64,000 nt of DNA from Thalassia testudinum (lineage: Eukaryota > Streptophyta > Magnoliopsida > Alismatales > Hydrocharitaceae). The stretch's first letter is position 1. Each line of letters begins with the position of its first letter. The notes below the pieces were generated by a model. It searched no databases, had not been told where the DNA came from, and saw nothing but the letters and a program-made list of their open reading frames with translations. Position numbers and translations under genes: made by a program. Below, piece after piece: positions 1-64,000 of this stretch. The stretch lies in assembly GCA_037157565.1 (NCBI GenBank), contig JAZHRO010000022.1, positions 9,920,001 to 9,984,000 of the forward strand, written 5' to 3'.

Positions 1-176
1 AATTGCGGTTTTAGATCTTCTTGTGGTTAATGGGGGATAATCATGTTGTCCTCAATTTGTGATTTATCAACCACGGCTCTGATGTCACAAATTTTTTCAA
101 TGAAATCGCAATTCAACCCTTGTTAGGACTTAAAGATATCAATTTTGAGAGTCTGATTCCCAAATTTCAGCTCTAT

Positions 177-764
177 TTAGCCCTCTTCACAACTTATATT
201 GGCCCTTGCAGTGGCCAGAAAATGTCTCCCTAGTATGATTGGTGTATCCCTTGGGTTTTCAGGTGCGTCCATATGTAAAACTATGAAATCTACAGGGAAG
301 TAAAAATCCCACACCCTAATAATAACATCCTCAAGAATTCCCTTAAGTGACTTGATAGACCGATCTGCTAACTGCAATGTCACTTCGGTCGGTTTCAGCT
401 CAGATTCTTCTAGGTTAAGTAGGGATGTGGGTATCAAGTTTATGGAAGCACCTAGGTCCAATAATGCTCTATCAAACTGGGTCTCATCGATCTTACATGA
501 AATCAGGGGAGTGCCTAGGTCTTTTGCCTTGGGTGGGAGTCTACTCAGGATTACAGAACTGGCTTGCTCTGACAGTACAATTGGACTCCCACTCTTGGTT
601 CGTGGCTTACATTGAGGTGTATGCATGTTCTTCAAGAATCGTGCGTAAGCCGGTACGTGGCGGATTGCATCCATCAATGGGATGTTTATTTGGACCTGCT
701 CAAAGAGCTTGATCAGGTCCTCCTCAAGAGCCACGGGTTTAGTTGTCCGCTTTCCCTTGGTCAA
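177..764 (-). pseudogene. Athila-type retropepsin (aspartic protease) domain
   Basis: The 195-residue open stretch carries the active-site motif ALLDLGASINLIP (about residues 100-112), typical of Athila proteases, and later the flap/C-terminal motif PIILGRHFLATA. The N-terminal part (LFEQVQINIPLMDAIRHVP) matches the conserved gag-protease linker of the family. Downstream, positions 1-176 still read as the protease-RT linker (LKFGNQTLKIDIF) but contain stops. In an active element this protease cleaves the Gag-Pol polyprotein. Here it lies between a broken gag and a broken linker and is a remnant. Confidence 0.8.
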
Positions 765-980
765 GGCCTTGGGAAATGGAACTTTGGTTGGTTCCTCTAG
801 GATAGGTCCAGGTATTTGATCTGGGACAGGGATAGGAACATCCTGGATGACTGTCCTAGGGTTTGGGTCACTACCAGGCTTAGAGTGGTCTGGATAAGGT
901 GGATCTTGGGTTGCCTTACCACTATGGGTTGTTACAGAATTTATTCCTGCCTGGTTCTGGTTGGGGGTTGGTAGGATGGG

Positions 981-2650
981 CTACTGCTGTTGGTAACCCG
1001 CATAGGAGGTTGATGCTTCCATCCCGTCAGGTAATGGAACAGAAGGGGCCTGATAGATCAAGTATGTTTGGCTCGGGTTTGGGTTCATAACGCGCCGCTG
1101 GGTTGGCACGCTATTCGAGTTAAGAAGAGGCTGAGAAGGAAGTGTGCCCGGTTGGCGAGAATTTTCCAACTGGGTAAGTTGGTTGTGGACCTCTGTGATT
1201 TCGTCCTTATGTTGCTTCTAGATAGCTGCATTTGTTCTCTGAATGCCAACCAGAGTTTGTAGGATAAGGGACATTTGATCTTGGTTGGGCCCGGATGGAT
1301 AAGTGGGGTTGGGCCGAGGCTAAGGCGATTGATAAGGACGAGGGGCTTGTGGACGGGGCTGAAAGGGTGGTCTTGGGTTCTGAGAATTTCCCGCCCACTG
1401 GAAATTAGGATGGTTTCGCCATCCAGGGTTGTAGGTGTTTGAAAATGGGTCATTTTGGAGATGGGGGAGATGGGGTTCCCCCGACAAGAATAGAAAGGAT
1501 CAGAGGTCCCTCCGGTCCTGAAGTCAGATGGGGGTGGATAAGAGTCCATCCCAGGAGAAGGTCGGTGGAAAATGTTCTGCACAGTTTCCCGTACGGGAGG
1601 GGGCTGTGCGAAGGAGTTTTGTGCAGAGGTGGCTCGCTGCAAGTGCTGAGTCAGCTCATCCACCTTCTTCTCAATAATTGAGACCTTGTCCAATCGACTG
1701 GCCATTAATTCCAGGTCGATTGATGTGGACAGGCCCTACATCTCAAGTGCTCCCCTAGGGTTCGTCGTTGCGCGGGTATTCGTTCGGTCGATTAATCCCA
1801 TGGAGTCATTGTTGATGGAGTTCTCGCACATATTCTCGAGAATCTCCAACACGGTGTCCTCATGTTGACCCATGATATTTCCTCCGCAAGTTGCATTGAC
1901 GAATAGTCTAATATCTTCGCAGAGTCCCTGGTAAAAAGACTGGACTTGTTCCCATTTAGGAACTCCGTGATGGGGGCACTTTCTCATGAGATCCTGGAAT
2001 CGATCCCATGCCTCATGAAGAGGTTCTCCCGTCTGTTGCGTAAAGTGAGTAATCTGATGGCGCAAGACGTTTGTCCGACCAACGGGGAAGAACTTCTTCA
2101 AAAACTCAGACTGAAGTTCTTCCCAAGTGTTGATCGGGCGGGTCTGTGTTTGATACCAATGAGCCGCCTTGTCCATAAGGGAGAAAGAGAACATCTTCAT
2201 AAGCAAGATATCTCGATTCTGCGCATCTGACCCGAAGGTCTGGGCTAGATGCTTAAGCTGTTTGATATGCTGAAAGGGATCTTCAGAGTTTAGCGCATAG
2301 AATTTAGGTATGGCATGAATCATGTTGGGCTTCAATTTGGAATCAGGTCCTCCAGTCAGGATTCTAACTCGAGGCTCAATTGCCACCACAGCGGGATTAT
2401 AGTGATCTCGCATCATGGGGCGCTGCGGTGGGTTCATGAAGTTTTGGAAGAGATCATTGAGTCACTAGAGCTGGTGCTCAAGATTATTTTCTTCTTCAAC
2501 GGGCTGAGCCATTGTGGAAGAAGGAGAATTAGGTTCAGAGTCAGAAGAGAGGTATATGTGAAGTGGTTGTCGCACAAATAAGGGTACCGAGGCTTGGCCT
2601 CGGGGAGAGTGAATTTCTAGATGAGGTTTCAAGGACCTTCTACCGAACAT
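981..2650 (-). pseudogene. Athila-type gag, broken
   Basis: The best-preserved piece (1736-2437) is a retrotransposon gag capsid domain: it contains DPFQHIKQLKHLAQTF, KAAHWYQT, FLKKFFPVGRT and EAWDRFQDLMRKCPHHGVP, all in the order seen in Athila gag. Upstream, 2465-2650 reads MAQPVEEENN and then meets two adjacent stops (TAG TGA) just before the capsid piece. Downstream, the reading frame changes near 1430. The Gln/Pro-rich tail is found in one frame at 1085-1705 and in another at 981-1169. The start cannot be fixed. The protein would be the capsid of the virus-like particle. Confidence 0.8.
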
Positions 2651-3575
2651 GCACTGATGGATTTGACAAGGTTAGCAGGTGCTGGACCCAATCAAGACAC
2701 CCAAAATGTTGGGTGACTATAGAGGTTCGGGGCGGATGACACCCCTTAATCAGAAGGTCGTCCACCTGATAATTACCTGGACAGCCAAAGAGGGTGAGTC
2801 CCGTGAAGACCCCTACATGGTAGAGCGCCCCACGAGTTACAGGGTTTCCCCCACCCAACCTCTCTTGTCACTGAGATTCCAGGTAGACCAGAATGGGGAC
2901 CTTGACCTCTTAAGTGTACCACTTTTAATTAGGATCAAGGTGCTTAGGGTTTCACTTGAACTTTAACCTTTTGTGTGCAAAAAGTGACCTAATTTAAAGG
3001 TTGGTTGATCCAAGGGATCAACTTCACCTATTAGTTCCTGTGAGAGCTTATTAGGTCCTTTCTTTTAGGGTTCAAGTGACTTAAGAGCCGGATTGCTTAG
3101 GGTTTCTCTTTATTAGCTCTTTTCAAGCAATGGCTTAGGCACACTTCTTTTGGGAATTTTCAGTTCTTGATTAGAAGGTGTGTCTCTAAAACCCTAGCTT
3201 AGAATCCTAGGTTGGCTCTAATTGGTACAGTTAGTTGCCTCAGGATTAGGTAACTAAGGCTCAAGCAAGAAGGTTTTAGCCCTAATTACCTTTAGTGGCT
3301 ATGCAAATAGAATATGTTGAAATTAAAAAGCAGGCAACTCTTGTGATTTACTAATGTATAAAAGATAGGTAACCCTAAATTGATTTTCTTTTTCTTTTTC
3401 CTCTTTAGAATTTAAGGGGCTTAAGAGAGAGGATAGAAGATTACCTGTCCCTTGGTGTGGTTGCTGTGCGACTGCTTGTTCCTTCTTGCCTTCCTGTGCC
3501 TGCACAACAAAAGAGAGATTAAGTCAGTAGTCAATTCGAAATTATGATTTAGTAGCTTCTAGAATACCCATTGCT
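2651..3575 (-). other. Athila leader (5' untranslated region), no gene
   Basis: This is the stretch between the primer site and gag. It holds AT-rich non-coding sequence with no convincing ORF, as is usual for the long leaders of Athila elements. Confidence 0.55.
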
Positions 3576-3592
3576 CCCCGGCAACGGCGCCA
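3576..3592 (-). other. Primer-binding site, tRNA-Asp type
   Basis: Read on the minus strand the sequence is TGGCGCCGTTGCCGGGG, the classic Athila primer-binding site complementary to the 3' end of tRNA-Asp. It fixes the orientation of the element and places the LTR immediately to its right (first TG at 3599). Confidence 0.85.
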
Positions 3593-3754
3593 AAATAGTG
3601 GTCAAGTATGTATTTTTATTTTTATTACTCAAAAATAGAAAATTTTCGTGGTCGAACTCAGGGAGCAACACTTGATTTTAGAAGCGTACAAAATCACAAT
3701 TTACAATATAGATATATAATATTTTACAAGAACGATAAAAGAAAGGAAAATTTG

Positions 3755-4105
3755 TTCTTCTTTTCTTCTCTCTTTCTTCTTCTTCGTCTGCCTCTTTCTT
3801 TCTCTCTTTAGACATCTGACTCCAAGGGTCAGACGACTTAAACTCCACTTGCTACAGTGTTTTGCTTCTTCTGCTGGTTCTTCTTCCTCTTGGCTTCTTC
3901 TTCTGCTAGTTCTTCTTCCTTTTGGCATCTTCTTCTTTTCTTCTTCTCTGCTGTGCCAAGTCTTCTTCTTCTTTTTCTGCTTCTCTTTCTCTTCTTCCCC
4001 TCTGCTGTGTGAGGCCTTCTCTATCTTCGTCTTCTTTCCTTCTCTTCTTCTTTTCTTCTTCTCTGTTATTGCACATCTCCTCCTTCTTCTCCTGCTTTCC
4101 TGCAT
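3755..4105. repeat. CT-rich low-complexity tract (TTC-rich)
   Basis: About 350 bases dominated by TTCTTC on the plus strand. The minus strand encodes only Lys/Glu/Arg runs. It probably lies in the transcribed leader side of the LTR, since the TATA box is at 5334 on the minus strand. Confidence 0.8.
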
Positions 4106-5333
4106 AGTGTAAGGTTAGGCAAAACCTAACCCCTACCCACCCCACGTCTCTCTCTCTCTCAAATTCACTCCAGGGTTTGCTCTCCCAGAGCCTTAATCGG
4201 GTAAGCGGGTTGGGTGACGTGCCCGGGACCAAGCGCACCGGCGTGGGTGGTGCACAAGGTGTGCACAGGCAGGGATTAATCGGATCCGGGTGCCAGGTCC
4301 GCGGGGAGAGTGTCGCGGACGAGGCGTGGCGGGGGTGTAAGGGACCTCACCCCAGTGTGTTTCGAGGCAATAAGCTTGAAACATAAAATCAATTTATGTG
4401 CGGGCTCCCGCCCATACACTTCCGAGGTGGGACTAAAAGTCCCACTCCCACCTACTTCCGCGCTTGCGCCCGTAGCAGAAGCCTCCCAATTGCAGCAGGC
4501 GTGGAGTCTCTTGACTCCACTCGAAGTCTGGGTGCGTGCATGCTGCAAACCCGCACCACCTGAGAGCTTTGGCTGAAGCTGAGCGCGACCTGGAGTAGCT
4601 TGAAGCTTGCTTCAAGCTCAGCGACAATGGAGGAGAGCGGCTTGACCCTGAAATAAGTAGCACGGCCTTTTGGCCACGTCAGACCATAGGAAAACCTTCG
4701 CCGTATCACAGCGAAGGTGAGGCGGGAGTTGGCTGGCCGCGGGGCAGCCTAGGCATGCGTGCCTAGGTCGCTCTGTCGCTGTGTTTATCGGTTAGGTCGG
4801 GTGGTGTTTAGGGAGGTGTAGGTGGTTGATGGATGGATGGAAGATGTTCAATGGTTGATGGAGGAGGTGAAGAGGTTGGTGGCGAGACGTGTGGAGGTGT
4901 GGAGTGATGGGTGCGTCTTGCCGGAGGTTGGCCGGAGATGGGGAAGATGCGGGCGGACAGTGGTCGTCGAAGGGTAATCTGTGAAATAGATTGAGGGAAA
5001 ATAGAGAGTAGGAGATGAGGAGCTTATCTGGGGTACTTGGAGCGAAGGGGAGGCGAAGGAGACGAACGGCGCGTTTGTGCCATCATCGGAGAAGACGGCC
5101 CTGAGGGGGAGATAATGGCGACGAGGAGGAGGACAGGAAGGCGTGCGCTGGTGCGGCGCAACGCGGAAGAACGAGGTGAAGTGAACCCTGCCGATGATAT
5201 GGTAGTAGAGCGACGAGAGGGAGGAGGAAAAATCGTCGGAGCTTGCGGGCTACTTGGCCGGAGAGAGGGGAGATGAATTCTGAGGGAGTCTGCGACCAAA
5301 TCAAGCTTAAAGGAAGCGGCAGCCCCTGCCGTT

Positions 5334-5344
5334 CCTTAAATAGG
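5334..5344 (-). promoter_or_regulatory. Probable LTR TATA box
   Basis: Minus-strand CCTATTTAAGG inside the Athila LTR. GC-rich sequence follows downstream and AT-rich U3-like sequence lies upstream (5640-6250). No start site can be proven. Confidence 0.45.
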
Positions 5345-5412
5345 TGCTGGCTGGGAGGGAAACGCGAGGAGGCGACGTGGGCTCCTCGCCGGAGGCATGG
5401 TCGGAAAAAGAG

Positions 5413-5446
5413 CCATACCTCTCGTGCGTTCGCACGAGAGGTATGG
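5413..5446. repeat. Perfect 16-bp inverted repeat with a 2-base loop
   Basis: Left arm CCATACCTCTCGTGCG (5413-5428), loop TT, right arm CGCACGAGAGGTATGG (5431-5446). It lies about 70 bases upstream of the LTR TATA box in the direction of transcription. Confidence 0.95.
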
Positions 5447-6339
5447 TGGCCGACAGGGCATGGGAACCAATCCATGCAGAAGAGGACAACGCAGGGGTTC
5501 CTCCTTTCAAGTCTGGGGCCAGCTCCCTAGGTCTGTGCAGCGCCATCCTCCACGCAAAGTCGCCGGAGGTATGGCCTGCACAGTGCGGGGGCAGAAGGAT
5601 ATGGTTGAAGAAAGAGACGAGAAAGGTAGGGGGCTAATTGCAAGAGTCCACAAAGCTAAGGGTCAAAAAGTAATTATTGAAGATCGTTTTGTAAAGTGGG
5701 TCAAGGTGACCTTTTCTTAGGCCCAAATTTTGGTATAACCCTAATTTGGATCTAAGGAATCCAATGGTGAGGTTGGATTTTAGGTTTGACCATGTTTGAT
5801 CGGACATTTTGCACAAAAATCCAATTTAGGTCAAAAATTGGGTATGGTTCTCAATCTAGGTCAAGATAGGTTCCAATGGCCAAATTGATGGTTCTAAACC
5901 CTAATGGATATTTTTTCATGAACTTTAGAGGGTTTAATTGATTTTTATCTTGCCTAAAACTTCGTGAATTAAAGTGGGTTTGTTTTAGGGTTACAGAATG
6001 TCATTTAATTCCTAGAATTTGTCATAACCCTTTCCTGATCGAATCATCCCACTTTTTCTCTTAAGCCCATTTGACCTGTGTCTAGACCCTTAGAAATCCC
6101 GTTTATGTACTGCAATGGTAAAATTACAGTTTTACCTCTTGTGAATTATTTTATACTCAGATTTGCAATCCCCTGATCTAGGCTTTCCCTTAGGTTTTAT
6201 AGGAGCTTTTGTACACTTAATTAGGTCAAAATGCACTAGTTAGGGTTCATGATGATGTTCTCATCAGATGGGTAGCCGCTGGCCGGTACCTTCCCCGTGA
6301 CTGCTGTCCTCCCTCACGCGTCTGGGAACCACGACCACC

Positions 6340-7319
6340 TACTTGGCATCCAGCACTCGGTGCGGGGAGCATCTGCTGCGCTCCAGCCCTAGACGGGCAA
6401 TCCTTCCTGATGTGGCCCGGCTGGACACACTGGTAGCAGAGAGGGACTCGACTTCCTCCCTTGGTGGGTCCCTACTGACAGCTGGGCGGGGGTCCGGTGC
6501 TGACAGGTGGCCCCTGTCGGGGGCCCCCAAAGGTCACTGACGGCCCCGCAAAACGAGATGGCTCTCCTACGGGTGCCGCTACCTCCTCTCTCGTTGGCCC
6601 TGTGAGTACTCTAGCTGGTAGGGCCTCTTCCATCCACTGTCGGTGTCTCGTGCGGTCGGGTTGGTCTCCTCGTACGTCATAGCTGCCTCCACCACTCTCG
6701 AGAAGGTGGGCAGCTTCAGGGGCTTGACATACCCTCGAATGTCAGGCCGGAGCCCCTCAGTGAACCTCCACAGGCGCTCCTCTGTAGCTACAGCTGTCGC
6801 AGCAAAACGTGACAACTCTAGGAAGCGCGTACGATATGCACTAACGGTCACCATCCCCTGGCGGAGAGTGTGGAACTCTCACCTCCTCTGATCCTGCCAA
6901 GTCTGCGGGAAGTACTGCTCGTAGAAGAGGGTCACGAACTGGTCCCAAGTCGGCTCTCCCCTCTCCTGGCCTCTGACTGCCCTCCACCACCTGTGTGCTG
7001 CACTCTCCAGCTGGTACGTGGCAAAGGCCACGCGGCACTCCGTAGGGGGGCGAAGGCTGCCAAACACCTTCTCAATCTGCTCCAGCCAGTCCTCTGCCTC
7101 ACACGGGTCCTCATCCCCCTTGAAGGAGGGGGGCTTCAGCTTTCGGAACTGTCCGAAAAGCTCGTAGTGCAGCTGCAGTGGGGGAACAGGCACGCCTCCA
7201 GGCAGGGAGGGCTCATGCTCAGAAGTGTCAGAGTGCGGTGGGGGCGGTGGAGGACCATCCCCTCCCCCTCGTCTAGCGCTGCATCGGTCTCTCAGCCCCA
7301 CAAAGGACTCCCCCTCCAC
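6340..7319 (-). pseudogene. Tekay/Del-type gag with CCHC zinc knuckle, frameshifted
   Basis: The N-terminal part (6879-7319) contains FKGDEDPCEAEDWLEQIEKVF, ESAAHRWWRAV and WDQFVTLFYEQYFPQ, the gag capsid signature. The frame changes near 6870. The next part (6579-6854) reads TRFLELSRFAATAVATEERL and GLRPDIRGYV. A CCHC knuckle, CYQCVQPGHIRKDC, lies in the minus strand at about 6399-6440 in yet another register. The product would be the nucleocapsid/capsid precursor. Two frame breaks make it non-functional. Confidence 0.85.
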
Positions 7320-7375
7320 ATCCCCAGGGAGAGGTGACCGTGGAAGTGGGTGGAGCTCCTCTCGTACTATGTCTC

Positions 7376-7434
7376 GAATTAGTTGAGCGAGGTCCTAAGC
7401 CTAAACGCCCGGGAGAATTAGTTGAGCGAGGTCC
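7376..7434. repeat. 20-bp direct repeat at the LTR-gag deletion region
   Basis: GAATTAGTTGAGCGAGGTCC occurs at 7376-7395 and again at 7415-7434. It lies exactly where LTR-like sequence gives way to the gag leader with no primer site, so it may mark the deletion or its repair. Confidence 0.9.
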
Positions 7435-7440
7435 AAAACC

Positions 7441-8265
7441 CCTACTTGACCGTCTACACTCGACTTCAGACGTCCGACCTCTCTTCCAGTCGTCTGGGAG
7501 TGCTTCCGATCGTCTGGTAAGCTGTCTAGACGTCCGAAATGCGTGGGAGGGCGTGCCCGCGCCTTCCCAAAGCTGTCCCTGCACGCGACAGACCAAATCT
7601 TCCACTTTTAGCCGCATAGATCGACTTTGCGGTGCAGCCTACATGGTCGTAACCGCAAGAGGAACGTACCTTCGTGAAACCTTGCTTTCAAACGTCTGGT
7701 GTCGTCACCAGACGTCCAACCCGTCGTCTGGACGACACGCCAGACGTCTGATTTTAGGAAAAACCCAGAACCAAAGCGACCTCCCGCTCCCCTCACCGCG
7801 CGCAGCAGCGACATCTCCTCCTCGTCTGCAACTCCGGCTGCAGTAGGGTGTCGGGGATGTCTCCCTCGACGCACTCCTCCTCCCGCACGTGCCGCTCCAG
7901 CCGTGTGTCTTCCGGCGAGCTCCCACGAACTCGTGAGCTCAAGCTCCTCCTCTCTTTACGTCGCCTCTCCTCCTCGCTCTTCGCTCTCACGGCCTCTCTC
8001 TCGCTCGTCCCTCTTGCTGCAATGGAGAGGAAGGAAGGAAGGTGGTGGTGGTGGAGTGGAGAAGAGAGGAAGGGGGAGAGGGGTTATATATAGGGAGTGG
8101 GGTTAAGGTTCGAGAAGGAGAAAAGGAGAGAGAGAAGAGAGGAAGGCTGTCTGCGCGCAGCCAGTGCGCAGACCCAACCATGCGTATAAAATTTTCAATT
8201 TCCAAACGTCTGGGGAGGGGTCCAGACGTCTAACCAGACGTCTGACCGACAGCACAGACGTCTTA
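7441..8265. promoter_or_regulatory. AGACGTCT clusters in the truncated Tekay LTR, with TATA at 8084-8093
   Basis: Exact AGACGTCT occurs at about 7742 and three times in 8222-8262, with many one-base variants (AGACGTCC, AAACGTCT) from 7460. A minus-strand TATA-like CCCTATATATAA lies at 8084-8093, between the two sub-clusters. GACGTC is the plant C-box bound by bZIP factors; binding here is inference. Confidence 0.6.
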
Positions 8266-8309
8266 AAAGGCTCAGAACAGAACGGGTCTTTACATCACCC
8301 CATCACCAA

Positions 8310-8724
8310 CCTCGCACCCCATGTGCGAGCACACTATATTCTCCGTGAGGCCACCTTCTTTTGGGACATGCTCCCCCAAACATCCTCCTCTTAACCTCCA
8401 TCCACTTCACCTCCTCTATTCGCATCTCCCTTCTAGGACCTACACGGCACTCGCACCTAAACATCCTCCTCCTCTCAACCTCCTCTGTCCTTCGCTCCCT
8501 CTACTGCCTCCACCGCAGCACACTCTTCATTAGCATCCTCTCCGTCAAGGAGTTCCCCCTTGGCCTCCTCCTCCACTCCCTTTCCCTAAACTTTGACATC
8601 CTTTGCACCCACCCCAAATGGCGCAACCTCCCTCTTCATCTATGACCCCATCCATGTCACCAACGCCCCCTCCCACACCTCTTTCTACAATGCCTTCCTT
8701 GAGATCTTGCACGACTCTATGTAA
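8310..8724 (+). pseudogene. Arogenate dehydrogenase fragment, copy A
   Basis: The readable part is RSTLFISILSVKEFP-type text: STLFISILSVKEFPLGLLL, then FDILCTHP, then a C-terminal piece ending at TAA 8722-8724. These match the conserved core of plant arogenate dehydrogenase (TyrA family), which converts arogenate to tyrosine in plastids. The MFGPES stretch after THP is lost, and upstream segments are shuffled and frame-broken with a repeated LLLSTS piece. No cofactor-binding N-terminus is present. It is a gene fragment, probably captured by a mobile element, in inverted arrangement with copy B. Confidence 0.75.
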
Positions 8725-9149
8725 CTATCGTGAAGGAAGAGGTGGTCAGAGGAGGAGAAGGGATAAATAGGGAGATGAATATAAATTTTTTTATTTTTAA
8801 AATTTTTAAAATATTTTGCATTGGATTTAATGGGAAAAGGATATAGTCATAATAGAGTAACTTTGTAGGGTAATATATATAAATACAAAATACATGGGAA
8901 ACATACATCTTATTGAAAGTGATATATGTACGTAAAAACCTTATATTTATAATTTGATAGGTGTGAAATGATAAGGATGCACCTCATATTTACCTACATA
9001 TCCCTACAAAATTATTTTATTATGATTATATATTAAATCCAATGAAATATATTTTAAAAAAATTAAAAAAAAATTATATTTATCTCCTTATTTATTTCCA
9101 ACTCCTCCCCGTTCCTTCTTCCCTCCTCCCTGAGCTCCTCTCCCTCCAC

Positions 9150-9832
9150 GACCACCGCGCAAAGTCACATGAGAAGATCCCAAGGAAGGCATTGTAGCAA
9201 GAGGCACGGGAGGGGGCATCGCTGACATGTACGCGGTTGCAGAGGAATGGAAGGCTGCGCCATCTGTGGAAGGCAGACTTGTGACCGAACATGGGGTGGG
9301 TGCAGAGGATGTTGAAGTCCAAGGGGAGGGAGTGGAGGAGGAGTGTGCGGGGGAACTCCTTGACGGAGAGGATACCGGCAAAGAGGGTGTTGCGGCGGAG
9401 GCGGTGGAAGGGGAGGTAGTGGAGGACGGAGGAGGTGGAGAGGATGGAGGTTGAGAGGAGAAGGACATCCGGGAGCTGCTCACAGAGGTCGTGTAGGTCC
9501 CGAAAGAAAGGTGGTGTAGGTCCTGGAAGAATGTGTTGCTTGCAGAGGTCGAGTAGGTCCCGGAAAAGTGGGGAGCGGAGGATGGAGGTGGAGAGGAGGA
9601 GGACGTCCAAGGGAGGTCTCGGAAGCAGGTTGCACCGGGGAGAGGACGGTGTGCCAGCACGCTGGGTGAGGGGGTCGGTGATGGGGTGAGGGGGTCGACG
9701 ATGGGCCGATGATGGGGTGACGAGGAGGGGGTTGATGATGGTGGCTGGCGAGGGTAGGGAAGAGTAGTCGGTGAGAAGGAGGTGGTCGGTAGCGGGGCAC
9801 ATACCGGGCGTAGCGACGAGGGCATTGATCAT
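9150..9832 (-). pseudogene. Arogenate dehydrogenase fragment, copy B
   Basis: On the minus strand FFRDLHDLCEQLPDVLLLST, SILSTSSVLHYLPFHRLRR, NTLFAGILSVKEFP and FNILCTHPMFG follow one another, the order seen in plant arogenate dehydrogenases. A segment RDLxDLCxQ...PDVLLLSTSIL is repeated in tandem (about 9480-9610), which an intact enzyme does not have. The N-terminal extension is Pro/Ser-rich and unrecognised. A second open frame over the same bases is a shadow. It is better preserved than copy A but still only a mid-domain fragment. Confidence 0.8.
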
Positions 9833-10012
9833 CGGCCACCATCGTGGAGGTTAGGGAGGAGTGAAAGGTTAAGGAGGAGGAGTTGGAGTTAAATAGGAAG
9901 AAAAATATAAATTTTTTTATTTTTTAAATTTATTTAAACATATTTTTTTGTTGGATTTAACAAGGTAGAGTTACGAACACAATGGGACAACTTTACAGAA
10001 ATACATATGTCC

Positions 10013-10036
10013 ATATATATATATATATATATATAT
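10013..10036. repeat. TA microsatellite
   Basis: Run of alternating TA inside the third copy of the tail sequence. Confidence 0.9.
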
Positions 10037-10239
10037 AAACCCTAAGAACTCATCATGACGTTTCGGGAAGAGTGAAAGGTGGCGAAGAGATGTTGGAATA
10101 ATTAGGGAGATGAATATAATTTTATTTTTAATTTTTAAAAAATAGAATCAACGTATAATTAAAACGAATAAATTTTATAAAAATATATACATAAATATCA
10201 AATATATGAAAATATATATGTGTGATTGAAAGTTTATAT

Positions 10240-11387
10240 ATATATATACACGGAGGGTGTAATGAGATCATTTCCCACATAGAGCATTCTTGCTGTTTCG
10301 ACTTCCACAAACCTCCAGAGAGTCATCTCCATTCTAGAGAAGCTCACTCCGTGTTTTCAGTGAGAGGCATATGCACATTCACCGGCATAAAGAACAAAGG
10401 GGTGGAGGAGGGACGGAGCAACTCATTCTCTTGGTTTTTTTAGTCTCCAAAAGACAAAAGTGCATTTGGTTTATGAGGAGGACGGTCATGATCTATTTAT
10501 CTTCGATATAACCCATATCCAAACTGTATATGGATATGGTGCGAGGTCAGTTAAGCTACGCTCATTTATGATCCACTGATCGAATCCGAATGAACTGGGA
10601 CACTCAACATTACCTTTTGCGGAAGCAAACCTTCCATATGAAATTCCTTTAGTTGCATAAGAGTAGGTGGATTTCCCATACTTCTCACCCTCAAGATGAA
10701 ACTCACACTCCATCGAGGAAAGACGAAGAGCGCGGAGAGAGTGTTCAGGGAAAAGAGCTTGGAGAAAGCCATTCAACCACCCTGGTAACCATATGTTTCG
10801 ACCCGCTCAATACTACTAAGAATAGAATGTGAGTTGAGTGAATTCTCGGGGAACAAGTAGTAAGGCTAGGGTGCTTGGTCGAGGTAAGAAGTGAAGAGCG
10901 AAGTTCAGAGCGGAATCCAAGAAGTCAGACTCTGGTCAATCAACAGCGAATGATGAGGGAAGGTCTGTTCCCAGCGATGAAGTTGACCCAGGGAGTGATT
11001 GGGAATGAGTTACATGAGGGGACCTAAAGTACAACTCTGTTCGGTTCCCCATGAAGAGAGCTATTCAGTGGGTTGTTTTAAGGGGATTTGCATATCTTTC
11101 CGCCGGGTTGGATGCGACGAATGAATATACCCATAAAGTGGATCAAGATGGCTTCCCGACTCATATTTGGCATGCTGGATAAGCTTCTGACTAACCTTCG
11201 AGCAAGCTAGGCAAGGAGTGAACCAACTTGGTTAAGTTCATTCTCAGCTAGCTAAGTTCCGAGCGAGGGAAAGGTAGGCGAATCCGGGAGGGAATAGCGG
11301 AATGATTGATATGATCCATCCACAGGGGTATGCCCGACGGAGACTCTTTCTCCAGGTTTTCAGTAGTAACTACCCTCATCTCGTTTG
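10240..11387. other. Unclassified block, possibly organelle-derived
   Basis: The base composition is even and the texture (10800-11385) is unlike the surrounding transposons and reminiscent of plant mitochondrial intergenic DNA. A 96-codon minus-strand frame at 10486-10776 has no recognised domain. TGATTGAAAGTTTATAT flanks the block at 10223-10239 and 11388-11404 as a direct repeat. The organelle origin is only an impression and needs a search. Confidence 0.3.
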
Positions 11388-11455
11388 ATTGAAAGTTTAT
11401 ATGTTATGAGAAAGATTCTTTGGTGAGAACATGAGAAAATTTAATATTGACCATT

Positions 11456-14238
11456 TGTTACGACCCGGTTCCCAAATCCCTATAGGACCCGAGATCGCCC
11501 CGACTTGACTAATCCCAAGACCCAGTCGTCCAACAAGAAAGTAACCAAAAAGCAAAAAAGTAAACCACATTCACTATGCTAAGCAACTAACAGTAAAAAG
11601 GTACAGCAGTAAAGAAGTAAAAACTGCTACAGTACATATCACCACCACAACAGTAGAAATGTAACAAGGTACAGGAACATAAAGTACAGAACGTAAAAGT
11701 ACAAAGCATAAAAGTACAAGAGTCTAACTCACTACTACAAAAGGAGTACAACAACAGAAGCTACTGCTACTGGACTCTACTGGACCCAGCACCCTCTGCA
11801 GCCGTAGACTCGGGCTGCTCAACACCTAGACCTAAAAAGGGGTTATGAGTACACAAAGTCAGCGAACGTTGAGTAGAGTGGCAACCAACTAACTAAAGCA
11901 GTAAAAGTGGATAGGTAACTGTTGTTTTCTAATTACATTATTTCACAAATTATTCATTTTCACCCATTGGTTTATTTATCATATCTCTTTCTTGATCTCG
12001 AATGTTCCTCGTGGGAACAATCTTGATTGCAGTCTTCTCCGAAGAGTAGAAGGCACACGTGGTGCTCTCCTGGCTGGGAGAGTCTCCTGTGGTGATCCTA
12101 CACGCAGTCAACCACCCCAAGGTCACAGACAGACGTAACGATAACTACGGCATGCGCGATAAGCGCACGAGTAGCTACCCCACACTGGCACGCGGTCAGT
12201 CGTTTCCGCTAACGGGTACGCCCAAAGTACAGCATGGAACAGTATAGGGCCTAGCCTTCTCAGTAACAGGGGTCTAGCCCCTCAGAACCAAACAGGGGTC
12301 TCGCTCCTCCACAGTCCGCACACCCTCGTCTGACTACCCCGGTTTGCCCAGTGGGCCTAACAAGTCGATGTAGGGTAGCTAGCTAAACCCTGGGTCCCGT
12401 GGGGTGGCTAGCTCTCTCCCTACACTAATAGCTCTCCCTGGTAGTGTATGCGAGGGCCAAAAAATCGGTACAGAGTAGCCAATCCTAACCCCGGGTCCCA
12501 ACCCAAAGGCAGCTAGCTCCGTTCTGCACTAAACAGGGAACAGTCGCTCTCCTTGGTACTACATACTCAAGGGCCAGCTCACTTCCCCACTCACACTTCC
12601 AGATCCATTCCATTTATTTCCAGGAGCTCTACTCTTATTTCCTTGTAGGGTTCATGCTCATATTCCTCATGCCATTCCATAACAGGTTTCATCATTTCTA
12701 ATTCCATTCTCTAGTTATACACATGTAGCTTGTATCTCTATCGTTCACATTTCCATACTCAGGTTATACATTGGCAGCTCATATTTCTATCATTCACATT
12801 ACCATTCTTAGATTATACACGTGCAGCTCGTATTGTATCATTTAAAGTATACAACAGGAAATTCACATGCCACTGTTAACTAGCACAGATATTTCATATT
12901 TCACAGGCAGCTTTTGTTCATTTACAGGCAGTGGTTCACATTTCTATCTACTCATTCAAGACTGCGATTCAATCACGCATACAGACATTTCAAGTATTTC
13001 TCTTCCTAGGATTCATGCTATATCCTAGGTTTTAATCATTCATTCCACACATGCATTTAGGTTATAATTAAATTAGGGGAAGCCACTCTACCAATAAACC
13101 CAGGAGTATTGGGGGCTTGAACGGCAAGCTCACGTGCCTCAGCAAGCCCCGAACCTACAACGGAACAATGTCCTATAATAAGGAACAATCACAATGGAAC
13201 ATTCAGAATAGTATAAAAGTCTTTTAACGAGGAACTCATAAGGAAAACACCGATATCTTGTTTGTGTAAAACGGATCTTGAACGGATCCTAAACGGGTCA
13301 AAAATAGGGTTTCTAACTCAAATTAGACGTCTAGAACAACTTCCAGACGTCTTAAAAGTGTCCAGTATCGTACCACAAGCTCTGCGCCAACCTCAGACGT
13401 CCAGGAACTCTTCTGGACCGTCTAAACCCAGCTCTAGACATCCACCCACCTCTTCGGATGTCTGGAAGTGCTTCCAGTCGTCTGGTAAGCTCCCCAAACG
13501 TCTGAAATGCGTGGGAGGATGTCTCGCACCTTCCCGAAGCAAATCATGCAGGCCACCAGCAAATCTTCTCAAAACAAACCATGCAAAGGGTAGCAACGGA
13601 GCGGCCTGCATGGGCGTATCCGCAAAGGGGACGTACCTTCGCGAAGACCTCTCTTCAGACATCTGGAGCCGCCTCCAGACACCCGCACCATCGTCTAGAG
13701 GTCACTCCAAGCATCTGATTCTGGGAAAAACCCAAAACCAGAACCTACTTCCGCTCGCTAGTGCCGCGCGTGGCCACGCCTTGCCCCCTCGCCTGTAGCT
13801 CCGACTGTAGCAGTGTTAGGGAGGACTCCCCCGACGCACTCCTTTTCGCGCATGTACGTCGCTCCGGCCGTGCACTCCCGGTGAGCTCCCACACGAGCTC
13901 GCGAGCTCACTCTCCTCTCCTCACGCCGCTCCTCCTCGACGCCGCTCTTACGCTCTCTTGCTTGCGCTGGGGTGAAGGGGAAGGGCAGAAGTGGTTGGAG
14001 TGTGGTGAACGAGAGAGGAGGATGGAGGGTTTTATAAGGTTGGGGTTAGGGTTCGCTGGAGGCGGGGAGAGAGAGAAGAAGGGAAGGAAAAAGAGAAGAT
14101 ACTGTCTACACGCAACCCACGCGCAGACGCGAGCTCGTACTCAAAAAATTTTGATTTCCAAACATCTGGGAAGGTGTCCAGACGTCTGACCCATAGTCCA
14201 GACATCTTAAAAGGCTCAGGATAGAACGGATCTTAACA
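11456..14238 (-). repeat. Solo LTR, Tekay-type family
   Basis: It starts TGTTACGACCCGG and ends CGGATCTTAACA, with a perfect 5-bp TSD, CCATT, at 11451-11455 and 14239-14243. It aligns along its length with 40933-43740 and 52041-54447; the latter abuts integrase and fixes the orientation as minus. A TATA-like CCTTATAAAACC lies on the minus strand at ~14031. No internal region remains, so the copy arose by LTR-LTR recombination. Confidence 0.9.
13323..14215. promoter_or_regulatory. AGACGTCT clusters in the solo LTR at 11456-14238
   Basis: Exact copies lie near 13324, 13348 and 14180, with many degenerate ones (AGACATCT, AGACGTCC, AAACGTCT, GGATGTCT) at 13396-13710 and 14160-14210. They flank the TATA-like site. 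Confidence 0.6.
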
Positions 14239-14347
14239 CCATTGGATAGTAAATGGTTGAGATTAAAACACTTTCTCTCCACTATCTATTGGTCAATATT
14301 AAATTTTCTCATATTCTCATTAAAGAATCATTTTCATAGGATCATTC

Positions 14348-14349
<2 letters not shown>

Positions 14350-14419
<70 letters not shown>
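14350..14419. repeat. TA microsatellite (~70 bp)
   Basis: Uninterrupted alternating TA beside the right arm of the MITE-like element. Confidence 0.95.
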
Positions 14420-14423
<4 letters not shown>

Positions 14424-15164
14424 ATTTACATGCCACCGACAAGACTATTTCCTAAGTGGGACCGTGCCAACATAGAAATAATGTCGATTTACAGGTGTGC
14501 CGTTAGTATGCCGGCATTTGCTGATGTTTGCTGATGGTTTCGACGGCATGTCGATCAATGTTGCTGGAGTTTGGATTTTGAAAGGGTGGTGCTGGGCACG
14601 AGGTCGGAAATTAGAAAGGGGGTGCTGCTGTTGGGTGAGAAATTAAAAGGATGCTACTGGAGTTTGAATTTTGAAAGGGTGGTGCTAGACACGAAGCTGG
14701 AAAAGGGGACACACACATAGAGGTAGGAAACTGAAAGGATACTGCTGGAGTTTGAAGGGTCACACACACACACTCTTTCTCTCTCTCTCTCTCATTTATT
14801 TATTTCAATCGCACATGTCATCTTACTATCGTAATTATTAAGGGCAAAATATACACATACGTAAGATTTTCGACTTCACTATGTCCATTTTTTAATCGTA
14901 TATGACCTTCAATATGTTCTTAACATATCAACATTTGATTTTCTTACAATTGATATCATTTTAACCCACTTCTATCATTTTTATCGACATGCATCGACAT
15001 ACCCTCAATGTACCCTCAATGTGCCTTCGAAATGACACTTTTTCAGGCCATCGAAATTGTCAAAACCTGCCATCGAAAAATGAGTATTTTCACGACATAC
15101 CCTCAACATGCCTACGAAATACACTTACAATTTCATCGACACGACATTGAAATCGACATTTTCA

Positions 15165-15168
<4 letters not shown>
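14420..15168. other. No gene; degenerate short repeats
   Basis: About 14560-14770 holds two or three degenerate copies of a unit reading CTGGAGTTTG(A)ATTTTGAAAGGGTGGTGCT. A CT/CA-rich patch (~14760-14800) and scattered CATCGA words follow. No coding potential is visible. Confidence 0.5.

Positions 15169-15197
<29 letters not shown>
15169..15197. repeat. TA microsatellite
   Basis: Alternating TA run. Confidence 0.9.
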
Positions 15198-15200
<3 letters not shown>

Positions 15201-16533
15201 AGATCCCAGTAGATTTTTATGTATATTGTGTATCTTATGATACAAGAAATCAACTATTGATAAGAACTGATGTTATGAAGGGGACAATTCTTGAATAGCT
15301 ATTGTTCATAGTCACCTTCTACCTCTGTGTCATGTAGAGAATCCAGACAACGATGGAAACAATCACAAAGATGCATATGGAGGGGATGCCAATTCCCTTC
15401 TAGAAAGAGTTTGCCCCCGACTTGTCAATCAATATTGACAAGAGAATTGTCAACAAAAATGTGATTTAAATCCATATCAGCTTCCTCGAAGACAAAATTA
15501 TGCATAGGAAATGAAGATATCACCAACGTGTTCTCCAGTGAGGGTCCTATATCTCCTATCATCAAAGCAATCCTATTCTTTATTGTTCAGGATGATCATT
15601 GACACATCATGAACTGGAGAGAGAGTACATGCATCTTTTTTATTATCTCTCCTTATTTATCTGCAATGAGTAACTGCTGTGGCAATCAACCATGCCAGGA
15701 AAATATCAATCAGACATCAAAGATCAAGTCAGCATCAATTGCCACTTTGGGGGATCGTGAGCTCCAACTTCTTAGCAAGCTGCACATATACTTGGAACTT
15801 CTCTCCATTGCCATCATACTTCCTCACAAGCTTCAGCTTATCCCCATAGGAGGGTGGCATGCTGCAACCCCCTCACTGTCGTGAAGAAGCATCCTACAAA
15901 GTCAATTTGAAAAAATTGTAGACGTTTAGAGAAGAAATCAATGGAAATAAAGAGTCATCAAGGAGCATCAGATTGGTGTATGCTATTCTTTTAGCAAATG
16001 TGGAAGGGCCTCTTATGAATCTCAAGCCCGACTTCCTACAGCCATCCAGGATGTTCTTGGGTTGTTGGAGAGGTTCAGGTTGTCATGAGTATCAAATCCC
16101 CGTAGGAAAGCAAAGGGACCATCAGCATCTTCACCATCCTAAGATTGCATGAGAGGTTATAAACATGGAGTGGACGAGTAGATAATAGGGTTACATGCAG
16201 TGCAACACGTAAATGCTTACTGTGGTCACCTCTAATCTAGTACAATTAAATTTTGATTGGTCATGCAGCTGTTCACGACGGTTTTTAGATTTTTGCTTAG
16301 CAAGCACCTCATTTATGCACTTGGAAAAGGTATTGTAAACTCAATCCCTCTAATAAATGAGGAAATTTCACTAGACTGAATACTGTAACATTTTCTTTAT
16401 TAGTGCACTGCGGAGTGCTTGCCAAGGAGAAGATCCACATCCCTGATGACGTTACTGGCACCTAGCCTATTATCTTTGAATAGAGCTGATAACTGTGTGT
16501 GTGTATTTTTTTTCAAAATCTAAAGTTAGGTTA
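15198..16533. other. Unique-looking DNA with a possible exon remnant on the minus strand
   Basis: On the minus strand, ~15755-15860 reads MPPSYGDKLKLVRKYDGNG then EKFQVYVQLAKKLELTIPQ, preceded by an AG acceptor-like site. The text looks protein-coding but I do not recognise the family. No flanking exon could be joined to it. It may be a gene remnant or a single exon of a gene extending elsewhere. The rest of the stretch shows nothing I can name. Confidence 0.3.
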
Positions 16534-17712
16534 TGGAGAAAATGAAAATGTCTCTTTACTTATTCTTGAAATCAGGAACCTTAACCCCCTTTCAGTTAGA
16601 TAAATTACATATGAGACCCAACATGCATAAGAAACTAATAAATAAGTATAGGGAAAATAATTAGAACTCTTAACCTTAGTAAAAATAGACTAACCCAAAT
16701 AAAGTAGGACTCTTTACTAACTAATTCTAATATTCTAACACTCTCCCCCAAGTTGGAGAGTGGATAACAATTATGCCTAACTTGTTACAATAGCCAAAAT
16801 TTGACTTTGGCTAGACGAGCAAGTTAGACGTGATTGTAGATCCCAAGGCAGGTAGCAGATCGGAAGAGTAAGCAAACAGACAAGCAGTAGGAAATGATCC
16901 CAAGCAGAAAATACTAGTAGTAAAACAGGAGACGATCCCAAGCAGGAAGTAAGTGAGAGACGATCTCAAGCAAGTAGTAGACGAGAGTCAATCTCAAGCA
17001 ATTTGGGAAATGATCACAAGAGGTCAGTAGCAAAGATTCTAAGTCCACCATTAGAAGGGCTGGCAATCAGGCAGTTAGGCATGGATGCACTATCTTGCAC
17101 ATAGGAGCGTGCACCACATTGATTCACTTACAAGCAAAGCCACGCACCACGTGCACGGTTGGGAGGCAATGCCATGCACTACGTGTATGGCAAAGGATAA
17201 GAGCTATGTGCTATGTGTGCATGGCAGGGAGGAGTGTAACACACTAGGTGTGGTGAGCAGGGGCAGGTAGGCACACAGTGGGTAGGGACAGGTGTGTGCG
17301 ACGACATGTCATAGGCACAGGGCACGTGTTGTGTGTGTGTGACGTAGAGCGGAGGCACGCACAAAGGTGCGCACACGGTGCACGTAGCAGCCACGTGCTA
17401 TGCACGTGTAACAAGGAGGAGGCACATGGTGAAGGTCGATGCTAGGAGGATGGGTGACGAGTCTTCCCAGGAATCACGTGTCCTTCTTCGATGCCATGTT
17501 GTAGAAAATGAAAGCATCTCTTTCCTTATTCTTGAAATTAGGAATTCTAACCCTCTTTATATAAAGAATTGGGTTTAAAAAGTTACATAAGAGACTCAAC
17601 AAGAATAAGAAACTAACATGAATAGGAAAATAACTAGGGCTCTTAAACTTACTAAAAGTAGACTAACTAGAGAAAGTAGGACGTTTTACTAACTAACCCT
17701 AATACTCCAACA
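16534..17712 (-). mobile_element. Miniature LTR retrotransposon (TRIM-like)
   Basis: Two direct repeats, 16534-16740 (207 bp) and 17500-17712 (213 bp), both run from TG(G/T)AGAAAATGAAA to CTAATA(T/C)TC(T/C)AACA. Read on the minus strand, CTCCAACTTGGGGGAGAG precedes the left repeat as a polypurine tract, and ACATGGCATCGAAG after the right repeat is a worn form of the copia initiator-Met primer site. The ~760-bp interior has no coding domain. No convincing TSD was seen. It is a non-autonomous Ty1-type miniature element. Confidence 0.7.
16830..17410. repeat. Degenerate interior repeats of the TRIM-like element
   Basis: 16830-17030 repeats GA(T/C)GATC(C/T)CAAGCA-type words every ~30-35 bases. 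17085-17410 is rich in CACGTG, ACGTGCA and GTGTG words. Confidence 0.5.
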
Positions 17713-18485
17713 ATTATCAATTTGAATAAGAGAAAAAATGCACATCAATTAAAATGAATATAGCGACACCTCAAACATAGCAAACCTGTCTAAGACATGG
17801 GCATAAATGCATGAGAGAGTTTAGGCTTATTACCCTTATAGTGTATTTTCAAATTTAAATGCCAAGACTATCACTTTCTATAATCACACCACTTTTGTAG
17901 GATCTCAATAAGGGCCCCACTGAAATAACGGGAAGGGAATCAGGATGATGCCTTTTACCCCACAATATGTGAACTTCTCCATACTCAAACTCCAATATGA
18001 GTTATCTCTGCCTATATTAAGTAACCAAAGATCAATAAATAGAGCACTTGAAAATTTGAAAGAAATTCAGAAACTATATTTTGCAGGATCAAATTACACC
18101 TATGACAAAATGGACAGACAACCAATGTTTGAGTGCAAGAGATTTAAGGCTAGAGCAGAAACAGGGAGAGCTATACTTGGAGAGTATGATGGGTGACAAT
18201 GACAAATGGAATGCTACTATAGACAACAGAAAGTTGAAATATAAATGCAGCAAGCCCAAAAGAATTTCCATGATGGTATATTGAACAGACTTTTTGCATC
18301 AGTGTAGAAAAAAAAGGTTACAAATGCATTAGTGGCTAGGCAGCTATAAGATAGAGAAATGCCAGGAAACATATTTTCCTAAGATAAGTTATAATTAAAC
18401 ACATGTAAGCTATACAAGTGGCATAGCCAGAGCATTGAGAAATGAACCGATGAGATACACCCAAAGAAGATAAAGGAAACAAAGA
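17713..18485. other. No recognisable feature
   Basis: AT-rich, apparently low-copy sequence. The LINE inserted at its right end, and the same host sequence resumes at 24121. Frames at 17945-18284 have no known domain. Confidence 0.4.
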
Positions 18486-18613
18486 CTCTTAACCATATGG
18501 TGTTTTTTTGAAAGAGGAAAGGGTAGTTATCCAGAGAGATAACTACCCAAAAACTTATATAATAGAATCAACAATAACAAACATTACAACAGGCGGACCC
18601 CAAGGTCCCCCAC

Positions 18614-21600
18614 TCACACCGAAACAACCCAAAGAGAAAACAAGGAGTCGATAGACTCAACAAAATTCTCCACGTAAGGTCTCTGGCCCCGGAAAATCAC
18701 CGCATTCCTGTCCAACCAAATCCCCCAAAGGACCGCCAACGGCTTGGCCAGCTCCTTTTTCGAACGGAAAACAAATCGTCCACCACCACCACCTCCGCTT
18801 CTGAAGCTGCGCCAGAATTCCTCAAACAGCCGGCACTCCCACCATCTCTCGCCCATTCTATCCCAAACTTGCACCACAAAAGGACAGATGAAAAAAAGGT
18901 GGTCAACATCCTCCTCACCACCTCCACATAAGGAGCAGACTTTACACACTCCAGGAGCCCACCTTGCCCTCCACACCTGAGTCACCAGCCTTCTCCTCCT
19001 AAGTAGCCAGGCGAAAATCTTGACTTTCAGCGGACACTCGGCTTTCCACATCTGTCTGCAGTCCCTTACCAAATCCAACTCCACCCCAGGATCACCAGCA
19101 GACAATCTCTTGTAAGCAGCCGCAACTGAAAACTCACCTTCATCCCAACCAAACATGTCTGTACCAGCCGCCGGATGCAGTCCCTCCAACTCAGCCAGTA
19201 AGGTCTGGAAATCATGCATTCTTGCATCTGACAGACTGCCAACAAAACGCGGGTACCACCCACTATCCCACACCTCGACCACGGACGCCACCTTGTTCTG
19301 GGATAAGGCAAACAGTCTCTGAAATCTTCTACAAAGCGCACCACCACCTGTCCAGTCATCCTGCCAGAATCTGAAAATCTCCCATGTTCCCAACACAGGG
19401 AGGAAACAGTTCCTCACCCTCGGGGCCACCGTCGACAAGCCTTTCAGGAAGTGAGAAGCACCCCTAGGCGGAGACACCAGAAAATCCCAACGCATCGGAC
19501 AACCATATGCCGTCTCAAACACCTTTCCCAACAGATCCCCCCTTCCTTCCAACAGGCGCCCCACCCACTTCGCCAACCGACTGTCATTAGACCTCTCCAA
19601 ATCCCTCACGCCTAGCCCCCCGTCCTTCAGTGGTCTGCAGACCTCCTTCCAAGCAACCAACCTGGCACCCTGTCCATATGTCCCCTGATTGGACCAGAAG
19701 AAACCCCTCATGGTTCTTTCAATCCTTGCAATCATTTGTCGAGGCATCTTCAGTACAGAGATGAAATATGACGGCATCGCCGACAGAACCACCTTGAGTA
19801 GGATCAGCCTCCCACCTCTAGACAAAAGCCTGGACACCCACCCCTCCAGCCTCCCAACCAGTCTCTCCACCAGGGGGGTCCAGTCTCTCACCAGAATCCT
19901 CCCATCTGACAACGGCAGGCCCAAATACTTAACCGGAAGTTTACCCTGTTCTGTGCCAAGACCCAAACTGCATCCCCTTGCCTCCGTCTCATTCATGTTG
20001 AATGGGACAAAATCCGACTTACCCAGGTTAATCTGCAATCCGGATGCCTCACCCAGCAAGAAAACCAGGAACCTCAACCTTCTGGCCTCCACTTCTCCAC
20101 CTTCAATAAAGAAGATCGTGTCATCCGCATACTGGAGCAAAGGGATACTCGTCCCATCCCTCAGGGAGAAACCACTCACCAGTCTTCTCTCACAGGACCT
20201 CCTCGCCGCCCTAGCAAGAGCATCCACAGCAATCACAAAGAGCATCGGGGCCAGCGGACAACCTTGCCTCACCCCCCTCCTAGGCTGGACCCAACCCCCA
20301 GTTGGGTTTCCATTGATAAGAACCGAGAAAGATGTCGTGGTGACGCACCTCTTCATCCACTCAATCCACGCCGGCGGGAACCCCCTCTTTACCAAGGACA
20401 CCCAAATAAACGACCACTAGATCGAGTCATAAGCTTTGCTGAAATCTACCTTCCATAAAAAAGCCTTCTTCTTTTCTCTCTTCCAGGATGAAAGGATTTC
20501 CGATGCTACCACAAAACCTTCCAAGATATTCCTGCCAAGGACAAAAGCTGTCTGCACTGAGTCTATGATCCCACCCAGCGTCCTCCTCAATCTGTTCGCC
20601 AGAAGCTTAGCCACCACCAAGTAGATAGCATTCGAAAGAGCTATTGGTCTGTACTCCCGAATCTCCTCAGCGCCCTCCCTCTTCGACAATAAGAACATAT
20701 AGAACTTGTTCAGTCTGTTAAATCCCGACTTGCCCGTTCTAAACTCTTGCACCACTTGCATAACGTCTTCCTTCACCACCGGCCAGAACTCTCTGTAGAA
20801 GGCAACCGAGAAACCATCCGGCCCTGGACACCCATCCGCGTTCAGCCCCCAAACTGCCTCACGAACCTCATCCTCCTCAAAAGAACCCGTCAAAAAATCC
20901 GCGTCTACCTCCCTGATTTGTGGTATCCCAGATCCCAACCACCTCCACCTTCCCCCCCGCCTCCACCCCGTGAAATCTCTAAAATACCTTACAGCCGCCT
21001 CTCCCACCGCTTCCTTTCCCACAAACTCCTCCCCATCCACCACCAACCTGTCAATCCAGTTCCTCCTCCTGCCCGACGCAGTCATATGAAAAAAGCGAGT
21101 ATTGGAATCTCCCTCCTTCAGCCACTTCTGCCTAGATCTCACCCTCCACTCCACCTCCGCTTTCCTGTCTTCCTCTTGAATCACCTGAGTCAGTCTCGCT
21201 CTGTAAACCCTGTCATCTTCTGAAAGGAGCCCAACATCCTCTGCCCTGTCCAGGCGTGTAATCGCAGCAAGAGCCTCCTCTTTCTTCCTCCCCCGTTCCT
21301 CCCTAACCCGCTTGATGTGGGACTTCAAGAAAAATCTCAAATCCTTCAGCTTCGCTTCTAACCTGGCAGCCGCCGACCCATCCACCTGAGTAGATCTCCA
21401 CCGTTCCTCAACCAAACCCCTAAAGCCCTCCTCCAAAAGCCACGCTTTGTCAAACTTAAAATAAGTGCCATGCCTCCATACCTCGTTCGACGTCCATATC
21501 AAGGGGGTGTGATCCGAGAACGGAAGTTCCAAAGGTCTAACCTCCGCCATCGGGAACAACTCTGCCATCGCCGTCGAAACCAGAAACCTGTCAATACGGG

Positions 21601-22179
21601 ATCGTTGCCCTCCCGCATTCCTCCATGTGTAGAGACATGACAACGGAAGCATATCAATCAGCCCCTGGTCTGCCACAAAGTCCGCAAACGCCTCAGAGCC
21701 CTGGTCCAATCTCCCTCGGTCGCCCGGTCTGTCCTCAGCCCGCAGAGTAACATTAAAATCCCCACCAATCAGCCAAGGGACCCCCTGGAAAGCTGCCGCA
21801 GCTTGGTTCAGATCTTCCCACAAGACCTGTCTCCTCCGACCCTCCGTCGGGCCATAAACCGAGAGGAGCAAACACGTGTCATCTCGACGTCTCTGAAGTC
21901 TGACAGTGACAACGTTGGATCCAATCACAGAGTCCAGCAAGGAGAACTCCTCCCTCCACCCCACAACAATCCCCCCGCACTCCCAACCGCATCCAGGGCT
22001 ACGAAACCCCCACATCTCTCTCCCCCCACCTCCCTCCACAACCTTCCATCACAACTCCCCAACTTCATCTCTTGGAGAAAGACCACATCAGGCCCCCATC
22101 TCTGAATATACCCCCGTAGAACCGCTCTTCTCGACGGATCATTCAGACCCCTCACATTCCAAGATAAGACCTTAGTCAT
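18614..22179 (-). pseudogene. LINE ORF2: AP-endonuclease and reverse transcriptase, two lesions
   Basis: The start MTKVLSWNVRGLND with VFLQEMKL is the endonuclease N-terminus. A frameshift lies between about 22040 and 21930. Then come GGDFNVTL, SRIDRFLVS and FSDHTPLIW of the endonuclease, RT motif SKAYDSI, a TAG stop at 20417-20419 directly after it, GVRQGCPLAPMLF, the catalytic box QYADDTIFF, and a C-terminal zf-RVT domain (CSLCGGGEEDVDHLFFICP). The stretch 18614-20416 has no further stops. The length is normal for L1. Function would be target-primed reverse transcription. Confidence 0.92.
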
Positions 22180-24080
22180 GTGGTCCTTCGGGAAACGCCT
22201 CCAGACGTCAGCCGTCTAAACCCCATCATCTCTGCCACGACATTCTCCTCCTCATCCAGCAAACGACATCGGTCCTCCGAGTTTCCCTCACCATCACATA
22301 CCTCAATTCCACGTCCCACAGCTACCAAATCCCCAACAGTCACGAAAACCTCTTCGCCGGCACCAGCCCCCAGCAGCTCAGCCTCACCCCCAAGCTGCCC
22401 AGCCGCCTCCGTCATTCTCTTCCCCGCCTTCGCATCCCCCAGCTCCCCATCTCCACCACCAGCCTCCGCCGCCTGCCGCCCCTCTGCCAGCCCAGGGAAC
22501 CCCGGAGCAGACAGGTCCCCGTCGCCGCTCTCAGCAGACGCCGCCGCTGACGACGCAACGCCACCAGACGTCCCCAGCCCCTCCGGCGAACGGCGTCGGT
22601 CTACCCCAACCACCCCCCCAGACGGGGTCCTCTGAGCCAACCCCCTACGGTACGACCACCTCGGCCGATAGAGGAGTTTCTGCGACCCGGCCGTCTTCCG
22701 CTCCCATCGTCGTCCTCTCCCCTCCCCGCCAATCACCACCAGTCTTGCCGCCCGGCCCTGACCAGCCCAGGAGAGCTTTGAAACCCCTCCAGCAGCCTTC
22801 CACCCCTCCTCCGCAGAAACCAAGGGACGCGGGGACGAGCATGCAATGGGATCCGACCCGGCTACAGCACTGGAGCCCCCAAAACCTGTAACCGGGTTGC
22901 GCTCACCTGACCCGAGACCGCCCCCCGCCACCTCCTCAAGAGTAGGAGCCCGCGCGTCGACACCGACACTCCCACATCCAGCGGGGCTGCCCAAATTCAG
23001 TGTCGCATTCAATTCCCCCGCCTCCTTCGCCGAAACCGCAGCGGCCCTCTGCATTCCCGCCGCATCGTCTGCCACTGAACGCGATTACTGAACGCGCCAC
23101 GGGAATCGTGTTCACCCCGAGATCCCCGCCATGATCTCCGCCACGACCTTCGGTCTTCCCAAAAACAGTCCGGCCCACCTCCGCCCGCCTGCCGCCATCG
23201 CCACCACACGTCGCCGCCGCTCCGCCACCCACCACCTCAGCAAAGGACCTAGGGTTCTCAGAACCCCAGGAGACCCGGAGGAGCCAGGCGGAACTTCCCC
23301 ACCGGAGCACCGATCTCTCCACAACCGCCGCCCCGGCTTCACCTCCACCCAAGCCTCGATCCGCGACAGGTCCGCCTCCTTCAAGCCAGTGCCGCTACAC
23401 CTGCGCAGCCTCGCAAATGGGGCAACCACCGCTGCGACCACCTCCACCGTGCGGAGGAAAAGCGGGACCCCCTCAATCAGGACCCTCCTCCTTGCGCCAG
23501 ACGACGGCCTCTCCGCCAACGCCCCATCAGACCTGACAGGCCACCGACATCTATCCACACCCTCGCCACAACGGAGCACCCTGAAGACCAGCCGCCCCAG
23601 CTCCACTCAGCTCAGCCCCAGCAACACCATCCGCCCTCCTCCTAGAGAAGCCACCCTCACCCGACCCCCGTCAGCCCCCAAGTAGGCGACGACTGCCTCC
23701 CTCAGGGTCTCCACCTCCACCAAACCCTCCAAGACCACCGCAACCAACGCCGAGGCCAGCTTTCCTTCCAGTTCTCCCAACTCCTCCGACCACGGCGCTT
23801 CGACCTCCACGAGGGGCGCACCCACCGGAGGGGGCGGAGGCGTCTCCCCTCTCCTTGAGGAAACCACATCACCCGACCTCCGTCGCCCACAGCCCGATCT
23901 CCGGTGACCCAGAACGCCACAACGCAGGCAGCGCACCGGGTCCCTGCACACCGCCGCCAAGTGCCCCTCCCCAAGGAACTTGAAGCACCTCACCGGCACC
24001 GCCTCTCTCCTCGGCCTCCCGCCCACCACCGTCCAGCCCGGGCCAACTCTCCCTGCCCCGATCGCCAGACCTCTCTCTCT
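22176..24080 (-). pseudogene. LINE ORF1 (nucleic-acid-binding, zinc knuckles), broken
   Basis: The first part (to 23607) has two adjacent CCHC-like knuckles, RCFKFLGEGHLAAVC and RCLRCGVLGHRRSGC, typical of plant L1 ORF1. A TGA stop at 23607-23609 separates it from the next in-frame piece (23112-23606). A frameshift between 23112 and 23075 leads to the last piece (22176-23075), which is Ala/Gly-rich. The final TGA overlaps the ORF2 ATG as ATGA (22176-22179). I take the start at MRERG, because the ATG at 24111-24113 lies inside the TSD. ORF1 protein would bind LINE RNA. Confidence 0.8.
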
Positions 24081-24120
24081 CATATCGCCTAAACCCTTGA
24101 TCCTCTTAACCATATGGTGT

Positions 24121-25049
24121 TCTCAAGCCAATGTACACAAAACTACAATTTTTCTGCAATTTTGTCATCTTTTTCCCATTTCATAATTCAAACCCACAGC
24201 CCTGCACTCTGATTTAGAACTCCCTGTTATCATTTCTCTGTACAACATTCATTTCTTTGCTTCTACAACAATTTGTTTTGGGTGGAAAATTGTTCAAATA
24301 GGCATGTATGCACCTGTGATCACCTCAACCAATTAATGGATGATTTTTTTAGCCCATATGATCACTTCTCTAGGTTTACTTATTTGCCTTGTTCTTTTCA
24401 CCAAGCATTTCATCCTTGCCTCAAAACTCTTCTAGAGTGTAGAGATTCTCCATAGTGTTGTCTACAAAAAATGTTTCTTTGTAGTTCAAGCGAAACTCTG
24501 TTGTTTCACTATCATGACTACTTTATAATTTAAGGTACCTAATTTTTGAAGGCTTTTGGCATGTAAAGTTAATTCCTAATCCCCTGGTTAGATAGCAGAT
24601 GAAAGGAAACTGTGAAGTTTGGAGCAATTCGAAAGCATAAAGGCTCTTCCACATGAGAGAGATAAGTAGCAGCAGGTGGTTGCCAATGGAGGCAGCACGC
24701 GTGAACAGGAGAGAGAGGGAGAGATCGCAGCCGGCGGCCTTGAGAAGAAGAGAGGGAGAGAGAGGGAGTTGTAGAAGAGATTTGTGAAAACAATTATTAT
24801 ATTAACTCCCAGAAATAAGTTACAAGACAATTCCCTTTTTATAGAGAGAACATATTGATGGTAACACTATCACGAGTCCTAACTAGCCACAATTAGTCAT
24901 ATTTAATTGGTAAATGCTCCTACTTGAACATCTGACAGTCACAATTTCATAATATTTTGATTTGGGGAGAAAATAAGAAAACATGATTAATTCTGTAGTT
25001 TTATCAGCATATCACAAATGTAAATTAACCACGGTGTTCACAGGGATTA
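24121..25049. other. No gene; possible copia-type LTR tail near 24570-24860
   Basis: Positions 24121-24560 continue the host sequence interrupted by the LINE. Around 24570-24860 there is a GA-rich stretch and AAAACAATTATTATATTAACTCCC, which resembles copia LTR ends, but no second copy or TSD was found. Confidence 0.3.
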
Positions 25050-27420
25050 ATTAAAGATCAATTGAGTATAAAAGTCTAAAAAGTGGACTGAATCAGGATT
25101 TTACGCATTTCGAGGGCGAAAACAGTGCTGAAAATCCTAATTATCAACCCCACTTAAATTAAAAAGGTTCTGATCAGGATAAAATTAATCTAAATCTCCT
25201 AAAATTCATAGAAAAATATTCTAAGATATTTGATACTTTTGATTTGACCATCTGAACCCATTTTGACTTAGAACAGAATTTCAGATGGGAATGTACCCTG
25301 ATTTGGGTTTCTGTGCAATTTACCAAGTCAAACGTGGTTAAAACTCAAATCCAAGTTCACCATTAGATTCCTTAAGTCCAAATTAGGTTAGCACCAAAAT
25401 TTGGGCTCAATCAGAATTCATCTGGACTAGTTTGCATTTTAGCCCAAAAAACACTGTTTCTTACACTCAAGCCCCTAGGTTTTCATATCCTTTCCATTAG
25501 ACCCTTAACTTCTCACCATTTTTCTCAAAACGGTCCCTACTGCCATGACTGTCTGAACAGGATCTTCCAATCCTCATCGCCAACATTTAATCGAGGAATC
25601 AATTGAAGAAACCTCAATCTAAAATTGCCAAGCTTGACATATTTCTTCCCTAGATCTTGGTCGATCGGCCAAGCTTGGTTTCAAGCACAATCTCGATTGA
25701 TTTCACCGCTGACGAACCCAAAATTTTCGAGCTGAAAAACCAACTCGAAGCTTGCTTGATTTGGCTCTTGGAGGGGCGAAAAAGACTAATTAAACCCCCT
25801 AAGTCCCAACGTTCTCGCCAGTCCGATTAAGGCCTAAATCCACTCTTCCCTCTCTTCTCTGGTCGCCTCCAACTGCGACTTCGGCGAGCTACTCCAACCC
25901 CTTCCTCTGGCCGACCAGTCAAATTGACTGGCTCTTCATCTTCCTCACCTTCCTCCGCTCCTCGCTAGCCATAATTGGAGCCGCCTATCTCTCTTTTCGC
26001 CATTGTCCACATTACCAGAGACTTTACCTCCTCCGTGTCTGGCAAGTCACACCGACACGTCATCCTGCCCCCTTCATCCCTTAGACTAGGTTACCTACTT
26101 CCTCTCCCTCTCTAGATCCTTCCTGCACCCTTAGCCTCTAGGTTTAGCCGCCATACACCTCGATTCCCCTCCATCTTCTCCAGCTCCGGCCGCGCATCCG
26201 GCAAGGTCGTGCGGCCACATCCGACCACCAAACCACTCACCACCACCTCCACGAGCTTCGCTTGATCTCCACCATCAAAAGCCCTAAACCTATTGAGTGA
26301 AGCAAACCCTCTACACCTCTACCGAACACACACACCCTCGACTGTCCTCTCCGACACTGGCTGACTACCACACACACACACACACACACCAAATCACTGC
26401 CACCTTCACGACCACCGTGCTTCAGTGAAACTTTTGAACCATTTAATTGGGTCGTGAGGCTGTATTTTTATCGCAGGTATGTCGCCAGAGCTCTGCCGCC
26501 GCCTCCATCTTCCTCAACACTGTTCACCTATCACCGACTACCAATCACACTACTTCCACTTCCAATAAACATGGCCTAACTTCACGAAGGCGCCTACACC
26601 TTCAATCGAGCAGCAGCAGCAGCAAGGTTCAACTCCAATTCGACGAAGAAGTCCACTGCGGCTATATGCGAAAAACGCCACCAACTTAGTCCTACATCGT
26701 GGGCAACAAGATCAGAAACGTGCATAAAATGTTTAGCTGTTGTAGACTCTTCACCTCAGCACACAGGGGTGAGGTCCCCGCTCACTGCACGTGCGCACCC
26801 TTGCCCGCAACCCATGCACGTGGGCTTGGACCCTCTAACCTGATTACCAGCTTACTATTTACCCGTATACCCTATAACTAGATCTGAGAAAGAGAAAGAA
26901 GGAAATCTGAGGGGGGAGAAGGGTGATTTTGTAGTGTTGTGCCTCGAGGTACATGCCAGTGCATGCCAACCCTTAGGCAATTCTGAGGAGCTATTGCACT
27001 TGATATTTAACCCATCTCACCTTGGCCTCCGACGTATGACATTAGTTGAGATTACTGTGGATTTATCTGATACTTGGCTCTAATGTGGATAAGTGGTTGA
27101 AAGTTACTGTCGAGTTGTTTGACTCTTGAGTACTATTGGGATTTGTGCTTAATTCTAGGGCTTAATTAGTGATTTTAACCACCATTTTTAGTCCTCTATT
27201 TAAATTTTTTGTCCATAACTTTTGAGATACATTTTTACTCTTAATTGAATATCATTTTGATTATTTGATTCATTTTCATCATTTTCTCTGAACATTGTGA
27301 TTTGTGATTGATTTGTTACACTTGCTCTCTGCGAACAATCTCGAAACTCACGATTTTTCAGGTATTATAAATTTAAATGTCGCATTGATTTTCATCGTTA
27401 TACTACGACGAGATATTTTC
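25050..27420 (+). repeat. Athila-LTR-like sequence, partial
   Basis: About 25290-25420, read in reverse, resembles 5720-5830 of the first Athila LTR (TTTGGGCTCAA/GGCCCAAATTT, AATGGTGA..TTGGATTT..GTTTGA). It is followed by a promoter-like C-rich and TC-rich zone with CA repeats (~26369-26389). Orientation is opposite to the first Athila copy. Borders are not visible, and there are no gag or pol sequences beside it. Confidence 0.4.
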
Positions 27421-28059
27421 CTAAATACAACGATTTTCGACTACAACACATATCTTGCAAACTAAGAAACAAACCTAAATCAAATCCAATCATATCATAT
27501 CCCCTAAAATTAGGAAAGATCAAATCCTAAAAATAAACTTTCTAAAAACCAATATACCAACTAAAAACACAAAACTTGGACCCAAGCCAACTTAAAATCC
27601 CCTCAAGGCCGGCGCCTTTTGGGTGCAAAACTAGGCTGCCACGTGGCACTCTTATTCCCAACAGAAACAAATCAAGCACAGATCACTTAGGAGAGAAAAA
27701 CACACAGTGAATGGCAGTAGAAATCAGGAGCAAAGATAAATGCAACTATTCGACAGAATTCACATCACAAAAGAGGAAATGGGATTGATTTAAGGAAATA
27801 AATGTGAGCATATTAACGAGTGGAGAGCTAAATCAATAACTGAGGATCAAAGTAGAACGGTTATTGCATCTTCAAATTAATAGATAAGGACACATAACAA
27901 ACCTCCAAAGGATGTAAATAGAGAATGGTGTGTGCAGAAACAAGTATCCAATAAATAGGAAACCTACTGCACAGCATCTCCACCACCCCCCTCCGTTTAA
28001 TAAAAGATGATGAAAAATGAGTCTCCCACTTAATCCTGATATTCTCCACGATGGCTATT
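27421..28059. other. No gene; LTR-like fragment
   Basis: 27430-27665 has the texture of a copia LTR (AAAATTAGGAAAGATCAAATC, CTGCCACGTGGC, CCCAACAG), but no partner repeat is present. The remainder holds nothing recognisable. Confidence 0.3.
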
Positions 28060-30230
28060 AACACTTTTTTTTCTATTTGTTCCTAGTGTTCGAATTTCAC
28101 AAGTCCTTAAGACTTGATTCAGTTCCATTCTTCTAATAAAAAACATTATACTGACCCTTATCTTGCACAATTTTCTGTCAAACTCAGAAGACACTTCCCA
28201 GAGTGGTTTCTCCTTGAAAATCCTTGTTCATTCACATTTTTGTGATTTTATTCACTTTATTCCTCTATTTTCACATTTAACATATAAATCGATAAACAAT
28301 GATTGTTTAAGATAATTTTAACTCTCATCTTGAAAGGCTTCAATATTCTTGCAATGTGAGCTACTTCTTTCCCTCCCATCAGACTAGTCAACTTGCATTC
28401 AAGGCTGGACATCTTTTAACAATTGAGATGTTCTCTCTGTAGAGTGAATTCTATGAAAATCTTAGACCATAACAAAATTGTGTAAAACCAAGTCCATTTC
28501 TTTCTGGAAAACTTTCAAGAACTCTACTTTTCCTCCCATCAGATTAGTCGACTTGTCTTAAAGGCAGACATCCTTAATAAATGACATGTTCTCTCTATAT
28601 AGGATATTCTTTCTATGAAAATCCTAGGCCATAGAAAAATGTGTAAAATCCTGTCTATTTCATTTTAGAAAAACTTTCAAGGACACCTTTATTTATCCTG
28701 AAAAAAGTTAACCCTCCTATCAGATGATTGACATTTCCGGAACAAATTTCCTTTGGCCTGCTTACAGAGATGCTAAACCCATGCATTTGGTTAATGTCAT
28801 GAGGTTTATGGGCCAAGAAGTATTGAGTATGCTAAATCTTTCAGCTGTAAATGATGATTTATTGGTGAAAGGGACTTGAGGATCATGTGGCATGAGATTT
28901 AAGTATGGAAGCATGTATTTCGGTATTGCTATCATTGACTACTTAACTTGCATGGAAGAACATTTGTCACTTTAAGATATCTTTTTGTCTTGGATGAGTT
29001 TCTAAAGTGTTTCCTTTTAGCCCTATATTGTTCTGTCATGCTTGGAAACAAAAGTTGACTTCCTATAGGGATAATTACAGATAGATATCTTTTAACTCCC
29101 TACCTTGGTTTTTTTTTTAAAAGAACTCCTTACCTTGGTTGACAACCATGAAGTTGTGAATCTGTACTATGGAAATACTCCCATGCATATATCGCTTGAG
29201 ATTTGGCATCTAACTATTGTCTTGCCCTTGTTACAAACAGTAAGGTTTTTTCCCCTAATATTCTGACTGCTTTTTCGCATTTGTGTCCATATGAACAGTT
29301 TAGGGGGTAGTTGGGCTAAGAATTTCTTCGTGAAGACACCACTATGACAGTAACAATTACGAAACGATGAACATGTGATATTATTCAGGCATTGCAGATT
29401 CGTTTGGTCTGCAAAGGCACCTATGCAACTCTTTATGTAGCTGTTTCAGAGGATAGCAATTCTCAGAAAAATACAGAGACTTCAAAGGATGCCTCCTCAA
29501 AACTTCTCATGCCCTTTATGTCAATCAGCCAAGGCAAACCGGTAGCATTTTGTTTTTCTTTGGGTGTCTTTTTTCCCTTGTAGTTTAGGAGACATTCAGA
29601 CTTAGCTAAACCAATCCTAAACCAGAAGGTTTTTGTGGTGTAGCTCCCACTCTGTATCTTAGCATCATGAAGTGTCTTGCTATAGATCAAGTGGAACAAG
29701 CAAAACAAAGGCTTTACTTTGTGGATTTTGGCTTCAGCATGTACAGCTTTGATCGGAGTGGAATATCAAATTTGAAGATTACTGAGATGTCCAAATCCTT
29801 GGGATGTGGGAAAGTATACTTTCAGTGTCGTTGTTGAATCGCTTCATTTTCCTAACAAATAGGTAATGACTAGTATTACGGGCATTCACCATCCCTCACC
29901 TAAAATTAGATATTTAAGTTCACTTACAAAAAAGGATCAAAAGACATTGAGAATACCACTCATCTTTGAGTATGGTTACCCAAGCCGCATTTTTGGCCCC
30001 ATGAACAGTTTAGAAACATTTTGAACTCATATTGGCAGATCAAAGGGAATGAAAAATGGATATCTTCCTCCAAAATACCACCCTCTATGAACCCAACAAA
30101 TAAATTGAAAAGAAAAAAATTGAGGCAGCATTTAGCCTAAAACTCAAACAGCAAGAAAAAAACTTGACAAGCATACAAAGACAAGTCAGAATAGGGATCC
30201 ATTTCAAAACCTGGGTCCATTATAGGGACA
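28060..30230. repeat. Dispersed ~2.1 kb segment, copy 1
   Basis: It aligns with copy 2 (45400-45614 plus 49424-51345) over its whole length, for example AAAGGGACTTGAGGATCATG at 28867 and 50025, and AAGTGGAACAAGCAAAACAA at 29688 and 50828. An internal ~160-bp unit is tandemly repeated here (about 28365-28525 and 28525-28690, third partial) but single in copy 2. A possible exon-like stretch at 29395-29540 (LVCKGTYATLYVAVSEDS) is broken in copy 2. Family unknown. Confidence 0.7.
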
Positions 30231-31092
30231 CATCTAGTTAGCCACCCCACCCTAACTTATTTTCAAAGAGCACCCGAGAAACATATTCTGGATAAAAAGG
30301 TTGATGCATCTGGTATTCCGCAGATTTCTAGGATACAAATATAGGTAATCTCATAGCGTAAAAGTCATATTGTTAGCTCTCAGGTCATTGAATGTCAAAC
30401 GCTGATTCATCATGTTGTCAAAGACGTGAGAGGACATGCTGATGTATAAATTTCATATCAAACCTGAAAAATACATACGCACATACAATGACAAGCAAAT
30501 CCTGGTTGTCCTTCAAGCAATGTTTAATGTAAATTCCAAAGATATGACACTATTGAGCAAGAATTTTCTATTTGTAAAAAAAGCAAGAATATTTTTGAAA
30601 AGATGAAAAAAAAGGAATATAGAACAAAGAAGCATGTATAATATTGTTTTCGGGAAGGCTCATCGAGACCAAGTGTTTGAAAGCTTCTTCCCTCTACTTT
30701 CTGTGGAAAACAAGGAGATCATTGCATCCAATCCATGCTAAGAAATTTCAATGGCAGTTGACTATTACACGTCAATAGTTCATGAACACCATCAGGCTTC
30801 CATATGTGCAATGGATGTGGCAAATTACCACCACTATGGAACTTATCCTTCCAACAAGCACCACCATTATATAAAAGCCCACACCATTCCGTCCAAAACG
30901 TGGAGCTATTTATACCATCCTTTTTGCCATGATCCAAAGCTGGGTCGATTACATGGATTTTATTCATCTTATTCCTCTATTTCCACACTTCACGTATAAA
31001 TCCACAAACAACAATCGCTTACAACAGATTTGACTCGTCAGATTCAGAGACCCCAGTTGACTTCATCCGTGTGTTATCATCATCCATATCTT
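30231..31092. other. 3' flank of the DUF1639 gene, partly repeat-derived
   Basis: The stretch just past the stop codon (30955-31040) resembles 28250-28340 and 49545-49640, so the gene's 3' region shares sequence with the dispersed segment. 30230-30950 shows no gene; an 82-codon minus frame (30719-30967) has no known domain. Confidence 0.4.
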
Positions 31093-32192
31093 TTACTTCT
31101 CTTTCCTGAAATATAAAGGATAACCCTCTGTTAGCCTATTCATAAAGATGAACTAAAGATAGGGCAAACACGATTGGGGATCTAAAAGCAAGCAATTAAC
31201 CACCTCAGAGAAACTTTGTAACGATTGGCAGTGATCTCCAACAAACCGCTCCCTGGAAAAATGGCCTAAGGAAGCACAAAATGAGGGAGTTTCTACTATA
31301 ATAATGACTAAATGGAAAACCAAAATGGTTCAATGCTTCAGTACTAAACAAACTAACAGACTGACCAAGGAAGGAAATTCTATCTGACTATAAATTAAGG
31401 AACTACTAATAATGATAAGAAAGTAGAGATGAAGGGGTAAATGAGAGCACATACATCCAATTCCCTCTGGACTTTTGCAGGCCTCGTCTTAGGCACCTTG
31501 GCCGGCGGCGCTCCGAACAACTTGACGAGATCTTCTTTGATATCCTTGCGGGAGAGGGTGAGGGAGAACTTGGGCCTTCTCTTGTTGTCGTCCACAGTGG
31601 ACGAGGGCGATGACGACTTGTTCATGGATCGGAGATTCCAGTGTTTGTTATTGATATTAATATTCCCTCCTCCCTCAACGGGCGCCACAGAACAAGTCTT
31701 GGTCTCCTCCTCCTTCTCCTCCTTTTCATCAGCGAGAAGAGAGTGATCGTGAAGTACCCTGGTAGTTGTTGTATCACCGCTCTTGGATGATGTAGGATTT
31801 GCGCCACCCACATAGTTATCTCGGGAGGGGCCTCTGATCTTAATCTTAATCTTCTTGTTTGAGGGACGGTGGTCGCCAGCGCCATCAGCATTGTCGTCTT
31901 CTTTATGATAGGGTCGTCGTCGACCATTCATGACCGGTGGCGGAGGAGGAGGAAGCGGCGCGAGTACTGCTGCAGCAGGATGGATGGAAGGAGGGGCTTC
32001 TGCTGACGCTGCTGCTGCTGCTGTTGCTACAGGAGGAGGAGGAGGAGGAGTGGATTGAATACGATTGCTGTTGTTGTTCTCCGGTACATCATCGAGGATG
32101 TGGCGGCGGAAGAGCTTCCGGCGACCCCAACGAGGAATACTGTAATCTTCAAGAATACGATCACGTCGTCCTCCTCCGCCGATTACGACCAT
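31093..32192 (-). CDS. DUF1639-family protein, three exons
   Basis: Exon 1 is 32192-31455, exon 2 is 31265-31204, exon 3 is 31105-31093, giving 270 residues. Introns of 189 and 98 bases have GTATGT...TTAG and GTGGTT...TTTCAG borders. The protein starts MVVIGGGGRRDRILEDYSIP, has poly-Pro and poly-Ala runs, a basic stretch NKKIKIKIRGPS and then the DUF1639 core: HWNLRS, RPKFSLTLSRKDIKEDLVKL, then KVPKTRPAKVQRELD. Exon 2 supplies AIFPGSGLLEITANRYKVSL, matching the family's LFPGLWL-EIT--YKV end. The family's function is not established; the basic stretch suggests nuclear location (inference). The frame is open upstream to 32384, so a longer N-terminus is possible, but that part reads like UTR. 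Confidence 0.85.
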
Positions 32193-32799
32193 ATTATGTA
32201 TGTATGTATGTATGAATGTATGAGTCGAATGGAATGGAAGAAGTAATGGAGTTGGGATGGATATCGGAGGGTGCGAGTGGGGAAGAGAGGGCTGAGGGTG
32301 GAAGGAAGAAGAACGGTAAGATAGGAAATTTAGAGAATGGCGCCGAGGGGAAGGTTTGTTTCGTTTATTGTCTGCCACCCTCACTCGCTATCCCTGTTTT
32401 TTTTGTTTTGAAATGCCACTTTCCCGCTGGATGGAGATTTTCTTTTTTCTTTGCTAACATGTTTGAAGGAGATTTCACTTATTTTGGATTAAGATATTTG
32501 TCATTGAAATTATCATTAATTTTTTTTAATTTGGATGATAATTTGATCTCACTTAGATGACAGGATTTGAATATCGAGAAGGTCTACAATTTTCAACTTA
32601 TGAGATCGAAGGAAACTGTAAATTCTTTTCTATTTATCTAAGGTATTTAAATCTTTGACATTTTGGATGGGATCAGATTACTGCCAAGATCCAGTCGGAT
32701 TGGGATGCTTTATCCAACCTTGACCATGCTTCTTATGCTCGGGTGATGATTATCTAAAAATCCAACGTATGGAACGTTTCTTCCATTCATGCCTCTAAT
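32193..32799. other. 5' flank of the DUF1639 gene
   Basis: A (TATG)n run lies at 32196-32220, immediately upstream of the start codon in the minus-strand leader. A purine-rich zone (32240-32340) follows. No clear TATA box was recognised. From about 32660, sequence probably belonging to the 5' end of the plus-strand LINE begins. Confidence 0.4.
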
Positions 32800-33389
32800 T
32801 AATGTATGCATGTATGCGCTTCCAATGTTGGAGGATTATCCTTCTTCCTCACATTCGTTTATGCCCACAACGATAGGGGGTCGAAGAGGGAGCTCTAGGA
32901 CTCCTTGCGACAATGTAAGGCTCCCATTCATGGTCCCTAGGTATAACAAGGGACTTTAATGTCGTCCACTTCAATGATGAACATAGGGGTGGTGCCCTGG
33001 TGTGTAGGAGCAGCATGGGTGAATTCAACGACTGCATCTTAGAGTACGATCTCACTAAAATTGCTTCTACCGGAAATTAATTCTCCTGGTCCAATAGATC
33101 GGAGGGTGATACAAGAATTTGTTCGAGGTTGGATTGTGCTCTAACCACGAGTAGCTGGCTCTTTTCCCCACTATTCGTGTGGATTGTCATCCTTCTGACC
33201 TTAGTGATCATGCTGCGGTGGTACTTCGGATTGCTAATGTTAAAATGAATAGGAAGCCTTATAGGTTCTTCAATTACTGGACCAACCGTCCCAATTTCTT
33301 TGATACCGTGGAATCTGCTTGGGCTTCTCACATTCCTGGTAACCAGCTATTCAAATGTATCAAAAAGCTAGCCAATGTCAAAGTCACCC
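32800..33389 (+). pseudogene. LINE endonuclease fragment
   Basis: Readable motifs include TRDFNVVHFNDEHRGG (GDFN-type), MGEFNDCILEYDL, FSWSNRSEGDTRICSRLDCAL and a worn SDHA site (CTTAGTGATCATGCTGCG). They occur in the order of L1 AP-endonucleases but are spread over frames and interrupted by a TAA near 33078. Confidence 0.75.
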
Positions 33390-34884
33390 TGTTACGACCC
33401 GAACTGACTTCACATGGAACCCAGGTTAGATCACCTTGACTAACCAAAGACCCAGTCACCCAACGAGTAATAAATCAAACATATTCATTTCCACACATGT
33501 AGTAAGCTAAAAGAAAGAATAAAAGACTAAAAACTGTAAGGTACCAGCAACTGAAAAGAGGTTCTACAAGAGAGTAAGACAGTTAGAACAAAACCACCAC
33601 ACCTTATTGGAAAACGAAAATTTAACTACTGGTTCCAAAATAGAAACTCACGATAACAAAGGGAGAAATCAACCTATGGCAAAAAAGAAATAAAGCAACT
33701 AAGACTAGTCCCAACTAAGCCCAGCTCCCTCCGCAGCCGGTGGAATTAGCTGCTCACCTCCCTATCCTAGACACAAGAAGTAGATGTCAGCAAAAGCTGA
33801 GTAGAGTGACAAGTATATGTTCAACTATCACAACTTAATTTGAAAGAAGGAAAGCAGTAAACATTTCAGGCATTTTCATGTTTTGTCTCCATTTTTAGGT
33901 ACTAGTTGTTTTGTAATTTCAGTTGTTCTAACGAAGGGTCTCGTTATCTCTAGTTTCACATGTTCCTTAACGAACAATCTTGCTACGGCTTTTTGTGATG
34001 CAGAACGTGCATGTGATGCTCTCCTGGTTGAGAGAACACCCCGCATTTGTCCTATACCCGATCTACCACCTCGAGGTCATAATCGTAATGTAGCGATAAC
34101 TACGGTATGTGCGATAAATGCACGGGGGGCTACCCTGCACAGGCACGTGGTTAGTTGTTTCCGCTAATGGGTACGCTCTAAATCGTACAACATAGAACAG
34201 AATAGACGCTGCACCCCTCACTTGTCTACGTACCCTCACTCGATTATCCTAGTTGGCCCCGTCGGCCTGGGGCCAAATAAGAGTCGGTGTAGGAAGGCCA
34301 TTCCTACCCTAGGTCCTAACCCGAGGGAAGGTTAGATCTCTCCCTACACAAGAGATGATTAGCTCTTCTCAGTACGTGCGTACCCGAGGGCCAGCTCACT
34401 CCCATACCAGAACCCAATCCAACAGTCATGCCTCACAGTAGGCGAATTATCCCATCATTATCCAAGTTTCATACCACGACAGATAAGTTGTTTTTTTTTC
34501 TAGTTGTCACTAAGAGCATTTATAATCCCTTAAATTATGTTCCAAGCATCAGGAAATACATGCATCTCAATTCATAATTTATATTTTAACATGGAATAGA
34601 CAATTAGATGCTTCACAATAAAAGCCTTTATCTCAACCATCAGAGTTAACATTTCCTCACGACAAACATTAATCAATCTCCACATATAAATCAAGTGTAA
34701 AGTTTATCAATTTAAACTTAGGCATGCATGTATGTGTATACGCCTATAAGTCTGTACAATCATTTATTTCATTCTCTAGTCACATTTGTAAAATCTTAAT
34801 AATTTTAACTAGCTACTTGTAATATGCATTCAAACGAAACTAAACACACTAGAACGAGAAGGACCACTCTACCTAGGTGTATGG

Positions 34885-36330
34885 TGTTAGTGGCACAAGA
34901 AGGGGGGTTGAATTGTGCAATAAAATTCACAAACAATTGCAACAAAAAAAATACGTAGGTATTTAAAGAGAAAACCCTTGCGGGAAAAACCTCTACCTAG
35001 GTCTCTCAATCTAAGATTTTGCCCCTACCCAAGTAGAAATTACTAACAACAAGTAATCTTACAATTCCCCTCTTCGTGGACAAACCTCAAGAAAAGTTCT
35101 GCTCCTCTACTAAGAGAAAACAGGAAACCCACAAACTAGGTACCCAAATAAACTATCAAAAACAACAAAATATATTCGTATAAGTCTTCAATGAAATATG
35201 AAATAAAAGGATTAGAATACTCCTTTATCAAGCCTATGAGCAACAGAAAGAAAGTTTGCTCTCAAGAAGCAACAACACAAGTGAAGCAAGAAAGCATACA
35301 AGAGAGCTAAATAAGATCGAGAGCTTTTCAAATGAGTAGAATGTATTTTTCTTTGTTGTGTATGGTTAAGGCTACCTATTGGGGTATATATAGGTGTATA
35401 GGATCTGATTTAGGTCTAAGTAGTTGTTAGAATTTGAATTAAAATGGAATAAATTAAGGTAGAACAGCTACAATGCATACTCAAAGTCTGAGTGTATCAA
35501 ACGTCCGAAAAACCATGACAGATGTCTAAAAAAGCTCAAGAGGAAAAGTAATCGTTACTGGATTTCACAATATCAAATACAAGGACGTCTAAATAAAAAA
35601 ATAGACATCTGAATAGTTAATTTCAGACGTCTAAAAAAGCTTTAGGGTCAAAGTGGTCGTTACTGAAATGAAGTTGGACCCAAACAGGGATCTAAAGACA
35701 TATGATCAGACGTCTGGTAAAAAGTGGAGATGTCTTAAAATGAATGATTAGACATCCAACAAAATATAAAGACGTCTTAGGGTCGACAACATTCCAAAAT
35801 CAAAGTGTAATTGAAATAATCAATTGCGGCCAATTTTAACGTTGGATAGATTCTATTGAGGTTAAAGAGATATCAAAAGCTCAAGGAGGCGTCTGAAAGA
35901 CACTACTAGACATCTGATGTAGAAAACAAACATCTGAAAAACCTAGGTGACAATGGTTGAAAAGATGGCTATGAATCTAGGCTCTGGACAAGATCATACA
36001 CATTTGGTGAAGTAAATCAGATGTTTTATAAAACAGACTTAGATGTCTGAAGGGAAAATGAGATGTCTGAAAAACCAACAAAAATAAATCTTTACAAATT
36101 TAAGGATACGAATATAGATAGGAAGATTCTAAAGACATCCTAAGGATAATTCAAGATTTTTTTACATTATAAACAAATAAAATAAACTACAAAAGAAGTT
36201 CTTTTGCCCTTCCTTTTCCTCGATCCTTTTCTTTAAATCCTTTCTGCAATATGTTAGTCTTTTCCAAGGAAATAGCTCATTTGTCATTATCAAAAATATA
36301 ATTATAAACATTTTAACAATGTACAAGAGA
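34885..36330 (-). repeat. Copia-type solo LTR nested in the LTR at 33390-37370
   Basis: TSD TATGG (34880-34884 and 36331-36335) restores the host LTR text TGTATGGGGGCACGAG. It begins TGTTAGTGGCACAAGAAGGGG, resembling the inner end of the copia-type LTRs at 47600 and 60372, and its right part has TTGATAATGACAAATGA-like text on the minus strand. It ends AAGAGA rather than CA, so the last bases are worn or non-canonical. It holds a degenerate AGACGTCT cluster. Confidence 0.7.
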
Positions 36331-36800
36331 TATGGGGGCACGAGAGACCGATCATGTCGCCTTTGCAGGTCCCACATGCACCCTAGACTAGAGACCTGTG
36401 CCAACCAAAATCCCAACGGACATCAGATGCTTAACTCTAATTTTCCAGTAGGCTTAATAGATTCAAACGCAATGGGACAGATGTTAAAATGTGGGAAATT
36501 CCACTAGCTTTTCGACGATACCTTACTTGCGTGATCTAAAGTCCGAACGAACCCTGAACCAGCCACAGGAAAGTCCTGGTTGAATTGGACCAGGCGGGCT
36601 TGGTCTGGTTGGACCGGCCGCCTGTCTGTAGTAGGTGCACGCCTCTCATAGCTCTCAAACGTCTGGAGTGTGTCCTGGATGTCTTAAACTCGCCCAAAGC
36701 CCTATCTAGTGCCTTTGCTCCTCCCCCGACGTCTGTTACTACTCGTAGCCGTCTGAGGCTCTATCCGGACGTTTGGCACCACCCTCAGATGTCCGAAAGC
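35460..36800. promoter_or_regulatory. AGACGTCT clusters, degenerate
   Basis: In the copia-type LTR (35460-36070) exact copies lie near 35632, 35709 and 35769, with many AGATGTCT/AGACATCT forms. In the surrounding Tekay-type LTR (36655-36800) only variants remain (AAACGTCT, GGATGTCT, GACGTCTG, GGACGTTT). Confidence 0.6.
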
Positions 36801-37375
36801 ACCTCGAGTGCGACACGTGCACACTTCCCCTTGCAACCGCCTTGCACGAGTGATGCTTCCTAATGATGCACGCGCCTCGAGCCCATCCTCGCCACAGACA
36901 CCTTGTGCCTCGTGTTTCCTTGGACGTCCGTAGAGCCCTTTGGCCGTTGCAAGGTGATGCAGATGTTCGATGGATGCAGGGCTTGCCCTTGCCTTGCGCA
37001 CAGCACCTGCCTCGCTTGTAGCGACTTCGCTCATTGCTCTGCCTCTTGAGCCGCATACCTTGCCTGCTGCGCTTACAGCACTTGCCACTTCTCTCTCCCA
37101 CCCTCTCCTTCTCTCGATCTCACACTCTCGTTGGAGGTGGGAGTAGGGCACGGCACCCGAGGAAATGTGTGGGGGGAAGTGGGTCTTACAAGGGGGGTTT
37201 TTAAGGGGACATTGGGTAGGGTTTTAGGTTTGGGAAAATTGCAGGTTTGGCCCTGCAGTCTTGTACTTTTCCCGTGGAGGCCATAGAACAAGGTTTGTGG
37301 GTGTTAAAATTTCCCTAACACCCTGAAAAACCCTAGGAATCCCTAGGGACCCTCGGGGAGGGTCATTTCACACCC

Positions 37376-38548
37376 TCAGTGAATGGGCAAAAAAGGACCT
37401 ATCCATATCTAGCACCATTGCTAAACTCACCAATAATTTGGAGGACGTGCACCTTCTACTTGGTCAAGGTCCCTCCAATCCTTCCATTGCCTTGGAGGAA
37501 CTCAAATTATGAACCAAGATCTCCAATTCGCGGAAGGAGGAAGAGGAGTATTGGAAGCAATAGAGTAGGGTTGATTGGCTTAAGCTTGGGGGTAAATCAA
37601 CCAAGTTCTTCGTCACCATCACTAGAATTTGTCAAAATCGGAACTCCCTTTGTTCCCTTCTTGCAGCTAATGAGGAGGAAATTGACAAAGAGGAGAACCT
37701 TAGAAAAGAAGCGTTGGCATTCTATGAAGATTTGTTCTCCAAGCAAAAAGGAGAGGCCTCAATTGCTAATTTGGTTCTACCTTTCCCAAGGCGTGTGTCC
37801 TATGAAGACAATCTCAGGATTACTTCCATTCCCTCTGATGCTGAAATCAAAGATGCACTTGGAGCATTGGGCCTGATAAGGCCCCTGGCTCAGATGGCTT
37901 TAATGCCAACTTTTTTCGCAAAACTTGGCACATTGTGGGTTGCAACTTCATCGATGGGGTGCGCTTCTATTTCCAAGAGGGAGGGGGACTTGTTCGTGAG
38001 ATTAATCACTCTTTCCTCATTCTCATTTCGAAGGGAAATTACATCTCTTATCTTAAAGATTTCTGACCCATTACCTGCTGCAATGTTATTTACAAGGCTA
38101 TATCCAAGATTTTGGCTACAAGGCTCGCACCTCTACTAGCCAAGCTTGTTGAACCTAACCAAATGGCCTTCATTAAAGGAAGGTCCATTGTCGACTGTGC
38201 CCTTCCTGCACAAGAATTCCTTAACAAATTTGGATGCGCCAGAGTAGCTCCTTGCGTGTGCATCAAAGTTGGCATCACTAAGGCATTTGACATTGTAAGG
38301 AGGGATTTCATCATCATCATCCTCCATTCCTTGGGTTTCTACGATATCTAGATTTCTTGGATAGATTGTTGCATTAAGAACCCCTTGTGCTCCCCTCTCG
38401 TCAATAGCATCCCCGCTGGTTTCATCTCCACTTCAACGGGTTTGCAACAAGGGGACCCCTCTCTTCGCCCCTTTTCACATTGGCAACGAATGCTCTCTCC
38501 CTCCTTTTCAACTTGTAGGTTGGCAAGGGCCTTATCAAGGAAGCCACT

Positions 38549-38581
<33 letters not shown>

Positions 38582-39840
38582 CGATTCCCTTCCCATTTAC
38601 TCTTCGCCAACGACATCCTAATCTGCTCCAGAGCTGATGCTATTTCTACCAATGGAATATGCAATGTGCTTGATGTCTTTAGAGTTGTTGGACCTTCACC
38701 TTAACGAGAATAAAAGTTGGGTCTTCTTGCCACCTCACGCCAAGGAGAGATGGCACATCTGCCTCACCCTTGGAATTCTGGCGGGGCGTTTCCCCTCCAG
38801 GTACTGGGGCATTTCCCTTTTGGGATCCAAGTATCTTGGGTAGGCACGAACCTTGGAGGATAAAATTAAAGAATTTCTTGGTGGCTGGAAAAGAAAGGTC
38901 CTCTCCTATACGGGGAGGGTGCGTTGGGCCCTTTGGGGGGTGGAAGGGGTGCTTAGGTTCTAGTTGGCTAATACCATTGTCAAGGTTGGCACCCTAGACT
39001 GTATTTGAAGGATGGTCTCCAATTTCATATGGGATAGCAAGACACACCTTGTGGCATGGGAGGACATTTGCAAACCCCTTGCCAAGGGGGGGCTTGGGCT
39101 TCACTCGCCTAATGAGCTTCTGAAGGTTGCTACCCTACAGCGCATCTAGAGATTGCTTAATGTTGATGACTCCATATGGAGTTTATGGATGTGGAAGAGA
39201 TATAGTGACTTTCCCATGTGCTAAAGGCATGCCTCGGATTCCCCTATTTGGAAGGGTATGCTAGCAATGAGGCAACTCGCCCTCCACCTCTTCCACAATG
39301 GCACCTCCTGGGTTTGGCCACTGCATCTTGATGGATGGCTTTCCTCTTCCCATCTATGGCACACTCTTCGCTCAAGGGGCATTGAGTTGGATATTTGGAA
39401 GAGACTGATCATGTCCCTTAATAGTCTTGTTTCACTTGGTTAGCGGCTCAAAATCGACTTCCTACGCATGCTCGTTTTACGGGATGGCACCTCATGAATG
39501 CCTTCTTTGCAATAATGAAGTGGAAACTACCCAACATCTCTTTGCCTGCAATTTTTCCAGCACCATTTGGAGGATAGTCTAGACCAGATTTATTTCTCCA
39601 ATGCCACCCCCTCTCTCCCCCATAGAGGCTTGGGAGGAGTCCAAAAACTCCAACTTTTGCATGAGGAAATTTGCTTAGATTTTAACTGCTTCAATTTGGA
39701 GCATTTTGAAAGAGTGAAATGATAGACTTTACTCCCAACCCTCGTTCTCCTACTTGACAGTAGCTAACATGATTACTTTCAATGTAACGGCACTAAACTA
39801 TTAAACCTATTGTACCTTTTCTTTCCCTCTTTTAAGGGTT
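37376..39840 (+). pseudogene. LINE reverse transcriptase and zf-RVT fragment
   Basis: ALAFYEDLFSKQKGEAS, a GSDGFNANFFRKTWHIV piece (frameshifted near 37870), NQMAFIKGRSIVDCALPAQE, CIKVGITKAFDIVRRDF and STGLQQGDP follow the RT order. The catalytic box reads FANDIL instead of FADD. A poly(G) run splits it at 38551. The C-terminus has CLLCNNEVETTQHLFACNF (zf-RVT, ~39500). Several stops are present. Confidence 0.85.
38551..38581 (+). repeat. Poly(G) run of 31
   Basis: Uninterrupted G from 38551 to 38581 inside the dead LINE reverse transcriptase. Confidence 0.9.
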
Positions 39841-39904
39841 CACGTAATTGTTCCGATCAGTTAGCTTTGAGTATAAAATTTACCCTTCTATTAAGAAAAA
39901 AAAA

Positions 39905-40605
39905 AGACATTCTTTTCAATTTTTTTTTTACAGATCCTTTAAGGAAAACTATTTTTATACTAATGACTATTACATTGGATTACATAAAATGGTATGCTAT
40001 TTTAATGTAAAAATGAAGATGCAAAAAGTAATACTTTCTCATTGAAGAGAGATTTTATTTGTTGTGTCTGGGACTTACAATCGAAGTTGGCAGCTAATCT
40101 TTTTCATTTTATTTTTTTTGTAAATACCCTCTAAAGCCAACTATTTTTACATAAATTACTATAACATTGGATTAGATAAAATAGTATGTTATTTCTAATG
40201 TAAAAATGCAACCGTCAAAAGTAATACTTTCTCGTTGGATCGAGATTACATTTGTTTTGGTTGGGATTTACCACCGGAGTCGAAACCAATTTTTTTTTTT
40301 TTTTGTAAATACCCTTTAAGGCCGACTAGTTTTACATAAATGGCTATTACATTGGATTATATAAGATAGTACACTATTTTTAATGTAAAAGTACAAATGC
40401 AAAAAGTAATACTTTTGCGTTGGATCGAAATTGTGTTTGTTTTGGTTGACATTTATCACAATTTTTTCTTTCTTCTTCTTTATCATCTTTTTTTTTTTTA
40501 AATACTCCTTAAGGCCAATTACTTTTACATAAATGGTTATTACATTGAATTACATAAAATAGTATGCTATTCCTAATGTAAAAATGTAAATGCAAAAAGT
40601 AATCA
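39905..40605. repeat. ~190-bp tandem repeat, about 3.6 units
   Basis: Units start near 39930, 40121, 40306 and 40500. Each reads AAATACCCTTTAAGGCCAACTA-like, then TTACATAAATGGCTATTACATTGGATTA, then ATAGTATGCTATTTxTAATGTAAAAATG and CAAAAAGTAATACTTT, separated by T-rich runs. The array begins right after the LINE poly(A). Confidence 0.9.
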
Positions 40606-40932
40606 TCCCCCCACCCCCTCTCCCCCAGTATACATCTTTGCACAGATAATAAAGTAATTTTCTCCTTTTATCTCATAATCGTTTAATCCATGATGGCTTG
40701 GGTGCATCTTAACTAGATATATTGTTCTTCTTTTGATAATTTTGACCACTATAATTGTCGTTAAAACCCAAAGAAGTTATCAAATGCTTCTTAGTTCTGT
40801 CTTGTGTTATGAATGACCTAGGAATACAGCCTTGGAGTGTGCACGAGATGCAAGGTAATGAGGGAAGTAGTGGGAGCCTCCAACCCATTTTCCGAAGTCG
40901 CTGTGACCCCTCTATGACTCTAGATAGAGTAG

Positions 40933-43740
40933 TGTAACGACCCGATTCTCGAATCCCTACGAGACACAAGAATCGGATCGACTCGACTAATCCCAAGACC
41001 CAGTCGTCCAACGAGAAAGTAACCAAAAGAGTAGTAAAATAAATCACATTCACCATGTATATAACTAGTAGTAACAAAATACAGCAGTAAAGAAAGGAAA
41101 TACTACAGTATACATCACCACAACAGAAGAGAAATAAACATGTACATAACACGAAGCTTACAATAAAGAGAGTACAGGTAATAACAGAAAACTACTTACT
41201 ACAGCGGAAAGAAAAGTATAGAAGGTAGTACAGGTAACACTGTTGGGCTCTACTAGGCCTAGCGCCCTCTGCAGCCGCTGACTCTGGCTGCCCAACACCT
41301 GGTCCTGAAAGGGTAACAAGGGTGACACGTCAGCGAAACGCTGAGTAGAGTGGCAACTAAAAGCTAAAAGAAGTAGTAGAGTGTACAGTAGCTGTTATAT
41401 TTTTACTTTCTTTATTCATATTTTTCCATTTATTCACTGTTGATTTATTTCTCAGATCCTTCTCTTGATCTTGAATGTTTCTCGTGGGAACGATCTTGAT
41501 TGCAGTCTTTTCCGAAAAGTAGAAGTAACACGTGGTGCTCTCCTGGCCGGGAGAGTCCCCTGTGGTGGTCCTACTCTCAGTCAACCACCCCAAGGTCGCT
41601 GATAGACGTAACGGTGACTACGGCACGCGCGATAAGCGCACTGGCACGTTGTCAGTCGTTTCCATTAACGGGTGCACCCAAAGCACAGCACAGAACCAGT
41701 ATAGGGCAGAGCCCTCTCAGTAACAGGGGTCCAGCCCCTCCACAGTAACCAAACAGGGGTCTTGCCCCTCCACAGTCCGCGCACCCTCGCCTGACTACCG
41801 TGGTTTGCCCAGTGGGCCTAACAAGTCGGTGTAGGAAGGCTAGCAGAACCCTGGGGCCCATGGGGCAGCTAGTGCTCTCCCTACACTAGTAACTCTCCCC
41901 GGTACGGTGTACATGAGGGCCAAGAGTCGGTACAAAGTGGCCAAACCTAACCCCGGGTCCCTAGGGCGACTGCCTCTCCTCTGCACTAAGAGGTAACAGG
42001 TGCTTTCCCTGGTACTACGTACCCAAGGGACAACAAACTTTCCCATTCACTTTTCCAGCTCCATCCCATTTATTTCCAGGAGCTCTACTCCTAATTCCCC
42101 GTAGGGTTCATGCTCGTGTTTGTCAGGCCAAGCCATACTAGGTTTCATCACTTCAGGTTGATACGCATATAATACGTGTTCCAACATTCAACTTCCTTTT
42201 TCTTTCCAATTTGTATACAAACAGCTCGTATTTAATTTCAACCAACAGAATTTACATGCAACAGTTATTAGTAATAGTACTCTACATTCCACCGGCAGCT
42301 GTCATCCAATTTCAGGCAATTATTATTATTTTATCCACTTATCCAAGACTGCAATGTATATATATATCCAGCTAGTTTTCCAGTCCTAGGATTCATGCCA
42401 TACCCTAGGATCCATCATTTAATCTAGCTTTCCAGTCCTAGGATTCATGCAATACCCTAGGATCTATCATTCAATCTAAGTTCTCAGTCCTAGGGTTCAT
42501 GCAATGCCCTAGACTCTATTAATTGTTGCATAATTGTATAAATTTTGTTAACTAAATTAAAGGGTCACTCTACCCGCGAAACCGGAAGTACTGGGGGCGT
42601 GGTCGGCAATCCCACGCGCCTCTGCAACCCCCAAAACTGCAACGGAACGGGGTCCTAACACAAGGATCAATCACAAGGAGTTTCTCAGAACAGTATACAA
42701 TTACTGTAAACAGGTAGAGGAAATAAATCTGGAAAGAATGAAACTTGAAACGCGGAAAACGGACTCCGAACGGACCCTAAACGGGTCAAAAACGAAGAGT
42801 CTGCCCAAAATCAGACGTCTGGAACTTCTTCCAGATGTCTTAAAAGGTCGATCATGCCATACCTCGGTCTGCGCAGTCCTTTAGACATCCAGAAGCCCGC
42901 TGGATCGTCTGGTCCTAGTTTCCAGACGTCCGATTGTCACCCCGGACGTCTGGAGGTCCTCTCCGTCGTCTGGTACTATGCCCAGACGTCTGATCCGTGT
43001 GGGATGGCGAGCCCTCGCGCCCTCCCGAACAGAACCTGCACACACACACACCCGCTCTCATCACGAAGAGGCACAGAAGAACGTGGCGAACGACTACATG
43101 GCCGTACACGCGTAAAAAGAAGTAGGAAAATATTGTACCTGTCAGACGTCTTCTACGTCGTTTGGACGTAAGTCCAGACGTCTGATTCTGGGAAATTTTC
43201 CCAGAATCAGGACCCGTTTCGCTCTCCGCCCGCGACGCACGGCCGTGTTGCGCTGCGTCCGCCTGCTGCCCGAGCTGCAGCAGCTCCTCCACGCCACCCC
43301 ACGCTCGTTGCTCTCCCGCCAGCCGGCTCTAGCTGCCCCGGCAAGCTCGCACCTTCGCGGTCGAGCTTTCTTCTTCCTCTCGCAACACTCCTCCTTCCCG
43401 CACGCGCGCAGTAGCCACTGCTGCCGCACTCGCTCACTCACTCGCTCACGCTCTCGCTGGCTGGGAGAAGGAGAAGAAGAAGAAGGTGGTGGAGTGAGGG
43501 TGAGGGAGTGGGCGGTGATATTTGAAGGCAGCGCGGGGAGAGAGAGAAAGAAGCGGCGTCATCTGCAGGGAGGGAGAGAAAAGCGAAGAACGAAGGCGGT
43601 GGGTTCAGTCTGTGCGCGCAGGCGCGCAAGCGCGAACCCGTACGCTGAAAAAATTAATACCAGACGTCTGGGAAGGATTCTAGACATCTGGGCCACTTCC
43701 CAGACGTCTTAAACTACGTCTGATGTCCATGTTCGTAACA
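40933..43740 (-). repeat. Solo LTR, Tekay-type family (young)
   Basis: It runs from TGTAACGACCCG to TTCGTAACA with perfect TSD AGTAG (40928-40932 and 43741-43745). At 2808 bp it aligns end to end with 11456-14238. It carries a conserved hairpin GTGCTCTCCTGGCCGGGAGAGTC near 41535 and an AGACGTCT cluster at its right end. Confidence 0.93.
42805..43720. promoter_or_regulatory. AGACGTCT clusters in the solo LTR at 40933-43740
   Basis: Exact octamers lie near 42814, 42980, 43143, 43175, 43662 and 43701, interspersed with GGACGTCT, AGACGTCC and AGACATCT. The last reads CAGACGTCTTAAA. Confidence 0.7.
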
Positions 43741-45142
43741 AGTAGCCATTCCTTTTATCATGGCTTTTGATGAATGAGTCAATGTCAATCATGTTAGCCA
43801 ATTGACATGCTTGATTTTAGTAGCATTTTCTCTTGCTAAGTGCTTAAGTATTTTCTCCTACCCGGAGTTGTTTATTCGTTTTGGATACATGATTAATGAT
43901 AAACCTGAATGTCATGGTTAAGTATTAAATTCTATATGGCAACCTGATTGCATAGTTGGAGTGATAAATCAATGATTACAAGCCCATGTTTAAATGATGC
44001 CAATGCTTGTTTAGCTTATGAAATCAAATAAAATTTCATTATGTGACAATTGTCCTTTAGTATTAATGATTTTCATGAACACTCTAAAATTAAGATGAGT
44101 TTTGAACTAACCGAAACAAATGGGAATTACTTTGCTATGCTTCGTAACATTGGAAATGATTGGAACATTGGATAGTAGAATTGTAAATAAACTTGGAAAT
44201 GGTGGTACCGGTAATTAATAAGTCTTGTATCTACTATCAATGGTATGATCGGCTATAGCAATTTAGAGGGAGAGATTGATTTAGGGGCAGTTAGCCTCCC
44301 TATGACTTATTTGTTAGATTGTTTAGCCAACTGGGTAGCCAGGTGTGAGTGGATACATGTTGCTGACTATGAGAAACTTGTTTTTTGTCACACCCTAGAG
44401 TGGTGATGACTGGCCGTACATCAATGTAGAGTAGCTCCTAGCTTGTGCATCACACAAGTCTATATCACCACTTCACCTAGGTTGTGGGACCTCAGGACAG
44501 TTAACTAAGTAAAAGAGTAGATGTGGGCTATCCTCTCGGTTAAGAGGGTGTACTGTATCAACTTTGCTATTTAGAACACCGTAGCATATCTCCTCGAACC
44601 TTTCAAAAGAAATGATTTGGGTGCTTGATGATTGGAATAGTGAGAGGGCTCAGATAAAAATGTAATTATTAAATAGAAAATAAGTTTATTCTGAGAATAG
44701 TAGTGGTTTACCTTGCCTCTCGCAACTTCCTTTGGTTCTTCTAAATCTTTTTTGCCATTTTTTTGCTACTCTACTCAGCTGTTGCAGATGATTCTTTTAT
44801 TGGACTTTGATTTGGTGAGCTACAACCAGATCGTGCGATTGTAGGAGGTGACGATACTAGTCTAAGTTATCAGTTGTAGTTATAGTTATGCTAGTTTTTT
44901 GTTCTCTTAGTAGTTCCTTCTGTATTGATTTCTTCAGTTATGTACTCATGGATTATGGTAACTATGGATGATGTTCTTTTGATACTATTTTAGTTTAGTT
45001 TATTCTTCCTTTTTTTGTCATATATGTGATGTGATGCGTTATGCATGTGTATTATATTTTATATTTATATGTTGGATGGCCAGATCTTGAAAGTGTAGGA
45101 AATTGACTTAGGTCTCTACTAGGTGGGGGCTTAGGTTGTAAC

Positions 45143-45399
45143 AGTTCATGCAGAAAACTCCTCTAGAGTAGAGGGGAAAAACAACAGGCAAAGAGAGACG
45201 GGGAGAGAGAGATAGAGATTCTACTATAGAAAAAAAAATATGGAGTACAACTCACATTCGAACCCTAATAGAGACTAAGGTAGCGCTCTCTCGAAAATCG
45301 GAAAAAAGGAAATAACCCCCAAGAAACTCTAACACACACGTATATATAGTGCATGTCTAATCAGATCTAAAAATCCATACTACGGGGCCTCCACCCTCT
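45143..45399. other. No gene; LTR-like AT/GA-rich sequence
   Basis: A short stretch between the old LTR and copy 2 of the dispersed segment. A TATATATAG at ~45352 and a GA-rich patch are present. Nothing recognised. Confidence 0.3.
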
Positions 45400-45614
45400 C
45401 ACTAAACAAGTTATCAAGATCCATTTAATTTTGTGTGTCGGGCCATAATTGGGTTGTGAGCATTCAAGGTATAATCAATAATTCTTGATGTTCAACTTGC
45501 ATGAGATCCCTAGGACTTGATCCAACTCCACTCTTTTAATGAAAAGACATTATACAATTCTTAATGTTGGACTTACATGAGATCCATAAGACTTGATCCA
45601 GCTCCACTCTTTTA
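45400..45614. repeat. Dispersed segment, copy 2, left part
   Basis: It contains a tandem duplication of ~85 bases (GAGATCC.TA.GACTTGATCCA.CTCCACTCTTTTA twice) and ends at the MITE target TTA (45612-45614). The segment resumes at 49424. Confidence 0.65.
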
Positions 45615-45828
45615 GGGTGTGTTTGGTGGTGGGGTTAAAGGAGGTTAAAATGGAATAAGTGGAAATAGTGTTTGTTTGGGTGGTGGAATAAGGATAGGGT
45701 TAAGTATAGGGTTAAAATGATTGGTATTTTAATGTGATGTTAGTGGATATTTTTTTAATAATATAAGTGGGAGTGGAGAATATTAGTAGGTATTTGTTTA
45801 TTATTAAAAGCGAGAGTGGAGGGTATAG

Positions 45829-47545
45829 CGTTGATACTAAAGCACCGCGATCGTTTATTTTGATGATAACAAAACACGTGTCATTTAACATTTGCACTTG
45901 AAGTCTTAGATTTCAGGTCAATTGCAAATGGAGACGTGGTTAGACGGAGTTCAAGCTTGCATCCATGGCGGATTGGAGCAGCTTGACGGAGAACAGAGGA
46001 GCTTCGTGAGGAGCGATGGCTTGAAGAAGGAAGGAGATGAAGAATATGATAGATTTCCTTTCCTTGTAATCGTTGTACTTTTGTTTATTTTGTTGCTCTT
46101 TATTTTTGTTTCTTAGATTCATGTTAAAGAGCCTCAAAGAACCCTAACAGTAGTCCTAGGAACACTTGCACAACTCTAGAATACTTACGTTTTCTGTAGA
46201 GAACTTAGAAAATCAAAATAGGATTCAAATAGCCTTTTCAGACGTCTAATCTGAAAATCAGACGTCTGATAAATACTTTTAAGACATCTAAATGTTGATT
46301 TAGACGTTCGACTATATTTAGGCTGGACTTAGTTAGTTCTATCTGATGAAATCAGACGTCCAGACCTTAGTCCAGACATCTTAGAAGACGTCTGATGATT
46401 TTGCCAGACGTCCAATTAGTGGACCGTTGGCTGGCTTAGCAAACATTGAAGGAAATGACCGTTGGCTCGTATCGGACGTCCATAGAGGACCCCAGACGTC
46501 TGATACATAATCGTTTTGCCTTGGCTGACCCAAAATATCTTCTTAGATATTTTCTAGCCGTTGCACTCTCTTGGAAATCCATTCCTGTAGGAAAATAGGT
46601 TTCCAGACGTCTAGACTTAATTCCAGACGTCCTGTATGTCATTTGATGACAAGGCACTAGAACCCCGTTTAGATCTGATTCAATTCAGTAAGGAAACCCA
46701 CCTAAAATCAGACGTCTGACTTTGTTCCCAGACGTCTTAAACTGGTTTTCCAAACGTCCGATGCCAGGATCAGACATCTGATAGCCCTGTCAGTGTAATG
46801 ATTAACCCTGATTTGGGCCTGATTTTCTTGGAGCTTGCACCCAACGGCTATGGAAGCCTTCCAAGGCCTTCCAAAGCCTTCCTCGGGCCTCTATAAATAG
46901 AGGGGAACCTTTGCCACTCAAAAACACACCTAGAACACACCCAAGACACACATAGCAACATACTTTCTACTCTTTTGTGTCCAAGAAAAGCTCTTGCTCT
47001 CCAAGCTCAAGTTCTACATCTAGAGAGCATCAATCATTTGTGCACCCGCTCTCCCGCCGACGATTACGAAAGCGACGAAGCGCTACTGCGTGGTTCACGC
47101 ATCCGCGTCAAGCCAGCACACTTCCATCAAAGGGAAGTTTCCTAATTCCTATAGAAGCTAGGTTTAAATCTTTGTTGGCTCTATAGGACTATATTTGTAA
47201 TTTACTTTATTATTTGGTTGGATATTCGCTTTGCAAATTTCCGCCTCCTTCGTAAGACAAAATTCTTCCTATGAAGAGAAGGGGTTTGAGGTACGCTACC
47301 CTCGTATAAAGTAGCATGGTTGTAATTGAGGTTGTACTACCCTCGCTTAAGTAGTACGTTAGTGGATTTGATCAACTTGGTTGATCGGAAAATCCTAACT
47401 CGAGAGGGTTAGGTGGTGGTTTTCACCCGGTTTAGGTTTCTACCTAAAAATAATTGTGTTCATTGTGTGATTGTCATTTTGTGAGATTGTTATATTTTTT
47501 ATTCCGCACTTTATTGCGTCACCCCCTCCTAGCAGGAAAACTACA
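45829..47545 (+). repeat. Copia (SIRE-type) solo LTR in the MITE, plus orientation
   Basis: It aligns with the reverse of 47600-49328 and 60372-62104. It starts CGTTGATACTAAAGCACC (worn TGTTGGTGC) and ends GGAAAACTACA, with near-perfect TSD TATAG/TATAA. A TATA box TATAAATAG lies at 46892-46900. A short frame at 46977-47186 in the transcribed part shows no known domain. Confidence 0.88.
46235..46900 (+). promoter_or_regulatory. AGACGTCT cluster upstream of the TATA box of the plus LTR
   Basis: Seven exact octamers lie between 46240 and 46740 (near 46240, 46261, 46388, 46494, 46614, 46711, 46731), with variants to 46782. The TATA box follows at 46892. CAGACGTCTTAAA occurs near 46730. Confidence 0.75.
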
Positions 47546-47599
47546 TATAATGGATTTTTTTTAGTAGTAAAAGTGAGAGTGGAGAATGATTGATGTATT

Positions 47600-49328
47600 T
47601 GAAGGTTCCCTAATCGGAGGGGGTGACGTAATAATTGCGGAAATGAAATATAAATAATCTCACAAATAAGCAATCCCACAAGTACACAAGTAATTTTAGG
47701 TGGAAACCCAAACCGGGTGAAAACCACCACCTAACCTTCTCGAGTTAGGATTTTCCGATCAACCAAGTTGATCAAAATCCACTAAACCGAATCACTTTAA
47801 ACGAGGGTGATTCAACCTCAATACAACCACGTTACTTAAACGAGGGTAGCGTACCTCAACCCCTTCTCTCCACGAGAAGGATTTTGTCTTACGAAGGAGA
47901 CGGGAATTCGCAAAGTGAATACCCAACCAAATAACAAAGATAAAATAAACAACAAGTCCTATAGAGCCAACAAAAAAATTATAAACCTAGCTTCTATAGG
48001 AATTAGGAAACTCCCCTTTGCAAGGAGTGCGTCGAGTTGATAACGCGGTGCGTGAGCCACGCGACGGCGCAACTTCGCTCTCGTGGACTACGGCGGGAGA
48101 GCGGGTGCACAACAGCTTGATGCTCTCAAGATGTAGAACTTGAGCTTGGAGAGCAAGAGCTATCTAGGACACAAGAGAGTGGAACTATGTTGCTTAAGTA
48201 TGTCTTGTGTTTCTCTTAGTGTATCTAGGTGTGTGTTTGTGTTGCAAAGGTTCCCCTCTATTTATAGAGGCCTTAGGAAGGCTTTGGAAGGCTTATGAAA
48301 GGTTCTATAACCGTTGGGAACAAAGTCCAAGAGAATCAGCCCGAAATCAGGAACAATCATTGTTCTGACAGGCTTATCAGACGTCTAATTCTGGCATCAG
48401 ACGTCTGGAACTGCACTTTAAGACGTCTGATTTCAAGGTCAGACGTCTGATTTTGGGCGGGTCTCTTCCTGACTTGAATCAGATCTAAACAGGGTTCTAG
48501 CACAAGTCCATCAGACGACATATCGGACGTCTGGCACTATGTCTAGACGTCTGGAAACCTACTTTTACTGTGGGAATGGATTTCCAAACGTTGCAATGGC
48601 TAGAAAATCTCTGAGAAGAGATTTTGGGTCAGCCGAGGCAAAACGGTCATTTATCAGACGTCTGGAAAGGCCTAAGGACGTCTGATAAGGCTCTAACGGT
48701 CATAACCTTGAGTGTTTGGTAAGCCAGCCAACGGTCCACTAATTGGACGTCTGGCAAATCCATCAGACGTCTCCTAAGACGTCTGGTCTAAGGTCTGGAC
48801 GTCTGATTTCATCAGACAGAAATAACTATGTCCATCCTAATAGTTATCAGACGTCTGAAACAACAGTCAGATGTCTTAAAATACTTTATCAGACGTCTGA
48901 TTTGGGAATTAGACGTCTGGAAACTCTGTTTGAACCCTATATTGGTTTTCTAAGTGTTCTACAGAAAACCTAAGTATCCTAGGGTTGTGCAGGTGTTCCT
49001 AGGACTACTGTTAGGGTACTTTGAGGCTCTTTAACATGAATTATCTAAGGAAATAAAGAACAACAAAAGAAACGAAAAATACAACAAGTACAAAAGAAGG
49101 AAATCTATCCTATTCTTCATTTCCTTCCATCTTCAATATATCGCTCCTCGCGAATCTCTTCTGTTCTCCATCAAGCTCGTCCAAGCCGTCCTGAATGCGA
49201 GCTCGAACTCCGTCTAATCACGTATCCATTTGCGATTGACTTGAAATCTAGGACCCAAAGCGCAAATATTAAATGACACGTGTTTTGTTATCATCAAAAC
49301 AAATGATCATGGTGCTCTAGCACCAACA
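47600..49328 (-). repeat. Copia (SIRE-type) solo LTR in the MITE, minus orientation
   Basis: Perfect TSD GTATT (47595-47599 and 49329-49333). Minus-strand start TGTTGGTGCTAGAGCACC, end GGGAACCTTCA. At 1729 bp it is nearly the length of the LTR at 60372-62104 (1733 bp). A minus-strand TATA box CTATAAATAG lies at 48258-48267. Confidence 0.93.
48258..48925 (-). promoter_or_regulatory. AGACGTCT cluster upstream of the TATA box of the minus LTR
   Basis: Eleven exact octamers lie between 48369 and 48915, often as TCAGACGTCTGA or TCAGACGTCTGG. The TATA box at 48258-48267 lies about 100 bases downstream on the minus strand. Confidence 0.8.
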
Positions 49329-49423
49329 GTATTGATGTGATGTTTATGTTAAAATGATGGGAAAAATATGGAAAAACTTGGGATAACCCTTAACTTGGGT
49401 TAACCCCACTGACAAACGGGGCC

Positions 49424-51345
49424 TTAATGAAAGACATTATAGTCTCCCTTATGTTGCACAACTTCCCATCAAGCTTAGAAGATACTTGCCTACATGGTTT
49501 CTCCTTGGAATGTTCTTGTTCATTCTCATTCTTGTCATTTTATTCATGTTGTTCCTCTATTAATTTCCACATTTCACATATAAATCCGTAAACATTGATT
49601 GCTTACCACAGATTTAACTCCCGTCCTGAAAGGCCTCTCTATTCTTGCAACTTGTGCTACTTCTTTCTTTCCAGTAGGTTATTTGACTTGTGCTCTACGT
49701 AGACATCTATAATAAATGACATGTCCTTCTTTCTATAAGAGTATTTAGTATGTGAAAGTCCCAGGCCACAGGAAGTTTTGTAAAATCTACCCATTTCTGG
49801 AAACTTTCAAGGATACTACCATTTGGTCGGAAAATTTCATTTCTGCTCTAAAATTAACCATCCCATAGAATGTTTGACACTGACAATGATTTTCCTTTGG
49901 TCTGCATCCAAATTAGATGTAAACCTATTCATTTTGGTGAATTGATGAGGTTTATGTGCTGAGAAGTATCGAATACGGTAAATCTGTCGGCTGCACAAAT
50001 GGTGATTTATCACTGAAAGGGACTTGAGGATCATGTGGTGTGAGAATAAACTATGAAGGCATGTATTGGAGTACTGCTGTGGTTAGCTACTCAACTGGTG
50101 TGGAAGAATGCTTGTCCCTTTAAGTTAATCTTTTCATCTTGGAAGAGGTTACTAAGGCGTTGCCCTTTAATCCTGTGCTATTCTGTTGCGAAAACAGAGC
50201 TGATTTCCAATCAGAAAGAATGCCTAGTCTACATTAGGAATAATTACCAATAGATATCTTTACATCGATACACTGCTTGACAATAATGAAACTGTGAATC
50301 TGCATCGCGGGAATGTTCCCTTGAATATAACACTTGGAATCTGGTGTCCAACTATTCCTTCATCTTTACTGCAAATGGGATTTTTTTTCCCCTAATATTC
50401 TGCCTGCTCTTTCGCATTTGTGCCCGTATGAGCACTCTGGCGATGGTTGGGCTTTAAAGCTTCTTGGTGAAATCATCAATCTGACGGTAACGACTAAGAA
50501 AGGAAGGAGATGCAATCTTATTCAGTAATTGCATATTACTTTATTTAGTTTGCAAAGGCAGCTATCCAACTCTTCAGGTGTTTGTTTCCAAGGATAGTGA
50601 TTCTCAGAAAAACTATGTATAGATTTCAAAGGATGCCTTCTTTGTGTACCATATGTCTTTTCGTCGATCAGCCAAGTAAAACAGCTACCCTTTTTTCCTT
50701 GGGTGTCTTTTTGCCTATGAAGCTTGGAAAAGATTCAACCTTAGCTAAACCAATCCTAGACCAAAAGATTCTTGCAGTGTAATTTTCACTCTGCATGTTA
50801 TCATTATGAAGTGTCTTATTATAAATCAAGTGGAACAAGCAAAACAAAGGCTTTAATTTGAGAATTTTGGCTTCAGCAAGTGCTGCTTTGTTCAAGGTGG
50901 AACAACAAAAGTGAAGATTACTCAGAAGTGCAAATCCTTGGGATGTGAGGAAAGGTACTTGAGCCTTATCTTTGGATCACAGTACATTTTCCTAATAGAT
51001 TGGTGATGACTAATATTATGATGAGAAGCCGCCATATCACTTAAATTGAGATGATATTCAAGGCATCTTACAACAACAAAAGAAAAATCAAAAGGTAATG
51101 AGATTACCAGTCATCTTTGAGTATTATTCAAGCCCCATTTTTGGCCACATGAACAGTTGGAAACATTTTGAACTGACATTTGCATATCAAAGGGCATGGA
51201 AAATGAATATCTGTGTCCAGCAAATAAATTAAAAAAAATGTAGGTGGCATTGATCCTAAAACTCAAACAGGTTGACAAGGATGCAAAGACAGGTCAGGAT
51301 AGGAATCAAATTTAAAGCCTGGATCCATTATAGGGACACTGTTGG
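49424..51345. repeat. Dispersed ~2.1 kb segment, copy 2, right part
   Basis: Collinear with 28140-30230 at about 80% identity by eye. The end matches at CCATTATAGGGACAC (30218 and 51328), after which the two copies differ. Confidence 0.7.
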
Positions 51346-51350
51346 ATCAT

Positions 51351-51383
<33 letters not shown>

Positions 51384-52040
51384 ACATAAAGATTATGGAC
51401 TGTCATGTAAATGTCCATCAATTAAAGTGATTGATTTAAGTTTTATTAAGGGTATGGGCATAAAATGCAAAAGGATGGTGTGATTTGGTTTAATGTATGT
51501 GTAGAGACCAGGTTTGCAATTATAATTTCTCAAAGGGCGGATTTGTAATTTACTAATAGTAATTAGTTTTGCCTAATTACTAATTTGGAGGGGTTAGGTC
51601 CCTAAGGGTTTCTCACCTTATTCTATACTCCATCCCCATGGTGTGTTGAGAAGGAAAAGAGAGACAAGAGTGGCTAGGTGGCTACTGTCATAGGAGAAGA
51701 TTATCTCATAATTACTCTCGATCTAAAGGAGGTAAGAACACCTTTGGAAAAGCCTAACTCGTGGCCTCTTCTTCTACAGTAAATATGAACCCAGGTATGT
51801 TTTCTATACTCGATGCATGTTAAATAGAGCTTAAATATATCAGATATTCATGTTTATATTTTGTTTATATGAGTCATGTTTGGGCATATATGCATCTATT
51901 TATTTGTTATTCAGTCATGTAATCATCAAATCACCTACATGATTAGATCTAGCTTTTGGAATTCTCAGAAAATCTCGTAACACATTTTGTAACCGTCATA
52001 AGTACCGGTACTCTTGAGGAGTATCGGTACAGACAAGATA
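51346..52040 (+). repeat. Possible copia-type LTR or LTR fragment
   Basis: It begins TGTTGGATCATAATCCAA exactly where homology with copy 1 of the dispersed segment stops, and contains a TA run (51356-51382). Typical LTR texture, but no matching end or TSD was identified. Confidence 0.4.
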
Positions 52041-54447
52041 TGTCACAACTCGATCCTAGATCCCTACAAAGCTCGAGACCGGCTCGCCTCGACTAATCCC
52101 AAGACCGAGTCGTCCAACAAGAAATAACCAAATAACACTCATCAAACCACAATCACACGAGTACAGTAGCTAAATAGGAAGAAATTGATAACAACAGGGG
52201 GAAAAGAACAATAATACTACAATATTACATGTCATAATACAGCCATCACAAAAAAAAAAGAGTACATATAATGGAAACAAGGCTATAGAAACTCACTACT
52301 CCAAACAGTAGAACTAAAACTAGGCTCGACTAGGCCCAGCATCCTCAGCAGCTGGTAGCTCGAGTTGCTTAAATCCCTGACCTGTACAAAGATATACATC
52401 TGAAGTCAGCTAACACTGAGTAGAGTGGTGGCTAAGAAGTAACATGCATTTAACAAGTAGTTTAACATATAACTTTCCGTTTCCAAATATCTTATACATG
52501 TTGGTGCGTAGAGATCTCTAATCAGGATTCATCACATTATTTAATCTTCTTGTTCCCTACAAGAACGATCTCGCTTGTAGTTTTCCCGTGATGCAGGACG
52601 TACACGTGGCACCCTCTTAGCCGAGAGAGTCCCTACCCGTGATAGTCCTACACCCGGTCTATCACCCCGAGGTCACGGTTGCGACGTAGCGGTGACTACG
52701 GCACACGTGATAAACGTGTGAGTAGCTATCCCGCACTGGCAAGCGGTCAGTCGTTTCCGCTAGCGGGTACACTCAAACGTATAGTGCAGAATAGCACAAG
52801 GCTTTGCCCTCTCAAAACAGAACAAGGGTCTCGCCCCTTAGGGGTCTTGCCCCTCCAAAGTCCACATACCCTCGTCTAACTATCCCGGTTTGCCCATTGG
52901 GCCTGACCAGAGTCGGTGTAGGGTGGCTAGTCCTAGCCCCGGGCCCCATGGGGTGACTAGCTCTCCCCCTACACTAAGTAGCTCACCTCGGTACCACGTA
53001 CGCGAGGGCCGACTAGAGTCGACGTAGAGTGGCCAAACCCACCCCGGGTCTCAACCCAACGGTGGTAAGCTCCCCTCTACTACAAGGGATAGTTGCTCTC
53101 TTCGGTACCACGTGCATGAAGGCCAGCTCACTTCCCTTAACTGCTGCCCGTGGGCGGCATATTCCAGAACCATCCAGTTCTCCGTACTATGATATTCTTG
53201 TCTACATTTCCCGTAGGGTTCGTACAAGAGCTTTTTCTACATCCGGGTTGGAATGTGTGGAACAAGCAGTTCAATTTCCATTTTTATCACAGTATGTAGT
53301 CCATTCCAGATAATACAGGAAGCTTTTGATTACTCAATCATTCACATGTATTTTCCTCTAGCCCTAGTGTTCATGCCATAACCTATGGTTCAAGAATTTA
53401 CTCTAGAGCATGCATTTATTCCTTCCTAGGGTTCATCTCAAGTCCTAGGATTAACTACTTGCATGTATTAATTTAGAGATTTATGTTATAACCACTCTAC
53501 CAGGGTAACCGGGTGGAATGGGGGCTCGTATAGTAGCTCCCGACATCTCCGCAGGTCCCGTACACCCGACGGACTGGAGACCTAAAGCATGGATCGATAG
53601 GCCAAAAAGGTTTAAAATGATATAGACAAGGTATCATTACATAGAGAAACTCGTATGGAAAATAGAGACGTTTTATTTGCAGAAAACCGATAACATTAGG
53701 GCCTTACACAGGCCCAAAAACATGCGGTTAGATAGAAATCAGACGTCTGGGAAAGGTCTCAAACATCTTAAAATAGTTCTCAGGGATACCTCTCTCGGTG
53801 TTCCTCTATCAAATGTCTGGAACTCAGTGCTGACGTCCAAGGGTTTCGTCAGATGTCTGGAGATGCTCTCGGACGTTTAAAACTGCCTCGGTCCACCTTC
53901 CAACTTCTGACACATATACGTACACTGTCGAGACTTTGGCAGAGAGGAAATACGGAAAGTAGATCTCTACCAGACATCTCCCTCTACCTTCAGACATCCG
54001 GTAAGATGCCTGGATGTCGCTCTGGATGTCTGATTCCGCGGAAAAATGACTTCCGCGGAACTGCTCTAGCTTCCCTCGCCACAGGCGCTGCAGCAACACA
54101 ATGCAGCACTCTCCGCTCGCTCTCGCTCTGGCTCCCTGCTCTCTCTCCCTCTTGCTCGGCTCCCTGCTCTCTCTCTCTCTCTCGCTCGGCTGTGGTGGTG
54201 TGAGATGGAGAGGAGGAGGAGGGGGTATATGATGGGAGGAACGGTGAGGGGAGAGGGATGGCTGTTGCAGGGAGTGGTGCGAGGTAAGGCCGTTTACAGG
54301 GTGAGGCGTGAGGCATGGGCGAAGAGAGTGGCATGCACACGATACGAGTCGAAAAGAAAAAGTCTTTTCGGACATTTGGCTCTTTCTCCAGATGTCTGGC
54401 GAACGTCCCAGACATCTTAAAGGACCGAGAGGTGACGGGTCGTTTCA
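52041..54447 (-). repeat. 3' LTR of the Tekay-type element
   Basis: It runs from TGTCACAACTCG to CGGGTCGTTTCA. It aligns with the solo LTRs at 11456 and 40933. The internal side carries TTTCGGGGATGAAAC and TTTAAG text (54450-54490, minus), the usual sequence just before the polypurine tract of such elements, but the tract itself is worn. Confidence 0.88.
53740..54425. promoter_or_regulatory. AGACGTCT cluster, mostly decayed
   Basis: One exact octamer near 53742. Many variants at 53760-54040 and 54365-54420 (AAACATCT, AGATGTCT, AGACATCT, GGATGTCT), most differing at the CpG. Confidence 0.6.
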
Positions 54448-54549
54448 ATATAACAAACTTAAAGGAAGTTTCATCCCCGAAACTTGAACTAACTAGGGTT
54501 TTGGAAAATAATGTAGCAGCGTATAACAAACTTAAAAAGGACCGAAGTA

Positions 54550-55843
54550 GATCCGAAGAGACATACCCTCGAAAAGCTCCGGGTACTGCTCTTGCATTAC
54601 CACCTCAGGCTCCCAAGTCGCCTCCTCGTACTGCTGGCTTCTCTACAGAACTTTCACCAGGGGTACCTCCTTCAGTCTTAGACTCCGGACGACTCTGTCT
54701 AGTATCTGTACCAACTTCTCAAGATAGATCAGGTCGTCTCCCACCTCGATGCTCTCATGGCTAAGGACATGGCTGGGATCGGCGATACATCTCCTGAGGT
54801 TGGAAACGTGAAATACGTCGTGCACTCTAGAGAGCTAGGGAGGAAGAGCAAGCCGATAAGCAACAGGTCCTACCCGTTCTAAGACCTCAAAAGGTCCCAT
54901 AAATCTCGGTGCAAGCTTCCCTCTCACCCCAAACTACTGCAGGCCCTTCATAGGTGAAACATGGAGGAAAACGTGATCTCCAACCTTAAATTGTACCTCC
55001 ATACACTTCAGATTAGCGTAGCTCTTTTGCCTGCTTCGGACAGTACACAGTCGTCGATGGATCTGCTCGATCACCTCCTAACTCTGGCGTATCAGACGAG
55101 GACCGACCTCCCACATGGTCCCCACCTCAACCCAACTCAAGGGAGCCGTACACTTCCTCCCGTACAGAGCCTTATATGGTGCCGTGCCGATGCTCAAGTG
55201 GTAACTGTTGTTGTATGCGAACTCTGCCAGGGGCAAATGCTCCTCCCAGGATCCTCTCTAGTTCAATAGCAAGCGCGTAGAAGATCTTCAAGGGTCTAAA
55301 TGGTGCGCTCCGACTGTTCGTCTGTCTAGGGGTGATAAGTTGTACTGAACCTCAGACGAGTCCCTAAAGCCTGCTGAAACTCCGCCTAAAAATGGGAAGT
55401 GAAATGAGTGTCTCTGTCTGAAATAATCTCGCAGGGGACCTCGTGAAGGCGCACCACGTCTCTGATGTATCTCTTTGCCAATTGTGCTAATCCAAAAGCG
55501 ACTCGGATTGGCAGAAACCATGCCGTCTTTGTCAATCTATCTACAATCACCCAGACTGCATCGTGTCCCCTCTATGTCACAGGTAACCCCACTACTAGGT
55601 TCATAGTGACTCTCCCACTTCCATTCTGGAACGGGAAGTGGCTGTAATGGCCCTGCAAGCCTATGGTGCTCGGCCTTCACTGCTGGCATATTAGACACTG
55701 CTGAACGAAAAGGCCAACATCCCGCTTCATGCCTCTCCACTAGAAATCACGTCGTAGCTCGTGATACATTTTCATGTTCCTAGGATGTATAGTAAATCTG
55801 GATCCGTGTGCCTCAGTCAGGAGCTCCTGACGTACAAAAGACG
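54550..55843 (-). pseudogene. Tekay-type integrase and C-terminal domain, broken
   Basis: From right to left on the minus strand: the zinc-binding end (IHPRNMKMYHELRRDF, then WRGMKRDVGLFVQQCLICQ), the catalytic core start GHDAVWVIVDRLTKTAWFLP, LAQLAKRYIRDVVRLHEVP with EIISDRDTHF, then the C-terminal MHDVFHVSNLRRCIADPSHV and the chromo-like tail QQYEEATWEPEVVMQEQYPE. Stops occur after HELRRDF, after CLICQQ and after VKVL, with frame changes. The integrase would join element DNA to the chromosome. The Athila LTR insertion removed everything upstream. Confidence 0.88.
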
Positions 55844-56403
55844 TGTTTGCTAAAAAGGATCGTTATAGTTCGTTCTTGCACGTTGGTTTTAAAAGAAGAA
55901 ACGGACGTGAGTCCGAGTGTCGATCACAGGGAGGCATAGAAACCATATTTTCTTTGTCACTTGGTGTCACGAAGATAATGAGTTTTTGCTTGCGAGAAGA
56001 CGTAGTAGAAAAACTAGCGAGAGAGAGAAAGAGAGAGGGAGAGAGAGAGAGTGAGTAGGGTTGGAGTCTTTTAAATCATAGCCATTGCTCAAGGTAAGAT
56101 GGAAAGCACATCAACATTATATTAAACATGCAAATCAAGTTTTACAAATACAACGGTAACTAAATGATTAAATAAAAAGGAAGTAAAGCTAGCTTAAAGG
56201 GAAGGAAAGGAAGAGAGAGGGGAGATGGCGAGGCAGCCACGGCGGTGGAAGGAGGCTCCGTCGGCGGCTCGTCGACTCTGTTGACTACAAGAGAGGCTAA
56301 AGGGGGCTAGGGGGTATTACAACACTTGCAAGGTGAATTGAATGCTCTACATGGGTGGTTGGGAGGGGCTTATATAGGAAGAAGGGGTTTCTAATTAAAG
56401 TAT

Positions 56404-56437
56404 GGGCTTTAGCGACGTCCAGGACATCGCTAAACCC
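56404..56437. repeat. Near-perfect palindrome GGGCTTTAGCGA...
   Basis: GGGCTTTAGCGACGTCC pairs with GGACATCGCTAAACCC, with two mismatches. It lies just upstream of the LTR TATA box (56370-56378) in the minus-strand direction. Confidence 0.8.
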
Positions 56438-56719
56438 ATGCTAAAAGTGTCGGTGAAGCCCCCTGCCCAACGATCTCACGCACGCGCCTGTTCTTCTTCA
56501 CGCACGATTCGTGTGCGCGACTTGAGGGTCGTCCGATCGCGGATCGGAAGGTCGAGATCACTCGTAGGGCGCGCTCTTGCTGCGCTCGCGCCCCACGTAT
56601 CATCGCGGGCGTCTGCCTTGGATGCGCGAGATTGCGCCACGTCGCCTATTGCCAGCTGCTGGATTGTGCATCGACGGCCGAAATTGCGCGCGCCAACCCC
56701 GCCTTGAATTTGCGCTGCG

Positions 56720-56790
56720 GAGGGTGATTCGAACCCATGCCCCACTCTGCGGGGGCGAGGCGCTTTCCACTGCGCTACGCTCTCGGTTGT
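56720..56790 (-). other. tRNA-like A box and B box (tRNA relic or SINE head)
   Basis: Minus strand A box TAGCGCAGTGG (56767-56777) and B box GGTTCGAATC (56726-56735), 31 bases apart as in tRNAs. A D-stem GCGC/GCGC forms, but the acceptor and T stems do not close well. Treat as a pol III promoter relic, not a functional tRNA gene. Confidence 0.5.
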
Positions 56791-56899
56791 GTCGCGGGGA
56801 TGCGGAGGTGGCATGGTGCAAGCGACTGTTGGTTGAAGATCCAATGGTCGTGAGCTACTGTGGCCGTGAGGTGCTGAGGCTGTGGGGCGCAAGGAGAAC

Positions 56900-57073
56900 G
56901 GTCATGAAGCTGCCACGTGTCAGCATCCCCGCGCTCCTCAACAGCAGCGTAGCACCAACGCTTCCACTGCAGGATGAATCTCAGTCGTCCGATCTTCCAG
57001 GCGCTGCGGTTGAGGAGCGCGGGGATGCTGACACGTGGCAGCTTCATGACCATTGATCATCAGATCAATGGTC
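56900..57073. repeat. 43-bp perfect inverted repeat with 66-base loop, plus adjacent palindrome
   Basis: 56900-56942 and 57009-57051 are exact reverse complements (outer ends GGTCATGAAGC... and ...GCTTCATGACC). TGACCATTGATC ATCA GATCAATGGTCA (57046-57073) forms a second perfect palindrome overlapping its right foot. Confidence 0.95.
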
Positions 57074-57360
57074 ATAACTTCCTAGGCCAATTGCGAGCGC
57101 TCCGGATGTCGAATTTAGCATATTTTGAGTCCGTTGGACTTCGTTCGTCGCTCTGAATCCATCTGTGCGGTCCGATTGTTCATCTAAGGCCTGTTTTGAC
57201 ATGTACTTGTACACATGGCCATTAATAATGCACTATAAGCAATCTTGATGTGCAATGCATGCGATGCTCCTATTCCTATTTATGCTGTATCCTTTGTGCA
57301 TTTTTCCTTTAAGACCCTCCCCTTTTGGCAGAGTTAGCATTGTACAAAGCAGTGTTATCA

Positions 57361-57371
57361 TACCCCCATGC
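57361..57371 (-). other. Polypurine tract of the Athila element
   Basis: Minus strand CATGGGGGTA immediately before the LTR start TGATAACA. Confidence 0.7.
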
Positions 57372-57561
57372 TTACACCTTGCTAGTCCCTAGCAAGGTTT
57401 ATTCTAGCCATTATTTCCAGTCAGAATTCAAGAAGTAATTACTTGGACATTTCGTCACTTGTCAATAGGAGGAAATATACTAAGATCCTGATCTACAAAA
57501 ACTAAGTAGCGCTCGGGTGTCTGCCAAAATATGAATCGCCTGTATCCTTGCTTTAAGGCAT

Positions 57562-57633
<72 letters not shown>

Positions 57634-58847
57634 TTTTTTCATCTTTTTTATTTTTAGATTTTTGGAGTTAAGAGTGTGTTGGTAACTTTTTTACGGCTAC
57701 CCAACCCACCCAAAACTCGAAAAAAATTCTGAGTGCTAAGCATCTTGGTGTGAAGATCGTGATAGACTCACTCAACGGTAATTTAGATAAACTTCGGGTT
57801 TCTACACCCCTAGGTGACCGGAAAAGGAAGTGTTTTGCCTGAAGGTGTATTTGTTCGATTGGTAGCTTTCTCCTTACGTTTGTTCTACTTGGGGTCAACA
57901 CAAGGATTTTTCCAATGTATATCTCCCCGGCTTGCTCTACTTCCTGCTTCTTTCTTAAGTGTTTTGGGTCTTTTTGTGCATTTAATGAGCTGGGTTCTAG
58001 ACAACGGACCAATGGACTGCTACCCACAATCACTTGCCAGCTATACTCGTGCGGTGAAGTGTGGCTTATTTTGTTCTTTTTTTTTCTTCTCTTTTTTTTT
58101 TATTTGGTAGGTGACTTCCCTGATCTCAAATTTACCTAGAGGCAATAAAAAGAAGGTGGTCCCGTGGCTGGGCTCCGGACAACCTGCCAATGGGCTGTTA
58201 CCCACGACAGCTTGCCAGCCATACCACCCTAGAAAGTTCATTAGCTACCCAATTTCTGTCAGAATCTCCGAGGAGTGAGTCTGTGCAAAAAATATGTGCA
58301 GATGCTTAGACTAAAAGTCCTTCTGAGTTAGAGGGTGAGTTGATAAATCGTATACTTATCACTTATTTAGTTGGTGGATTCGAATAGATTAAGGTTGCAA
58401 GGATTTGAAGTTAAATCCATATTTTAACGGACACCAGGGCTGATTAAGCCTGAAGGCCTGAAAAATCTAAGTGTTCAGGTTCTTTCCGCATTATTTCCCA
58501 CTATTGACAAATTTCTAATGCCTAAGTTTTTCTTCCTAAATTCAATTTTTTTTTATTATTTTATTTTATTTTATTCTATTCAGATTGATTAAATGAACTC
58601 AGAATCATGCAATTTACCGTCCCCATGCTTAAGCTGGACAATGTCCTCATTGACAAATACGTAGATGCATAGGAGTCAAAAAGATATTACCTGAGTGAAA
58701 TAAAATACCAAATCAGTCTGAATATTCTGGGTTGCCTCCCAGGAAGCGCTGAGTTTAACGCCTCCAGCTGGGTAGTGCTTTGTGTCATCCCTCAATGAGG
58801 GTGACAACCTCCTTCGGGGGAACCTGGGTGAGGAAGTGTTTCAATCT
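57372..58847 (-). other. Athila 3' non-coding region
   Basis: It contains a TA microsatellite (57570-57630), a duplicated piece reading CCAATGGxCTGxTACCCAC..CTTGCCAGC (about 58008-58050 and 58178-58222), and, near pol, GGGTTGCCTCCCAGGAAGCG and CCCATGCTTAAGCTGGACAATG, both characteristic of Athila downstream regions. No ORF with a known domain. Confidence 0.6.
57570..57630. repeat. TA microsatellite (~60 bp)
   Basis: Alternating TA run. Confidence 0.95.
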
Positions 58848-60371
58848 CTAGCCATTGACTGTGAAAGTATAACCAGTATTCGGATCAGCGATTTCAACTG
58901 CCCCATTGGAGTAGGGCTTGACCACCCTAAATGGTCCTATCCACTTGGACCTGAGCTTCCCTGGCAAGAGTTTTAGACGGGCATCAAAAAGCAGAACTTG
59001 CTGATTAGGCTCGAAGGTTTTTCTATGGATGAGTCGGTCGTGGACAGCTTTCATTTTCTCCTTGTAGAGCCGACTATTCTCAAAAGCTTCCCGACGAATT
59101 TCCTCGAGCTCGGAGAGTTGGAGCGTCCTCTGCGCACCGACTAACTGGGATCCATGTTACACTGCTTGACGGCCTAGTAAGCCCGATGTTCCAACTCGAC
59201 AGGAAGGTGGCAAGCTTTGCCATAGACCAGGCGATAAGGTGACATGCCAATCGGGGTCTTGAAAGTGGTCCGGTATGCCCACAGGGCATCATTCAGTCGT
59301 GTGGACCAATCCTTCCTGTCAGGTCTCACAGTCTTCTGTAGAATATTCTTGATTTGCTTGTTTAAGACCTCAGTCTGCCCATTTGTTTGCGGATGATACG
59401 GGGTAGCAATGTGGTGGTTAACCTCATATTTTTTGAGTAGGGCACGGAATTGGGTGTGGATAAAATGACTTCCACTATCACTGATCATGGCCTTTGGTAT
59501 TCCAAACCGGGAAAAGATGTTCTGCTTAACAAAGTCCATGACAGCCTTATAATTGCATCAGCAGGTGGCGACGGCTTCAATCCATTTGGAGACATAGTCT
59601 ATAGAGACTAAGATGTACTCAAAGTCGTTGGATGGTGGGAAGGGGCCCATAAAATCAATACCCCAAATGTTGAAGATCTCGACAATCAAAATGAGCTGGA
59701 GGGGCATCATATCTTTTCTGGTCATGGTCCCCAGAGTCAGGCAGCAAGAGCAAGTCTTAGCAAAATTGTGTGCATCCTTAAATAAGGAAGGCTAGTAAAA
59801 TTCGGACTGCAGAACCTTTGCAGCCGTTTGCTTTCCTGAGAAGTGGTCACCACAAGCCTGGTAGTGACAAAAAGATAGCACACTCTGAACTTCGTCCTCA
59901 GGGATACACCTCCTGATGATCTAGTTGGCACAGAGGCGAAACAACATGAGATCATCCCAGAAATAATGCTTGGCCTCGGCCAAGAACTTGTCCCGTTGCT
60001 GTCTGGACCAGTTGTGCAAGGTCTGACCTACAACTAGGTAGTTGACATAGTTAGCATACCAAGGTAGCTTCTTGTCTTGCACAGCCAGAATGTGTTCATC
60101 GGGAAAGGTGTCAGATAAAGGTAGGTAGGGCCCAATGTGGTCTGGGTGAAGTCTGGATAGGTGGTCAGCCACCACATTCTTTGATTCGGCTTTGTCGCGG
60201 ATTTCCAGGTCAAATTCCTGCAAGAGAAGGATCCATCTGATAAGCTTGGGCTTCGCATCCTTTTTAGGAAATAGGTGCCGGATGGCAGAATGGTCCGTAT
60301 AGATGGCCACGTGGGATCCCAGAAGGTAAGATCGAAACTTTTCAAGTCTAAAAACTTCAGCAAGCAGTTCT
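58848..60371 (-). pseudogene. Athila RNase H and integrase, broken
   Basis: Reading leftwards on the minus strand: RNase H (KFRSYLLGSHVAIYTDHSA, KNVVADHLSRLHPDHIGP), the zinc-binding domain ([33 protein letters not shown]), the catalytic core ([52 protein letters not shown]) and the C-terminus ([20 protein letters not shown], then LKLLPGKLRSKWIGPFRV). Stops occur after LCAN, after SEFY and near AVAT, and a further frame break lies near 59120. The SIRE LTR at 60372 cuts RNase H. Confidence 0.9.
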
Positions 60372-62104
60372 TGTAGGTTCTCCCTTCGCGGAGGGGTGAC
60401 GTAATAATTGCGGAAATAAAATAAACAATCTCACAAATAGGCAATCACACGAGTACACAAAGATTTTTAGGTGAAAACCCAAACCGGGTGAAAACCACCA
60501 CCTAACCCTCTCGAGTTAGGATTTTCCGATCAACCTAGTTGATCAAATCCACTAACCGAATCACTTTGAAACGAGGGTGATTCAACCTCAGTACAACCAC
60601 GCTACAAGTACGAGGGTAGCGTTCCTCAACCCCTTCTCTCCACGAGAAGGATTTTGTCCCACGAAGGAGACGGGAATTCGCAAAGCGAATACCCAACCAA
60701 AAGACAAGGTAAAATAAACAACAAACCTATAGAGCCAACAAAGTAATAAACCTAAGCTTCTATAGGATTTAGGAAACTCCCCTTTGCAAGGAGTGCGTCG
60801 ACGATGACGCGGGTGCGTGAGCCACGCAACGACACAATGTCGCTCTCGTGAACAACGGCGGGAGAGCGGGTGCGCGAAGGCTTGATTCTCTCAAGATGAT
60901 GGAGCTTGAGCTTAGAGAGCAAGATCTAGCTAGGACACAAGAGAGTGGAACTATGTTGCTTAAGTGTGTCTTGTGTTTCTCTTGGTGTATCTTTTGTCTC
61001 TAAGTATGTATTTGTGTTGCAAAGGTTCCCCTCTATTTATAGAGGCCTTAGGAAGGCTTTGGAAGGCTTAGGAAAGGTTTTATAGCCGTTGGGAACAAAG
61101 CCTAAGAGAATCAGGCCGAAATCAGGACAATGATTACATTTGACAGGGTAATCAGACGTCTAACGCTTTCATCAGACGTCTGGAAGGCCACTTTAAGACG
61201 TCTGATTTCAAGGTCAGACGTCTGATTCTATGCGGGTTTCCTCCTGACTTGAATCAGATCTAAACAGGGTTTTCGCGCAAGTCCATCAGACGATATACAG
61301 GACGTCTGGTACTATGTATGGATGTCTGGAAACCTACTTTTACTGTGGGAATTGATTTCCAAACGTTGCAACGGCTAGAAAATCTCTGAGAAGAGATTTT
61401 GGGTCAGCCGAGGCAAAACGGTCATTTATCAGACGTCTGGAAATGCCTAAGGACGTCTGATAGGGCTCTAACGGTCATATTCTTGAGTGCCTGCTAAGGT
61501 AGCCAATGGTCCACTATCTGGACGTCTGGCAAGTCCATCAGACGTCTCCTAAGACGTCTGGTATAAGGTGTGGACGTCTGATTTCATCAGACAGAACTAC
61601 CTATGTCCAGCCTAACAGTTATCCGACGTTTGAAACAACAGTCAGACGTCTTAAAATACTTTATCAGACGTCTGATTTGGGAATTAGACGTCTGGAAGTG
61701 CTGTTTGAGCCCTATATTGGTTTTCTAAGTATTCTACAGAAAACCTAAGTATCCTAGGGTTGTGCCAGTGTTCCTAGGACTACTGTTAGGGTTCTTTGAG
61801 GCTCTTTAACATAATTTTCTAAGGAAAATAAAAAGAGCAAGAAAATAAAGACAAGAGATACAAGAAAGGATTAAAAAGAATCTATCATATTCTTCTTGTT
61901 TTCTATCTTCAATCTGTCGCTCCACGCGAACCTCCTCTGTTTTCTGTCAAGCTCCTCCAATCCATCCTGGATGCGAGCTCGAGTTCCGTCTAAACACGTC
62001 CACATTTGCAATTGACCTGAAATCTAGGACTCAAATTGCAAATGTTAAATAACACGTGTTTTGTTATCATCAAAACAAATGATCGTGGTGCTCTAGCACC
62101 AACA
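60372..62104 (-). repeat. SIRE-type 3' LTR
   Basis: Minus strand TGTTGGTGCTAGAGCACCACG to GGGAGAACCTACA. It is nearly identical in organisation to the solo LTR at 47600-49328 and carries a TATA box (CTATAAATAG, 61033-61042). Confidence 0.92.
61033..61705 (-). promoter_or_regulatory. AGACGTCT cluster upstream of the SIRE LTR TATA box
   Basis: Ten exact octamers between 61153 and 61693 with the same order as in 48369-48915; TATA box at 61033-61042. Confidence 0.8.
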
Positions 62105-62432
62105 ATCTCCCCCTTTTTGATGATGACAAAATCGTAAATAATAATGCATAAAAATCCTCCCCCTTTTTGACATTATCAAAAAGGTTTGATTGGTTTTAAA
62201 ATTCCTATAACTTCACCTTAAGACATGCTCTTCTATGAATTTATTTTAACAAAGGTGATATTCTCCCCCTTTTTGTAACAACAAGATAGCTATTATTTTT
62301 CTCCCCCTTACTAAAGGAAATTTAGCTACCTTATTTCTCCCCCTTAAAAATTGACAATTAGCTCATAAATTTTAACTCCCCCTATCTAAATGCTATTGAT
62401 AAACAAAGATAGGGTAAAGGATTTTACCTCAC
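62105..62432 (-). other. SIRE 3' region with six polypurine-tract-like repeats
   Basis: Minus strand AAAAAGGGGGAGAT abuts the LTR start (62105-62118). Further copies of (A)nGGGGGAG lie near 62157, 62262, 62301, 62337 and 62376. The one at the LTR is the functional position. Confidence 0.85.
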
Positions 62433-63059
62433 CTACCATGGCCAATAAAATGGCTCGAATGGTGGTGGTGGATGCCACATCGGATGGGGCTCCCATCCGT
62501 AGCTTGGAGGCCCGGGCATCGGTGTCGGTCTCCAGTCTGGTGGTCGACGTGCGGCGGGTCCGTCGTTTGTTCGCCGTCTCGTCGGTCTTCTTGTTCTCCT
62601 TCTTGGTCTACTCCTTGGTTCTCCCAACTTGAGTTGACCAGACTTGAGCTTGTAGGTCCAGTCCTTTATGTTGTAATTATCCCTAAACCCTACAAAACAA
62701 GATTCTAATTTTTTTTCGGTATTCAAGTGGGCTTGGATCTGGATCTGTTAGCGGGTCTCCTTGATGGAGATCCTTTCTCAACCTTAGGGCTATAAAAATT
62801 ATCGACTTTATTGATTAATTTGTTGGAGTTTTCCCTAAGACATGCGATTTCTTTTTCTATAATATCCATCTTAGTCTTTAAATCAGAAATTTCTAACTTT
62901 AGACTATCATTTTCCTCAATCAACTTATTATTTTCATTGATGAGGTCGTGATTTTCTAATAATAGGTTATCAATTCTAGGACTAGCTTCTATGTCCTTAA
63001 GTTGTTTTTCTAACCTATCATTTTCATTTTTAAGAAAACTAAGGTTCTTTTTATTACTT
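62433..63059 (-). pseudogene. SIRE gag C-terminal region, frameshifted
   Basis: After the gag stop near 63060, a shifted frame continues with a coiled-coil-like stretch (FLKNENDRLEKQLKDIE, NENNKLIEENDSLKLEIS) to 62723. Another frame (62433-62726) follows with an Arg-rich then Pro/Trp-rich tail ending in PPPPFEPFYWPW. No pol domain follows. The Pro/Trp tail is not one I recognise. Confidence 0.6.
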
Positions 63060-64000
63060 TTATTTTTCTATTCTAAGTGATTTACTAATCTCAAAAAGTT
63101 CATTAAAAGCTTCTTGAAGATCGAGATTTACCTCGTCGTCAGAGTCGCTTCCGCTTTCACTGTCGCTATTGGTTCCTCTGGCCATGAAACCAAAGCAAGC
63201 GGTTTCTTCTTTTTCTTCTTCTTCTTCCTCCGAGCTGGAATCGTCCCAAGTGGCTTGGAATGCCTTCTTCTTAGATCTCTTTTCCTTTTCCTTCTTCTTC
63301 TCCTTTTTGAGAAGAGGGCATTCTGGTCGTAGGTGTCCTTTCTCGTTGCAGTGGTAGCAACGTCTCAGGCTTTCCTTCTTCCCCTTTTTCTCTTTCTTTA
63401 ATTCCCTACAAAACTTGGAAAAATTTTTAAGTAAAATTCTAAAGTCTTCGTCGTCGGAACTTACCTCGCTATTCGACGCGGCTCTAAAGGCAAGAGTCTT
63501 CTTCAGTTTGGACTCCGGTGTATCCTTCTTCTTTTGCTTCAACTTTGTCTCGTAGGCCATTAGATTGCCTAAGAGATCTTCCATGTTGAGCTCCTCTACT
63601 TCGTTCGCCTCCTCGATGGCGGTGACTTTCTGTTCCCATTCCGGTCCAAGGGAACGAAGAAGCTTCCCTTGAAGCTCCCCCTTGATGAAGGTCTTCCCTA
63701 ATGCTTTCAAATTATTTACAATGAGAGTGAACCTAGTGTTCATCTCACTTAAAGACTCGTTAGGTTTCATAGAAAAAGATTCAAATTCTTGAGAAAGTAA
63801 ATTAATTTTAGAAGTTTTTACCTTAGAGGTACCTTCGTGAGTTACCTCAAGTGTGTGCCAAATCTCGTATGCGGTGGCGCATTGCGAGATTCTGTTGAAC
63901 TCCTCCGGGCTGAGCGCGCAATACAACGCGTTCATTGTTTTCGCGTTGAGCGAGAGTTCCTGAATCTGCTGCTGCGAGTATCCTGCGTCCGGTCGCTCCG
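63060..64000 (-). CDS. SIRE/Maximus-type gag, N-terminus outside window
   Basis: The frame is open from the right edge (reading in as ERPDAGYSQQQIQELSLNAK) to the stop at 63060. It contains the UBN2-type gag domain (NALYCALSPEEFNRISQCAT, YEIWHTLEVTHEGT, LLSQEFESFSM), a leucine-rich segment (ELNMEDLLGNLMAYETKLKQ), a CCHC zinc knuckle CYHCNEKGHLRPEC, Lys-rich flanks and an acidic run ending in ACFGFMARG. This order is diagnostic of SIRE/Maximus gag. The stop may be a frameshift consequence, since homologous text continues in another frame. It would form the particle that packages element RNA. Confidence 0.88.
   Translation of the reverse strand, partial: ERPDAGYSQQQIQELSLNAKTMNALYCALSPEEFNRISQCATAYEIWHTLEVTHEGTSKVKTSKINLLSQEFESFSMKPNESLSEMNTRFTLIVNNLKALGKTFIKGELQGKLLRSLGPEWEQKVTAIEEANEVEELNMEDLLGNLMAYETKLKQKKKDTPESKLKKTLAFRAASNSEVSSDDEDFRILLKNFSKFCRELKKEKKGKKESLRRCYHCNEKGHLRPECPLLKKEKKKEKEKRSKKKAFQATWDDSSSEEEEEEKEETACFGFMARGTNSDSESGSDSDDEVNLDLQEAFNELFEISKSLRIEK

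Follow-up and report, generated by a model that had tools for sequence, protein, structure and literature searches.

Eight LTRs from two retrotransposon superfamilies share dense arrays of the palindromic octamer AGACGTCT within a single 64-kb window (the whole stretch of DNA analysed here). The sites recur in pairs exactly 20 bp apart, follow the helical repeat of DNA at other distances, show higher conservation than the remaining 8-mers of U3, and in six of the eight LTRs stop a short way upstream of a TATA box. Judging from these sequence features, we consider that they probably represent helically phased, promoter-proximal regulatory arrays for a dimeric host DNA-binding protein.

The window contains 45 exact AGACGTCT octamers (0.66 expected), in agreement with an earlier note that had counted about 45 by hand. 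Whole-window dinucleotide shuffles gave a mean of 0.66 and a maximum of 2, and none of 100 reached 45. All 45 exact sites fall within the eight LTRs, as had been proposed; these total 15,478 bp and constitute the sample, from one window, for all array statistics below. Shuffles of these LTRs gave a mean of 0.28 and a maximum of 3 (300 shuffles), so that the predicted enrichment over shuffled LTRs holds for the LTRs of this window. We grouped the LTRs as Sirevirus (S1–S3), Sirevirus-like (F) and chromovirus-like Ty3 (GA–GD), and the motif is present in both superfamilies, as claimed. The same is true of the longer string CAGACGTCTTAAA, which occurs on either strand at seven places, three in Ty3-type and four in Sirevirus LTRs:

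8255, 13344 and 43701: CAGACGTCTTAAA in Ty3-type LTRs
46729 and 61643: CAGACGTCTTAAA in Sirevirus LTRs, as written
48417 and 61192: CAGACGTCTTAAA in Sirevirus LTRs, as complement

A search of the open-access literature for the AGACGTCT string gave no title on an LTR motif among the matches listed. The LTR coordinates of the earlier note delimit the motif arrays but not the LTRs, which are longer. The Sirevirus features are as follows:

45829..47545, + strand: S1, Sirevirus solo LTR of 1717 bp; TSD TATAG/TATAA with one mismatch (self-BLAST, sequence)
46240..46779, + strand: S1 array, 13 sites with at most one mismatch, 7 exact
46892..46898, + strand: S1 TATA box TATAAAT, 120 bp past the last array site, start to start
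47600..49328, − strand: S2, Sirevirus solo LTR of 1729 bp; TSD GTATT; orientation opposite to S1
48379..48918, − strand: S2 array, 16 sites with at most one mismatch, 11 exact; TATA at 48260–48266
60372..62104, − strand: S3, Sirevirus 3' LTR of 1733 bp; low end abuts Ty3 pol sequence (RT_RNaseH)
61154..61693, − strand: S3 array, 14 sites with at most one mismatch, 10 exact; TATA at 61035–61041
62107..62114, − strand: terminal AGGGGGAG polypurine tract of S3, preceding the LTR by 2 bp
63063..63998, − strand: copia-type gag beside S3, truncated by the window end (Retrotran_gag_2, E 1.2e-26; zf-CCHC, E 0.0002)

S1 and S2 are separated by a gap of 54 bp. Because they lie in opposite orientations and have one TSD each, they appear to be two independent solo LTRs; the palindromic motif masks this difference in orientation. 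Published Sirevirus criteria include an AGGGGGAG octamer 10 bp before the 3' LTR with several copies in the linker, and a polyC-rich integrase signal about 21 bp from the LTR 3' end (PMC2829016). The terminal AGGGGGAG of S3 starts 10 bp before the LTR, and five more copies extend up to 62383, giving six within about 280 bp. This polypurine feature is found for S3 only, and the solo LTRs S1 and S2 were assigned to Sirevirus by homology. The polyC signal CACCCC(C)TCC is present in all three, ending 16–18 bp from the LTR end. S1–S3 thus carry published Sirevirus features, which agrees with their previous description as SIRE-type Ty1 LTRs, but the intervals 46235–46790 and 48365–48925 are the arrays of two separate solo LTRs. 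No pol was seen between the S3 LTR and its neighbouring gag. The gag search gave 110 proteins and, among the matches listed, those with an organism were from plants. The gag protein had no relative in viral_contigs, where the sole contig with a triple-box pattern has its boxes inside a genuine 21-bp tandem repeat, in which the spacers are repeated as well, and was judged unrelated. The search with the DUF1639 ORF gave no match at 1e-10. A pattern for the Sirevirus PPT/LTR junction retrieved 30 stretches, and BLAST of the window against their loci gave none at E 1e-8.

The remaining LTRs and associated remnants are as follows:

34885..36318, − strand: F, Sirevirus-like LTR of about 1434 bp; no clear TSD; flanked by pieces of decayed Ty3-type LTR
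35520..36068, − strand: F array, 11 sites with at most one mismatch, 3 exact; TATA at 35386–35392
11456..14238, − strand: GA, Ty3-type solo LTR of 2783 bp; TSD AATGG; 9 sites with at most one mismatch, 3 exact; TATA at 14030–14036
40933..43740, − strand: GB, Ty3-type solo LTR of 2808 bp; TSD CTACT; 10 sites with at most one mismatch, 6 exact
52041..54447, − strand: GC, Ty3-type 3' LTR adjoining remnants of an integrase and a chromodomain; 6 sites with at most one mismatch, 1 exact
7428..8294, − strand: GD, partial Ty3-type LTR with its 5' end at 8294 and no 3' end located; 10 sites with at most one mismatch, 4 exact; TATA at 8086–8092
36657..36794, strand not assigned: decayed Ty3-type array, 6 sites with 1–2 mismatches
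54565..54834, − strand: remnant of an integrase C-terminus and a chromodomain, interrupted by one stop (Chromo at E 0.0011, short of the curated cut-off)

F has a polyC-like signal, CAACCCCCC, similar to that of S1–S3, and looks like a further Sirevirus. An LTR does exist where a nested copia-type LTR had been placed (35460–36070), but it covers about 34885–36318 and is Sirevirus-like. The integrase pieces beside GC were recognised by eye and had no Pfam match. GA, GB and GD were linked to the GC type by LTR homology (self-BLAST), and GA–GD appear to be chromovirus-like Ty3 LTRs. No reverse transcriptase was located in the GA–GD copies, and the clade name Tekay is that of the earlier note. The decayed Ty3-type array reported at 36655–36800 is real, its six sites forming four 20-bp pairs.

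In S1–S3, the boxes span LTR positions 411–951 of 1717–1733, with the TATA box at 1063/1064. The last site before the TATA box is 119–151 bp away in S1, S2, S3, F, GA and GD, which supports a position near promoters. GB and GC showed no TATA box at the corresponding position. S3 and F each have an additional TATA-like match, and the Ty3-type LTRs contain a whole second cluster further downstream.

Among 89 sites with at most one mismatch, 34 pairs are exactly 20 bp apart (19 in S1–S3, 12 in GA–GD and 3 in F), compared with 1.6 expected, and none of 2000 random placements gave as many. The other distances up to 110 bp have a period of about 10.2–10.4 bp with an R of 0.71 (four of the eight stretches: S2, GB, GD and F), whereas jittered blocks gave an R of 0.27 (sd 0.10) and none of 2000 matched the observed value. 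The 12-bp spacing by itself is weak (5 versus 1.7 expected; 52 of 2000 placements had as many). This exact pairing and helical phasing are new relative to the earlier note. Spacers of sites 20 bp apart have an identity of 0.225, compared with 0.26 for random ones, and TRF over the motif clusters did not list a 20-bp array. Because the spacers are unrelated and no such array was listed, the spacing is not a relic of tandem duplication. GD has one additional 12-bp unit when aligned with its relatives, which would suit an origin as a mutational by-product, either by chance or because a 20-bp unit was duplicated in tandem; however, the counts and spacing far exceed those of shuffles, the unrelated spacers and the conservation of the boxes contradict it, and we consider such an origin extremely improbable. 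The sites themselves are conserved at 0.94–0.98 in the Sirevirus LTRs and 0.83–0.88 in the Ty3 type, compared with 0.79–0.85 and 0.50–0.59, respectively, for other U3 8-mers.

The Sirevirus arrays resemble the RM boxes, palindromes described in 13 Sireviruses that as a rule precede a mid-LTR TATA box (Bousios 2010, PMC2829016). RM boxes number 8–32 per element, 3–14 of them in the 3' LTR and mostly in its upper half, and the available text of the 2010 paper identifies no common binding protein (PMC2829016). Likewise, S1–S3 have a palindrome in at least eight copies (13–16 sites with at most one mismatch) that lie in the LTR's upper half, ahead of the TATA box, although their arrays are slightly outside the published ranges for start (200–400 bp) and span (300–500 bp) (PMC2829016). 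A CGG-CCG core is present in 12 of the 13 published RM boxes (PMC2829016), whereas the core here is CAGAC-GTCTG, and CGGAC constitutes only 6 of 130 half-sites around GACGTC. The inner part of the Usier RM box, GTCGGACGTCCGAC, differs from TCAGACGTCTGA here in having CGG where the latter has CAG, with the matching difference in the mirrored half (PMC2829016). The Sirevirus arrays therefore represent an RM-box variant in which CAGAC/GTCTG replaces CGG-CCG. In contrast to the published boxes, which are in Sireviruses, the box here is also present in Ty3-type LTRs and follows a 20-bp rule; the available part of the RM-box paper states no rule for spacing (PMC2829016). Our survey of the open-access literature turned up no Ty3-type LTRs with this box and spacing among the matches listed.

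We propose that a dimeric host DNA-binding protein would recognise the palindrome YCAGACGTCTGR, with two dimers bound two helical turns (20 bp) apart on the same DNA face and with dimer pairs recurring at whole-turn steps of 12, 22, 32 and 42 bp. A co-operative complex upstream of the TATA box could then drive LTR transcription. In Sireviruses, the array would be their version of the RM boxes; the chromovirus-like Ty3 LTRs of the same genome would use this box too, and in them a second array lies within the presumed leader past the TATA box. The enrichment, the occurrence in two superfamilies and the promoter proximity are supported, and a common enhancer-like role, as the earlier note had suggested, is the likeliest reading. 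One factor may serve both superfamilies. More tentatively, and with less than even confidence, we suggest that a single DNA-binding complex of the host lineage, whose same-face geometry is fixed at 20 bp, was independently adopted by the two superfamilies, so that the array rather than ancestry would set co-activation. The phased 20-bp pair is a concrete probe for the RM-box binding protein, and with the same array in Ty3-type LTRs, a single experiment could test both a shared host switch and convergence versus exchange.

The boxes could instead act in RNA, with adjacent boxes pairing as hairpins for packaging, dimerisation or small-RNA production. Folding energies were below those of box-keeping shuffles in all 14 tests (z −1.2 to −4.9; seven of the eight arrays on both strands, GC excluded), and maize Sirevirus palindromes are small-RNA hotspots (PMC10760457, PMC5311732). 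However, when boxes with up to two mismatches were also kept, z was −2.3, −3.0, −0.7 and −0.5 for the four arrays retried on the sense strand, and antisense folding was equal to or better than sense folding in six of seven arrays. The period of 10.2–10.4 bp fits double-stranded B-DNA. In addition, upstream arrays enter transcripts only as U3 at the 3' end, which counts against an action in RNA. The folded-RNA or packaging alternative raised previously thus retains mild extra folding in its favour but is the weaker reading, and we regard it as quite unlikely.

An activator is also preferred over a trans-acting silencing or anti-silencing protein that would target the boxes in a VANC-like manner, a role that seems improbable here. 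The VANC motifs of VANDAL are likewise short and densely packed in the non-coding DNA of TEs, and AT9TSD1, unrelated to VANDAL, also has VANC6 motifs (PMC5735166). The cytosines of CAGACGTCTG, read from the sequence as one in CG and two in CHG context per strand, would also suit silencing. In contrast, VANC motifs build up by tandem repeats in one orientation and involve an element-encoded protein (PMC5735166), whereas the boxes here are palindromic with unrelated spacers and no TRF array, and silencing is without a known candidate protein.

Compatible with a regulatory array is an origin by exchange, in which one superfamily captured the array of the other and the spacers diverged later. At one 20-bp pair (S1 454 versus GA 887, same orientation), 21 of 35 non-motif positions match, which none of 200 shuffles attained, and for S2 and S3 the comparison with GA at this pair gives 19 of 35. 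A TAAA flank is found in 13 of 178 outward flanks from all three groups, many being the same site in related copies. However, flank identity between Sirevirus and Ty3-type LTRs is 0.262, a small excess over 0.255 (sd 0.002) in shuffles, and the pair comparison was equalled by 65 of 200 shuffles for F–Ty3 and 7 of 200 for F–Sirevirus. With flanks near chance, the cassette exchange that the earlier note gave as one option is for the most part not supported, that one pair excepted, and exchange as the origin appears rather unlikely. The best reading is that convergence was the main route to the arrays, although a single 20-bp pair may have been exchanged.

Comparable sharing is known elsewhere. 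ONSEN and other Brassicaceae COPIA elements likewise have one host-factor site in several LTR families, mostly as species-specific gains, but with nGAAn sites and within COPIA families, whereas copia and Ty3 types share one box here (PMC5059998). The maize Sirevirus palindrome is also present in Helitrons, similarly placing one palindrome in two unrelated TE orders; in the available text, maize Ty3 elements are without an obvious structure peak, unlike the box-carrying Ty3-type LTRs here (PMC10760457).

The host factor is perhaps a bZIP. The motif contains the GACGTC core of the proposed bZIP C-box, but TGACG, preferred by TGA bZIPs, is absent from AGACGTCT. The as-1 element has 12 bp between centres, compared with 20 bp here, and as-1-type sites are used by a pararetrovirus promoter. 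As here, as-1/TGA sites are tandem ACGT-core palindromes in which spacing matters, and TGA bZIPs are reported on C-box GACGTC, although their preferred site, TGACGTCA, is unlike AGACGTCT (PMC9360754). Where ACGT pairs were surveyed in the promoters of four plants, the available text does not single out the matching spacer of 16 as an outlying peak (PMC3622567). The C-box assignment is thus unproven.

The CpGs in the S1–S3 boxes are kept at 8–10 of 11–12, compared with 33–46 of 50–57 other CpGs of these LTRs; this is only slightly better and counts against the regulatory reading. The GC content of the S1–S3 arrays is 0.38–0.47, below the usual CpG-island threshold of 0.5. RM-box clusters, in contrast, are described as CpG islands (PMC2829016). 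The Ty3-type LTR GB is CpG-rich at its array, with a GC content of 0.47–0.64 and a CpG observed/expected ratio of 0.89–1.2.

The palindromic octamer AGACGTCT (the box; extended consensus, YCAGACGTCTGR) occurs 45 times in the window, against a mean of 0.66 and a maximum of 2 in 100 dinucleotide shuffles, and among palindromic 8-mers only TATATATA and ATATATAT are commoner. All 45 copies lie inside eight LTR stretches (15,478 bp together), which bears out the earlier note's count of about 45 octamers confined to LTRs. The comparison with shuffled LTRs that it proposed genome-wide was run on the eight LTRs of this one window, the scope of the study: 300 shuffles of them gave a mean of 0.28 and a maximum of 3. 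Self-comparison and sequence reading placed the motif arrays where the earlier note had put its LTRs, but the true LTRs are longer.

Box-bearing LTRs and a related array
S1, 45829-47545, plus strand: Sirevirus LTR, reads as a solo LTR; TSD TATAG/TATAA
S2, 47600-49328, minus strand: Sirevirus LTR, reads as a solo LTR; TSD GTATT
S3, 60372-62104, minus strand: Sirevirus 3' LTR
F, 34885-36318, minus strand: Sirevirus-like LTR; polyC signal and LTR start similar to S1-S3
GA, 11456-14238: solo LTR of the second, Ty3-type (chromovirus-like) kind; TSD AATGG
GB, 40933-43740: solo LTR of the second kind; TSD CTACT
GC, 52041-54447: Ty3-type LTR preceded by integrase and chromodomain remnants
GD, ends at 8294, opposite end not located: groups with GA-GC
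Decayed array, 36657-36794: groups with Ty3-type GA-GD

S1-S3 were assigned to the Sireviruses because the AGGGGGAG tract of S3 and the polyC-rich signal that all three carry 16-18 bp short of the LTR end match features published by Bousios et al. 2010 (PMC2829016). The inner side of S3 carries the terminal AGGGGGAG tract and five additional copies in ~280 bp, with a copia-type gag past them. At 62105-63998 this Sirevirus gag is followed almost at once by the linker and 3' LTR; no pol was seen in between, and we read the element as an internally deleted or gag-only derivative. No clear TSD was found at F. The chromodomain remnant by GC scored E 0.0011 (Chromo), under the curated cut-off, and the adjacent integrase pieces had no Pfam match. 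S1 and S2 are inverted relative to each other across a 54-bp gap, forming a 3.5-kb inverted repeat (45829-49328; arms 79-95% complementary in the eight largest pieces among those listed), and a transcript across it could form long double-stranded RNA.

The boxes are regularly spaced. Among 89 sites with at most one mismatch in the eight stretches, 34 pairs, which include homologous sites of related copies, are exactly 20 bp apart (S1-S3, 19; GA-GD, 12; F, 3), whereas random placement in the same spans gives 1.6 (none of 2000 trials reached 34). Adjacent 20-bp gaps still number 19 in S2, GB, GD and F alone. Of the remaining distances up to 70 bp, 49 of 54 are 12, 22, 32, 42, 52, 62 or 40, 50, 60 bp; beyond 70 bp the regularity loosens. 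A distance of 32 bp, found 10 times versus 1.6 by placement (0/2000 as many), is likewise far in excess, and 12 bp by itself is not (5 versus 1.7; 52/2000). In S2, GB, GD and F, the best period is 10.1-10.4 bp (52 distances up to 110 bp, 20-bp pairs excluded), and the phase R is 0.71 versus 0.27 (sd 0.10) for blocks jittered by up to 10 bp, a value equalled in 0/2000 trials. Because this phasing is near the B-DNA period, a protein on DNA is favoured; protein binding and activation, like any identity for the factor, are what we infer from sequence. The earlier note's alternative, that the palindromes act in folded RNA, retains some room: with boxes kept, the arrays fold somewhat better than spacer-shuffled versions in 14 of 14 tests (z -1.2 to -4.9; seven of eight arrays, both strands). 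When two-mismatch boxes were also kept, four retried arrays gave z of -2.3, -3.0, -0.7 and -0.5. This extra folding is mild, and the B-DNA-like phase points to protein on DNA rather than RNA.

Tandem duplication was rejected as the origin of the spacing, since 12-bp spacers one step apart are no more alike than any two in the same LTR (identity 0.31 versus 0.33; middle six bases, 0.225 versus 0.26) and the TRF output holds no 20-bp array over the clusters. Conservation was scored in aligned copies for 8-mers that are an exact box in one copy. Across Sirevirus LTRs such 8-mers are kept at 0.94-0.98, versus 0.79-0.85 for other U3 8-mers (resampling p 5e-5 to 0.002); the Ty3-type LTRs keep them at 0.83-0.88, versus 0.50-0.59 for others (p <0.001 for GA, GB and GD; 0.04 for GC, one site). 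CG-centred controls gave the same outcome, though with just 13-16 per Sirevirus copy, and CpGs taken alone are kept modestly more often in boxes (8-10 of 11-12) than elsewhere (33-46 of 50-57). These comparisons indicate that the arrays did not arise from duplication and that the boxes are constrained.

The earlier note proposed exchange between elements or convergence. Outside the 12-mer, Sirevirus and Ty3-type flanks are 0.262 identical versus 0.255 (sd 0.002) when shuffled, a trace of likeness at most because copies are related. One 20-bp pair, S1 454 and GA 887, shares 21 of its 35 positions outside the motif, more than any of the 200 shuffles did, and speaks for exchange; in whole-pair comparisons, Sirevirus-F was matched by 7/200 shuffles and F-Ty3 by 65/200. 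TAAA adjoins the box 13 times among 178 flanks, at about five independent places that cover all three groups, where composition predicts roughly 1 by our own estimate. The superfamilies therefore share the box, its spacing and one sub-motif, with little spacer in common. Convergence on one binding geometry fits best, and a small exchange long ago may also have occurred. Heat-shock sites gained by COPIA families (PMC5059998) are a precedent for convergence.

Measured start to start, the last box (at most one mismatch) precedes the TATA box by 120 bp in each of S1-S3; in GD the distance is 119 bp, in F 135 and in GA 151. S3 and F each have one additional TATA-like match, and no TATA box was seen at the corresponding place in GB or GC. 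The Ty3-type LTRs bear another cluster, which in GA and GD lies ~340-710 bp past the TATA box and therefore in the presumed transcribed leader. PMC2829016 describes palindromic RM ('repeated motif') boxes in 13 Sireviruses, clustered for the most part in the upper LTR half and as a rule preceding the TATA box; it reports none in the other copia elements compared and identifies no common binding protein. A single paired change separates the box here from the inner part of the Usier RM box. Unlike the published RM boxes, the S1-S3 arrays lack the CGG-CCG core (6/130 half-sites) and are not GC-rich; Ty3-type GB is CpG-rich in that region. Later papers on maize tie Sirevirus palindromes to small RNAs (PMC10760457, PMC5311732); in one of them the palindrome is also reported from Helitrons, and Ty3 elements had no obvious structure peak (PMC10760457). 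Among the open-access matches listed, mostly judged by title, no paper was recognisably about Ty3 LTRs bearing this box, nor about RM arrays phased at 20 bp. The available part of an ACGT-pair promoter survey names no outlying peak at spacer 16, the equivalent of 20 bp here (PMC3622567). A viral contig (L001:1-1420) has a 21-bp tandem repeat holding AGACGTCT / AAACGTCT, which we judged unrelated to the LTR arrays.

Beyond the eight LTRs, sites with up to two mismatches form five 20-bp pairs, four in the decayed Ty3-type array. A decayed AGACATCT / AGACGACT pair at 3810-3838, with a 21-bp spacing and flanked by TTAAA, possibly marks a further carrier family; read in minus sense, it lies upstream of the Ty3 gag found at 1736-2461. 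An ORF at 31395-32387 (330 aa) matches DUF1639 and had no homologues at E 1e-10 in a protein search. A dispersed repeat of unassigned class (28134-30231 / 49425-51339) is about 71-73% identical, and a tandem array at 39920-40603 has 3.6 copies of a ~193-bp period. Two long ORFs of a minus-strand LINE (18614-22048) encode its endonuclease, reverse transcriptase and zf-RVT.
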